A stretch of 64,000 nucleotides of DNA from Ascidia mentula (lineage: Eukaryota; Chordata; Ascidiacea; Phlebobranchia; Ascidiidae), in NCBI GenBank assembly GCA_947561715.1, contig OX387199.1, positions 16,187,001 through 16,251,000 on the forward strand, in the 5' to 3' direction. A model generated the notes under the pieces. It was not told the DNA's origin. It did not search any database and worked only from the letters and a program-made list of their open reading frames with translations. Positions 1 through 64,000 of the stretch are shown one piece after another. Every line of letters begins with the position of its first letter. Position 1 is the first letter of the stretch. Both the position numbers and the translations under genes were made by a program.

Positions 1-2035
1 TTTTTTTTTACATTTGATCACTGCAAACATTTCTCAGATTGTTGTTATGAAAACAAAAATTATAAAATTTCAACCTTCAAAAACTAACGGCAATTATTAT
101 CCTAATCTTGGAAAAATGTAAAAATGACGATTTTGATTTTGATTTCGCAATTTGCAAATTTTCGTAAGCACGACGCTTATCTGGCTAAGCTGCAAAAAAA
201 ATCAATACAAAACCAAAAACAAAAGTTTTATGTGAACTTTTCTGATTAGCTTGTGGATCTAGTGGGGTATTAGGTGAGGAATGAAACAGATGTACTGAAC
301 ATTGTTGGTCTCCAAATCTTAAATTTATTAAAGTTCATGAGGGCATTGGTAGTAATTAGATAAATCAAAGTTGAGATTTACGAACAATGGAATATCCTCG
401 TCCCAACAATCGCGAGGTTTGACCCATCATGTCATGGTCAAATGCACATGTACAAAGCTGTCTAACCTAATATCGAGCGGAACGCTGCTCCAAGTCAACA
501 AAAACAAACATGACGCACCTCCAAATGCAGCTTTGTAGCCTATTTTTGGATGGGCAGGCAAGCGGAACTCTTTCGCCTGATCTCGGACAAAGAACACTTA
601 ACGTTTAAGTTCTTTCATTGTTCTCGAAATGTAAGTTTTCCTGAAGATTAAGCCAAAAGAGTATGAGTTGTACCCTTTTTTGCTTTACATACCGATGGCA
701 TGCAAATTCATATTTGCAATTTGTTGAAACTTAGCTGACTTTTAGATGCAACACAGTAAAATGTACGTGCGCAACATTTTAGCCGCCATCTCTACGAGCA
801 ACCAAGCGAAAAACTTTCATTGATCTTAGGTAAAAATTATATGTGCCATGTCTGACGGTTTGATACTTATTACTCATAAATTGTTGTTTTACAAAAATGT
901 GTGGTACGATAACGACTTTATATTTTTATATCTGTGTAATTACCATGATCAGAATTATGTATGGGCGCTATACATTCTATATATATAAGACTCATCAGGA
1001 CCTCTGTACCAATAGAAAACAATGAAAAGCATTTAACTATAATTTATTAAAATTCCATCGCTACATCTGGCTCCACAAGCTTTTCGAAGAGACTCGCTGG
1101 CAACCTTGTCACGCTTAAGTTCACCACAATTTTACTTAATCCGGAGAGCCGGAGAAAACCTTGACCCCACTACTCGCTTTCTTCGGGAAAACCTTGTAGC
1201 CTTCTGGTTCATTGGTCGTCCGTCAACGGGCTTTGTAATTGTTCATATCATGTGTGTGCTTTTCCATTTCAACCCAAGTCCATTTCCACCTAATTTTGTA
1301 AGTTTTCATAAATATATCAATGTAAGTCAATTTTCCCTAGGTCTGGGAGTGCGAGCTTACTAACCCAAAAATTGCGGAACACTGTCGAATGAACCCCAAG
1401 TCAGCAAAAACAAACATGACACACCTCACTATGCAGCTTTCTAGCCTATTTTTTGATGGGCAAGCAAGCGGAACTCTTTCGCGTGATCTCGGACAAAGAA
1501 CAATTCACGTTTCAGTTCTTTTTCCTGTTTTGGCTCCATAAATAATTTTTTTTTGACAATGTAGGCTTTTCTGAAAATTATGCCAAAATATTATGAATTG
1601 TGCCTTGTTTTGCTTTATATAACAATGGCATACAAATTCATACTTGCAATTTGTTGAAACTTAAATGACTTTTAGGTGCAACACAGTAAAAAGTACGTAC
1701 GCAAATAGAAAACGTACGCAAATAGAAAACAATGAAAATCATTTAACCATAAGTTAAAATTCCAAAGCCACATCTGTCTCCACAAGCTTTTCGTAGAGAC
1801 TCGCGTTCAATGTTGTCACGCTCAAGTTTCACACAATATTAGTACATCCGGACCGGCGGACAAAACCTTAACCCCAAGACAACTTGCTTTGGTCGTGAAA
1901 ACCTTGTAGCCTTCTGATTCATTGGTCGTCCTTCAAACGGGCGTTATATGTGCACTTTTGTTAAAGTTTTGAATCTATTTCCAACTAATTAAATTAGATT
2001 TTGTTAATTTGTAAATATTGTTGTTTAATCAAGCA
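1..2035. repeat. Dispersed spacer block R (copy 1), no gene seen
   Basis: This stretch is one copy of a long spacer that recurs between the peptide genes. Recognisable landmarks are the gatctagtgg segment near 250, the tgtcatggtcaaatgcac segment near 430, a ttggatgggcaggcaagcgg segment near 545 and again near 1455, and a cacaagcttttcg segment near 1075 and 1785. The ttggatgggc segment appearing twice shows that the block itself contains an internal duplication. Closest relatives lie at 40790-44690, 51150-53760 and 55240-57530. The only open frames are short, unlike each other between copies and without a protein family I know, so I call this non-coding repeat. Confidence 0.75.
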
Positions 2036-2136
2036 AAAAAACTGTCGTTAGTAACTCGCGCAAATATTTTGTTCAGCATAAATCTTGTTGTTTTTTTCAC
2101 AATGTGTTCGATTTAATAATGAATTATTATTATAAC

Positions 2137-4060
2137 CCCAATCTTGGAAGCCAGTTTAGCCAGGAAAAAATCCCAATCACGTTTTCCATCTGTTATATAG
2201 GTCAGGCGCTGGGCCACAAAGCCCGCCCTGAGGTGATTTATTTTGTTGTCGATGAGTCGCAAATGAATGTGCTCTCGAGTTCGCTCTTGCGGTCAAATTC
2301 AAATGCCCTAAAACATAACGTCAGATTAACACAATGGATTATAAAAGTCTGTTCCACACTGGAGTTCCGGAACTTGAACTGAAAGTTTCATGGGCTAATA
2401 GCTAGTTCATGCAAATGTTCCTAATATGACCCTTTGTGCAGCTGACGCATTTGCAACGAATTCAATAGTTAACAAATCTAATTGATGCATAAAAGTCATA
2501 TTACTATGTCACGAAAGCGAAGTTGGTCGTTGTGTTGTGTGTTATTTCCAGTATATCGTCGTTTCTGGCGTAGGTCCAAGTCTAACCATGTCAACGCCAG
2601 TGTGCTTTGCCTTCAATGTATGTTGTACAACGTTGTTTCACACTGGCGCTGCCATTTCTTCTCTAAACATAGTTTGCGTTTGCCCAGATATTTTTTTCTG
2701 TACTCCATCGGTTGCCACGTAAACTGCGTATGTGAACAGGATTGAAGTTAACATTGCCTGCCTTGTGTCTTCATATTGGCACTCGGTATGAAAAAAATTG
2801 TATATATTTTTTAGTACCAAGACTCATGCTTTTTAAAGGCCAAGGACCTTAAACTCTTGTGTGTGAGGTTCACCTGGGAACTCTATGCCTAAACTAAACG
2901 CTACGTATTGCGGGATACGTTCTTCAACGGTTGTAAGCAACACTCACGACAGCAATCATTTTTATTTTTGCGCATTTTTGCGAATGCTTGTTGCAAACGC
3001 AAGTGATGTAAAAGTGCCGTTCCGTCGTTTCGCTGCCTTCTTCCAAACTTGGCCCATGTCAAGTCAATCTTTATATTAGGTGACCACATTTTCGATGGTG
3101 AAGTTAGTGAGTTTTGATAACAATACGCTTGACGTTATCAAAGTACTTAGAGTGGTTATCATTTGCGTTTTTACATAAGATGCCAACAAAGAATGTTTGA
3201 TATTTCGGTTTTATGAAACCATGGCGACAATAAATAAAGGAATAACTCTGAATGTTGTTGTATGTTGTTAACGTTAACTTTTTTCTAGTCCAGCATATTG
3301 ATAATATACAATCTGCTTCATCTGCACAACTCATGAATTAAGGTATGGCCGAAATTTTTTCCTATAAATGCAGACAAGCAGCGGCCCGCGTAATGGTAAT
3401 ATTACTTGCGACCTGCACATGCTTAACAAGTATATTTTTAATGTGCGTGTTAACCAGTTGGTTCACTTCCAGTTTGTGTGTCCTAAAAATCAGGCATGCA
3501 AATGCAGATCCTTGACAGGTAAGGAATTTAGCAATCGGACCTGATATGCGTTCATATTTCCCGTTTACTAGTTTCATACTAGTTACGTGTCTGAGCGTAG
3601 CATCAGTGTGTTTTATAACTTCATGGTTCAAGTCCAATTTATTCATTCGTTATAATTCTCTTTTCATAATGTTGTTGTACGATGTCTCGTTGAGAATGAC
3701 CAGTACCCCATCTTTGTCAGATTTACATTATACGATGTTATTGCGTGTCACCATCCGTAAAATCTTACGTAGACATCTCAAGAGGGTGATTATGAGGGAA
3801 ATTGTTTTGTTTGGGAAGCAGCAGATACCGATTATGTTAAAGCGCGAAACGTCTGGAATTGCAAGTTTTTATTGTTTTTACACTGAGTAAAGAAAGCCGC
3901 CTTGTTAAGGTGCAGGGTAATGTCGTTATGCTGCTGTACCTTTCGATTTGCCAATAATCGGACAGAAACAGCCTTTGGTTTGTGACGTCACAGCTTGGCC
4001 TGACTATTGACTTTGACCGAAAATTACTACTTTTTTTCCCTAGGTCTGGGAGAAAAAAAG
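2137..4060. repeat. Spacer block L (copy 1 of 3)
   Basis: This segment is nearly the same as 57590-59450 and clearly related to 61717-63690. It starts with a tRNA-like stub (a ggcgctgggccacaaagcccgccc segment near 2206) that recurs in other repeats. Short frames such as 2482-2745 stay open in all three copies, but two overlapping plus frames do so at once and no protein family is recognisable, so coding function is unproven. The block leads directly into the truncated peptide gene at 4155, as copy 2 leads into the divergent gene at 59545. Confidence 0.75.
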
Positions 4061-4154
4061 ACTTTATAAATGATCGTTGTTTATACTTGGAAACATATGT
4101 AAACACGTATATTCGATATCATGTTTGAAGAGTTTGGATATTGTGATTGAAAGC

Positions 4155-4500
4155 ATGGAAGTTCGCAATGTGTTACTTTTACTTATTATGTGTGGAATAT
4201 TCTTTTGTTCCCACGGAAAAGAGTTTGATGATAAACAGATGAAAAGCATTTTGAAGAACATTAGAGTTCTTTCGCGAGAATTCAATGATAATGTGTAAAT
4301 TCGACAAAAAAGAGATTCGAACTTTGTGAGACCTCAACACGGATTGAAAAAAAACCCAGAAAATCGACAAAAAAGTGATTTTATCAATAATCCAGAAATA
4401 GACCATCCGACGGGATTTTATTGATAATCCAGAAATAGACCATCCGATGGGATTTTATTAATAATCCAGAAATAGACCATCCCACGGGATAACGCAGGGA
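4155..4500 (+). pseudogene. Broken divergent member of the secreted repeat-peptide family
   Basis: The ATG opens a signal-peptide-like leader (MEVRNVLLLLIMCGIFFCSHGK) and a spacer, then meets TAA at 4296-4298, 47 residues in. The sister at 59545 has GAA in the matching position, so a single G-to-T change truncated this copy. The region beyond still matches the sister (RQKRDSNFVRPQHGL and a KNPENRQKS stretch) but shifts frame and runs into a 37-bp tandem repeat. The gene sits about 0.85 kb upstream of the intact canonical member at 5002, the same arrangement as 59545 and 60338. A truncated 47-residue secreted peptide could still be made, but I favour a decayed gene. Confidence 0.75.
4378..4490. 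repeat. 37-bp tandem repeat, three copies
   Basis: A segment containing taatccagaaatagaccatc recurs with starts at 4388, 4425 and 4462, a spacing of 37 bp. The sister locus near 59850 has a single copy. Because 37 is not a multiple of three, the expansion destroys any frame through the tail of the broken gene. Confidence 0.85.
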
Positions 4501-4854
4501 ATCAAATTGTTAAAATCAACTAACTTTTCTTTAAAACGCGTAGATTGTTTACTAACAGACAGGATATAGTAATTTAGCTTCCTTTGCAATGTGTTTAGCG
4601 CAATGGTGTGAAACATTTGCAAAGTTACATATTGCTTTCATAAAGTTTACTTAATTATTGTTGTCTTAGTGAAATGCATATCTACAAAGCTGACTTACCC
4701 AATTCACTTTCCGAAACCATGGATTATTATGTGAGAAGTAAAACAAGAACAGCCATATTTGTATGTAATAAGAGAAGTAGTAAAAATTTTCTCAAACAGC
4801 TTCAAGAAGATTATTGAAATTGGGCGTAGTAAAATAGAAATAGTATGGTAATGA

Positions 4855-5001
4855 TAGCACGCGATGGCGCTAAAGGACTGTATCCACTTAATTTCCGTCA
4901 ATATAAATCTTTTTTTCTCCCAGACCTCAATCACTTATACTTGGAGACGTAGGAAAGCACGAGTATTTGATATTGTAAGTTGAGAGTCAGCATACGAAAG
5001 C
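4855..5001 (+). promoter_or_regulatory. Conserved upstream block of the peptide genes
   Basis: About 150 bp before nearly every family member there is the same run of landmarks: a gatggcgctaaag box, a pyrimidine tract ending in cag (ctttttttctcccag at about 4907-4922 here), a segment like atcacttatacttgg, and tatttgatattg-agttgagagtcag just before the ATG. Matching boxes lie near 24136, 25137, 28239, 35603, 36614, 40333, 46552, 50533, 54446, 59368 and 60197. The pyrimidine tract plus AG looks like a 3' splice site, either of a cis intron with a short non-coding first exon or of a trans-splice acceptor; the upstream box could be promoter. In some copies (28377, 54585, 60338) the tract reads ccccga instead of cccag. 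Confidence 0.5.
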
Positions 5002-5487
5002 ATGGAAAGGAAAGTTTACATTGAGTTAATTTTCTTGATTTTGTGTGGATTGTGCATTTGTTCCCACGGAAAAGAGTCTAACAATAAAAGGAATTCGGAT
5101 GTTGTCCGACCTCCAAGGGGATTTAATGATAACGCAGAAAATCGACAAAAAAGGGATTCGGATATGGTGGCCCCTCCAACTGGATTCAACGATAATGCAG
5201 AAAATCGACAAAAAAGGGATTCGGATATGGTGGCCCCTCCAACTGGATTCAACGATAATGCAGAAAATCGACAAAAAAGGGATTCGGATATGGTGGCCCC
5301 TCCAACTGGATTCAACGATAATGCAGAAAATCGACAAAAAAGGGATTCGGATATGGTGGCCCCTCCAACTGGATTCAACGATAATGCAGAAATTCGACAT
5401 AAAAGGGATTCGGATAGCGTGAGACCCCCGCAAGGATTGAATGATAATGCAGAAATAGGACCTCCGACTGGATTACGAAAAAACTAA
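5002..5487 (+). CDS. Secreted multi-copy peptide precursor, 6 units (161 aa)
   Basis: The predicted protein starts with a basic n-region and a hydrophobic stretch (residues about 5-21, ending CSHGK) typical of a signal peptide. Six repeat units follow: one NSDVV-RPPRGF type, four with core DSDMVAPPTGFNDNAEN or its AEI form, and a last DSDSVRPPQGL unit running into a tail IGPPTGLRKN. Units are separated by RQKR or RHKR, a furin-type R-x-K-R site, so the likely products are peptides of about 17 residues after trimming of basic ends. No glycine precedes the basic site, so amidation is not expected. The middle units are near-perfect 63-bp repeats at DNA level (about 5152-5392), pointing to recent unequal exchange. 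Single open frame; ATG chosen because all paralogues start here. Function unknown; neuropeptide-like, defence or reproductive peptide are all possible. Confidence 0.85.
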   Translation: MERKVYIELIFLILCGLCICSHGKESNNKRNSDVVRPPRGFNDNAENRQKRDSDMVAPPTGFNDNAENRQKRDSDMVAPPTGFNDNAENRQKRDSDMVAPPTGFNDNAENRQKRDSDMVAPPTGFNDNAEIRHKRDSDSVRPPQGLNDNAEIGPPTGLRKN

Positions 5488-5489
5488 AA

Positions 5490-6300
5490 TTGTGGAAAAC
5501 TACGAAACTATCCTTAAAACGTGTAGATTGTTTACTAATACAAAGGAAATATAGTAGTTTGGTTTTCATTGTATCGAGTTTAGCGTAGTGAAGGGCGACA
5601 TTTTTCAAATTTACATTTTGTATTCACAAACGTTTTTGCAATGATTGTTCTATTACTAAAGATTTTATGCCCCACCATCAACATTCATCGACAAGTAAAA
5701 TTTTAATCCGTGAAAAATGTGAAAATAACCAATTTTCAATTGCAATCTAGTAACTTTCAGAAAACACAAGGCTTATGTCGTTTTCCATTGTAAAAAGCAA
5801 ATAGAAACCAATACACGAAATTTTTGTATGAATTTTTCTAAGTTTCAGTGCACACTTCAGTTCCGCATGTGGATCTAGTGGATCATTAGGTATGGATTGG
5901 ATCAAATGTACTGAACGTTGTTGGTCTCCAAATAATAACATGTTTCAAAATAAACAGGCATTTCGCAAGCGCATTAAGAGTAATTAACTAACATAAAATT
6001 GAGATTTGCAGCTAATTTAAAATCAACGTCCCAGCCAAACGAGGTTTGTCCCGCCATGTCATGGTCCAATGCACATCCACAAAGCTGTCTAACCCAATTT
6101 CGTGCAGAACACTGCTGAGTGAACGCCAAGTCAGCAAAATCAAACTTGACACACCCCAAATAACAATTTTGGCAGCTTTGTATCCGATATTTCGATGGGC
6201 AGGCAAGCGAAACCCTTTTCTTTGATCTTCGACAAAGGATATTCAACGGTTTAAATATTTTCACTGTACTGTAGGCACCACTTTAAATTCGTCGTTGTGG
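5490..6300. repeat. 3' flank and spacer block R fragment
   Basis: After the stop codon comes the family's conserved 3' flank (a tgtagattgtttactaa segment near 5521), then landmarks of block R: gatctagtgg near 5872, the tgtcatggtccaatgcac segment near 6056 and a tcgatgggcaggcaagcg segment near 6190. No gene was seen. Confidence 0.7.
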
Positions 6301-6902
6301 GGTGTCCTTAAAAATGGAGCTATAAAAAAGATGGTTTGTGCTTCATCTTGCTCCATTTTCTTTTGACATTTCAATAAATTGTTTTGTAATTTCTTGAAAA
6401 TAAAATATCTTTTTAAGTCATCTGAGAAAGTTTAAATGCTTGGTCACTCTTTTATGAGTTGTCTGTCGCGCCATGTTTTGTGTCAAGTTGTGCTGAGCAT
6501 TGCTTGTGACCATACAAAAACATTCTAACATTGCTTAATCATATTCCAGCATTTCTTGGAGTCTAGCGTGCCAAGTCGTTACGCTCAGGTGCACCACACA
6601 AAGTTGCTATATCCGCACTACCGAACAACCGAACCCCACATCCCGCATTGTTGTGCACATTGACTATGGTGGTCTTCCGCTGTCTATCATAGGACATTGC
6701 GTTTGTTCAGGACAACGTTTTCCTTATGGAGTTTTCTGTCAATTATCTTCGTAGTTTTTGCAAATACGTGATATTATAAAGTTACCATTACTAAATCATG
6801 CGAAAATCAAGTGGAAGGTTACAATATGAAAAAAATTGTTGTAGTAATATCTTGCGCTGTAACGGGTATAGCAACAACATCTTACACGATGAAAAAATTA
6901 CT
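6300..6902. other. Intergenic, nothing assigned
   Basis: AT-rich sequence that does not match the neighbouring repeat blocks by eye and holds no convincing open frame or RNA gene. Confidence 0.4.
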
Positions 6903-7025
6903 TCATTTGACCAAACTGGGATTTGAACCGAGGATAATCTGTACTCTTCTCTTATCCCGAACACGTTTTCTTCTAGGTATATAGGTCGGATATTTGACCA
7001 TTGCTGCCAGTTACCGCCCAAGTCG
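6903..7025 (-). repeat. tRNA-derived SINE-like copy, degenerate
   Basis: Read on the minus strand this has a box-B-like element GGTTCAAATCC (plus-strand ggatttgaacc at 6919-6929) and, about 90 bases upstream of it on the minus strand, a ggcggtaactggcagcaatgg segment resembling a tRNA 5' half with box A. The same elements in the same order occur at 43205-43316, and their 5' half recurs near 61730-61795 and in diverged form near 2200, 38805, 49000 and 57640. This suits a tRNA-derived SINE family. Confidence 0.5.
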
Positions 7026-7286
7026 CATAGCAATAAGCTCTCGAGCTCGCTCTTGCGGTCAATTTTATTTCAAACTTAAGACACTTTGACATAAAAAATC
7101 TATAAAGTTCCATGAGGTAATTTCTGGCAAAATCTTCGGAATATATCTGTTGAGTATGAGGAGAACTGGCTGCTGCCAACAACAATGACTGCAGTGACCT
7201 ATTTTATTGTGGCCTATATTTGTTGTGGATTTGTGGATTTTTCAGATCACGCTGCAACTTGTCGGGGAAAAGTGTAAAAATAAATT

Positions 7287-7342
7287 ATCAACCCCATCCA
7301 CCATCAGGTGGGTTAACACGTATCATTGTGCTGCGACTTTCC
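7287..7342 (-). pseudogene. Orphan fragment of an SLC16-like first coding exon
   Basis: The minus strand reads QESRSTMIRVNPPDGGWG and then stops. It matches QESRRAMRRVDPPDGGWGWV at the start of the transporter encoded at 7805-9402, whose DNA is nearly identical over about 55 bases. It lies about 0.5 kb beyond that gene's stop codon in the same orientation. It is best read as the remains of a tandem transporter duplicate; no other exon of that duplicate was found in the 1 kb on either side. Confidence 0.8.
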
Positions 7343-7667
7343 TGTTTCTTCTGCGTTGAAGATTTAAAATAATCCCCTCTAACTGTTTAGGCTCTAAACA
7401 TGTTTGAGCTTTGTTCAAACATGAAAGTGTAATGTGTTGCCGACCTGTGATCTACGTAGTAACAACAAAATGCGTGCTGGTACACAGGCTATGCAGAGAT
7501 GCTGGGCAAGTTCTTATCATTCTTAGCGATGTGTAATGAATATTGATCGACTTAACAAACATTCTGTATTTTTCATCCTAAAGGTTTTGTTGAATAACGA
7601 AAGAAAAGTTTAACATAATGAATGCATTTTTCGCGAGAAGTCACCCTCTTCTAAGTGTTTATGTTCG

Positions 7668-7673
7668 TTTATT
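7668..7673 (-). terminator. Candidate poly(A) signal of the SLC16-like gene
   Basis: AATAAA on the minus strand, about 135 bases after the transporter's stop codon, the expected place for a cleavage and polyadenylation signal. One hexamer in AT-rich DNA is weak evidence by itself. Confidence 0.4.
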
Positions 7674-7804
7674 CCGAGTGTACGAAAATGAATCAACAAC
7701 GTATTGTATAGATACCAAGGCAGTTAAACCGCAGTTTCCACAACAACTAGTTTCCGTGCAAACTGCTGAACGGTGTTGGAACTTTCACAAAACCAGTCTC
7801 CAAA

Positions 7805-9402
7805 CTAGCGGCGTTTAATATTTAGCAGTGGAATGTGGAGAAATATTGCCAAAAGTTGCATCAGCGCTGCAACAATAAACGCATATCGAATGTCGCTGAG
7901 CTCATCGACAAGCATACCTGAACAAAAACAAAATATGACACAAATATAGCGATTAACCTTGCAATGGTTCCTTACCCACAAGTGGGGTAACCCACGATCC
8001 TAAAATTGAGTATAACAGACCGCTGGTGTTGAAGCCCCAGGTCAAGTTTTTGTCGTCTAATACACTGGCCATAACTTGTGCGTACATACTGTGTATTCCA
8101 CCGCTCACTAAGCTATGAGCAATGCAGTTGAGTATAAGACCCACAAGGTTATGCACGAACCACATAGAAGCTGTAACAAAAGCCCCCATCGTTCCGGTGA
8201 TGATCAGAACCCAAACAATATTAACGTTCTTCCTGTCACCAAGAATCCCGAATGCTATCCTTGCAAAAATGCTTACTCCGCTGTATATTGAAAGGAGCAG
8301 TGACGCCATCATAGGTTCCACATCCAGTGACAGTGAATAGGGCACTAGAAACCTCATGTAGAGTAACCAAGTACTAAGCATGAGTAACCATATCACCGAA
8401 AATATCCAAAACTTTGGCAAAACCAAAACCTCTTTAAGTGGTTTTAAGGCTTGTCTCCAGTTCTTGTCTTCAGTAGAGTTTTCTTCCGATGGAGTTGGGT
8501 CAGAATTTAATAATATAGGTCTGTACAAAGACGCAGCCACTGCACAATTCAATGTCAGGCCACCTAGTATTAATACAGCTCCTCTCCAGTTGTAAAATTC
8601 GATCAGGAATTGCATGAAAGGTGCCAGTGCCAATAAACCCACAGGTGTTCCGGACAATGCTAGTGATATAGCCATTACTCTTTTCTTTTTGAAGTATCGG
8701 GGGATTAACGCTGCATATGTTACCCCACAAATGGAAAGAATTACACCTAAAAAAATTTTATATAGTTGTTCTGAAAAAAATATTATAAAATGAGATTTGC
8801 GTCATATAATAAGATGCTTTTGTAAGTCAATTTGAGACAGGCAAAGGCTTGCTCTTCTATATCTTAAAAACTATATGTCCATATAGATATCATTTAAGTT
8901 GACAGAAAAAGTTTTTTTGGTGTCGTGTTGTAACCTTAGAGATTAATATTCTGAGAAAGGAAATGAAAACTACTCTCACCAGTTGCAAGCCCAACAAACA
9001 CGAAAACCAGTACCAGACTATTTGCCAATGAAGCAACAGAAATGGAAATTCCGCATAATATCGATACACATAAACTTGTTCCTCGAAATCCCATCTTAGC
9101 TATCAGTGTTCCAGTGGTAACATCTACATACACGTAAGTTCGGCATGGCAACGGTTTTAGGTATTAGGTACGAAGTAGGTCTTACATCCAAATATTCTTC
9201 CAAACTCTGTACACCCAGTCAGCCACGTAACTTCGCCAAGACCAACGTCGAATTCTCGCATCAGTGGTTCATAAAACAATGGGTAAACAGACATTGAACC
9301 GAAGGTTAACATGGCTGTTATAAAAACTGCTGCAACTACAACCCAACCCCATCCACCATCAGGTGGGTCTACACGTCTCATTGCTCTGCGACTTTCCTGC
9401 AT
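7805..9402 (-). CDS. SLC16/monocarboxylate-type transporter, four coding exons (414 aa)
   Basis: Exons on the minus strand: 9402-9186, 9123-8980, 8746-7976 and 7917-7805; introns of 62, 233 and 58 bp all use GT-AG and keep frame, summing to 1245 nt. The protein is a major-facilitator carrier of the plasma or an internal membrane. Family marks are DGGWGWVV at residues 15-22 at the start of helix 1 and RYFKKKRVMAISLALSG (from about residue 137) around helix 5, both SLC16 signatures. A hydrophilic loop rich in D, E and S (TPSEENSTEDKNW) separates the two six-helix halves, and the last exon encodes a final helix ending IKRR. SLC16 members move monocarboxylates, thyroid hormone, aromatic amino acids or carnitine; substrate cannot be told here. 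An in-frame stretch upstream of 9402 is open but has no ATG, so I start at MQESRRAMRR. Slightly short for the family, otherwise whole. Confidence 0.9.
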
Positions 9403-9459
9403 AATAAACAGCTCCAATTGCCTCGCTGTCGACAGTGGCGTAGGTGGCGGAAGCAATTC

Positions 9460-10300
9460 GGTGTTTGCGTAATGATTCGGTCAATGATTAGCCTCGTTCA
9501 GCTGATACGGCGATTCGCTTGCGGTTAGCTTGTGCTTCAAAGGAATGCTCACAGAATATTAGAATCCATACTCGACGTCCATGTATTTTATGCGTCATTG
9601 AAATTCACTTGTCGCTTTTGTGCTTTGTTTAGGTATAGGTTTTGTAATATGTTTCAAAGGAATGTCGTTGCTCATACGTTATATAGCTGCCTATTCGATG
9701 TTTTCTACTCTCTGCAAATGCTGTACAGTAAATTCAATGTGAGTTATTACAGCTTATATGACCTTCAACAAATTCACAAATACGAATAAAAGCAAAACAA
9801 ACGCTATTAGATCGTGCCGTGTCTGCAGCTCACTGCAAAAAAATACACCATTGACTCTATTGCTTGTATGTGGTGTCTTTGTGACGCGGAGTCTGACGGC
9901 ACTGTTGGTTTTAGCTTTTGCTTGGCCACAGTGTTTCCACCTTGGTTAGTTTCGGCAGGATACACCTAGTTTGGTGCAAAATAATTAACGGCGACTGTAC
10001 AGTCACCACAAAGTGAAAGTTTTGCTTGACTGTTTAGCTGGAAAGGAAGCCTATCAATGCCTTTGAACACGCATGCAGTTTGATTAGAATAAAGAGTACA
10101 TTTTTAGTTTTTTTATCACGGTTTTGATTTTGACATTACTCCTCGATTAATAGGCAATCTAGCCTGACTGTAATCGCAAAATAAGGACTTGCGCAATCGG
10201 GCATACCTGCCTGTCATTCGTTTGCACGAAACCGTCTGTGTTTGTTCCCCACGTATGTGTAAAGGTCGTCCGGCAAGTTGTGCGCCTGCGCACCAGTTTG
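9460..10300. other. Intergenic upstream of the transporter, nothing assigned
   Basis: Holds the likely promoter side of the minus-strand transporter. No TATA box or other element stands out, and no credible gene was seen. The gtctgcagctcactgcaaaa segment near 9820 resembles a piece of repeat seen near 14850 and 20075. Confidence 0.4.
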
Positions 10301-10306
10301 TCTTGG

Positions 10307-10640
10307 CGCCAACATATACCGTTTAACCAGCTCAGTTGGTATAGAGTGTTGGGCCTGGTTAGCTCAGAATCGAGAGTTCAAACTTCCCGCGGTAGCTTGA
10401 TATTTTTAGATCTCGTTTCGACTTGTTTGGAAAAAGTGGCTGATCCGGCTTGACTGCAATGCCTTGACTGCCAATCTAGTAACTTTAGTCGCCACGCAAG
10501 GACCTGTCTAACACGTCAAAGCATTCAAACACAAATTAACATATATATACCTGATGAAGTCTCGCCGCATGGCAGACGGAACGTCGCAAGAATACAGTAC
10601 GTTTATGCCAGAAGATCAGTACATTTTTTATTACAAATTA
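10307..10640 (+). repeat. tRNA-derived SINE, probable
   Basis: The segment from about 10317 contains accagctcagttggtatag, a near-consensus box A, followed some 35 bases later by gagagttcaaactt, a box-B-like element, with partial acceptor pairing (accg with cggt). A body follows with a ctgatccggcttgactgcaa segment near 10440 that reappears at 16278-16320, so this is a dispersed family rather than a working tRNA gene. Near 10552 is a strong hairpin, tgatgaagtctcgccgcatg onward, ending ggaacgtc, described under findings. Confidence 0.55.
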
Positions 10641-10835
10641 ACTTTACTACAACACCATAAACGGATATTTTTCTCAATCGCTCACGGCTGCTGTTAGGGA
10701 GTACATTGCTTGATTAACTATAAGATAAACAAGACATCCTTGGGGCCTGCCAATAAACCACGACCTCCTTTGACCCTGACAAACAAATGCACAACAAGTT
10801 TTTACTAACTTTTGACGGAGAATTTTGCTTTGCAG

Positions 10836-11231
10836 ATCATTTTCCTGCAAGATACAAACGGTGGCCAAACTTTAAAAGCATTCCGCTTTGCGACGAAGCT
10901 CTGACACGTTTTAGAGGAGACACGAACGCAACATAAAGCAGGTGCAATAAATCAGTTTTTTATTTAAAACTGTACAAATAATGAACGGTTGTTTTCAGTG
11001 TGGAAAATTGCCAAACATTAAATCTTCTATCCTTATTGTAGTAACTATATCTGGAAAGATTAGATAGTTCCCGAAGAGCATCAGCTAATATACGAATTAA
11101 AGGAAGGTTTGAAACCATTGTGTGAATTCCTGGACCTTCCAGTCCCCGACCAACCTTTTCCACACAAGAATAAGGATTATGATTTTTGGATGAATACAGA
11201 AGCGAAAAACCTCCTGCAATGCAACGGATTG
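10836..11231 (+). pseudogene. Diverged Sulfotransfer_4-type remnant, last two exons
   Basis: On the plus strand, after tttgctttgcag near 10835, an open piece contains KRWPNFKSIPL, matching the RWPWYKIYP region of exon 3 of the sulfotransferases at 15-34 kb. From about 11068, after a gattag acceptor, a second piece reads IVPEEHQLIYELKEGLKPLC and then EFLDLPVPDQPFPHKNK, closely matching exon 4 of those genes, but the chain stops near 11230 before the hydrophobic C-terminal segment. No first or second exon with the GLPKTGTK loop was seen upstream. This is an older, opposite-strand relative of the sulfotransferase cluster, now a fragment. Confidence 0.75.
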
Positions 11232-11299
11232 AAACGGAACTTATGATTTCTATAGCGTGTTTGTTTGTATTGTTTGTATTCAGTTGATGCAAGTTGACA

Positions 11300-12450
11300 G
11301 AAATGTAAGGAAAATACTTAATGGAAAAGTGCGTTTTTTTTTTCGGAAAATTTAGGTATCAAAGTTCTGATATTACTTCAACAATGATCAAATTTATTGT
11401 ATGTGTTGCCTGATTAATGAAGATGATTGCTTGCCAAGAGTAAGTGTGTTGTATCACATAACCTGTTTTGAACTAACAATATTTTGATCATTGAAACACG
11501 ATAAAGTCTAATTAAACGATATTATGAGAGTTGTTTTTTTGACATAGTTTTAAAATGTTTAAAAATACTTAACCATGAGAATTTAGCATGGGGTATATTT
11601 GATTGTGAGGGACAGGGTATATTTGTTGGTGTCTTACTATCGTGGTTACGAATAAGTATATTGTTTGGTCGTAATAATGTTAGGAAACAAATCATTTGTT
11701 AAATTTATAACTTATAGGTCTATCGACGGTAAGAATATCTTTTTAAATAAGTTGTTAACAAATTGCAGAGTAAATGGAAGAGGTTGGGATCAAGATAATG
11801 ATCAATTTCTGGACCAAGTACCCGGTGGCGAATTCGCATCTAAACGGAATTGTCAAGATGCACACCATGGTATCCCGCCTGCAGACTTTCCTTAAGCTTT
11901 AATTTTGCAAACCAACACCAATTAATGTTTACAGATGCAAGTGTGGACGGAGAAGAAAGCGAGTTTAATAGTTCGTAATACGCCATGAAATGTCTGTTGT
12001 TGCACTATTTACACCATCAAAATATCGGTTCTTTAATAGATTTAGTTTAAAGCAACACAAAATACAATGTAGTACCTAACGTGGTGATAGTTCAAGTATG
12101 ATGAAATCAATATCAAGCCCAGCAGTAACCAATACTTGACCGTAACCAATACTTCTTAATTTTACGCGCATTTTGGGTGTACGGTTGAAACATATGTCAT
12201 ATGTTTCAACCCTTCCGCACCCAACGCGGTTCTACCAGAGCAGAAAGTGGCGGGAAATGTTTGTTTAGGCCACGTGGTTGTTATAAAATCGCTAAAAAGA
12301 ATTGTTTTTTGGTTTGGCGCCTTATTTTCCAGGAAATTCGTTTTAGGTTTTTCGTGATCAAAAAAGTAAAACAAATGTTTAAGTTCCCAGCAAGTTTATT
12401 TAGGAATTTTACTTTTCAAATTGCTATGTTTTCCATGTGCGTGAAAGCAC
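11300..12450. other. Intergenic, nothing assigned
   Basis: AT-rich sequence with short open frames that look accidental. No repeat partner within the window was noticed. Confidence 0.4.
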
Positions 12451-12457
12451 AGGTTTA

Positions 12458-12808
12458 CTGTGGTTCTCAAAGTGGGCGCCAGCGCACCCCTGGAGGCATT
12501 TGCAATCGTATACGGAGGGCGCTGGAGACCAAATTGGAGATAATAGTCGATCGTTGGCGCGTGGTGACGTGGCAAATTTCCCAACCGGAGGTACATTTAC
12601 CACTAGCGGTACGCGACTGCATTCCAGGTGCTACGTAAGCACCTTTCCGTAATTTGCGGGTATGGTTCGAAATTGAAAAATCGTAAGTAATGTCAAAATT
12701 TTCTATTGTTCATTACCTTCCTTACTTCGCAACACTGAATTAGGTGGTGCACGACAAAATTGTTTTACCTCCGAGTGGTACTCAACCACAAAAAGTTGGG
12801 AATCACTG
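12458..12808. mobile_element. hAT-type MITE, degenerate
   Basis: Starts ctgtggttctcaaagtggg and ends with the reverse complement of cagtgattcccaacttttt, hAT-like inverted ends. Its start closely matches the far end of the better preserved element at 16512-16981 (both run into gtgggcgccagcgc), so they are one family in opposite orientation. No matching 8-bp flanks were found, so the insertion is probably old. Confidence 0.7.
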
Positions 12809-13244
12809 ACCCAAGTGATTCCGTCCAATCTTTGTGTGGTTTATGCTACTTCAATTAGGACTTTTCTCGCATGCTGAACTAGAAGTTTATGATTCTAAAG
12901 TCACAACGAATTTTATGTATGTTACAATAGCCCTGTTTACATGGACGTCTAAAGCGGGTTCGCGGCACGCTTCTTACCCGCTTCCCGCCATTATCGCAAA
13001 AAGCGTTACGCATCACAGCCCAAGCTAGTTCGGAAGCGGTTTCGGCGAACTAGCTTAATAGGGGTGGGTTCGGAAGCTAGTTCGCCCAACTAGCTTCTTT
13101 TCGCGTATCAGCTGATCGAAAAATTTGGCGGTAAAATCAAGTTAGGTTAGGTTTGCTTGTTGATGTTTTTCAAGGATATTCTTTTTGAGGTTTTGAATTT
13201 GTGTTTGGTATTAGTATTTATTTCATGAAAAAAGATTGCGAAAA

Positions 13245-13527
13245 AGTCCAGTAATTTGGACCAACGAAGCAATACACGAGTTGTTAAAAAATGTTGAAGA
13301 AAGAAAAGTCCTGACTTTAATTGATGGAAAGGGGATCAGAAACCAAATTCTTTATAAACAAATAGAAGAAAGTCTTCTAAATCAAGGATTAATGTATTCA
13401 TGGTAAGAAAACTACATGTAGGCTATATACATACAGATTTGTTATAAACTTTTTTTTCAGGGAGGAAGTTCGTGATAAATGGAGAAATCTCAAAAAACAG
13501 TACTACACAAAAAGGAAAGACATATGA
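13245..13527 (+). pseudogene. Harbinger Myb/SANT-like protein gene, partial
   Basis: Two exons joined by a GT-AG intron (13403-13460) encode PVIWTNEAIHELLKNVEERK, further residues, then YSW and WEEVRDKWRNLKKQYYTKRK. The spaced tryptophans and the KWRNLKKQY run are typical of the trihelix-like Myb/SANT domain that accompanies Harbinger transposases and helps them reach the nucleus and bind ends. The best upstream ATG (13225) is out of frame by one base across an A run, and the 3' end stops where the transposase begins, so this copy is broken. Confidence 0.75.
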
Positions 13528-14700
13528 TTCTTTGAAGACGGAAGCGTCATGACAGCTGCCAGGCATTTTTACACTGATGTCAATAAATCTACAAATTAAA
13601 ATGTTTTTTTTTTGCATTTCAGCCTAATAGGCTATGAAGCAAATTGTTTACTTTCCACTGTCATCAACGACTCCTTGTAATATGAGGGAATCCCAACCCT
13701 TTCTGTTTGTGTAATCTTTTTTTCCAATGCTGGGCGCAGTTACAGCAATATGTGTGCCATCAATACAACCAAACACCTAGAAATATGTCGTGTGTTGCAC
13801 AAAAGCAAAAGTTTTGTATGTGTCATACCTGAGGAAAGTGGTGATTTGCTTCAACACGTTTTGCAATTTTAACTGCATCATCAAGTACTGGGATGGAAAT
13901 AAACTTTTTCACTTTTTTGCAAAGTGCAAAACAAAGCCTAGAAATATTGCACAAGTACTAAATGCAATCGATGTTCAAATTTATTCTTACCACTTCAAAC
14001 AATTGTGAACGGAAGATAAACTAACTCCAAAAAGTTCAGCAACAGTCCTATATTCGGCAGAAGATGCCAGTTTAAACAGTGCTATTGCTGCCCTCTTTGT
14101 TGCTGAAATTGGTTGTCTAATTGTTAAATCATCTGAAAAAAAAACAATTTAAAAGTTATGTACAATCTATTTGAGGCATACAATTAATCTGTAATCGTCC
14201 CTACCAGGTTTTATATCATCCCACACTTCTTCACACAAAGCATTCTTTACTCAATCTGAAATGGGTCAACCACTGGGAATCATTAAATCCGGGAACTATA
14301 ACATTCCACCATTGCCCTGACCTAAAAACAAATGAAAATAACATTTAACTTAACCAAGATTCAAAACGAAGCACAGTATTCCAGTAAGCATAAAGCCTGG
14401 CCTATATATACCACCAATACCTCACCTCTGTTATCGCCACGGCCGTCCAAGTCTTCGATTGTGAGAAAGCAACGCATTGACATGCAACAACAGCAAAGCC
14501 TTTCTTCGTTTGCAGCGTTTTTGATAATTATGAAGCAAAAATAAAGCCCTAACTTCCAATAAACTATCTGTTACCGCCATATCCATTTTGCGAGAACCGA
14601 ATTTCGCGCGCTCATGTAAATTGAGCCCCGAAGCTCGCTCGTTATGGTCTGTTAGTTCTTCACGGCTCGATGCCGCAAGCTCGTTCGCAAACCATTTCAT
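13520..14700 (-). pseudogene. Harbinger DDE transposase, truncated and decayed
   Basis: Minus-strand exon pieces in order: MKWFANEL with a basic stretch RCKRRKA and ending RRLGRPWR (14700-14431); GQWWNVIVPGFNDSQWLTHF (about 14325-14230); DLTIRQPISATKRAAIALF to SSVHNCLKW (about 14134-13990); CFALCKKVKKFISIPVLDD (about 13940-13830); VFGCIDGTHIAVTAPSI with NRKGW (about 13778-13647); and FIDISVKMPGSCHDASVF (13592-13530). GCIDGTHI carries the first catalytic aspartate and PGSCHDASVF the second region of the DDE fold. The final catalytic region is lost. An in-frame stop follows ECFV in the second piece. Very short introns with GT-AG ends link the pieces. Confidence 0.8.
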
Positions 14701-16256
14701 GTAAACAGGGCTAATGTGTCATCAATCAGCGCTAAATATTGAAATGAGGGTTTTTGGTGGTGTGGTTTACTTGAAACACAATTTTATATCACTGCAAGCC
14801 ATCATAAACGCGTCTGGTGCATGATATTAAGGCGTATCTATTAGTCCGTTGTCTGCAGCTCTGCAAAACTGTCGTGAACTGCTTCATGTTTAAATTAACA
14901 TTTACTCTCAATGCTTAAACAAAAACATAGATTGTATTGTAATTTACAAAACGTAGCGGTTGCACTGGTGATTGAGGTGAAACTTTACAAATTTTTGCAC
15001 TAAATTATGTTTGTGATTACACAATCCTTGCAATCGCACTTTTTTGGAAATAAGCAGAAACTCGTTTTGCATCGGATCGGAAAAATGTACATGCCACAAT
15101 ATCCAACTTTACCCACTTAGATGTTGCATTACAGTTTGACGACTATAAACACACACTGATTTTGTGGCTTGCTGGAGTTCGCAAACGACTCTCTCATGGA
15201 ACAAGTTCGCCAACCCCTGATATATGGCATAAAAGTTTGTAAACTGCGAAGGCAAACAATGCAAACAAACACCCCAGTGAGAATTTTAACTCCATGTCCA
15301 ATCGTTTCATGATTCGATTTTCTTTTCTCATTTCTTGAACAAAGTTTCCTCGTTTATTCTTGTGAGGAAAGGGAACATCTGGAATGGGGAGACCGAGGAA
15401 TTCACACAGCGGTTTCCAACCTTCTTTCACTTCATAAACCAAAAGCTGCTCCTCAGGGACTACCTGAACTAAAAGGTGTGTTTTTTGATGGTGCAGTATT
15501 AAAAAAAATGATTATCTGTTTATTGATTTATTTTCCAAAGCAAACTTTAACCACACAGAAAAAAAAATCACTTTCTTTAAATTTAACCAGATCTGTAATT
15601 ACCGCCTGAAATCAGCTTCTATCACGAAGTAACGAGGTGTTTGAAAAACCCACTAATACATTTTCGAAGCACGTTAAAATCTTGTCAGCAACAGTACATG
15701 CATATATGCATATATGCTCAACCCGCAGGCGAGACTTATTTCAATAGAAATATAATGTGTGTTCGAAATCAGTGGTTCACCAAATTTCATATGCGTTCGA
15801 TCACATGACTAGAAAAGATACTGGGGAATACATACCTGTCGCACGTGCTTGCAGTGTCTCCGATACATTCTTCTTATCGACTCCTCATGTTTTAGGTAAA
15901 TTTTGTACCATGGCCACCGATTGCATCCATTTACGTTTCATTTTGCGCCGGCTAAAAAGTTGTCTGATGATTTATTCGTACATTTTCCCCTTGTTGACGG
16001 AAGTCACAATTACAAATACACATAAGAAAATGCCCAAAGTTTAACTGTTGCTTAAAGTTAACTACGGTTAAATGTGAATAATATAATATGACCTGCTTCT
16101 TCAAAGAATGTTCGAAAACGACGGCCGTTATAAGTAAGGAGGGCCATAAGTCGCAGGATAATGTCATTATTTGTGTTGACAGTTTGATGCTGAAAACTCT
16201 GGTACCAAGAATCCTCATCTCTTACGTTCAAAATAACCTGACGTAACAATAATCGG

Positions 16257-16343
16257 TAGTTAAAAATACGCAGAAGTAATGCTGATCCAGCTTGGCTGTA
16301 ATGCCTTGGCTGCGAAGCCTGTGAACCTTATAGTTAAAAATAC
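16257..16343. mobile_element. SINE tail fragment with 13-bp target duplication
   Basis: tagttaaaaatac occurs at 16257-16269 and 16331-16343 and flanks a 61-bp insert whose middle (ctgatccagcttggctgtaa) matches the SINE body near 10440. The matching place in copy B (near 21395) lacks the insert. A long flanking duplication and a truncated insert fit LINE-driven retroposition. Confidence 0.75.
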
Positions 16344-16503
16344 TGTACGATGTTAATGCAGGTTTTTTGTGTGCAATAATGTCTGTGAAATATTTTTGTA
16401 ACGTGGTTCTCTGAACCTGTCCGCTTCTGATTTTAACTGGCATCCTCAAAAAACAGGTGAAAAAGTCCGCTTAGCGAAACCCGAGCGTGTGACAAGGTGG
16501 ACG

Positions 16504-16989
16504 ATGTAGATCAGTGTTTTTTAAACTTTTTTTCTGTACCGCCCCCAAAACACCTTAGTCATTTAACAACGCCCAACAGAACAAACAAAAAACACAACAA
16601 ATTTATTTGTTGTTGTCAATTAACGCGATGTGTGGGGTTGGTGCAATGACACTAATTTCTCAATATAAGGTTTCATGTCGGACAAAAACAATCGTAAGTC
16701 CCCTCAATTGTCGATATCAAGACGATTTCTTTTTCCATCTAAAAGAGTGGTGTATGCGCTGAACGCACGTTCCACCAAGTTGAAGCTAAGAAAATTACGG
16801 AAAGGTGCTCGTGTACCACCTGGAATGCGGTCGCATATCACTAGTGGTAAACGTACCACCGTGGGAAACACTGACTTACGCTATAAGAGAAAATTTGCCA
16901 TGTCACCAAGCGCCCCCAATCGCCCATTCAGTCTCCAGCGCTCCCCTAGGGGGGCGCTGGCGCCCACTTTGGGAACCACTGATGTAGAT
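16504..16989. mobile_element. hAT-type MITE with perfect 8-bp target duplication
   Basis: The element is 16512-16981 (470 bp), beginning cagtgttttttaaac and ending in the reverse complement of cagtggttcccaaag. It is flanked by atgtagat at 16504-16511 and 16982-16989, the 8-bp duplication expected of hAT. The same intron position in copies B (near 21551) and C (near 33700) has one uninterrupted copy of the flank, an empty site. No transposase inside, so it was moved in trans. It lies in intron 1 of sulfotransferase copy A. Confidence 0.92.
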
Positions 16990-17780
16990 GTTGTGAATGA
17001 CAGCCAAAAATCGAAAGAAATTAACTGTTTTGTTTCGCCGGATTGGTCTTTCTTATTATTAATATATACCTGGCACCGTAAGCGACATATTGTCTATTCC
17101 CGTCTTGTGAGTCTTTTTGTGGCGAAAATTGGCCGGAATCCTATCCTACGTTTATTTTGTATATTTCTGAGTTAAAAAAGCAAACCTATTTACGGGTGAA
17201 GTTATGCAACTTCAATCAACCTTTGTCCGATACGTTTGACCACTGGCAGGAAAATAGTGAAAAGCAAAAACTCACTGAGTTAAATCTTTTACATGGTGAA
17301 CTGGGAGTAACCTCACACTTGTTTCCACATGCCTTGTGGTCACATAGCGTATCTATTTTTCTGCTGAGGATGCTTGTTCCTGACATTATTTAAACCCTTC
17401 TATTTTGAATTTTTACGTTTTAATGCAAACATATTTCGTTTGTAGTGTATGGTACATTAAACAAACATCTTCTACAGCACATAAAATGCAAATGGTTACA
17501 CTTTATATTTACTCTCAGCACGTCTTTTTTCCCACCTTCTCACACAGGACTAACTTTGATGCCCGTGCGTGACCAAAACAATTAATTGCAATGGTTAAGT
17601 GTGACGTCATGATAACTTAGAAATTTTTTTCAGTTTTATTTGTTTCGCCCAACATTTCACGTTTACTTTTAGATTCTGATTGTTCAGGATGCTACGCTAA
17701 AATACTCTGGTGGTAGCGGTGTGTGAAGGTGTAATAATGATGGAATAGGACAGCCAGACACACACCGCTGGCCACTTCGC

Positions 17781-17813
17781 ACACCACAGCACAGCACAAC
17801 ACAGCACAGCACC
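17781..17813. repeat. CAGCA-rich short tandem repeat
   Basis: An irregular array of cacag, cacac and cagca words about 33 bp long, inside intron 1 of sulfotransferase copy A. The matching part of copy B lacks it. Confidence 0.7.
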
Positions 17814-18543
17814 TTATCGTTACGCATGGATGCTTTGTGTTAATACGGAGCATTATAAGAAAGATAAGCTTTATGTAATCCAATTTACTTCAAATGGTGG
17901 TGCTCTTTTACAAGTCAATAAGAACCCCCGTCATTTTTTTTGCACGCCAACAAAATATACAGATGGGTATTTATCGTTTAACGCTAGTCAAAAATGAGAT
18001 TTGTAGTATTTTGTAAATGGTGGCTTATGGTTCTTACTTTTGCACCTGGAAACGCGTCGAAAATTTCCTCCCAGTAATAGCAGCAAGGATTTTCGATAAC
18101 TGCGTCCACATTTCCATACATCCGTCTCATATCTTCCATTCTGAAACCTTCCCTCACTTGTTTGATCCAATCATCACCAAGGTACCAGAAGTTTTCCATG
18201 ATGTCATAAACTTCGTATCCAAGCAGCGTCAGAGCCGCATTAATTGATTTTGTTCCAGTCTTCGGCAAACCAACAACCACCACCTTCATTTTTATCGTTT
18301 AGTTAAGCTGAAATCCGCTGAAACAGGGTTTTATAATGATCCACGTTTAATATGTTTGCAAAGTGCCAACTCAGTCCGTGTATTTATGTTCAAAAAATTC
18401 TTTGATATTCTGCTCTATGGGGTATCTCCTATTCTATTTTCTACAATATACTTGTTCACTTGATGCACTGTATACCGTCTTCCTGCAATAATGTATGACG
18501 ACTGTTCAACTCAACTGCAACGTTTCTCATACCTCTCCTTTAG

Positions 18544-18892
18544 TTAAAGTTCTGCATGAATGATTTCCAGCTCAACTTTGTCTGGATCAGAGTTTTTTTT
18601 TTCAGTGGAAAATACTCGAAGCGTGAAGTTTAAATCTGTTATCTTACTAACGTTATATGGTGAAATGTCGTTCCAGTGAGTCTTCCTAACGCACATGCCT
18701 ATTCCTGTTTTGGGCGCGTCGAAGATCATTAACAAGATCTCTTTGTGAACATAAAAAAGTCCTGGAGTAAAATATATCACCACAATACAAAACAGTTTTT
18801 GTCCGGCAAACAAAGCAGTTAAATTTTCATTCCAGTCTTTCAAAATCGAATCGAACAGCTTTTTCAGTTGCGTGATTATGGGATACCAATTG
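18544..18892 (-). pseudogene. Unrecognised exon-like open frame of block X
   Basis: The minus strand is open over about 115 codons, beginning KITNWYPIITQLKKLFDSI and ending KVELEIIHAEL before a stop, with no internal ATG near the start, so it would be a final exon rather than a whole gene. Two related copies exist: near 31100-31460, where the frame is shifted and stopped, and near 19660-19950, strongly diverged though the ending EIIHEEL is kept. Conservation of the ending in all three suggests it was once coding. I do not recognise the family. Confidence 0.4.
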
Positions 18893-19404
18893 GTAATCTT
18901 GGAAACACAAATTTATTGCACTCATAATTTGGTAATGAACAGGTTTGAGTGCTACTGCAAGCCATTATATACTTATCAAACATATTTTTGATAAATTTTG
19001 AAGAATATAATTGCAAAAATGTAGCGGCGACAAAAAAATCTATTGAGTGACGTCAGACAAGGCGCCTTTCCTCAGGAGAAAAGGCTTTGCTTACATGTGA
19101 CAAGCGCCTCATTTGGAAATTACCGAAGCAAAATATATATATAGTAAGACGGGGAAATCAACGCGAATCGGAGGAAAACTAGTGGTTATTTAAAAAAATA
19201 CACAATTATTGTGGTGATTTTATAATAGTAGCTTAGATCAGAGCGCTACAAACTGGGTTTCGCGGAACCGTAATGTCCCGAGTCAACTTCACAGGTTCCA
19301 TGTATGTCATTAAATACTGAAATATTTTGTTGAAATGCGTATTTGTGGAACGACATCACACGAATGTTTCATAAAACGCTCTTCAACTCTACCAAGTGAA
19401 TGAT

Positions 19405-19500
19405 GTTTAAAACAATCTATTGGCTCAACCACACGGATGTTACTTTATATAGACCTCTAGCTCCATCACACGGATGTTACTTTAAATAGACCTTTAGTTT
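19405..19500. repeat. Degenerate minisatellite, about 37-bp unit
   Basis: A unit like tagctccatcacacggatgt followed by tactttaaatagacc occurs twice here and several more times, more diverged, at 31960-32215. Confidence 0.65.
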
Positions 19501-19960
19501 TATGATGGTCCACGTTTAATGTGTTTGCAAAGTGCCAACTCAGTCCGTGGTTTTAATGATGAAACAACTCTTTGATATTCTGCTCTACGGGGTATTTCTT
19601 ATTCTCCAATATTCTCGTTCACTTGCACACAACGTTCCCCACACTTCGTTAGTTTTAAGTTCTTCATGAATGATTTCCAGACCAGATTCTTGAAGTTGTT
19701 TTTTCACATTCGTAAGAAAACACTCGAAGCGTGACTGCGTGGAAGTTGAAATCTTTACCTTGCTAACGTTCTTTGATGAATTGTTGTTTTAGTGAGTATA
19801 CACATAAACAACATGCCTATCCCTGTTCTGGGACGTGTACGTACATTACTAACAAATCTCTTTGTCAACAGTTACCAGAATTTTGTCTGGCAAACAAAGC
19901 AGCGCGTTTAATTTTCTACACGGTTTTCAATGAATGAACCAAACTGCTTTTTCGGTTGCT
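19500..19960. repeat. Block X (copy 2), diverged half-copy
   Basis: Matches the first half of block X: a ggtccacgtttaatgtgttt segment near 19507, the ttcatgaatgatttccag segment near 19663 and the ggcaaacaaagcagcgcg segment near 19889. Strongly diverged and without a long frame. Confidence 0.65.
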
Positions 19961-20414
19961 CGATTCTGGGAAACAACTTTAACTTGTTTAAATACAAACA
20001 AATTTTATATTACTGCAAGCCATCATATACGCATCTGGTGCATGATATTAAGGCGTATCTATTAGTCCGTTGTCTGCAGCTCTGCAAAACTGTCGTGAAC
20101 TGCTTCATGTTTAAATTAACATTTACTCTCAATGCTTAAACAAAAACATAGATTGTATTGCATTTTACACAACGTAGCGGTTGCACTGGTAATTAAGGTG
20201 GAACTTTACAAATTTTTGCACTAAATTATATTTGTGATAACAAAATCCTTGCAATCGCACTTTGTTTGAAATAAGCAGAAACTCGTTTTACATCGGATCG
20301 GGAAAATGTACATGCCACAATATCCAACTTTACCCACTGAGATGTTACATTACAGTTTGACGACTATATACACACACTGATTTTGTGGCTTGCTGGTGTT
20401 CGCAAACGACTCTC

Positions 20415-22617
20415 TCATGGAACAAGTTCGCCAACCCCTGATATATGGCATAAAATTTTGTAAACTGCGAAGGCAAACAATGAAAACAAACACCCCAGTG
20501 AGAATTTTAACTCCATGTCCAATCGTTTCATGATTGGATTTTCTTTTCTCATTTCTTGAACAAAATTTCCTCGTTTATTCTTGTGAGGAAAGGGAACATC
20601 TGGAATGGGGAGACCGAGGAATTCACACAGCGGTTTCCAACCTTCTTTCACTTCATAAACCAAAAGCTGCTCCTTAGGAACTACCTGAACATAAAGTTGT
20701 GTTTTTTATTAATAAAAAAATAACAATCTGTTTATTGATTATTTTCCAAAGCAATCTTTTACCACACTCCCAAAAAAACTTTCAAAAACTTTCAATCTTT
20801 TACCACACATGCTGGCAACAGCACATGAATATATGCTCGCTTAACCTGCCCGCCAAACTGAGTTCATGCCGGCCAAAGCGGATGATAATCAACCGCTCCA
20901 CTTTGATAATCGCTGTTGTAAACAGTACAAAGTATCATATGTGATTGATCACATAACTAGGAAAGATACAGGGGAATACATACATGTTTCACGTGCTTGC
21001 AATGTCTCCGATACATTCTTCTTGTCGACTCCTCGTGTCTTGGGTAAATTTTGTACCATGGCCACCGATTGCATCCATTTACGTTGACTTTTGCGCCGAC
21101 TAAAAAGTTGTCAAATGTTTAACTCGTACATTTTCCCCTTGTTGCCGGAAGTCACAATTACAAATACACATAAGAAAATGCACACAGCTTAACTGTTCCT
21201 TAAAGTTAACTACGTTAAAATGTAAATAATATGATATGACCTGTTTCCTCAAAGAATGCCCGACAACGTCGGCCGTTGTAAGTAAGAAGGGCCATAAGTC
21301 GCATGATAATGTTGTTATTTGTGTGGACAGTTTGATACTGAAAACTTTGGTACCAAGAATCCTCTGGCCTTACGGTCAAAATAACCTGACGAGACAATGA
21401 TAAGTAGATAAAATCATTCTATGAGGTAAATGCAGGTTTTTGTGTGCAATAATGTATGTGCAATATTTTGTAACGTGGTTATCTGAACCTGCCTGCTCCT
21501 GATTTTAAACCGGCATCCTCAAAAACCAAATGAACAATAATCCGCTTTGCGAAACCTGATAATGAGCACGATGTAGATGTTGCATATGACTGCAAAAAAT
21601 CGTAAAAATTAACTGTTTTGTTTCGCCAGATTGGCCTCTTTCTTGTTATTAATATACCTGGCACCGTCAATGAGTTATTGTCTAAGCATGTTTTCCGTCT
21701 TATGAGTCTTTTACGACGTAAATTGGCCGGGTCCTATCCTAAGTTTATTTTATATGAATCAAAACTAATTAAGGGTGAAGTTGTGCAACTTCAACCAACC
21801 TTTAGTCGGATACGTTTGACCACTGGCGGGAAAATAGTGAAAAGCAAAAACTCACTGAGTTAAATCTTTTACACGGTGAACTGGGAGTAAACTCACACTT
21901 GTTTCCACATGCCTTGTGGTCATATAGCGTATCTCTTTTACTGCTGAGGATGCTTGTTCCGGACATTATTTGAATTCTTGTATTTTGAATTTTTGTGTTT
22001 TAATGCAATGATATTTCGTTTGTAGTGTATGGTACATTACACAAACATCTTCTACGGCACATAAAATGCGAATGGTTACACTTTATATTTACTCTCAGCA
22101 CGTCTTTTTTTCCCAAATTCTCACACATGACTATCATTAAGTGTGACGTCATGATAACTTAGCTAATATTTATACGATTTTTTGTCAACCAAACTATCCA
22201 AAATGGTCAAGATTTACGTCAAATGTTGGTGGTCTTTCACAGGTTAAGAACCCCCGTCATTTCTTTCGGCAAACTAACGAAATATAAATTGGGTATTTAG
22301 CGTTTAAAACTACTCAAAAACGAGATTTTTGTAGTATTTTGTCTATGGTGGGTTATGGTTCTTACTTTTGCACCTGGAAACGCGTCGAAAATTTCCTCCC
22401 AGAAATACCAACAGGGACTATCGACCACTGCGTCCACATTTTCATACATCCGTCTCATATCTTCCATTCTAAAACCTCCCCTCACTTGTTTAATCCAATC
22501 ATCACCAAGGTACCAGAAGTTTTCCATGCAGTCATAAACTTCGTATCCAAGCAGCGTCAGAGCAGCATTAATTGTTTTTGTTCCAGTCTTCGGCAACCCA
22601 GCAGCTATCACCTTCAT
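20415..22617 (-). CDS. Sulfotransferase copy B (Sulfotransfer_4 type), 260 aa, intact
   Basis: Exons 22617-22366, 21385-21241, 21099-20984 and 20684-20415; all GT-AG, summing to 783 nt with no stop. It should transfer sulfate from PAPS to a hydroxyl or amine; acceptor unknown. The PAPS-binding loop GLPKTGTKT is at residues 7-15, the VRPEDSWYQS block at 89-98, RWPWYKIYPRHEEST in exon 3 and VKEGWKPLCEFLGLPIPDV near residue 183. Residues 232-252 are a hydrophobic span (LGCLFSLFAFAVYKILC) with a short tail, so the enzyme is probably anchored by its C-terminus rather than soluble. Length is normal for this family. Chosen ATG is the first in frame and is shared by all copies. Confidence 0.88.
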
Positions 22618-22639
22618 TTTTATTGCTTAGTAAAGCTAA

Positions 22640-24190
22640 AATCCGCGGAAACACACCACAGATTCTTAAAAGTTTTATGAAATGTTTTACGTTGAATGCG
22701 TTTAGTGCCAACTCAGTCCGTGCTTTTATTGGTCAAACAACTCTTTGACCTTCTCCTCTACGCTTTATCTCCAATTCTCCAATATTCTCTTTCACTTGAT
22801 TGGACTATATACCGTTCCGCTGCAATAATGTTAGATTACTTTTTGATGATAAAAAAACTTGTTTGCTGATTACAATTTTTTATTTTGCAGATAACGCTTT
22901 TCTCACCCTTGTTAAAATGTGAGAGAAATCAAAACATTACATACACCTGACATCTTCTGTACAATGAACCCAGAATCGTAAACTGTGTTTCTGACACAGG
23001 CCTGTTGTTTTCTAACCGTTACGCCTCATTGGACGATTACGAGATGTAACCTACTTAAGCAGAAAAAATTACGGTCTAATAGGCAGAGCGTTCACCAATC
23101 GCAGGCGTGTAAACAATAAAAAATACCGCGATGTACAAGAACATTGATATTGTAACTTGATAGAATGATTTACGCGAAATTATGTTGTTTGTTCTGTTTA
23201 AGGTCAAAGTTACAGTGTAAATTTATTTCGTTGTTTCGAAAAGCGTAACCTACTATCATCGTTTTGAGGTTGCAGAAAACGCGTAAAAGGCAAACCCGTT
23301 GGTCAATGCCAACCTTCACAGGCGGGAGTCATTCGTGACACATTTTTTCTTGTTTTTCGTTATGTTGTAATTTTAACGTTTTTCGCGTATGGATCTTCCA
23401 CATCCTGCAAATTCGGTCCATATCCTTCCAGTACTTCTGTCTGCTCATAGTGGTTAATTTACTCACAACTTCACCTTTGACACGAGGCGAGGGTATCGCT
23501 GTGCAAATTTCGCGTGGCTAAGTTTTGCTATGTGCGACCGTAGAAGGCGCCTTACTTTCACTGATTTAGGATTGATAGTCGAAGAGCTCGTCCGTGCGCC
23601 TCAGGGCACTTGAAATTAAAAAAAAAGTTTTTCTTGAGACTGGCCACGTTTTTGCTTGCCGTACTTCTTGCGGCACAAACATTGTGACTGTAAACCAAAA
23701 ACGTTTTGACATCACTTATTTGCAGAGCCCTACCTGCTCTGGACATTAGGAGCATGCAAAAGTTAGGTGCGTATATAATTCGCTACATATGAGAAAACCA
23801 TATAATTTTCAGTGAAGGAAACAACCCAAAAAAGTTATATTTATTGACGAAATCGAGAATTGCATTTGCAAGTTGCCACCTAATAACAAAACTATTGATT
23901 TAGAAAAGCAATTCAATAGCATGTTGTTTCTCCATTGCGCTTAAACATAAATACAATACAGGTTTGAGAGTATTGTAATCTTGGAAAGAAGTTTTGCTAT
24001 AAGTTTCTTAGTCCATTGGTATAAACGAGTGGGGCTCACCAAGTATAACCTTAAAGGCCATGTACGTATATGCAAACAATAATGAGATAAACTTTCTCAA
24101 ACATCTTTAGGAAAAAAATGGTAAAGAAAGCACACGATGGCGCTAAAGGGCTGTATGATAGCGTGATCAAAGATTTTGGATATTGTGATT
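22640..24190. other. Duplicated non-coding stretch upstream of sulfotransferase B
   Basis: Promoter side of sulfotransferase B, then sequence shared with 34130-35660. The minus-strand frames at 23558-23755 and 35033-35221 are similar to each other simply because the DNA is duplicated; they differ by indels out of step with codons. A tgacatcacttatttgcaga segment near 23709 belongs to a repeat that recurs before most peptide genes. Confidence 0.5.
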
Positions 24191-24196
24191 GAAAGC

Positions 24197-24460
24197 ATGG
24201 AAGGAAAGTTCGCAGTATAGTAATCTTACTACTTTTCTGTGGATTGTGCTTTTGTTCCCACGGAAAAAACGTTTGATGATAATCGGCTGACAGCGATTTT
24301 GAAAAACATTTAGTTCACTCGCAAGTATTTAATGATGTGCAAATTCGACTAAACAGGGACTTCGAGTAATGTGGAACAGATTCAACAACAATGCAGAAAA
24401 TCGACAAAAAAGGGATTCAATAATAATGCAGAAATAGGACCTCTGTTGGGATTACATAAT
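24197..24460 (+). pseudogene. Decayed divergent member of the peptide family
   Basis: The leader (ttctgtggattgtgcttttg, then ttcccacgg) and pieces of repeat units (aatcgacaaaaaagggattc) are plain, but the start has lost one A compared with intact paralogues (atggaaggaaag for atggaaaggaaag), a TGATGA follows the leader and further stops and lost units come after. Sits 1.08 kb upstream of the intact gene at 25273. The copy at 35666 has the same lesions. Confidence 0.85.
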
Positions 24461-25272
24461 TACAAAATTGTGGAAAAATACTAAACTATCCTTAAAACTT
24501 GAAATATAGTAGTTTGGCTTTTTTTGCACCGTGCTCAGCGCAGTGATGGCAGAAACTATTAATCTTACCTGACTTTTGCCTGGAACATGGCTAGGTTTTT
24601 GCCTTTCCGCCTTCATTGCGACACGGACTCTGTACCGGACCAAAAAACTCCAATAAACGTTTAGATATCACCTATTTGCAGAACTGTACCAGCTCTTGGT
24701 AGTGGATATTGTAAATAAGTAATTTATGTGTGTAGCAAAATGTTACGTGCATATTTAATTCGCTGAATATTAAAATCACATAGAATTTTCAACATAGGAA
24801 ATAACCGGAGAAATTTACATTTATTGACGAAATCGAGACTAGCATTTACAAGTGGGCACCAAAAAATATTGTTATTTTAACAAAACTACATAATGCAATG
24901 TTGTTTCTCCTGCGTTAAAATGTAGATACAACACATGACTGTCAGTATTGTAAACGTGCTGAGAAGTATTGCTATAAGTTCCAAAACCATTGATATTAAT
25001 AATTGAGATTTACCAAGTAAAACTAGAAAATCCACATACATATACAATGAGAAAGGTGGTAAAAATTTTCTCAAACATCTTCAAGAAGAATATTGAAACT
25101 GGGCGCAGTAAAATAGAAACTGTATGGAAATGATAGTGGCGCTAAAGGGTTGTATGTGCATCACCTCCTTCAGTGTCAAGTCCCTTTTTTCCCCCAAACC
25201 AAAATCACTTATACTTGGAGACGTATGAAAACACGAGTATTTGATATTGTAAGTTGAGAGACTTCGAAAAAC

Positions 25273-25641
25273 ATGCAAGGGAAAGTTTGCATCACGTTAA
25301 CTTTCCTAATTTTGTGTGGATTGTGTTTTTGTTCTCACGGTAATGATTTGAACAATAAACGGCTGAAAACGAACTCGGAAAACATTGGAGGTCTTACACG
25401 ATTATTCGATGATATTGTGGAAAATCGACAAAAAAGGGATTCGGATAGTGTGAGACCTCCTCCACCAGGTTTCAATGATAATGCGCAAGATCGACAAAAA
25501 AGGGATTCGGATATGATGGGACCTCCAAAGAGATTCAATGATAATGCAGAAGATCGACAAAAAAGAGATTCGGATAGCGTGAGACCTCCGAGGGGATTCA
25601 ACGCAGGAATATCCCCTCCGCGGGGATTACGGAAGGACTAA
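25273..25641 (+). CDS. Secreted multi-copy peptide precursor, 3 units (122 aa)
   Basis: Starts MQGKVCITLTFLILCGLCFC, a signal peptide to about residue 23. Next is a family-atypical propeptide (LKTNSENIGGLTRLFDDIVE) shared with the gene at 36752 and similar to the divergent gene at 59545 (VKTILKNIRVVSRGFND), then three units separated by RQKR: DSDSVRPPPPGFNDNAQD, DSDMMGPPKRFNDNAED and DSDSVRPPRGFNAGI ending in the fixed tail PPRGLRKD. The first unit has an extra proline, so its core is one residue longer. Single exon, plus strand, preceded by the conserved upstream block near 25137. Product unknown. Confidence 0.85.
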   Translation: MQGKVCITLTFLILCGLCFCSHGNDLNNKRLKTNSENIGGLTRLFDDIVENRQKRDSDSVRPPPPGFNDNAQDRQKRDSDMMGPPKRFNDNAEDRQKRDSDSVRPPRGFNAGISPPRGLRKD

Positions 25642-25689
25642 AATTGTGGAAAAATACTAAACCCTTCTTATAACTACACCCTTGTAGAT

Positions 25690-27560
25690 TTTCACCGCAA
25701 ATATTTATCAGAATATTGTTATGAAGACAATCATTGCAAAAACTTCAACATTTGAAATCTAACGCCCTTAAATATCCAAAAAAGTTAAAATGATGATTTT
25801 ATTTTTGATGCCGCAACTTGCAAATTTTCGTAACCACGACGCTTGTCTGGCTTAGATGTAAAAACCAAATACAAAACCAAACACAAAAGTGTTGTATGAA
25901 CTTTGCTGATTTATTTTACACATTTCAGATCCGCTTTTGGATCTAGTGGGGTTGTAGGTGGGGACTGGAATAAATGTACTGAACATTGTTGGCCTCCAAA
26001 TCTCAAAATTCAAAAAAAATATAAGCGCATTGGAAGTAATTAAATAACTTCAAGTTGAAATGGACGAACAACAGAAAATCCTCGTCCCAGCCAAAGGCCC
26101 CACCATGTCATGGTCTAATGCACAACTACAAAGCTGTCTAAACCAATTTCGTACGGAACACTGCTGAGTGAACGCCAAGTCAGCAAAAACAAACTTGACA
26201 CACCTCAAATTACAACTTTGGCAGCTTTGAATCCGATTTTTGGATGGGCAGGCAAGCGAAACCCTTTTTCGTGAAGAAAATTTATCCGTTAAATGTTTCA
26301 ACTATATCTGTAGTCACCACACAGAGTTTGGCATTGCAGATATTTCGGTAAGTATAAATTTTTGGCAAAAGTGTCATGAGTTGTGGTCGCGCCAATCTTA
26401 TGCTCAAACACGAAGTGAGACCTTAACCCTTTAATCGAAAGCGGGCTTTGTTTTTCGAATTTACATTGTGTCTTCACAAACGCTTCTGTGTATTTTGTTT
26501 TGATGGATAAATTTTTAAAAACCTGGAAAATCTATCGACAGGTAAAATTGTAATCCGAGAAAGAAGTGTAAATGACGATTTTTGTAGTGATGTATTAACT
26601 TTTTGTAACACAACGCTTATCTCGCTTAGCTGTAAAAAGCAACTACAAAACAAAACACAAAAATTTGGTATGAACTTTCATACTTTATCACACAGATTTC
26701 TGAAAAGTTCAAAGGCGACGTAAAAGAATTAGATGATGTGCAACAAATTTTGCTAATCCCCAGAACACAATAAAGTATAAAAAATAAAGTTCTCAATGTA
26801 ATTGATGACGTTAGTCAGCTTCATAATGATACGATTGACATTAGAGTGGTTGATCAGAGAACTTAGAGTGCTGGTTATTAGTCTCAAAAGAGAATGTTTG
26901 ACATTTGTGTAAAATGAAACCACATTGACTGTAACAATTAATAACGGATTTGCCTCTAGCTGTTGTGGTATGCTGTTGATGTTAGCTTCCTACCAGTCAA
27001 GCTTAGGCCTATTGATAATATATATTCTGCTATACCTAAAAAACTTATGAATTAAGACATGACAGAAATTTTTACGTAGATTGTAAAATGCATTAAAGAA
27101 AAGCAGTCGTCCGCGTGGTGGTAGCATTGCCTGCAGCCTGCACAAGCGTAACAGTTATGTCTTCAATAAGCGTGTTATGCAGTTGGTTCACCTCCAGTTT
27201 GCGTGACCTTAAAGCAGGTAAGCATATGTATATGTATATGCAGATCCTTGACAGGTGAGGAATTTAGCAATCTGACCTGACTCATACTTTCCCGTTCATA
27301 AGTTTCATACTTGTTATGTGTCTGAGCATAACATCATTATTTATGGCACCAGTTTGACGTAGGTCCTTCACAAATTTTTCGCACCAGGCTTTACTATGCC
27401 AGTGAGGTTTTATAGATTCATGTTTTCAGTTCAATTGCTTTATTAGTCGTAGTTCTCTTTTCATAATGTTGTTGTACCATGTCTCGTTAAGTATAACCAG
27501 TTCCGCGTTCTTCTTCTGATTTGAATTTTACTATGTTAATGAGTGTCACCAACCGCAAAA
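25690..27560. repeat. Spacer block R (copy)
   Basis: Landmarks in order: gatctagtgg near 25938, tgtcatggtctaatgcac near 26105, ttggatgggcaggcaagcg near 26238, then ctgatcagagaacttagagt near 26854 and tgcagatccttgacaggt near 27240. Same order as in the other R copies. No gene seen. Confidence 0.7.
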
Positions 27561-27689
27561 TAATAAGAATGCATGTGCTTTTTTGCTTAATATATTCTTG
27601 ACATACGTGTCAACCTTTGGGTCAAGTTCCGATAAACATTGCTTGCCCTGTAGCCGTACCCAGGGATGTGCTTCTCAAACATGACAGAA

Positions 27690-27860
27690 ACTTTCCTTAC
27701 TGCTGTTTTTTGACCTGGAACTTGGCCAGGTTTTTGACCGCCTGTCTTTATTGCGACACGGACCCTGAACCGGTGAACAAAAAATAATCCTATATCTTCC
27801 ATAAACGTTTTGATATCACTTATTTACTCTACCAGCTCTGGGTCGTGGACAGTAAAAATA
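27690..27860 (-). repeat. tRNA-like repeat lying before peptide genes
   Basis: Read on the minus strand it holds ccagagctggtagag, similar to box A, and about 60 bases later ggttcagggtccgtgtcgc, similar to box B with one extra base. Copies lie near 24560-24700, 36030-36170, 39790-39920, 49990-50115 and 53900-54040, always 0.5-0.9 kb before a peptide gene, because they are carried in the duplicated unit. Probably a SINE fixed before the family spread. Confidence 0.4.
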
Positions 27861-28376
27861 CGTATGATTTGTAAGCAGCAAAGTGTTAGGTGAGTATCTA
27901 ATTAGCTGAATATTAAAAGCCCACAAAAATAACCGGAGACATTTACATTTACTTTCGTGATCGAGACATTTTTTTAACAAAACGGTGAATTGCCATGTTG
28001 TTTGTCGTGCATTAAAATATAGGTACAAATTATGATTGTCAGTGTTGCAAAGGTGCTGAGAAGTTTTGCTGTAAGTTTCCAAAACCATTGATACTGATAT
28101 GTGAGATTCACCAAGCTAACTAGAAAAGCCATATATGTATGCAATAAGAGACGTTGTATAAACTTTCTCAAATATCTTCAAGAAGATTATGGAAATTCGG
28201 CGTAGTAAATAGAAATAGTATGGTAATGATAGCACACGATGGCGCTAAAGGACTTTATCCACTTAATATCCGTCATTATCAGTCCCTTTTTCTCCCCGAC
28301 CAAGACACTTGTACTTGGGAACGTACGAAAACACGAATATTTGATATTGTGAGTTGAGAGTCAGGATTTTACCAGC

Positions 28377-28646
28377 ATGGAAATGAAAGTACACATTTCG
28401 TTACCTTTCTTGATTTTGTGTGGATTGTGCTTTTGTATCCACGGAAAAGAGTTAAACGATAAAAGAGATTTAGATATTGTCCGACCTCCAGCTGGATTCA
28501 ACGATAATGTACAAAATCGACAAAAACGAGATTCGGATATGGTGAGACCTCCGCGGGGATTCAATGATAATGCAGAAAATCGACAAAAAAGGGATTCGGA
28601 TATGGTGATACCTCCACCAGGATTCAGCGACAATGCAGAAAATTGA
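28377..28646 (+). CDS. Secreted repeat-peptide precursor cut short by a stop (89 aa)
   Basis: Signal peptide MEMKVHISLPFLILCGLCFC, then units DLDIVRPPAGFNDNVQN, DSDMVRPPRGFNDNAEN and DSDMVIPPPGFSDNAEN, the first two followed by RQKR. The third should be followed by CGA (R), but reads TGA, so the protein ends there. Beyond the stop the frame continues with QKRDSNLVGPPNGPSME, without the normal tail. Two or three peptides could still be released. It is either a recently truncated allele or a pseudogene. The gene at 54585 is its closest relative in upstream sequence (27600-28376 matches 53760-54584). Confidence 0.65.
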   Translation: MEMKVHISLPFLILCGLCFCIHGKELNDKRDLDIVRPPAGFNDNVQNRQKRDSDMVRPPRGFNDNAENRQKRDSDMVIPPPGFSDNAEN

Positions 28647-28809
28647 CAAAAAAGAGATTCGAATTTAGTGGGACCTCCAAACGGGCCTTCGATGGAATAA
28701 CGGAAGGATTAAAATTGTAAAAAAATACTAAAATTTCCATTTAAACGTGTAGATTGTTTACTAACGCAAAAGAAATATAGTAGCTTGGTTTCTTTGTATC
28801 CAATTCAGC

Positions 28810-30610
28810 GCAGTGGCGTTCGACATTTTTCATTTTGTCTTCACAAACATTTCTGTAATTACTGTTCTTGAACTAAAGTTTTTAAACCCATTTGTTGACA
28901 AGTAAAATTTTAATCCGTAAAAAAAGTAAACTCGATCGTCATGAAGAGTAATAGTGTGATGTATTAACTTGCAAATTTCTGTAAACAATGCCTATCTGCA
29001 GTTTTGTATGAACTTTGCTGAGTTATTTCACACATTTCAGAACCGCTTGTGTATCTAGTGAATCAATAGGTAGGGATTGGAACAAGTTTACTAAATATTA
29101 TTGGTCTCCAAATCACAAAATTATCTGAATTGATAAGTGCATTGGAAGTAATTAAATAACTCAAAGTTGAGATTTACGAACAAAGGAAAATCCTCGTCCC
29201 AACCAAACGCGAGGTTTGTCCCATCATGTCATGGTAAAATGCACATCTACAAAGCTGTCTAACACAATTTCGTGCTGAACACTACTGAGTGAACGCCAAG
29301 TCAGCAAAAACAAACTTGACACACCTCAAATAACAACTTTTTTTCGTGAAGGACATTCATCGGTTGAATGTTTCAACTGTACCTGTAGTCACTACACAGA
29401 GTTTGCCATTGTAGATTTTCCTAAATATGTGCTTTTTTGCTTAAAATGCTTTTGACATACCAATAAATTATTGTGCAATTTTCAACATCATTGAACGAGT
29501 AAGTTTAAGTTTGTTGCAACAGGTTCATGAGTTGTTGGTCGCGCCAATCTTTTACCCAAACACGAGGTGAGACATTAATTGAAATAAGGCTATGTTTTTC
29601 GAATCTACATTGTGTCTCCACAAACGCTTCTGTGAATAATGTTTTGATGGCTAAATTTTTAAAAACTTGGATAATCTATCGACAGGTAAGATTGTAATCC
29701 GAAAAAGAAGCGTAATAATGACGTTTAAGATAGTGATGTATTAACTTTTTATTTTTGGATGGGCAGTCAAGCGGAACTCTTTCGCGTGATCTCAGACAAA
29801 GAACAATTGGCGTTCAAATTCTTTTAATGTTCTGGCAATGTATGCTTTCCCGAAAATTAAGCCAAAAAAGTATCAATTGTGCCTTGTTTTGCTTTATATA
29901 CCAATGGCATACAATTTGTTTGCAATATGTTGAAACTTAGTAAAAGTACGTACGTGTGGCGATGTTTATTCAGGCGCCAACAAATCAGACTGACTGGCAC
30001 TTCAACGAGCAACATAAAACGAGACACATGTAGAAAAAGGCAATCGACGCATGTCACGGTTCGATAAATACGCAGTAGTCGCTACATACGCAACATTTTA
30101 GCCGCTATCTCTACGAGCAACTAAGCGAAAAACTTTGATTAATCTTAGGTAAAAATTATATGTGCCAGGTCTGACGGTTTGATAATTATATTTCCTGCAC
30201 TGTTGTTTTACAAAGAATTGTGGTACGATAACGATTTTATATTTTTATTTTTGTGTATTTACCATGATCGGAATTATGTATGGGCGCAAAAATTCTGTGT
30301 ATATATAAGGCTCATCAGGACTTCTACACAAATAGAAAACAATCGAAAGAGTTTAACCCAGCGCCACATCTTGCTCCACAAGCTTTTCGTAGAGACTCAC
30401 GTGCAACGTTGTCACGCTCAAGTTCACTACACAATGTTACTTAATCCGGACCGCCGGAGAAAACCTTAATCCCACGACTCGCTTTTTTCGTAAAATCGTT
30501 GTAGCGCTCTGATTCATCGGTCGTCCATCAACGGGCTTTGTACTTGTTCACATGGTGTGTGCGTTTTTCTTGATTAGTTATGAGTCAATTTCCATCTAAT
30601 TATATTAGTT
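28810..30610. repeat. Spacer block R (copy) with rearrangement
   Basis: Block R landmarks near 29057, 29226, 29755 (ttggatgggcagtcaagcgg) and 30377 (cacaagcttttcgtagagac). Interrupted by a 132-bp MITE at 29955-30086 and ending where the sulfotransferase stub begins. Confidence 0.7.
29951..30090. mobile_element. 132-bp MITE with 4-bp TACG duplication
   Basis: Element 29955-30086 starts tgtggcga and ends tcgctaca (inverted ends with one mismatch), flanked by tacg on both sides. Other R copies read straight through the site (agtacgtacgcaacatttta near 42431; similarly near 44136), so the insertion is unique to this copy. No coding capacity. Confidence 0.75.
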
Positions 30611-30611
30611 T

Positions 30612-30833
30612 TTATAAATTTATCAGTACTAACGAGGTAATATTGCATACAATGGCACGATAGGCAGGATCGCCCCACTGCGCAGGTCTATTCTTGGCTA
30701 AACGTAACGCGATCATGAGGTTGGCAGCCCAGAAGTTTTCCATGATGTCATAAACTTCGTATCCAAGCAGCGTCAGAGCCGCATTAATTGATTTTGTTCC
30801 AGTCTTCGGCAAACCAACAACTATCACCTTCAT
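30612..30833 (-). pseudogene. Sulfotransferase first-exon stub joined to foreign sequence
   Basis: The first 35 codons (to YDIMENFW) match exon 1 of copy A almost exactly, then the frame continues without a stop into a segment found nowhere else in the window: AANLMIALRLAKNRPAQWGD, then PAYRAIVCNITSL, encoded by noticeably more GC-rich DNA at 30630-30728. After that the spacer of block R resumes. So three sources meet within 220 bp. I cannot identify the middle piece; it may be an exon of another gene caught during rearrangement. No other sulfotransferase exon follows downstream on this strand. Confidence 0.7.
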
Positions 30834-32000
30834 TTTTATCGCTTAGTTAAGCTGAAATCCGCTGAAACACACCAAAGCTTCTTAAGGGTTTATATGTTTG
30901 CAAGGTGCCAACTCAGTCCGTGTATTTAATGATCAAAAAATTCTTTTATATTCTGCTCTACGGGGTATCTCCTATTCTATATTCTACAATATTCTCGTTC
31001 CCTTGATGCACGATATACCGTCTTGCTGCAATAATGTACGACGATTGTTGAACAAGTTTTACTCTCAACTGCAACGTTTCTCATACCTCTCTCCTTTAGT
31101 TAAAGTTCTGCATGAATGATTTCCAGCACAACTTTGTCTGGATCAGATTCTTTTTCAGTGGAAAATACTCGAAGCGTGAAGTTTGAATCTGTTATCTTGC
31201 TAACGTTATATGGTGAAATGTTGTTCCTGTGAGCATCCTAACACACATGCCTATTCCTGTTTTGGGGCGCGTACGTAGATCATTAACAGGATCTCTTTGC
31301 AAAGATTGCAGATAATCCTGGAGTAAAATAAATCACCGCAATACAACAGGTTTTGGACGGCAAACAAAGCAGCGCGTTTAATTTTCAATCCAGTTTTCAA
31401 AGATTAAACCGAACAGCTTTTTCACTTGCGTGATTATGGGATACCAATTGGTAATCTCGTCAACACTAATTTATTTTGCTCATAATTCGGTAATGAACAC
31501 ATTTAAGTATTACTGCAAGCCATTATATACTTATCAAACATATTTTCGATAAATTTTGAAGGATATAATTGCAAAAAAGTAGCGGCGACAAAAAATCTTA
31601 AGAAGTTTTCGCTGTATTGAGTGACGTCAGACAAGGCGTTACAGCGAAAACTTTTTACGATTTTTTGTCGCCGCTACTTTTTTAGGAGAAAAAGGTTTGC
31701 TTACATGTGATTTGGAAATTACCGAAGCAGTGTTAAAATAATATATATGGTGAGACGGGGAAATCAACGCGGACCGGCTTAAAACTAGTTATTATTTGAA
31801 TACACCCACCATTATTTTGGTGGTTTTAAAATAGGAGTTTAGATCAGAGCGCTACAAACTGGGTTTCGCGGAACCTTAATGTCCCGGGTTAACTTCAAAG
31901 TTTCCATGCAAGTCATTAAATACTGAAATATTCTGTTGAAATGCGTATTTGTGTAACGACATCACACGGATGTCATACAAAATAATCTTCAACTCCACAA
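30834..32000. repeat. Block X (copy 3)
   Basis: Matches 18290-19390 in the same orientation, starting directly at the 5' flank of the sulfotransferase stub. Its exon-like frame is broken compared with copy 1. It contains the long hairpin at 31572-31685, which copy 1 lacks. Confidence 0.75.
31572..31685. repeat. Long hairpin around a TGACGTCA core
   Basis: Left arm caaaaaagtagcggcgacaa to gctgta (31572-31616) and right arm tacagcgaaaac to gccgctactttttta (31640-31685) are inverted copies with few mismatches, about 45 bp each, with a 23-bp loop containing tgacgtca. In block X copy 1 (near 19015-19080) the loop is present but most of the right arm and part of the left are not. Confidence 0.8.
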
Positions 32001-32215
32001 CGTGAATGTTGTAATTTACTAGCTCCACCACACGGACGTAAAAATAATATACTAAAGCTTTCACCCGCCATCATAATCAAGCTTCATCGAGCGAATGTTA
32101 TTTAAAATAGCCATCTAGCTCCAACCATACGGATGTTACTTTAAGTAGACCTCTAGCTCCATCGTGCGTATATTATTGAAATACTTCTCTAGCTCCATCA
32201 AGAGTGTATTATTTA
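31960..32215. repeat. Degenerate minisatellite, about 37-bp unit
   Basis: About six diverged units of the type tagctccatcacacggatgt plus an AT-rich half, continuing the array seen at 19405-19500 in block X copy 1. Confidence 0.65.
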
Positions 32216-32466
32216 AAATTGAGTGAGCACACATGCATGTGCTGTGGCCAGGGAGAATTATAGCCAGCTTGCTTAACGCATTGATCAATTTACGCAACGC
32301 ACTTTTTGCAATCGCACTTTATTTGAAATAAGAAGAAACACGTTTTGCATCGGTTCAGAAAAGTGTACAGGCCACCAAATCCCACTTTATCCATGGAGTT
32401 GTTACATTACAGTTTGACGACTATATACACACACTAATTTTGTGGCTCGCTGGTAAAATGACTCTT

Positions 32467-34111
32467 TCACGGAGCAAGTTCGCCAACCCCTGATATATGG
32501 CATAAAATTTTGTAAACAGCGAAGGCAAACAATGCAAACAAACACCCCAGTGAGAATTTTAACTCCATGTCCAATCGTTTCATTATTGGATTTTCTTTTC
32601 TCATTTCTTGAACAAAGTTTCCTCGTTTATTCTTGTGAGGAAAGGGAACATCTGGAATGGGGAGACCGAGGAATTCACACAGCGGTTTCCAACCTTCTTT
32701 CACTTCATAAACCAAAAGCTGCTCCTTAGGAACAACCTAAACATAAAGTTGTCTTTTTAAATTGTGCAGTATTAAAAAAGTAATTAACTGTTTATTGATT
32801 ATTTTTCAAGGCAAACTTTAACGCACACACAAAAAATCACTTTCTCTGAATGGATCTGTAATCAAATCACAAATGACTGTGCCCATCAACGATGGATATT
32901 TTTCTGTAAATACAGCCTGTAGTTTGAGTTGCTTTCTGAGTTCAACTTTCTTCAGCATCCATCACCAAGTAACAAGTTGATTTCGAAAAACTCCAAACCC
33001 ACTAAAACCTTTTTGAACCACGATGAAATTATGCTGGCAACAGCACATGCATATATGCTTGCTTAACCTGTCGGCCAAACTGAGTTCCTTCCGGCCAAAG
33101 CGGATGATATTCAACCGCTCCACTTTGATAATCGCTGTTGTAAATAGTACCAAGTATCATATGCGATTGATCACTTAACTAGGAAAGATACAGGGAAATA
33201 CATACATGTTGCACGTGCTTGCAGTGTCTCCGATACATTCTTCTTATCGACTCCTCGTTTTTTGGGTAAATTTTGTACCATGGCCACCGATTGCATCCAC
33301 TTATGCTGACTTTTACGCCGGCTAAAAAGTTGTCTGATGATTTATTCGTACATTTTCCCTTTGTTGTCGGAAGTCACAATTACAAATACAGATAACAAAA
33401 TGCACACAGTTTAACTATAAAATAAAGTTAATTACGTTAAAAATGCAATTAATATGATTACATGTTTCTTCAAAGAATGCCCGACAACGATGGCCGTTGT
33501 AAGTAAGGAGGGCCATAAGTCGCATGATAATGTCATTATTTGTGTGGACAGTTTGATACTGAAAACTCTGGTACCAAGAATCCTCATCTCTTACGTTCAA
33601 AATCACCTGACGTAACAATAATAAATAAAAAAAATACTGTACGAGATAAATGCAGTTGTTTTAAAAACATCCTCTTTACCAAACTTGAGAGTGTGTGCCC
33701 TATATAGATGTTGTATATGTCAGCCAAAAATCGAAAGAAATTAACTGTTTTTTTCGCCTTCAGGGCCTATTTAACTAAATTGAGAGTGGGTATTTAGCGT
33801 TTAACACTAATCGAAAATGAGATTTGTAGTATTTTGTAAATGTGGCTTATGGTTCTTACTTTTGCACCCGGAAACGCGTCGAAAATTTCCTCCCAGTAAT
33901 AGCAACAGGGATTGTCGACCACTGCGTCCACATTTTCATACATCCGTCTCATATCTTCCATTCTAAAACCTCCCCTCACTTGTTTGATCCAATCATCACC
34001 AAGGTACCAGAAATGTTCCATGCAATCATAAACTTCGTATCCAAGCAGCGTCAGAGCAGCATTAATTGTTTTTGTTCCAGTCTTCGGCAACCCAGCAGCT
34101 ATCACCTTCAT
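32467..34111 (-). CDS. Sulfotransferase copy C (Sulfotransfer_4 type), 260 aa, intact
   Basis: Exons 34111-33860, 33606-33462, 33321-33206 and 32736-32467; 783 nt, GT-AG throughout (the exon 2 donor is GTAATC where B has GTCATA). Same domain order as copy B: PAPS loop GLPKTGTKT (7-15), VRDEDSWYQS (89-98) with R90 and S98, RWPWYKIYPKNEES in exon 3, and the WKPLCEFLGLPIPDVPFP block at residues 187-204, then a hydrophobic C-terminal span. Intron 1 is only 253 bp compared with 980 bp in B and 1800 bp in A. Exon 1 is nearest to copy B in sequence (AAGLPKTGTKTINA against VVGLPKTGTKSINA in A). Likely a membrane-anchored sulfotransferase of unknown acceptor. Confidence 0.88.
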
Positions 34112-34129
34112 TTTTATCGCTTAGTAAAG

Positions 34130-35660
34130 CTGAAATCCGCTGAAACACACCACAGCTTCTTAAAGGTTTTTCGTTTTAATACGTTTACTACCAACTCAGC
34201 CCGTTCTTTTATTGGTCAAACAATTCTTTGACCTTCTGCTCTAGGCTTTATCTCCAATTCTCCAATATTCTCGTTCACTTGATTGGACTATATACCGTTT
34301 CGCTGCAATTATTTTTTTGATCAGAAAAAACTTGTTTGGTGATTAAAATTTTTTATTTTGCAGATAACGCTTTTCTCACCCTTGTTAAAATGTGAGAGAA
34401 ATCAAAACATTACATACACCTGACATCTTCTGTACAATGTACCCAGAATCGTAAACTGTGTTTCTGACACAGGCGTGTTGTTTTCTAACCGTTACGCCTC
34501 ATTGGACGATTACGAGATGTAACCTACTTAAGCAGAAAAATTTACGGTCTAATAGTCAGAACGTTCACCAATCGCAGGCGTGTAAACAATAAACAAGACC
34601 CCGATGTACAAGAACATTGATATAGTAACTTGATAGAATGGTTTACGCGAAATTATGTTGTTTGTACTGTTTAAGGTCAAAGTAACAGTAATTATTTCAT
34701 TGTCTTGAGTTTCCTCGAAAAGCGTAACCTACTATCATCGTTTTAAGGTTGCAGAAAACGCGTAGAAGGCAAACCCATAGGTCAGTACCAACCTTCACAG
34801 GCGGGTGTCATTCGTAACACTTTTTGTTTTTGTTTTTCGTTATGATGTAATTTCAACGTTTTGTCACGTATGGATCTTCCATATCCTGCAAATTCGGTCC
34901 ATATCCTTCCAGTACTTATGCCTGCTCATAGTGGTTAATTTACTCACAACTTCACTATGAGGCGAGGGTATCGCTGTGCAAATTTCGCGTGGCTAAGTTT
35001 TGCTATCTGCGGCCGTAGAAGGCGCCTTACTTTCACTGATTGAGGACTGATAGTCGAAGAGCCCGTCCGTGCGCCTCAGGGCACTTGAAATTAAAAAAAA
35101 GCTTTTTTTTGAGACTGACCACGTTTTTGCTTGCCGTCCTTCTTGCGGTACGACCGTAAACCAAAAACGTGTTGACATCACGTTTTTGCAGAACCCTACC
35201 TGCTCTGGACATTAGGAGCATGCAAAAAAGATTAGGTGCGTATATAATTTGCTACATATTAAAAGACCATAGAATTTTCAGTAAAGGAAACAACTCAAAA
35301 TATTTATATTTATTGACGAAATCGAGAATTGCATTTGCAAGTTGCCACCTAATAATAAAACTATTGATTTAGAAAAGCAATTCAATAGCATGTTGTTTCT
35401 CCATTGCGCTGAAACATAAATACAATACAGGTTTGAGAGTATTGTAATCTTGCAAAGAAGTTTTGCTACAAGTTTCTTAGTCCATTGGTATAAACGAGTG
35501 GGGTTCACCAAGTATAACCTTAAAGGCCATGTACGTATATACAAACAATAATGAGATAAACTTTCTCTAACATCTTTAGGAAAAAAATGGTAAAGAAAGC
35601 ACACGATGGCGCTAATGGGCTGTATGATAGCGTGATCAAAGATTTTGGATATTGTGATTG
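34130..35660. other. Duplicated non-coding stretch upstream of sulfotransferase C
   Basis: Sister of 22640-24190. Holds the promoter side of sulfotransferase C. No gene of its own was seen. Confidence 0.5.
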
Positions 35661-35665
35661 AAAGC

Positions 35666-35930
35666 ATGGAAGGAAAGTTCGCAGTATAGTAATCTTACTA
35701 CTTTTCTGTGGATTGTGCTTTTGTTCCCACGGAAAAAACGTTTGATGATAATCGGCTGACAGCGATTTTGAAAAACATTTAGTTCACTCGCAAGTATTTA
35801 ATGATGATATGCAAATTCGACTAAACAGGGACTTCGAGTAATGTGGAACAGATTCAACAACAATGCAGAAAATCGACAAAAAAGGGATTCAATAATAATG
35901 CAGAAAAAGGACCTCTGTTGGGATTACACA
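35666..35930 (+). pseudogene. Decayed divergent member of the peptide family
   Basis: Sister of the copy at 24197 and shares its lost A after the start, the TGATGA after the leader and the same missing units, so both descend from one already broken gene. It adds a 3-bp difference near 35802 (gatgatatg for gatgtg). Lies 1.09 kb upstream of the intact gene at 36752. Confidence 0.85.
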
Positions 35931-36751
35931 ATTACAAAATTGTGGAAAAATACTAAACTATCCTTAAAACTTGAAATATAGTGGTTTGGCTTTTTTTGCA
36001 CCGTGCTCAGCGCAGTGATGGCATAAACTATTAATCTTACCTGACTTTTGCCTGGAACATGGCTAGGTTTTTGCCTTTCCGCCTTCATTGCGACACGGAC
36101 TCTGTACCGGACCAAAAAACTCCAATAAACGTTTAGATATCACCTATTTGCAGAGCTCTACCAGCTCTTGGTAGTGGATATTGTAAATAAGTAATTTATG
36201 TGTGTAGCAAAATGTTACGTGCATATATAATTCTCTGAATATTAAAAGCACATTGAATTTTCAATAAAGGAAATAACCGGAGAAATTAACATTTATTGAC
36301 GAAATCGAGTCTTGCATTTACAAGTGGTCACCAAAAAATATTGTTATTTTAACAAAACTACATGATGCAATGTTGTTTCTTGTGCGTTAAAATGTAGATA
36401 CAACACATGACTGTCAGTATTGTAAACGGGCTGAGAAGTATTGCTATAAGTTCCAAAACCATTGATATTAATAAGTGAGGTTTACCAAGTAAAACTAGAA
36501 AATCCACATACATATATAATGAGAAAGGTGGTACAATTTTTCTCAAACATCTTCAAGAAGAATATTGAAACTGGGCGCAGTAAAATAGAAACTGTATGGA
36601 AATGATAGCACACGATGGCGCTAAAGGGTTGTATGTGCATCACCTCCTTCAGTGTCAAGACCCTTTTTTCTCCCAGACCAAAATCACTTATACTTGGAAA
36701 CTTATGAAAACACGAGTATTTGATATTGTTAGTTGAGAGACTTCGAAAAAC

Positions 36752-37258
36752 ATGCAAGGGAAAGTTAGCATTACGTTAATTTTCCTAATTTTGTGTGGAT
36801 TGTGTTTTTGTTCTCACGGAAATGATTTGAACGATAATCGGCTAAAAACGATCTCGGAAAACATTGGAGGTCTTACACGATTATACAATGATATTGTGGA
36901 AAATCGACAAAAAAGGGATTTGGATAGTGTGAGACTTCCTCCACTAGGTTTCAATGATAATGCAGAAGATCGACAAAAAAGGGATTCGGATAGTGTGAGA
37001 CCTCCTCTACCAGGTTTCAATGATAATGCAGAAGATCGACAAAAAAGGGATTCGGATATGATGGGACCTCCTCTACCAGGATTCAATGATAATGCAGAAG
37101 ATCGACAAAAAAGAGATTCGGATATGGTGGGACCTCCAAACGGATTGAACGATAATGCAGAAAATCGAAAAAAAAGAGATTCGGATATGGTGGCACCTCC
37201 ATCCGGATTCAACGAAAACGCAGGAATATCCCCTCCGCGGGAATTACGGAAGGCCTAA
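36752..37258 (+). CDS. Secreted multi-copy peptide precursor, 5 units plus propeptide (168 aa)
   Basis: Signal peptide MQGKVSITLIFLILCGLCFC; propeptide LKTISENIGGLTRLYNDIVE; then units DLDSVRLPPLGFNDNAED, DSDSVRPPLPGFNDNAED, DSDMMGPPLPGFNDNAED, DSDMVGPPNGLNDNAEN and DSDMVAPPSGFNENAGI with tail PPRELRKA. Separators are RQKR, except RKKR before the last unit. Duplicate of the gene at 25273, but with two more units, so unit number changed after the segmental duplication. Three of the units carry the extra residue between the prolines and GF. Conserved upstream block near 36614. Function unknown. Confidence 0.85.
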   Translation: MQGKVSITLIFLILCGLCFCSHGNDLNDNRLKTISENIGGLTRLYNDIVENRQKRDLDSVRLPPLGFNDNAEDRQKRDSDSVRPPLPGFNDNAEDRQKRDSDMMGPPLPGFNDNAEDRQKRDSDMVGPPNGLNDNAENRKKRDSDMVAPPSGFNENAGISPPRELRKA

Positions 37259-37289
37259 AATTGTGGAAAAATACTAAACTCTTCTTATA

Positions 37290-39780
37290 AGGTGTAGATT
37301 TTAACTAACAAAAAAGATATGTAATAGCTTGGCTTTCTATATACCATATTTTAGCCTACCCACGTTTTTTTAAGTTACATTTTATCACCGCAAATATTTA
37401 TCAGAATATTGTTATGAAGACAATCATTTCAAAAACTTCAACATTTGAAATCTAACGGCGGTAAATATCCTAATCTTTGGAAACAGTGGAAATGATGATT
37501 TTAATTTTGATGACGCAACTTGCAAATTTCCGGAAGCACGACGCTTGTCTGGCTTAGCTGTAAAAAAACAAATACAAAATCAAACACAAAAGTGCTGTAT
37601 AGACTTTGCTGATTTATTTTACATATTTCAGATCCGCTTATGGATCTAGTGGGGTTGTAGGTGAGGACTGGAATAAATGTACTGAACATTGTTGGCCTCC
37701 AAATATCAAAATTTAAAAAAATATAAGCGCATTGGAAGTAATTAAATAACTTAAAGTTGAAATGGACGTACAACAGAAAATCCTTTTCCCAGCCAAAGGC
37801 CCCACCATGTCATGGTCCAATGCACAACTACAAAGCGGTCTAAACCAATTTCGTACGGAACACTGCTCATTGAACGCCAAGTCAGCAAAAACAAACTTGA
37901 CACACCTCAAAATACAACTTTGGCAGCTTTGTAGTCGATTTTCGGATGGGCAGGCATGCGGAACTCTTTCGTGTGATCTCGGACAAAGAACATATATACC
38001 AATGGCATGTCAATCCATTTTTTGCAATTTGTTGATCTTTTACTGACCTTTAGATGCAACACAGTAAAAAGTAGGTACGCAACATTTTAGCCGCCATCTC
38101 TACGAGCAACCAACCGGAAATATTTTATTGATGTTAGGTAAAAATTATTTGTGCCATGCCTGACGGTTTAATAATTATATTTCATAAATTGTTGTGTTAC
38201 AAAAATTTGTGGTACGATAACGGCTTTTTATTTCTATTTTTGTGTAATTATCATGATCAGAATTATATATAAGCACAAAAAGTTTGTATATATATAAAAG
38301 ACTTATCAGGACCTCTGTACAAATAGAAAGCAATGGAAAGCATTTAACCCAGCGCCACATTTGGCTCCACAAGCTTTTCGTAGAGACTCGCGTGCAACGT
38401 TGTCACGCTCAAGTTCACCACACAATGTTAATACATCAGGTCCGGCGGACAAAACCTTAACCCCAGTACAAATCGCTTTCTTCATAAAAACTTTTCGCCT
38501 TCTGATTTATTGGTCGCCCATTAATAGGTTTGTATTAGTCCATATTGTGTGTATGTTCTTCTTTATAAGTTTCGAGTCTATTTTCTACTAATTTTACGTT
38601 TTTATAAAAATATAAATTTTATTGTTTGCTCAAACGAGAAAACTGCCGTTAGTAACTCGTGCTAAAATTTTGGACAGCATAGAATTTGTTTTGTTTTTTG
38701 CATTATGCGCAATTTACAAATGAAATATGTTTTTCCCGCACCAATGTTGGAAGCCAGGTTCGGCAGGAAAAAAAAACAAATCAGGTTTTCCATCTGTTAT
38801 ATGGGTCGGGCGCTTGGCCGCAAAACCCGCCCTGTTGTGAAAGTTTGGTCAAAGTCGCAAATAAATGTGCTCTCGAGCTCGCTCTTGCGGTCAACTTCAA
38901 CTGGTTCAAAGGTAACGTCAGATTGACACAACAGATTATAAAAACGTGCTCCAAAGAAGACTTTGCGAAACTTTGGGGCTCATAAAAACATTTAAAAAGC
39001 TGTATGGGGTAATAACTACTTTTATGCAAAAAGTTTTCAATAAAACTGATGACGTTAGTCAGCTTCGTAATGATACGCTTGACATTAGAGTAGTTGATCA
39101 GAGAACTTAGAGTGCTGGTTATTAGTGTCAAAAGAGAATGTTTGACATTTGTGTACAAAAAAAACACATTGACCGTAACAATTATTAACGGATTTGCCTC
39201 TAGATGTTGTGGTATGCTGTTGTTGTTAGCTTCCTACCAGTCAAGCTTAGGCCTATTGATAATATATATTCTGCTATACCTTAAAAACTTATGAATTAAG
39301 ACACGACAGAAATTTTTACGTATACTGTGAAATGCATTAGAGAAAAGCAGTCGTCCGCATGGTGGTAATATTGCATGCAGCCTGCACAAGCCTAACAGGT
39401 ATATCTTTAATAAGCGTGTTAAGCAGTTGGTTCACCTCAAGTTTGCGTGACCTCAAAGCAGGTAAACATATGCATATGTATATGCAGATCCTTGACAGGT
39501 GTGGAATTTAGCAGTCTGACCAGGCTCATATTTTCCGTTCATAAGTTTCATACTTGTTATGTGTCTAAGCAAAACTTTATCATTTATGGCACCAGTATGA
39601 CGTAGATCCTTCACAAATTTTTCGCACCAGGCCTTACTATGCCAGTGAGGTTTCATGGATTCATGTTTTCAGTTCAATTGCTTTATTAGTCGTAGTTCTC
39701 TTTTCATAATGTTGTTGTACCATGTCTCATTGAGAATGACAAGTTCCCCATCTTCGCCTGACTTAAATTTTACAATTTTT
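37290..39780. repeat. Spacer block R (copy)
   Basis: Block R landmarks at about 37644, 37806, 37944 and 38370; from 38300 onward nearly identical to 48600 onward. Contains the tRNA-like stub near 38805. Frames in it, such as 38686-38985, are not conserved in the sister copies. No gene. Confidence 0.7.
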
Positions 39781-42660
39781 TTTTGTTTAACCTGGCCAGG
39801 TTTTTGACCGCCCGTCTTTATTGCGACACGGACTCTGAACCGGTAAACAAAAAAACTCCAATATCTTCCATAAACGTTTTGATATCACTTATCTACTCTA
39901 CCATCTCTGGGTCGTGGACAATAAAAATATGTATGATTTGTGGGTATCAAAGTGTTAGGTGAGTATCTAATTAGCTGAATATCAAAAGCCCACAAAATTA
40001 TCAATAATGGAAATAACCGGAGAGATTTACGTTTACTGTCGTAATCGAGACTTGTATTTGAAAGTTGCCGCCTAAGAATAAAGTTATTCTTTTAACGAAC
40101 AATTAAATGCCATGTTGATTCTCGTGCGTTGTCAGTATTGTAAAGGTGTTGAGAAGTTCTGCTGTAAGATTTCAAAACTATTTATATCAATATGTGAGAT
40201 TTACCACGTAAAACTACAAAAAGCAATATATGTATGCAATAAGAGATGCCGTAAAAAGTTTCTCAAACAGCTTCAAGAAGATTATTGGAATTGGGCGTGG
40301 TAAAATAGAAACAGTATGGTAATGATAGCACACGATGGCGCTAAAGGATTGCATCTTCTTCACTTCCAATATTATGAAGTCCTTTTTTCTCACAGACCAA
40401 AATCACCTATGCTTGAAGTCGTATGAAAACAGGAGTATTTGATACAGAGGTCTAAAAGTCTAGATTCGATAAGCATGGAAAGGAAAGTTCACGTTGCCTT
40501 AATTTTCTTGATTTTGTGTGGAATGTGCTTTTGTTCTCACGGAAAAGCGTTCAACGGTAAAATGGATTCAGATATTGTCCGACATCCAGCCGGATTCAAC
40601 GATAATGCAGAAGATCGACAAAAAAGGAGTTCGAATATGGTGGCAGCTCCAAAAATCCCAATGGGATTCAACGAATACGCAGGAATAGCGCCTCCGGAGG
40701 GATTACGCAAGGACTAAAATTGTGAAAAAATAGTAAACTCTTCTTGAAATGTGTAGATTTTAACTAACTCAAATGAAATGTAGTAGCTTGTCTTTCTATA
40801 TACCGTGTTTAGGCCTGCCGACGTTATTCAAAGTAACCATTTGTTACTGCAAACATTTCTCATAATATTGTAACAAAGAAACAAATTTTAAAATCTAACC
40901 TTCAAAATGTAACGACATGAAATATTTAATCTTTAAAAAAAGTAAAAATGACGATTTAAACTGTGACTTTGCAACTTGCAAATTTCCGTAAACACGACGC
41001 TTATCTGGCTTAGCTGCAAAAAACAAATACAAAACCAAGTACAAAAGTTTTATGTGAACTTCTGTGATTTATTTTACACATTTCAGATCCTCTTTTAGAT
41101 CTAGTGGGGTACTAGTTGAGGAATGAAACAGATGTAGATACTGAATGTTGGTCTCCAAATCACGAAATTTATAAAAATTGATAAGCGGATTGGAAGTAAT
41201 TACATAACCTAATGTTAAGATTTACGAACAACAGAATATCCTCGTCCCAATCAAACGCGAGGTTTGTCCCATCATGTCATGGTCCAATGCACATCCACAA
41301 AGCAGTCTAACCCAATTTCGTGCTAAACACGGCTAAGTGAACGCCAAGTTAGCGAAAACAATCCTGACACACCTCCATGTACAACTTTGCAGCTTGGTAT
41401 CCGACTTTTGGATGGGCAGGCAAGCGGAACCCTTTTTCGTAAAGGAAATTCATCGTTTAATGTTTTACATGCATCTGTAGTCAAAACACAGAGTTTGGCA
41501 TTGCAAACTTTCCTAAATATGTGCTTTTTTGCTTGATATACTTTTGACATGCCAAATTTTTTTTTGCAATTTTTAACATCATTGAACGACTGAGTAAGTT
41601 TCAATTTTTGGCAACAGTTTGATGACTCGTGGTCGCGCCAATCTTATACCCAAACACGAAGTGAAACCTCAATTGAAATAAAGCTATGTTTTACGAATTT
41701 ACATTGTGTCTCCACAAACGCTTATGTGAATAATGTTATGATGGCTAAATTTTCAAAAACCTTGAAAATCTATCGACAAGATTTGTATCCATTGTAATCC
41801 GAGAATGAAGTGTAAATGACGATTTAGATGTATTACCTTTTTGTAACACAACGCTTACCTCGCTTAGCTGTAAAAAGCAAATACAAAACAAATTTTGGTA
41901 TGAACTTTTTTCTTTATTGTAAGGATTTCTGAAAAGCTCAACGGCGACGTAAAAGAATTAGATGATGTGCAACAAAATTTGCAAATCTCCAGAACACAAT
42001 TAGGTATAAAAAATAAAAGAGGCATATCTACAGCGCATAAAGTATAATAAAATGAATTATAGTTGAGGTTTCAAGTCCTCGACCACAAGAATGAATTGTC
42101 CAATCACGACACGGTCCAATGCACGTCGGTAAGTGCGAGCTTACTAACACAAAACTGCGGAACACTGTTGAGTGAACCCCAAGTCAGCAAAAACAAACAT
42201 GACACACCTCCAAATGCAGCTTTGTAGTCTATTTTTTAGATGGACAGTCAAGCGGAACCTTTTCGCGTGATCTCGGACAAAGAACACTTAATGTTCTGGC
42301 AATGTAAGTTTTCCTGAAGATTAAGCCAAAAGAGTATGAGTTGTACCCTTTTTTGCTTTACATACCAATAGCATACCAATTCATATTTGCAAATTTGTTA
42401 AAACTGACTTTTAGATGCAACACAGTAATAAGTACGTACGCAACATTTTAGCCGCCATCCCTAAGAGCAACCAAGCGGAAAACTTTTATTGATCTTAAAA
42501 AAAATTATATGGGCCATACCTGACGGCTTGATAAATACATTTCCTACACTGCTGTTTTACAGAGATTTGTGGTACGATATAACGACTTTATATTTGTATT
42601 TTTGCGTAATTACCATGATCAGCATGAAATATGGGCGCAAAAATTCTGTATATATAAGAC
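38300..42660. repeat. 10-kb-spaced duplication, left copy
   Basis: This stretch, including the peptide gene at 40475, is repeated at about 48600-53010 with the gene at 50674 in the matching place. Within it the two genes differ chiefly by unit number (two against five). Confidence 0.85.
40475..40717 (+). CDS. Short secreted peptide precursor, 2 units (80 aa)
   Basis: Signal peptide MERKVHVALIFLILCGMCFC (cleavage probably near CSHGK), then MDSDIVRHPAGFNDNAED followed by RQKR, then SSNMVAAPKIPMGFNEYAGI and tail PPEGLRKD. The second unit has three extra residues between AP and GF. Sister of the gene at 50674: identical leader, but internal units are missing, consistent with loss by unequal exchange. 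I start at the ATG shared by all paralogues rather than an upstream in-frame one at 40439. Probably still makes one or two peptides. Confidence 0.8.
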   Translation: MERKVHVALIFLILCGMCFCSHGKAFNGKMDSDIVRHPAGFNDNAEDRQKRSSNMVAAPKIPMGFNEYAGIAPPEGLRKD

Positions 42661-44690
42661 TTATCGGGACTTCTGTAGAAACAGAAAGCAATGGGAAGCA
42701 TTAAACCATAAGTTATTAAATTCCAGCGCCACATCTGGCTCCACAAGCTTTTCATAGAAACTCGCGGGCAACGTTGTCACGCTCAAGTTCACCACACAAT
42801 GTTACTTAATCCGGACCGGCGGACAAAATATTATCCCTAGCACAACTTGCTTTGGTCGTGAAAACCTTGTAGCCTTCTGATTCATTCTGCAAACGGGCGT
42901 TATTTGTGCACTTTTCTTGATAAGTTTTGAGTCTATTTCAAACTAATTAAATTAGAGTTTGTTCATTTATAAATATTGTTGTTTATTCAAGCAAAAAGAA
43001 ATGTCGTTAGTAACTTGCGCAAAAATATTGGACTGCATAAATCTTGTTTTTTTTTACAATATGCATAGTTTAATTATGAAATAATTTTTTTTCCCACACC
43101 AATGTTTGTATCCAGGTTAGCCAGGAAAAAAAATCCAAATCAGGTTTTCCATCTGTAATATGGGTCAGGCCCTGGGTCACTATTCCCGCCCTGAAGTGAT
43201 TTTTTTTTACCACTCCGGGATTTGAACCCAGGTCATCCTGGGCACGAATCCCGATCAGGTTTTCTTCTTGGTTCACGGGTCGGGCGCTTGGCCAATGCTG
43301 CCAATCACCCGCCCTGACTTTTTTTTATTGTCGATAAGTCGCAAATGAATGTGTTGTCTGTTCGCTCTTGCGGTCAAATTCAAATGCCCCGAACATAACG
43401 TCAGATTAACACAATAGATTATAAAAGCCAATTGCATAGTGGATTTCGCGGAACTTTAGAGTTCCATAAAAACCTGAAAAGCTTCATGGGCTTCTAGTAG
43501 CTAGTTTGATGCAAAAAGTTCCCAATATGATTTAAGCCCCTGTGCAGCAAACGCATTTGCAACGAATTCATAATTAACAAATCTAATCGATGTATATTGT
43601 TATGTCACGAATACCTCTCCCAATCACAAAATTTATAAAAATTTATAAGCGCATTATAAGTACATTAATAACTTAAAGTTAAGATTTACAAACAACGGAA
43701 AATCCTCGTCCCAACCAAACTAGAGGTTTGTCCCACCATGTCGTGGTCCAATGCACATCCACATAGCTGTCTAACCGTATTTCGTGCGGAACACTGCTCA
43801 GTAAACGCCAATAGAGAAAACGTCAAAAAATTGACTACAGGAATCAGCCTTTACAAGTCGGTAAACGCCAAGTCAGCAAAAACAAACATGACACACCTCC
43901 AAAAGCAACTTTGTAGCCTATTTTTGGATGGGCAGTGAAGCGGAACTCTTTCGCGTGATCTTGAACAAAGAACACTTAACGTTCCAGTTCTTTCACTGTT
44001 CTGGCAATGTAAGTTTTCCTGAAGATTAAGCCAAAAGAGTATGGGTTGTGCCTTTTTTTTGCTTTACATACCAATAGCATACCAATTCATATTTGCAATT
44101 TGTTAAACTTAACTGACTTTTAGTTGCAACACAGTAAAAATTACGTACGCAACATTTTAGCCTCCATCTCTACGAGCAACCAAGCGGAAAACTTTCATTG
44201 ATCTCAGATAAAAATTATATATGCCATCCCTGACGGTTTGATAATTATATTTCCTACGCTGTTGTTTTACAAAGATTTGTGGTACGATAACGACTTTATA
44301 TTTTTATTTTTGTGTAATTACCTTGATTGGAATTATATATAAGCGCAAAAATTCTGTACATATGTAAGGCTAATCAGGACTTTTGTACAAATAGAAAACA
44401 ATGGAAGGAGTTTAAACATAAGTTATTAAAATCCTAAGGCCACATCTGACTTCACATGTTTTTCGTAGAGACTCGCGGGCAACGTTGTCACGCTTAAATT
44501 CACCACAAAATGTTAGTTCATCTAGACCGGCGGAGAAAACCTTAACCACACAACTCGCTTTCTTCGTCCGTCAACGGGCTTTGTAATTGTTCATCTCATG
44601 TGTGCGTTTTTTTATTTAGTTATGAGGTCATTTCCACCTAATTTTGCATAAATATATTAATGCCTGTGGAGAAAAAAGGACTTTATAAGT
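40790..44690. repeat. Spacer block R (long copy)
   Basis: Full set of block R landmarks, with a second partial set from 43600 onward (tgtcgtggtccaatgcac near 43739, ttggatgggcagtgaagcgg near 43923). No gene seen. Confidence 0.7.
43205..43316 (-). repeat. tRNA-derived SINE, best copy
   Basis: On the minus strand: a 5' tRNA-like half (GGGCGGGTGATTGGCAGCAT then GGCCAAGCGCCC) and box B GGTTCAAATCC (plus strand 43218-43228) with flanking GGG and CCC able to pair as a T stem. The same order is seen at 6903-7025. Not a functional tRNA: the distance between boxes is too long. Confidence 0.55.
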
Positions 44691-44751
44691 GATCGATGGT
44701 CATACTTGGGAACTTATGAAAACACGACTGTTCGATATTGTGATTTAAAGC

Positions 44752-44920
44752 ATGGAAAGGAAAGTGACATTTAAAAATTTTGTGTGGATTGTGCTTTTGT
44801 TCGCACGGAAAAGAGTTTAACGATATTGGGCTAAAAACGATTTTGAAGAACATTGGTGTTCTTTCGATATAATTCAATGATAATGTAGAAATTCGACAAA
44901 AAAGAGCTTCTTTCTGATTA
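44752..44920 (+). pseudogene. Decayed member of the peptide family
   Basis: Begins atggaaaggaaagtgacatt like the intact genes, but lacks about 18 bases of the leader and is out of frame by the ttgtgtggattgtgcttttg segment. It resembles the divergent class in its spacer (ctaaaaacgattttgaagaac). After half a unit (aattcgacaaaaaagagctt) it is joined directly to the family's 3' flank. It lies 1.9 kb upstream of the intact gene at 46677. Confidence 0.8.
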
Positions 44921-45029
44921 CCGTGTTTATATCTACCGACGTTTTTCATAGTAACATTTTTTCACTGCAAACATTTCTCATAATATTGTTATGAAGCCAA
45001 AATTGTTAAACTTTAAACTTTGAAATCTA

Positions 45030-46490
45030 ACGACAGTAAAAATCATAAAGTTCTACACAGCATTTGTGTTGCGTTAAGGCCATAAATAGCATGCGAAAAC
45101 GGACCGATAGATTACGCACGTAAACGGAACGAATTTTCGTCCCGAACCATCCGTTAAAAGGCACTGTACACAGTATCCGTTATCGTTCGAATTTACGCTT
45201 GGTTGCGCAGGTCGCTGGGAAACCAAATCCAACTGCTGTGTGTGTAAACAGTTCCAAAACTGACATTTTTATTATTCTCCATGACATGTTGGTCAAGTAT
45301 TGAAAAGAAGAAAGCCTGAGAATATTTGATAGCTTCGAAATGCTTCTTAATTGTTGATCAAATGTATTTATTGTACTGAGAAAAAGGAAAAGACACATAC
45401 AAACTGCCACACACTGATAACAGCAGGATATTGATTAGCTTGAATGTACCATTATCACATATTTGAATTTGGAGATAAACTGACAATTAAATTGGAAGAA
45501 CGTGCTTTTCACAAATGCTAACCACCTGCACAGGGTTGCAAGTCATATCATTCAGAGCCATGCTGCATTCGTGGTCATCACAGGAAGTGTCACTAACTGT
45601 ATGATTGTTTTCCATGTATTAAAAACTTAACAAATCAAAATTACATTTAATAGTCTTCTCTTCTGGCACAATAAAAACGTAACTTTATTGACCGACGTTT
45701 CGCCTGTTATCCAACAAGGCTTCTTCAGGGTAATGGTACTGGTCCAGAACACAATAGCTGTGTTTCGTCGGTTAATGAAGTTACGTTTTTTTGTGCCTGA
45801 AGAACAGACTATTAAATTACAATATACCTGGCAGCAACAGAAACATTATATTTCAAAATTACGTGTTTGTAAAACCAATTGTTATCTTTGCCGTATTGTA
45901 GACATTGAGACTCACAATAATAGTAAATATTAAACTGTCAGTTTTGCAACAATATAAATAATATAATATGATCATAAAAAGTTTGCAAAAAAGAAGAAGC
46001 ACTGCAAATGGAGGACAATAAATCAAGGAAAGCAAAACAAATTGTGGAAAAAACTTAAATCTACTATAGTTAGAAAATACCGAGTTTTCATCATTTTTTT
46101 ATAATTATAATACATAAACACATTGCAATTGCTTTGTTTAGTGCTTATTCCAATTGTCCCAGTGCATCAATGTGTTTGTTGTCTACATATGCAAGCTGAC
46201 AGTTGTTCTTTTTTCATGACAAAAATGTTTCCGGATCATTTGAACTGTCATGAAAATTCCCTGCCTAGTATGCAAAATACCCTAAGCCAACAAACGTCTA
46301 TAAGCACATTATTAACCAACTATTGCATTGTAATTTTCCATTTAATAGCGCTAGCCTTCGAACTAAAACTTTTCAAGTCAAATTTTATACTTTCTGGTTC
46401 GTCTCTATTGACGGATCCACGTTAACCGAAAGGCACCACAATGTGGTACATGTTTACTTTCATCACATAAAATTGTTTTTATCGACAAAA
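45030..46490. other. Sequence island not shared with other units
   Basis: The interval between the decayed gene at 44752 and the upstream block of the gene at 46677 is unlike the matching intervals elsewhere. Its start (45060-45260) is more GC-rich, with ccgttatcgttcg-like words, and may be part of another insertion. Contains the inverted-repeat element at 45651-45811. The frames at 45180-45410 and 46123-46425 have no recognisable product. Confidence 0.45.
45647..45815. mobile_element. Inverted-repeat element flanked by TTAA
   Basis: 45651-45811 has about 46-bp inverted ends (tagtcttctcttctggcaca to gaccgacg, and the inverse ending tgaagaacagacta), flanked by TTAA on both sides (45647-45650, 45812-45815). 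Between the arms, the minus strand reads cctgaagaagccttgttgga then taacaggcgaaacgtcgg, a stem-loop discussed under findings. TTAA flanks are usual for piggyBac-type insertions, but the ends do not begin CCC, so the class is uncertain. Confidence 0.6.
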
Positions 46491-46676
46491 AACGTAAAAA
46501 TTTGCCTGGTCTACAGCAAAGTAGAATCGTTATGGAAAGTTAAGCACATGATGGCGCTATTGGTTTTCCGTTATTATAAAGCCTTTTTTCCTCACAGACA
46601 AAAATCACTTATACTTGGGAACGTATGAAAGCCCGAGTATTTGAAATTGCAAATTGAGAGTCAGGATTTAAACAGC

Positions 46677-47225
46677 ATGGAAAGTAGAGTACACATTACG
46701 TTACTTTTCATGATATTGTGTGGATTCTGCTTTCGTTCTCACGGAAAAGCGTTCAACGATAAAAGGGATTCGGATATGGTGAGACCTCCATTGGGATTCA
46801 AGGATTATGCAGAAAATCGGCAAAAAAGGGATTCGGATATGGTGGCACCTCCATCGGGATTCAAGGATAATGCAGAAAATCGACAAAAAAGGGATTCGGA
46901 TATGGTGGCACCTCCAAATGGATTCAAGGATAATGCAGAAAATCGACAAAAAAGAGATTCGGATATGGTGAGACCTCCAAAGCGATTCAAGGATAATGCA
47001 GAAAATCGACAAAAAAGAGATTCGGATATGGTGAGACCTCCAAAGGGATTCAAGGATAATGCAGAAACTCGACAAAAAAGAGATTCGGATATGGTGGCAC
47101 CTCCAAATGGATTCAAGGATAATGCAGAAATTCGACAAAAAAGAGATTCGGATATGGTGAGACCTCCAGTCGGATTCAACAAAAACATAAAAATAGCGCC
47201 TCCGCTGGGATTACGCCAGGACTAA
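46677..47225 (+). CDS. Secreted multi-copy peptide precursor, 7 units (182 aa)
   Basis: Signal peptide MESRVHITLLFMILCGFCFR to about residue 24, then seven units: DSDMVRPPLGFKDYAEN, DSDMVAPPSGFKDNAEN, DSDMVAPPNGFKDNAEN, DSDMVRPPKRFKDNAEN, DSDMVRPPKGFKDNAET, DSDMVAPPNGFKDNAEI and DSDMVRPPVGFNKNIKI with tail PPLGLRQD. All separators are RQKR. This copy carries FKD in place of FND in nearly every unit, a sign that units within one gene are homogenised together. Conserved upstream block near 46552, although its box reads gatggcgctattgg. An upstream in-frame start at 46641 is not conserved. Confidence 0.87.
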   Translation: MESRVHITLLFMILCGFCFRSHGKAFNDKRDSDMVRPPLGFKDYAENRQKRDSDMVAPPSGFKDNAENRQKRDSDMVAPPNGFKDNAENRQKRDSDMVRPPKRFKDNAENRQKRDSDMVRPPKGFKDNAETRQKRDSDMVAPPNGFKDNAEIRQKRDSDMVRPPVGFNKNIKIAPPLGLRQD

Positions 47226-47289
47226 AATTGTGAATAATACTAAACTCTTATTGAAACGTTAAGATTTTTTACTAAATCAAATGAAACGT

Positions 47290-49990
47290 AGTAGCTTGGC
47301 TTGATGTATACCGTGTTTAGGCCTGCCGACGTTTATTTAAGTTACATTTTGTCACTCCAAATATTTCTCAGAATATGGTTACGAAGACAAACATTTTAAA
47401 TCATTAACGTTTGAAATCAAACGACAGTAAAAACCTTAATCTTTGAATAAAGTGAAAATTACGATTTTATTTTTGATTTCGCAAGTTGGCAATTTCTGTA
47501 AGCACATGGCTTAATCTGGCTTAGCTGTAAAAAAACAAATACAAAACCGAACACAAACGTTTTGTGTGAGCTTTGCTGAGTTATTTCACGCATTTCAGAA
47601 CCGCTTGTGTATCTAGTGGATCAATAGGTAAGGACTGGAACAAGTTTACTAAATATTATTGGTCTCCAAAACACAAAATTATAAAAAATAATAGGCGCAT
47701 TGGAAGTAATTAGATAACTTAAAGTTGAAATGGACGAACAAACCAAACGCGAGGTTTGTCCCTTCATGTCATGGTCCAATGCACAACTACAAAGCTGGCC
47801 CAACCCAATTTCGTGCTGAACGCTGCTCAGTGAAGGACAAGTCAGCAAAAACAAACTTGACACACCTCAAATTACAACTTTGGCAGCTTCACATCCGATT
47901 TTTGGATGGGCAGGCAAGCGGAACCCTTTTCAGTAAAAAACATTTATCGGTCGAATGTTTCAAATGTATCTGTAATCACCACACAGAGTTTGGCATTGCA
48001 GATTTTCCTAAGTCCTCGACCAAAAGAAAGAATTGTCCAACACGGTCCAATGAACGTCGGTAAGTGCGAGCTTACTAACCCAAAATTGCGGAAAACTGCT
48101 GAATGAACCCTAAGTCAGCAAATACAAACATGGCACACCTCCAAATGCAGCTTTGTAGCCTATTTTTGGATGGGCAAACAAGCGAAACCTTTTCGCGTGA
48201 TCTCGGACAAAGAGCACTTAACGTTCAAGTTATTTCACCGTTCTGGTAATGTAAGTTTCTGTTGTACCTTGTTTTGCTTTACATACCAATGGCATACAAA
48301 TTCATATTTGCAATTTGTTGAAGCCTCACTGACTTTTAGATGCAACACAGTATAAAGTACGAACGGAACATATTAGACGCCATCTCTTCGAGCAACCAAG
48401 CGAAAAACTTCCATTGATCTTATGTAAAAATTATGTGTGCCATGCCTGACGGTTTGATGATTATATTTCCTACATTGTTATTTCACAAAGATTTGTGGTA
48501 CGAAAACGACTTTATATTTTTATTTTTGTGTAATTACCATAATTAGAATTGTATATTGGCTCAAAATTTCTGTATATATAAGACTTATCAGGACTTCTGT
48601 ACAAATAGGAGTAATGACAAGCATTTAACCCAGCGCCACATCTGGCTCCACAAGCTTTTCGTAGAGACTCGCGTGCAACGTTGTCACGCTCAAGTTCACC
48701 ACACAATGTTACTTAATCCGGACCGCCAGAGAAAACCTTAACCCCAGCACAAATCGCTTTCTTCGTAAAACCTTTTCGCCTTCTGATTTATTGGTCGTCC
48801 ATCAACGGGTTTGTATGAGTTCACATTATGTGTACGTTCTTCTTCATCAGTTTCGAGTCTATTTTCAATTAACTTTTGCGTTTTTGTACATGTATAAATA
48901 TTATTGTTTGCTCAAGCGTTACTAACTCGTGCAAAAATTTTGGAGCATAGAATTTGTTGTTTTTTACAATATGAGCGATTTACAAATAAAATCTGTTATA
49001 TGGGTCGGGCGCTTGGCCACAAAAGCCGCCCTGTTGTGAAAATTTGCTCAAAGTCGCAAATAAATGTGCTGTCGAGCTCGCTATTGCGGTAAACTTCCAT
49101 TGGTTCAAAGGTAACGTCAGATTGACACAAACACATTATAAAAACTTGCTCCACAGTAAACTTTGCGAAACTTTAGGGCTCATAAAAACATTTGTAAAGA
49201 TGTATGGGGTAATAATTACTTTTATGCAAAAAGTTCTCAATATAATTCATGACGTTAGTCAGCTTCATAATGATACGCTTGACATTAGAGTAGTTGATCA
49301 GAGAACTTAGAGTGCTGGTTATTAGTGTCAAAAGAGAATGTTTGACATTTGTGTACAAAAAAAACACATTGACTGTAACAATTAGTAACGGATTTGCCTC
49401 TAGCTGTTGTGGTATGCTGTTGTTGTTAGCTTCCTACCAGTCAAGCATAGGCCTATTGATAATATATATTCTGCTATACCTTAAAAACTTATGAATTAAG
49501 ACACGACAGAAATTTTTACGTAGACTGTGAAATGCATTAAAGAAAAGCAGTCGTCCGCATGGTGGTAATATTGCCTGCAGCCTGCACAAGCCTTACAGGT
49601 ATATCTTTAATAAGCGTGTTAAGCAGTTGGTTCACCTCCAGTTTGGGTGAACTCAAAGCAGGTAAGCATATGCATATATATGCAGATCCTTGACAGGTGT
49701 GGAATTTAGCAGTCTGACCAGGCTCATATTTTCCGTTCATAAGTTTCATACTTGTTATGTGTCTAAGCAAAACATCATCATTTATGGCACCAGTATGACA
49801 TAGTCCCTTCACAAATTTTTCGCACCAGGCCTTACTATGCCAGTGAGGTTTTATGGATTCATGTTTTCAGTTCAATTGCTTTATTAGTCGTAGTTCTCTT
49901 TTCATAATGTTGTAGTACCATGTCTCATTGAGAATGACAAGTTCCCCATCTTCGCCTGACTTAAATTTTACAATTTTATTTTGTTTAATA
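47290..49990. repeat. Spacer block R (copy)
   Basis: Block R landmarks near 47611, 47767, 47903 and 48163 (ttggatgggcaaacaagcg), then from 48600 nearly identical to 38300 onward. No gene. Confidence 0.7.
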
Positions 49991-52900
49991 ATCTGGCCAG
50001 GTTTTTGACCGCCCGTCTTTATTGCGACACGGACTCTGAACCGGTAAACAAAAAAACTCCCATATCTTTCATAATCGCTTTGATATCAATTATCTACTCT
50101 ACCATCTCTGGATTGTGGACAATATAAATATAATTGATTTGTAAGCAGCAAAGTGTTAGGAGAGTATCTAATTAGCTGAATATCAAAAGCTCACAAATTT
50201 ATCAATAATGGAAATAACCGGAGAGATTTACGTTTACTGTCGTAATCGAGACTTGTATTTGAAAGTTGCCGCCTAAGAATAAAGTTATTCTTTTAACGAA
50301 CAATTAAATGCCATGTTGATTCTCGTGCGTTGTCAGTATTGTAAAGGTGCTGAGAAGTTCTGCTGTAAGATTTCAAAACTATTTATATTAATATGTGAGA
50401 TTTACCACGTAAAACTACAAAAAGCAATATATGTATGCAATAAGAGATGCGGAAAAAAGTTTCTCAAACAGCTTCAAGAAGATTATTGGAATTGGGCGTG
50501 GTAAAATAGAAACAGTATGGTAATGATAGCACACGATGGCGCTAAAGGATTGCATCTTCTTCACTTCCAATATTATGAAGTCCCTTTTTCTCACAGACCA
50601 AAATCACCTGCTTGAAGTCGTATGAAAACAGGAGTATTTGATATAGAGGTCTAAAAGTCTAGATTCAAAAAGCATGGAAAGGAAAGTTCACGTTGCCTTA
50701 ATTTTCTTGATTTTGTGTGGAATGTGCTTTTGTTCTCACGGAAAAGCGTTCGACGGTAAAATGGATTCAGATATTGTCCGACATCCAGCCGAATTCAACG
50801 ATAATGCAGAAGATCGACTAAAAAGAGATTTGGATATTTTGTTACCTCCAGTCGGATTCAACGATAATGCAGAAAATCGACTAAAAAGAGATTTGGATAT
50901 TTTGTTACCTCCAAACGGATTCAACGATAATGCAGAAGATCGACGAAAAAGGGATTTGGATATGCTGAGACCACCACCAGGATTCAACGATAATGCAGAA
51001 GATCGACAAAAAAGGAGTTCGAATATGGTGGCACCTCCAATGGGATTCAACGAATACGCAGGAATAGCGCCTCCGCGGGGATTACGCAAGGACTAAAATT
51101 GTGAAAAAGTAGTAAACTCTTCTTGAAATGTGTAGATTTTAACTAACTTAAATGAAATGTAGTAGCTTGTCTTTCTATATACCGTGTTTAGGCCTACCGA
51201 CGTTATTCAAAGTAACTATTTATTACTGCAAACATTTCTCATAATATTGTCACAAAGAAACAAATTTTAAAATCTAACCTTCAAAATGTAACGACATGAA
51301 ATAATTAATCTTTGAAAAAAGTAAAAATCACGATTTAAATTGTGACTTTGCAACTTGCAAATTTCCGTAAACACGACGCTTATCTGGCTTAGCTGCAAAA
51401 AACAAATATAAAACCAAGTACAAAAGTTTTATGTGAACTTCTGTGATTTATTTTACACATTTCAGATCCTCTTTTGGATCTAGTGGGGTATTAGTTGAGG
51501 AATGAAACAGATGTAGATACTGAATGTTGGTCTCCAAATCACGAAATTTATAAAAATTGATAAGCGGATTGGAAGTAATTACATAACCTAATGTTAAGAT
51601 TTACGAACAACAGAATATCCTCGTCCCAATCAAACACGAGGTTTGTCCCATCATGTCATGGTCCAATGCACATCCACAAAGCTGTCTGGCCCAATTTCGT
51701 GGTGAACAGGGCTAAGTGAACGCCAAGTTAGCGAAAATAATCTTGACACACCTCCATGTACAACTTTGCAGCTTGGTATCCGACTTTTGGATGGGCAGGT
51801 AAGCGGAACCCTTTTTCGTAAAGGAAATTCATCGGTTAAATGTTTCACATGTATCTGTAGTCAAAACACAGATTTTGGCATTGCAAACTTTCCTAAATAT
51901 GTGCCTTTTTGCTTAATATACTTTTGACATACATTTTTTTTGCAATTTTTAACATCATTGAACGACTGAGTAAGTTTAAATTTTTGGCAACAATTTGATG
52001 ACTCGCGGTCGCGCCAATCTTATACCCAAACACGAAGTGAAACCTCAATTGAAATAAAGCTATGTTTTACGAATTTACATTGTGTCTCCACAAACGCTTA
52101 TGTGAGTAATGTTATGATGGCTAAATTTTCAAAAACCTTGAAAATCTATCGGCAGGTAAGATTGTAATCCGAGAAAGAAGTGTAAATGACGATTTAAATG
52201 TATCACCTTTTTGTAACACAACGCTTACCTCGCTTAGCTGTAAAAAGCAAATACAAAACAAATTTTGGTATGAACTTTTTTACTTTATTGTAAGGATTTC
52301 TGAAAAACTCAACGGCGACGTAAAAGAATTAGATTATGTGCAACAAAATTTGCTAATCTCCTGAACACAATTAAGTATAAAAAATAAAAAAGGAATATTT
52401 ACAGTGCATAAAGTATAATAAAATGAATTAGAGTTGAGGTTTCAAGTCCTGGACCAAAAGAATGTCCAAATCACGACACGGTCCAATGCACGTCTGTAAG
52501 TGCGAGCTTACTGACACAAAACTGCGGAACACTGTTGAGTAAACCTCAAGTCAGCAAAAACAAACATGACACGCCTCCAAATGCAGCTTTGTAGTCTATT
52601 GTTTGGATGGACAGTCAAGCAGAACCTTTTCGCGTGATCTCGGACAAAGAACACTTAATGTTCTGGCAATGTAAGTTTTCCAGAAGATTAAGCCAAAAGA
52701 GTATGAGTTGTACCCTTTTTTGCTTTACATACCAATAGCATACCAATTCATATTTGCAATTTGTTAAAACTTAACTGACTTTTAGATGCAACACAATAAA
52801 TGCACGTACGCAACATTTTAGCCGCATTCCCTAAGAGCAACCAAGAGGAAAACTTTTATTGATCTTAAAAAAAATTGTATGTGCCATGCCAGACGGCTTG

Positions 52901-53010
52901 ATAAATACATTTCCTACACTGTTGTTTTACAAAGATTTGTGGTACGATATAACGACTTTATATTTGTATTTTTGCGTAATTACCATGATCAGAATTATAT
53001 ATGGGCGCAG
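48600..53010. repeat. 10-kb-spaced duplication, right copy
   Basis: Sister of 38300-42660. Its right part (51100-53010) is repeated once more at about 55200-57110, after the gene at 54585. Confidence 0.85.
50674..51096 (+). CDS. Secreted multi-copy peptide precursor, 5 units (140 aa)
   Basis: Signal peptide identical to that of the gene at 40475. Units: MDSDIVRHPAEFNDNAED, DLDILLPPVGFNDNAEN, DLDILLPPNGFNDNAED, DLDMLRPPPGFNDNAED and SSNMVAPPMGFNEYAGI with tail PPRGLRKD. Separators are RLKR, RLKR, RRKR and RQKR, all still R-x-K-R, so cleavage is kept while the third position varies. The DILLPP cores are a distinct subtype also seen in the divergent gene at 59545 (DILLPP). Conserved upstream block near 50533. 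Confidence 0.87.
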   Translation: MERKVHVALIFLILCGMCFCSHGKAFDGKMDSDIVRHPAEFNDNAEDRLKRDLDILLPPVGFNDNAENRLKRDLDILLPPNGFNDNAEDRRKRDLDMLRPPPGFNDNAEDRQKRSSNMVAPPMGFNEYAGIAPPRGLRKD

Positions 53011-53760
53011 TGGAGTTAATCAGCTTCATTATAATACGCTTGTGATTAAAGTGGTTGATCAGAGAACTTAAAGAGGTTATCAATCTCAAAAGAGAATGTT
53101 TGACATTTGGGTACAATTAAAACCACATCGACCGTAACAACAAATAACGGATTTGCCTCTAGCTGTTGTGGTATGCTGTTAATATTAGCTTCCTACCAGT
53201 CAAGCTTATTGATAATATATAGTTTGCTATAACTGCAACACTAATGAACTAAGACACGTCAGAAATTTTAGCATAGGCTGTAAAATGCATTAAAGAAAAG
53301 AAGTCGTCCGCGTGGTGGTAATATTGCCTGCAGTCTGCACAAGCCTAACAGGTATATCTTCAATAAGCGTGTTAAGCAGTTGGTTCACCTAAAGATTGGG
53401 TGACCTCGAAAGCAGGTAAGCATATGTACATGTATATGCAGATCCTTGACAGGTGAGGAATTTGGCAATATTACCAGGTTCAAATTTTCCGTTCATAAGT
53501 TTCATCCTTGTTATGTGTCTGAGTATACCATCACCATTTATGGCACCAGTTTGACGTAGGGCCTTCACAAATTTTTCGCACCAGGCTTTGCTATGCCCGT
53601 GAGGTTTTTTAGATTCATGTTTTCAGTTCAATTGCTTTATTAGTCGTAGTTCTCTTTTCATAATGTTGTTGTACCATGTCTCGTTGAGTATGACCAGTTC
53701 CCCGTTCTTCTTCTGATTTGAATTTTACTATGTTAATGAGTGTCACCAACCGCAAAATAA
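51150..53760. repeat. Spacer block R (copy)
   Basis: Block R landmarks near 51478, 51652, 51786 and 52610 (ttggatggacagtcaagcag). After 53010 it jumps directly to the part that carries ggttgatcagagaacttaaa, so the tail is shortened by deletion compared with 42660 onward. No gene. Confidence 0.7.
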
Positions 53761-54584
53761 TAAGAATACATGTGCTTTTTTGTTTAATATATTCTTGACA
53801 TACGTGTCAACCTTTGGGTCAAGTTTCGATAAACATTGCTTGCCCTGTGGCCATACCCAGGGATGTGGTTTTCAAACATGACAGAAACTTTCCTTACTGC
53901 TGTTTTTTGACCTGAAACTTGCCCAGGTTTTTGACCGCCCGTCTTAATTGCTACACGGACTCTGAACCTGTGAACAAAAAAAATCCCATATCTTCCATAA
54001 AGGTTTTGATATCACTTATCTATTCTACCAGCTCTGGGTCGTGGACAATAAAAATATGTATGATTTGTGGGTATCAAAGTGTTAGGTGAGTATCTACTTA
54101 GTTGCATATTAAAAGCCCACAAAATTATCAATAATGGAAATAACCGAAGAGATGTACATTTACTGTGGTAATCGAGACATTTTTTTTAACGAAACGGTGA
54201 ATTGCCATGTTGTTTGTCGTGCATTAAAATATAGGTACAAATTATGATTGTCAGTGTTGCAAAGGTGCTGAGAAGTTTTGCTGGAGGTTTCCAAAACCAT
54301 TGATACTAATATGTGAGATTCACCAAGCAAACTAGAAAAGCCATATATATGTATGTAATAAGAGACGTTGTATAAACTTTCTCAAATATCTTCAAGAAGA
54401 ATATTGAAATTCGGCGTAGTAAATAGTATGGTAATGATAGCACACGATGGCGCTAAAGGAGCGTATCCACTTAATATCCGTCATTATCAGTCCCTTTTTC
54501 TCCCCGATCAAGACACTTGTACTTGGGAACGCACGGAAACACGAATATTTGATATTGTGGGCTGAGAGTCAGGATTTAAACAGC

Positions 54585-55193
54585 ATGGAAAGGAAAGTAC
54601 ACATTTCGTTACTTTCCTTGATTTTGTGTGGATTGTGCTTTTGTACACATAGAAAAGAGTTCAACGATAAAAGGGATTCGGATATTGTCCGACCAGCGGG
54701 ATTCAACGATAAGGCAGAAAATCGACAAAAAAGGGATTCGGATATGGTGGGACCTCCACCAGGATTCAACGATAATGCAGAAAATCGACAAAAAAGGGAT
54801 TTGGATATGGTGGGACCACCAGCGGGATTCAAGGATAATGCAGAAAATCGACAAAAAAGGGATTCGGATATGGTGGGACCTCCAATGGGATTCAACGATA
54901 ATGCAGAAAATCGACAAAAAAGGGATTTGGATATGGTGAGACCACCAGCGGGATTCAAGGATAATGCAGAAAATCGACAAAAAAGGGATTCGGATATGGT
55001 GGGACCTCCACCAGGATTCAACGATAATGCAGAAAATCGACAAAAAAGGGATTTGGATATGGTGAGACCACCACGAGGATTCAACGATAATGCAGAAGAT
55101 CGACAAAAAAGGAGTTCGAATATGGTGGCACCTCCAATGGGATTCAACGAATACGCAGGAATAGCGCCTCCGCAGGGATTAAACAAGGACTAA
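54585..55193 (+). CDS. Secreted multi-copy peptide precursor, 8 units (202 aa)
   Basis: Longest member. Signal peptide MERKVHISLLSLILCGLCFC, then DSDIVRPAGFNDKAEN (one proline short), followed by alternating DSDMVGPPxGFNDNAEN and DLDMVxPPxGFKDNAEN units, then DLDMVRPPRGFNDNAED and SSNMVAPPMGFNEYAGI with tail PPQGLNKD. All separators are RQKR. The alternation suggests that the array grew by duplication of a two-unit (126-bp) block. Last unit equals that of 50674, upstream region equals that of 28377, so the gene is a mosaic. An in-frame upstream ATG at 54447 lies in the conserved non-coding block and is rejected as start. Confidence 0.88.
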   Translation: MERKVHISLLSLILCGLCFCTHRKEFNDKRDSDIVRPAGFNDKAENRQKRDSDMVGPPPGFNDNAENRQKRDLDMVGPPAGFKDNAENRQKRDSDMVGPPMGFNDNAENRQKRDLDMVRPPAGFKDNAENRQKRDSDMVGPPPGFNDNAENRQKRDLDMVRPPRGFNDNAEDRQKRSSNMVAPPMGFNEYAGIAPPQGLNKD

Positions 55194-55239
55194 AATTGTG
55201 AAAAAATAGTAAAATCTCTTAGAAATGTGTAGATTTTAA

Positions 55240-57530
55240 CTAACTGAAATGAAACGTAGTGGTTTGTCTTCCTATATACCGTGTTTAGGCCTACCGACGT
55301 TATTAAAAGTAACATTTTGTCACTGCAAGCATTTCTCATAATATTGTCATAAAGAAACAAATTTTAAAATTCAACCTTCAAAATGCAACGACATGAAATA
55401 ATTAATATTTGAAAAAAGTAAAAATGACGATTTAAATTGTGACTTTGCAACTTGCAAATTTCCGTAAACACGACGCTTATCTGGCTTAGCTGCAAAAAAC
55501 AAATACAAAACAAAGCACAAAAGTTTTGTGTGAAATTTTCTGATTTATTGTTCATATTTCAGGTCCGCTTTTGCATCTAGTGGGGTATGAGTTGAGGAAT
55601 GAAACAGATGTAGCTACTGAATGTTGGTCTCCAAATCACGAAATTTATAAAAATTGATAAGCGGATTGGAAGTAATTAAATAATTTAAAGTTAAGATTTA
55701 CGAACAACAGAATATCCTCGTCCCAACTAAACAAGAGGTTTGTCCCTTCATGTCATGGTCCAATGCACATCCACAAAGCTGCCTAACCCAATTTCGTGCT
55801 GAACACTGCTCAGTGAACGCTAAGTCAGCGAAAACAATCTTGACACACCTCCATGTACAACTTTGCAGCTTCATATCCGATTTTTGGACGGGCAGGCAAG
55901 CGGAACCCTTTTTTCGCAAAGGAAATTCATCGGTTAAATGTTTCACATGTATCTGTAGTCAAAACACAGAGTTTGGCATTGCAAACTTTCCTAAATATGT
56001 GCTTTTTTGCTTAATAAGCTTTTGACATACCAAAAATTTTTTTGCAATTTTTAACATCATTGAACGACTGAGTAAGTTTAAATTTTTGGCAACAATTTGA
56101 TGACTCGTGGTCGCGCCAATCTTATACCCAAACACGAAGTGAAACCTCAATTGAAATAAAGCTATGTTTTACGAATTTACATTGTGTCTCCACAAACGCT
56201 TATGTGAGTAATGTTATGATGGCTAAATTTTCAAAAACCTTGAAAATCTATCGACAAGATTTGTATCCATTGTAATCCGAGAATGAAGTGTAAATGACGA
56301 TTTAGATGTATTACCTTTTTGTAACACAACGCTTACCTCGCTTAGCTGTAAAAAGCAAATACAAAACAAATTTTGGTATGAACTTTTTTACTTTATTGTA
56401 AGGATTTCTGAAAAACTCAACGGCGACGTAAAAGAATTAGATTATGTGCAACAAAATTTGCTAATCTCCTGAACACAATTAAGTATAAAAAATAAAAAAG
56501 GAATATTTACAGTGCATAAAGTATAATAAAATGAATTAGAGTTGAGGTTTCAAGTCCTGGACCAAAAGAATCTCCAAATCACGACACGGTCCAATGCACG
56601 TCTGTAAGTGCCAGCTTACTGACACAAAACTGCGGAACACTGTTGAGTAAACCTCAAGTCAGCAAAAACAAACATGACACACCTCCAAATGCAGCTTTGT
56701 AGTCTATTGTTTGGATGGACAGTCAAGCAGAACCTTTTCGCGTGATCTCGGACAAAGAACACTTAATGTTCTGGCAATGTAAGTTTTCCTGAAGATTAAG
56801 CCAAAAGAGTATGAGTTGTACCCTTTTTTGCTTTACATACCAATAGCATACCAATTCATATTTGCAATTTGTTAAAACTTAACTGACTTTTAGATGCAAC
56901 ACAATAAATGCACGTACGCAACATTTTAGCCGCCATCTCTAAGAGCAACCAAGCGGAAAACTTTTATTGATCTTAAAAAAAATTGTATGTGCCATGCCAG
57001 ACGGCTTGATAAATACATTTCCTACACTGTTGTTTTACAAAGATTTGTGGTACGATATAACGACTTTATATTTGTATTTTTGCGTAATTACCATGATCAG
57101 AATTATATATGGGCGCAAAAATTCTGTATATATAATACTTATCGGGACTTCTGTACAAACAGAAAGCAATGGGAAGCATTAAACCATAAGTTATTAAATT
57201 CCAGCGCCACATCTGGCTCCACAAGCTTTTCGTAGAAACTCGCGGGCAACGTTGTCACGCTCAAGTTCACCACACAATGTTACTTAATCCGGACCGGCGG
57301 ACAAAATATTATCCCTAGCACAACTTGCTTTGGTCGTGAAAACCTTGCAGTCTTCTGATTTATTGGTCGTCCTTCAAACGGGAGTTATGTGTGCACTTTT
57401 TTGATCAGTTTTGATTCTATTTCCAACTAATTCAATTAGATTTTGTTAATATATAAATATTGTTGTTTAATCAAGCAAAAATAACTGTCGTGAGTAACTT
57501 GCACAAATAATTTTGGACAGCATAAATCTT
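55240..57530. repeat. Spacer block R (copy)
   Basis: Block R landmarks near 55576, 55750, 55882 and 56711. Nearly the same as 51150-53010. No gene. Confidence 0.7.
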
Positions 57531-57589
57531 GTTGTTTTTTCACAATATGTGCAATTTAATGATGAAATGTTGTTTTAACACCCCAATGT

Positions 57590-59450
57590 TGGAAGCCAGT
57601 TAAGCCAGGAAAAAATCCCAATTACGTTTTCCATCTGTTATATGGGTCAGGCGCTGGGCCACAAAGCCCGCCCTGAGGTGATTTATTTTATTGTCGATGA
57701 GTCGCAAACAAATGTGCTCTCGAGTTCGCTCTTGCGGTCAAATTCAAATGTCCTAAACATAACGTCAGATTAACACAATAGATTATAAAAGTCTGTTCCA
57801 CAGTGGAGTTCGCGGAACTTGAACTGAAAGTTTTATGGGCTAATAGCTAGTTGATACAAAATGTTCCTAATATGATTTTTGCCTTAGTGCAGCTGACGCA
57901 TTTGCAACGAATTCAATAGTTAACAAATCTAATTGATGCATAAAAGTCATATTGCTATGTCACGAAAGCGAAGTTGGTCGTTGTGTTGTGTGTTATTTCC
58001 AGTATATCGTCGTTTCTGGCGTAGGTCCAAGTCTAACCATGTCAACGCCAGTGTGCTTTGCCTTCAATGTATGTTGTACAACGTTGTTTCACACTGGCGC
58101 GGCCATTTCTTCTCTGAACATAGTTTGCGTTTGCCCAGATATTATTTTCTATACTCCATCGGTTGCCACGTAAACTGCGTATGTGAACAGGATTGAAGTT
58201 AACATTGCCTGCCTTGTGTCTTCATATTGGCACTCGGTATGAAAAAAATTGTATATATTTTTTAGTACCAAGACTCATGCTTTTTAAAGGCCAAGGACCT
58301 TAAACTCTTGTGTGTGAGGTTCACCTGGGAACTCTATGCCTAAACTAAACGCTACGTATTGCGGGATACGTTCTTCAACGGTTGTAAGCAACACTCACGA
58401 CAGCAATCATTTTTATTTTTGCGCATTTTTGCGCATGCTGGTTGCAAACGCAAGTGATGTAAAAGTGCCGTTCCGTCGTTTCGCTGCCTTCTTCCAAACT
58501 TGGCCCATGTCAAGTCAATCATTATATTAGGTGACCACATTTTCGATGGTGAAGTTAGTGAGTTTTGATAACAATACGCTTGACATATATGTGCTAAAAA
58601 GCCATAATATCGCAAAGCTGCAGACAGGGTGTGCAGCTTTGCAATACGCTTGACGTTATCAAAGTACTTAGAGTGGTTATCATTTGCGTTTTCACATAAG
58701 ATGTCAACAAAGAATGTTTGATATTTTGGTTTTATGAAACCATGGCGACAATAAATAAAGGAATAACTCTGAATGTTTTTGTATGCTGTTAACGTTAACT
58801 TCTTCCCAGTCGAGCATATTAAGAAAATTCAATCTGCTTTATCTGCACAACTCATGAATTAAGGTACGGCCGAAATTTTCTCCTATCAATGCAGACAAGC
58901 AGTGGCCCGCGTAGTGGTAATATTACCTGCGACCTGCACATGCCTAACAAGTATATCTTCAATGTGTGTGTTAAGCAAATGGTTCAAGTTTGTGTGTCCT
59001 AAAAAGCAGGCATGCAAATGCAGATCCTTGACAGGTAAGGAATTTAGCAATCGGACCTGAAATGCGTTCATATTTCCCGATTACAAGTTTCATACTTGTT
59101 ACGTGTCTGAGCATAGCATCAGCGTGTTTTATAATTTGATGGTTCAAGTGGAATCTGTGGTGGAAATATGTGTGCCTGCTAGTGCAAATGCTAGCGCAGT
59201 GCTACAGTCACCAGCTGCAATAATGATAGCTTACAGGTCGAAACCGTGTGTACATCCTGTCTGCAGCTGTAGATTTATGTTTTCTTTTGCAGCATAAATT
59301 AGGGTTTATCGACAGAAATTTGACAGTTGACTGTAGCAAAATAGAATCGGTATGGTAAGGAAAGCACGCGATGGCGCTAAAGAGTTGTATCAACTTAATT
59401 TCGATCATTTATGAAGTCTCTTTTTCCCCAGGTCTGGGAGAAAAAAAGAC
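57590..59450. repeat. Spacer block L (copy 2 of 3)
   Basis: Very close to 2137-4060. Differs by a 57-bp hairpin insertion at 58585-58641 with flanking 13-bp duplication. Frames 57933-58196 and 57952-58173 remain open as in copy 1. Confidence 0.75.
58572..58654. mobile_element. 57-bp hairpin insertion with 13-bp flanking duplication
   Basis: caatacgcttgac occurs at 58572-58584 and 58642-58654. Copies 1 and 3 of block L have it once (near 3121 and 62732). The insert carries an inverted pair gcaaagctgc and gcagctttgc and a gccataata segment also seen at the right end of the window near 63970. Confidence 0.7.
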
Positions 59451-59544
59451 CTAATGAATGATCGACGTTTATACTTGGAAACGTACATGAAAACACGAAT
59501 ATGCGATATTATGTATTAGGAATTTGGATATTCTGATTGAAAGC

Positions 59545-59850
59545 ATGGAAGTTCGCAATATGTTACTTTTGCTTATTATGTGTGAAATATTCATTTGTTC
59601 CCACGGAAAAGAGTTTCATGATAAACGGGTGAAAACGATTTTGAAGAACATTAGAGTTGTTTCGCGAGGATTCAATGATCATATGGAAATTCGTCAAAAA
59701 ATGGATTCGGACTTTGTGAGGCCTCAACCCGGATTGAACAACAACCCAGAAAATCAACAAAAAAGTGATTCGGATATTTTGTTACCTCCCTTTATATGCA
59801 ATGCAAAATATAGAGGAAACAAAGATTGGGATATTGTGAAACCTCAATGA
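59545..59850 (+). CDS. Divergent secreted repeat-peptide precursor (101 aa)
   Basis: Leader MEVRNMLLLLIMCEIFIC, then CSHGK as in the canonical genes, a propeptide VKTILKNIRVVSRGFNDHME, and three degenerate units: MDSDFVRPQPGLNNNPEN, SDSDILLPPFICNAKY and KDWDIVKPQ. The cleavage motifs are worn (RQKM, QQKS, RGNK), so furin-type processing looks poor, and the gene ends early; a further tail-like piece (NPEIDHPTGLGRD) follows out of frame. Full-length sister of the broken gene at 4155. It sits 0.8 kb upstream of the canonical gene at 60338. It may act as an unprocessed secreted protein or be in decay. Confidence 0.65.
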   Translation: MEVRNMLLLLIMCEIFICSHGKEFHDKRVKTILKNIRVVSRGFNDHMEIRQKMDSDFVRPQPGLNNNPENQQKSDSDILLPPFICNAKYRGNKDWDIVKPQ

Positions 59851-60337
59851 TAATCCAGAAATAGACCATCCGACAGGATTAGGCAGGGACTAAATTTGTG
59901 AAAATCAACTAACCTTTCTTTAACACGCGTAGATTGTTTACTAACAGACAGGAAATAGTAATTTAGCTTCCTTTGCAATGTGTTTAGCGCAATGGTGTGA
60001 AACATTTTACCCAATTTACTTACCCAATTAATTTTCCGAAACCATTGATTAATATGTGAGAAGTATAACTCACCATGTAAAACTAGAACAGCCATATTTG
60101 TATGTAATAAGAGAAGTGGTTCTTTTCTCAAAGAGCTTCAAGAAGATTTTTGAAATTGGGCGTAGCAAAATAGAAACATTATGTTAATGATAGCACACGA
60201 TGGCGCTAAAGGAGTGAATCCACTTAATATCCGTCTTTAAAACCCCTTTTTCTCCCCGACCAAATTCACTTATACTTGGGAACGCACGAAAACACGAGTA
60301 TTAGGTATTGTTAGTTGAGAGTCAGGATTTAAACAGC

Positions 60338-60823
60338 ATGAAAATGAAAGCACACATTACGTTACTTTTCTTGATTTTGTGTGGATTGTGCTTTTGTTCT
60401 CACGGAAAATCATTCAACGATAAAAGGGATTCGGATATGGTGAAACTTCCATCGGGATTCAAGGATAATGCAGAAAATCGACAAAAAAGAGATTCGGATA
60501 TGGTTGGACCTCCAAACGGATTCAACGATAACGCAGAAAATCGACAAAAAAGAGATTCGGATATGGTGGGACCTCCAAACGGATTCAACGATAACGCAGA
60601 AAATCGACAAAAAAGAGATTCGGATATGGTGGGACCTCCAAACGGATTCAACGATAACGCAGAAAATCGACAAAAAAGAGATTCGGATATGGTGGCACCT
60701 CCAAACGGATTCAACGATAACGCAGAAAATCGACAAAAAAGGGATTCGGATATGGTAAAACCTCCAATGGGATTCAACGAATACGCAGGAATAGTGCCTC
60801 CGCGGGGATTACGCAAGGACTAA
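60338..60823 (+). CDS. Secreted multi-copy peptide precursor, 6 units (161 aa)
   Basis: Signal peptide MKMKAHITLLFLILCGLCFC, then DSDMVKLPSGFKDNAEN, three copies of DSDMVGPPNGFNDNAEN, one DSDMVAPPNGFNDNAEN and DSDMVKPPMGFNEYAGI with tail PPRGLRKD. Every separator is RQKR. The three identical units are also near identical at DNA level (63-bp period, about 60486-60680), another sign of recent expansion. Conserved upstream block near 60197. An in-frame upstream start at 60308 is not shared by paralogues. Confidence 0.88.
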   Translation: MKMKAHITLLFLILCGLCFCSHGKSFNDKRDSDMVKLPSGFKDNAENRQKRDSDMVGPPNGFNDNAENRQKRDSDMVGPPNGFNDNAENRQKRDSDMVGPPNGFNDNAENRQKRDSDMVAPPNGFNDNAENRQKRDSDMVKPPMGFNEYAGIVPPRGLRKD

Positions 60824-60879
60824 AATTGAGAAAAAATAGTAAACTCTCCTTGAAATGTGTAGATTTTAACTAACTCAAA

Positions 60880-61716
60880 TGAAACGTAGTAGCTTGGCTT
60901 CGTATATACCGTGTTTAGACCTGCCGACGTTATTCAAAGTAACATTTATTACTGCAAACATTTCTCATAATATTGTCACAAAGAAACAAATTTTGAAATC
61001 TAACCTTCAAAATGTAACGACATGAAATAATTAATCTTTAAAAAAAGGAAAAATGGCGATTTAAATTGTGATTTTGCAACTTGCAGATTTCCGTAAACAC
61101 GACGCTTATCTGGCTTAGCTTAAAAAAAATACAAAACCAAGTACAAAAGTTTTGTGTGAACTTTTCTGATTTATTGTACATATTTCAGATCTGCTTGTGG
61201 ATCTAGTGGAGTATTAGTTGAGGAACGAAACAAATGTAGCTACTGAATGTTGGTTTCCAAACCACGAAATTTACTAAAATTGATAAGCGGATTGGAAGTA
61301 ATTACATAACCTAATGTTAAGATTTACGAACAACAGAATATCCTCGTCCCAACCAAACGCGAGGTTTGTCCCATCATGTCATGGTCCAATGCACATCCAC
61401 AAAGCTGCCTAACCCAATTTCGTGCGGAACACTGCTGAGTGAACGCCAAGTCACCAAAAACAAACTTGACACACCTCAAATTACAACTTCGGCAGCTTTG
61501 TATCCGATTTTTGAATGGGCAGGCAAGCGGAACGCTTTTTCGTAAAGGACATTCATCGGTTAAATATTTCAACTGTATCTGTAGTCACCACGCAGAGTTA
61601 TTGTAGATTTTCCTAAATATGTGCTTTTTTGCTTGATATACTTTTGATATGCCAATAAATTATTGTGCAATTTTTGATATCATTGAACGACTGAGTAGGT
61701 TTAAATTTGTTGCAAC
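60880..61716. repeat. Spacer block R (short copy)
   Basis: Landmarks near 61201, 61378 and 61511; ends where the tRNA-like stub of block L copy 3 begins. No gene. Confidence 0.7.
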
Positions 61717-63690
61717 AGGGCACGAATCCCGGTCAGGTTTTCTTCTTGGTACACGGGTCGGGCGCTTGGCCAATGCTGCCAGTCACCCGCCCTGATTTTT
61801 TTTTAGTGTCGATGTGTCGCAAATGAATGTGCTGTCGAGTTCGCTCTTGCGGTCAAATTCAAATGCCACGAACATAACGTCAGATTAACACAATAGATTA
61901 TGAAAGCCAATTGCACAGTGGATTTCGCGGAACTGCAGAGTTCCAGAAAAACCTCCTGAAAAGCTTCATGGGCTTATAGTAGCTAGTTTGATGCAAAAAT
62001 ATCCCAATATGATTTAAGCCTTTGTGCAGCTGACGCATTTGCAACGAATTCATAATTAACAAATCTAATCTATGCATATTGTTATGACACGAAAGCCAAG
62101 TTGGTCGTTGTGTTGTGAGTTATTTCCAGTATATTGTCGTTGGCCCAAGTCTGAACATGTCAACGCCAGTGTGCTTTGCCTTCAATGTATGTTGTACAAC
62201 GTTGTTTCACACTGGCGCGGCCATTTCCTCTCTGACCATAGTTTGCGTTTGCGCTGTGCCAGACATTCTGTTCTACACTATTTCGGTTGCCTCGTAAACC
62301 GCGTATGCAAAAAGGATTGAAGTTAGCATTGCCTGCCTTGTGTCTTCATGTTGGCACTCGGCAAGAATAAAATTGTATGTACAAATTGGAAGATTGATTA
62401 GTTCGAAAGGAGATTGCCAAATTTTAGTCCTAGGACTCATGCCTTTTAAAGGTCAAGGACCTTAAACTCTAGTGTGTGAGATTCACCTAGGAACTCTATG
62501 CCTAAAGTAAGCGCTAACATACGTTGCACATTCGTCAACGGTTGTAAGCAACACTCACGACAGCAATAAATTTTATTGTTGCGCATTTTTGACCATGTTA
62601 GTGGCAAACGCAAGTGATGTAAAAGTGTCGTTCCGTCGTTTTGCTGCGTTCTTCCAAACTTGGCCCATGTCAAGTCAATCATTGTATTAGGTGACCACAT
62701 TTTCGATGGTGAAGTTAGTGAGGTTTGAAAACAATACGCTTGACGTTATCATAGTTCTTAGTGTGGTTATCAATCGCATTTTTATAGAAGATTTTAACAA
62801 AGAATGCAGAAATTTTTTGGTATAATGAAACCATATCGACAAATAATAAACGATTGCCTCTGAATGTTGTTGTCTGCTGTTAACGTTAACTTTTTCCTCG
62901 TCAAGCATATTGATGATATACAATCTGCTTTATCTGCACATCTCATGAATTAAGGTACGGCCGAAATTTTCCTCTATAAATGTAGACAGGCAGTAGCCCG
63001 CGTAATGGTAACATGACCTACGACCTGCACATGCTTAATAAGTATATTTTTAATGTGTGTTAACCAGTTGGTTCACCTCCAGTTTGTGTATCCTAAAAAT
63101 CAGGCTTGCAAATGCAGATCCTTGAAAGGTAAGGAATTTAGCAATCGGACCTGATATGCGTTCATATTTCCCGTTTACAAGTTTCATACTTGCGACGTGT
63201 CTGAGCATACCATCAGCGTGTTTTTTTTACTTCATGGTTCAAGTCCAATTTCTTCATTCGTTATAGTTCTCTTCTCATAATGTTGTTGTACGATGTCTCG
63301 TTGAGAATGACCAGTACCCCATCTTTGCCAGATTTACATTATACGATATTATTTCGTGTCACCATCCGTAAAATCTTACGTAGACTGCATCTCAGGAAGG
63401 AGATTATGAGGGGAATTGTTTTGTTTGGGAAGCATTTGCTGCTTCTGCTTGTATGTTGCGTACCTTAGCAGATACCGATTATGTTAAAGCGCGAAACGTC
63501 AGGAATTGCAAGTTTTTCTATTTTTTCTTTTGCACTGAGTGAAGAAACCCGTCTTGTTGAAGTACAGAGTAATGTCGTTATGCTGCTGTACCTTTCGATT
63601 TGCCAATAATCGGACAGAAATAGCCTTTGGTGTGTGACGTCACAGCTTGCCCAGACATTTGATGAAACGTTATTTGGGGATTTTCTAGAT
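61717..63690. repeat. Spacer block L (copy 3 of 3), most diverged
   Basis: Begins with the tRNA-like stub (cacgggtcgggcgcttggcc near 61753) and follows the order of copies 1 and 2. Indels against the other copies inside the 62072-62320 frame are 9 and 6 bp. Confidence 0.75.
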
Positions 63691-64000
63691 TTGAATTCGC
63701 TACAGCAATAAAGGTTAACGATCATTGATCGCCGCTATTTTCAGTGCAGTTTTCAATCTCATTAAGTTGCCATGGCCTAACCACATGCACTTTAATCCTG
63801 GCCAGAATTTCGAAACGAATTGTCGTATGTTATAGTTACAACTGTATTACAGTCTTTTCAACTAATGAGTCACGACCTTAAGTTTGGTCGCCTGAGAATT
63901 CACTTGGAATGCCAGTAATTGTAATTAAAGCATAACAGATCGATTTATGTTTTTTTTGTGCAAAAAGGGCCATAATACTCATTGAGAGCTGCAGATAGAT
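63691..64000. other. Window end, nothing assigned
   Basis: Leaves block L and shows no gene. The last 50 bases (gggccataatactcattgag, gctgcag) resemble the 57-bp hairpin insert at 58585, so a fuller copy of that repeat may continue beyond the window. Confidence 0.4.

Follow-up and report, generated by a model that had tools for sequence, protein, structure and literature searches.

The 64-kb window of the Ascidia mentula genome analysed here holds 14 copies of a precursor gene, all of them on the + strand: eight open, one truncated, and five decayed. The genome is that of a tunicate, as its COX1 has the expected glycines only when AGR is read as Gly. This cluster, proposed in a sequence-only reading with the same total and the same strand throughout, was confirmed by open reading frame (ORF) listing and stop-to-stop translation. 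Nine of the copies had been considered open, of which eight were upheld; the ninth, probably 59545–59850, is classed as decayed because it contains no intact R-x-K-R, despite its leader-like start. The five decayed copies were located by translated search, at approximately 4158, 24202, 35671, 44777, and 59563. From 5′ to 3′, the copies are:

4158..4560 (end approximate), + strand: decayed precursor copy with stops and frame breaks (translated search)
5002..5487, + strand: open precursor gene, 161 aa, five R-x-K-R sites (ORF, translation)
24202..24419, + strand: decayed precursor copy (translated search)
25273..25641, + strand: open precursor gene, 122 aa, three sites, MQGK-type leader (ORF)
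28377..28646, + strand: truncated precursor, 89 aa, two R-x-K-R sites (TGA at cleavage-site Arg codon)
35671..35891, + strand: decayed precursor copy (translated search)
36752..37258, + strand: open precursor gene, 168 aa, five sites (ORF)
40475..40717, + strand: short open precursor gene, 80 aa, one site (ORF)
44777..44905, + strand: decayed precursor copy (translated search)
46677..47225, + strand: open precursor gene, 182 aa, six sites, with an identical protein ~205 kb downstream
50674..51096, + strand: open precursor gene, 140 aa, four sites (ORF)
54585..55193, + strand: open precursor gene, 202 aa, seven sites, with the frame open further upstream as well, from 54447
59545..59850, + strand: degenerate copy, 101-aa frame, leader-like start, no intact R-x-K-R
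60338..60823, + strand: open precursor gene, 161 aa, five sites (ORF)

Each open copy in the window holds a leader and a repeated unit of 21–22 residues ending in R-x-K-R, in line with the units of about 21 residues described earlier. The nine leader-bearing frames contain, from 5′ to 3′, 5, 3, 2, 5, 1, 6, 4, 7, and 5 R-x-K-R sites; the single-site gene at 40475–40717 lies at the low end of the two to eight units first reported. In the truncated copy (28377–28646), a TGA stop occupies a cleavage-site Arg codon that is CGA in other copies. Arrays of 63–66 bp were called independently by Tandem Repeats Finder, with scores up to 733, and the window contains no Rfam match at gathering scores and no tRNA.

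The secreted, multi-copy architecture claimed for these genes is supported by the predicted leader together with the repeated units. The hydrophobic leader ends in S-H-G in most array copies, and its 12-residue hydropathy maxima range from 2.43 to 3.22 among 29 copies picked by their leader pattern, the putative signal peptide being assigned from hydropathy and inspection rather than by a trained predictor. The genome also holds seven matches to the proprotein-convertase P-domain (P_proprotein).

The array extends over ~380 kb of the window's chromosome, with distant relatives 1.3 Mb away on the same chromosome. One window gene used as a query gave 159 genome matches, the query itself counted; the best outside the window is the identical protein ~205 kb away (E 1.3e-118), the two apparent copies being 99.8% alike, followed by one at 6.9e-89, so chance is excluded. 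Two relatives are very long and uniform: a distant one on a different chromosome (C67), with 226 units in an open frame of 5014 residues, and a protein of 1622 aa. Within the array, tandem blocks duplicate an intact copy jointly with a decayed one. Among 22 ATG-started copies in 260 kb, which were pre-picked by a leader and at least one site, 18 have kept the leader as well as the conserved end (-G-L-R-K-D or something very near it), and at least two arrays among the copies in this region are frame-broken, indicating that large arrays also die. A scan of 22 array genes and of the loci L002, L004, and L007 gave 127 internal pieces, 87 of them distinct. A function linked to Sulfotransfer_4 exons was rejected, at least 150 Sulfotransfer_4 matches being present across the genome.

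The pattern of selection on the units points to cleavage, with constrained dibasic sites and freely varying positions flanking Pro-Pro. Phasing from DNA only, with no residue filter, gave 145 units in 24 genes. Once the last unit of each gene (24 in all) and 19 units spaced at 66 bases were left aside, 102 in-register units from 23 genes remained. All but one of these (101) end in [KR]R, and every one of the 102 holds Arg at the first R-x-K-R position. Their dN/dS, a pooled pairwise value that ignores gene conversion and the relatedness of units, is 0.02 for the Lys-Arg codons, 0.13 for R-x-K-R, and 0.80 for the rest of the core, and reaches 1.52 (gene-resampled 1.28–1.95) at the two positions flanking Pro-Pro, positions 6 and 9, which were picked after their variability had been seen. 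With all 145 units, some of them out of register, the values are 0.08 for Lys-Arg, 0.35 for R-x-K-R, 0.74 for the rest of the core, and 1.41 for the flanks; a residue-filtered set of 92 units gives 0.13, 0.71, and 1.80 for R-x-K-R, the rest of the core, and the flanks, the first of these being biased down by a filter that demanded a basic end. The sites do vary in places: the array gene at C52:16173718 has two units ending in RQKS, and the 1622-aa relative has one RQER site. The proposed diversification is supported, with dibasic sites kept and two core positions varying with dN/dS of 1.4–1.8.

The predicted product, on the other hand, differs from the one first put forward. About 19 residues ending in ...NAEN-R-Q are expected rather than about 17, since a cut after R-x-K-R followed by carboxypeptidase trimming leaves R-Q. 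As for the furin-like R-x-K/R-R motif proposed for the cut, its dibasic Lys-Arg is constant, but the strict furin form R-x-K-R is not: in the giant gene, 75 of 227 sites have Cys in place of the Arg that lies four residues ahead of the cut, and Lys-Arg is unchanged. The units printed hold no glycine before the cut, as amidation would need. The net charge averages −1.9 over 113 distinct pieces, and a cationic antimicrobial identity was rejected, as 107 of the 113 are at 0 or below.

The giant gene bears directly on whether the chain is cut at all. Very long uniform arrays such as those of 5014 and 1622 aa would suit an uncut secreted structural repeat protein of tunic, mucus, or egg coat, in which Lys-Arg is merely part of the repeat. 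However, Lys-Arg ends 226 of 226 plain 22-residue steps of the giant gene, a recheck of a pattern count that had itself required [KR]R, and it stays invariant despite the replacement of the nearby Arg; no part of the unit is under stronger constraint than its Lys-Arg codons, and copies of one or two units (like 40475–40717) also stay open, all of which makes a structural protein quite improbable.

A second alternative is that an old secreted gene has expanded in the manner of a satellite and is mostly untranslated; homogenisation of tandem units could then hold the frame open without selection. Silent divergence within the C67 array is almost nil, another frame of its units is open too, as is largely the opposite strand, decayed copies are duplicated alongside intact ones, and in a frame-broken giant array (C52:16339545-16351154) the spread of one frame-shifting deletion has reached 120 of 182 units. 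Against this, the constraint is codon-specific, most of the pre-picked copies in the 260 kb (18 of 22) retain the leader and conserved end, and the variants of the dead array are unlike those of the open one. The unit copies of the giant gene show 16 distinct point variants, all amino-acid-changing, where 3.4–4.5 silent ones were expected and none was observed (P 0.005–0.023, on these 16 variants); the frame-broken array shows six silent, ten replacement, and one stop variant, and the two spectra differ (Fisher P 0.018). An untranslated satellite is accordingly very improbable, the least favoured of the alternatives. If the family is expressed and cut, the presence of open and frame-broken arrays of similar size in one genome would provide a test of selection on peptide copies within a gene.

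The initial statement that no family could be recognised holds, with no convincing match in Pfam, PDB sequences, a protein database, or paper text. In the protein database, neither one precursor nor a 12-member alignment (8000 candidates sharing most words scored) found a match; a query with a neighbouring transporter gave one match at 49%, so this database seemingly contains few proteins from animals, and the absence of a match there carries little weight. One precursor found nothing in PDB by sequence, and a two-unit query gave one weak match (E 0.11). No match was found among viral contigs, and two short Butyrivibrio matches in GTDB genomes (25 and 46% identity) were taken as chance. Six unit strings occur in no paper of the text searched, and no title or abstract among those listed by the literature searches concerns the precursor family.

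In Pfam, all matches of ten family proteins lie below the curated cut-offs except calcitonin/CGRP. Those to DUF1720, Tal_Pri, RbcS, Ribosomal_L32e, SARG, DUF4460, and KIND were taken as chance, and tarsal-less/polished rice (PF21899) was rejected because two precursors reached 12.6 and 24.2 bits against a cut-off of 27. Calcitonin/CGRP (PF00214) scores 28.1 bits against a cut-off of 22.3 on a 669-residue part of the 1622-aa protein; its hallmarks are an N-terminal Cys ring and an amidated C-terminus. This identity was rejected as well, because the score is summed over repeats, no single stretch passes, and the defining residues are absent: the protein has only two Cys, both in the leader. Comparison of 12 short known peptides with five unit types (60 comparisons, uncorrected) gave no convincing match. 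The bradykinin comparisons reached uncorrected p values of 0.043, 0.043, 0.128, 0.027, and 0.040, all but one below 0.05; the remaining 55 comparisons all stayed at 0.08 or above. The bradykinin core is RPPGFSPFR, and a bradykinin-like identity was rejected since P-P-G-F is common to some units and the remainder differs.

Several known systems resemble this architecture. Pedal peptide/orcokinin-type peptides are not amidated; apidaecin is cationic, and a precursor of its type holds amplified proline-containing peptides. The pedal peptide/orcokinin type carries several related peptides between dibasic sites (PMC4772807 and PMC5818035, both in excerpt), although the five unit types show no significant similarity to three members of it (p 0.09–0.83). 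Apidaecin-type multipeptide defence precursors, named in a passage of PMC5850478, share the amplification, whereas the sea squirt pieces are mostly acidic and give no significant match (p 0.45–0.79). The ascidian precursors of Ciona CiLF and CiYFV/L also yield several related peptides, but are, according to the excerpted text of PMC12441681, single precursors with up to eight peptides; they were compared by description only. CiEMa from Ciona hemocytes, an ascidian peptide that is likewise secreted, restricted to its lineage, and similar in size, differs in being amidated and in its unusual cleavage sites (PMC10888236, in part), with no similarity to the units (p 0.57–0.73).

Taken as a whole, the single-frame genes probably encode secreted precursors from which convertases would free many acidic, unamidated peptides, each of ~19 residues, that would serve as effectors or signals in bulk. 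The hydrophobic leader would route the precursor into the secretory pathway, where prohormone convertases would cleave it behind each Lys-Arg, and a carboxypeptidase would then trim both basic residues. The predicted products, of about 18–20 residues, would follow D/S-x-x-x-V-X-P-P-X-G-F-N/K-x-x-x-E-x-R-Q, with diversity at the two X positions flanking the prolines. Yield could be raised through more genes, via tandem blocks of an intact and a decayed copy, or through genes holding a larger number of units, 226 at most.

For the use of these peptides, the chances are about even for an effector or a signal released to the outside, a role preferred over that of a conserved hormone because it better suits the bulk yield, the fast turnover, and the variability of the cores; a plain endocrine or neuropeptide use is rather unlikely. 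The same modest weight falls to ordinary neuropeptide or hormone precursors, released internally and acting on receptors, for which copy number would set the dose only. Their anatomy is that of textbook multi-copy precursors, and the genome encodes convertase P-domains. With its tens of paralogues, decay, and block duplication, this family departs from conserved, single-copy neuropeptide genes; the missing pre-cut glycine in the units printed, the two core positions with dN/dS above 1, and the lack of convincing similarity to the 12 short peptides also argue against them. On their side, Ciona precursors give several related peptides per chain, such as CiLF-1 to -8 (PMC12441681, in part).

Bulk external release could also serve gamete, settlement, or mate recognition, with species- or individual-specific peptides shed to sea water or egg coats, an unlikely option. 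The repertoire-like diversity of the internal pieces (87 of 127 distinct) is in its favour, and sea urchin sperm-activating peptides derive from multi-copy precursors. These egg-jelly peptides offer a functional analogue (PMC9265791, in excerpt), and part of PMC11109543 cites a 1987 study whose title concerns adult tissue extract and its effects on A. mentula metamorphosis. Nevertheless, no receptor candidate is at hand, and the related Ascidia callosa is self-fertile, so self-sterility would not be the driver there. Similarly unlikely is the boldest form of the effector reading, a tunicate-specific repertoire of the 380-kb array and giant genes of 70–226 units. Unit turnover and selection beside Pro-Pro would create a cocktail differing between individuals or species and released in bulk to serve recognition, settlement, or microbe control, and the amino-acid-only variation of the 226-unit gene would be selected diversity, not drift.

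A parallel for the giant gene, implying no kinship, is yeast MFalpha1, a secreted precursor of near-identical tandem peptides whose unit number varies, by unequal exchange as its authors infer, and affects yield (PMC5850478, in part). There, 135 frames are reported to hold 16 silent unit variants versus two peptide-changing ones, and output plateaus at about six repeats, with one to eight tested (same excerpt); by comparison, the sea squirt gene, with its 226 units, shows 16 variants that alter the peptide and not one that is silent. If expressed and cut, it would be a 226-copy precursor, far above the copies tested in yeast, and the family an unrecognised one among close kin of the vertebrates. 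Poly(A) RNA-seq reads of the sequenced animal are public (ERR10378036; PMC11109543, in part).

Of the 14 precursor copies in the window, eight are open genes, one is truncated and five are decayed, according to a frame listing and a translated search. The open genes all lie on the plus strand and hold one coding frame each, where a hydrophobic leader (consensus-like in MERKVHITLLFLILCGLCFCSHGK) is followed by units such as DSDMVAPPTGFNDNAENRQKR and by a C-terminal end that reads -PPRGLRKD or a close variant. In many of 22 aligned copies, a stretch resembling a splice acceptor (polypyrimidine-AG, ttttttctcccag/acc) is found ~80 bases 5' of the ATG, within a conserved 5' flank, and its sequence is compatible with either a 5' intron or trans-splicing.

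From their sequence, these proteins appear to work like multi-peptide precursors, and they are assigned to that general kind only. A leader, passage through the secretory pathway, convertase cleavage and carboxypeptidase trimming are established for such precursors. Here, the leader would direct the protein into the secretory pathway, where a convertase would cut after Lys-Arg and a carboxypeptidase would trim the ends. Convertase P-domains are encoded in the genome. The predicted product has ~19 residues and a C-terminal -R-Q, is mostly acidic and is not amidated; the mean net charge of 113 distinct pieces is -1.9. Membership of any named family is not supported by the comparisons made, which include searches of a protein database where animal sequences seem to be scarce.

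COX1 on contig C79 has glycines at the expected positions if AGA and AGG encode Gly, as in the ascidian mitochondrial code, and under none of six other tables. A search of the genome (195.8 Mb, 79 contigs) with one window gene as query gave 159 matches, with 150 candidates scored, and the resulting counts are lower bounds. Among the matches listed, 34 begin at leader residue 1 and one at residue 5 (C52:16265693, minus strand), all in C52:16173718-16550733, a stretch that includes the window at C52:16187001-16251000; one listed match among those beginning in the leader contains a stop. More distant relatives are located at C52:17826576-17869087 and, on another chromosome, at C67:7459626-7474670. 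The 260 kb of the array that were read (C52:16160001-16420000) hold 22 copies that begin with ATG and carry one or more sites; 18 of these keep the conserved end, the other four being the truncated window gene and three copies that end early or lose the frame. Part of the array is present twice:

C52:16227475-16242034 and C52:16432888-16447426: segment pair, ~205.4 kb apart

These copies share 99.77% identity across the 3546 bases compared, and represent either a recent duplication or a leftover haplotypic duplication; passages of the assembly paper of A. mentula describe haplotypic duplication as purged (PMC11109543).

For the ordinary genes, the phase of the units was set from the DNA only, which provided 145 units from 24 genes (22 in the 260 kb, plus loci L004 and L007). 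Once the 24 gene-final units and the 19 units spaced at 66 bases had been removed, the set of 102 units (23 genes) had dN/dS values of 0.02 for Lys-Arg, 0.13 for R-x-K-R and 0.80 for the rest of the core. Positions 6 and 9, which border a nearly invariant Pro-Pro and were picked post hoc, after inspection, reach 1.52. Removing two frame-broken genes left the values unaltered (0.02 for Lys-Arg, 0.81 for the rest of the core, 1.52 for positions 6 and 9). The corresponding values are 0.08, 0.74 and 1.41 for all 145 units, while residue-filtered units give 0.13 for R-x-K-R, 0.71 for the rest of the core and 1.80 for positions 6 and 9. All three counts give one ranking, in which the cut sites are fixed, the core is under weak constraint and two positions vary freely. 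Leaders show a dN/dS of 0.59 (17 distinct sequences).

The giant relative on C67 (L009-L010) is a single frame of 5014 codons. It is divided into 226 pieces, each exactly 22 residues long, with 21 distinct sequences among them (e.g., SEENVLPPLPGFNSNMENRQKR). Lys-Arg ends all 226 plain 22-residue steps, and at 75 of 227 sites Cys takes the place of the leading Arg of R-x-K-R, so that about a third of the units, with a lone Cys before the cut, would yield predicted peptides able to disulfide-pair. In a 1622-aa relative on C52, 69 of 71 steps end in Lys-Arg, the exceptions being one RQER and the tail. An open giant frame is by itself weak evidence, because a stop-less homogenised repeat stays open throughout, and further reading frames of the C67 array are open as well. 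Variation among its 226 units provides evidence for the coding frame: all 16 distinct substitutions change the amino acid and none is silent, versus 3.4-4.5 silent expected (P 0.005-0.023), and the same substitutions read in two other plus-strand frames include 3 and 7 silent versus 3.3-4.4 expected. A built-in control for this open array is provided by a broken one:

C52:16339545-16351154: frame-broken giant array (L026-L028), ~182 units, mostly 62-63 bp

The loss of one base has spread through 120 of its 182 units, which clearly illustrates how unit turnover can propagate a disabling change, and more one-base insertions or deletions occur elsewhere. Of its 17 distinct substitutions, 6 are silent, 10 replace an amino acid and 1 creates a stop at the cleavage-site Arg, and the two spectra differ (Fisher P 0.018). 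Alternatively, chance or constraint at the nucleotide level could account for the zero silent variants on C67. The 1622-aa relative does hold silent variants, chiefly at the cleavage-site Arg, and constraint is absent from its core (ratio 1.12, 10 distinct unit sequences). Adjoining the giant genes, L014 (C52:17862643-17865000, minus strand) looks, by inspection only, like a Penelope-type element, with frames that are reverse-transcriptase- and GIY-YIG-like.

Among known systems, the contrast is strongest for yeast MFalpha1, for which passages of one study report 16 silent and 2 peptide-changing unit variants in 135 frames, and an output that plateaus at ~6 repeats (PMC5850478). Compared with these figures, the silent/replacement balance is reversed in the C67 giant gene, and its copy number is nearly forty times the plateau.

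Several other sequences lie among the window genes.

Neighbours of the precursor genes (window coordinates)
2301-2900: repeated element of ~600 bases, one of 7 copies in the 260 kb
7953-9402, minus strand: transporter gene of the MFS, SLC16-like (Pfam match MFS_1; SLC16 assigned by inspection)
17984-18289, 22297-22617 and 33794-34111, minus strand: Sulfotransfer_4 first-exon frames (Pfam, run on the first two frames)

Decayed copies recur ~0.8-1.9 kb upstream of intact ones. Window blocks 22275-25589 and 33772-37071 are 93% identical over 3.3 kb, and such blocks show the joint duplication of a decayed precursor, an intact one and the adjacent sulfotransferase exon. The Sulfotransfer_4 frames lie between precursors, in common duplication blocks with them, and at least 150 matches to this family occur across the genome. 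The transporter has 5 more copies in C52:16160001-16420000, and two other copies of the ~600-base element are found inside the window, near 57746 and 61956.
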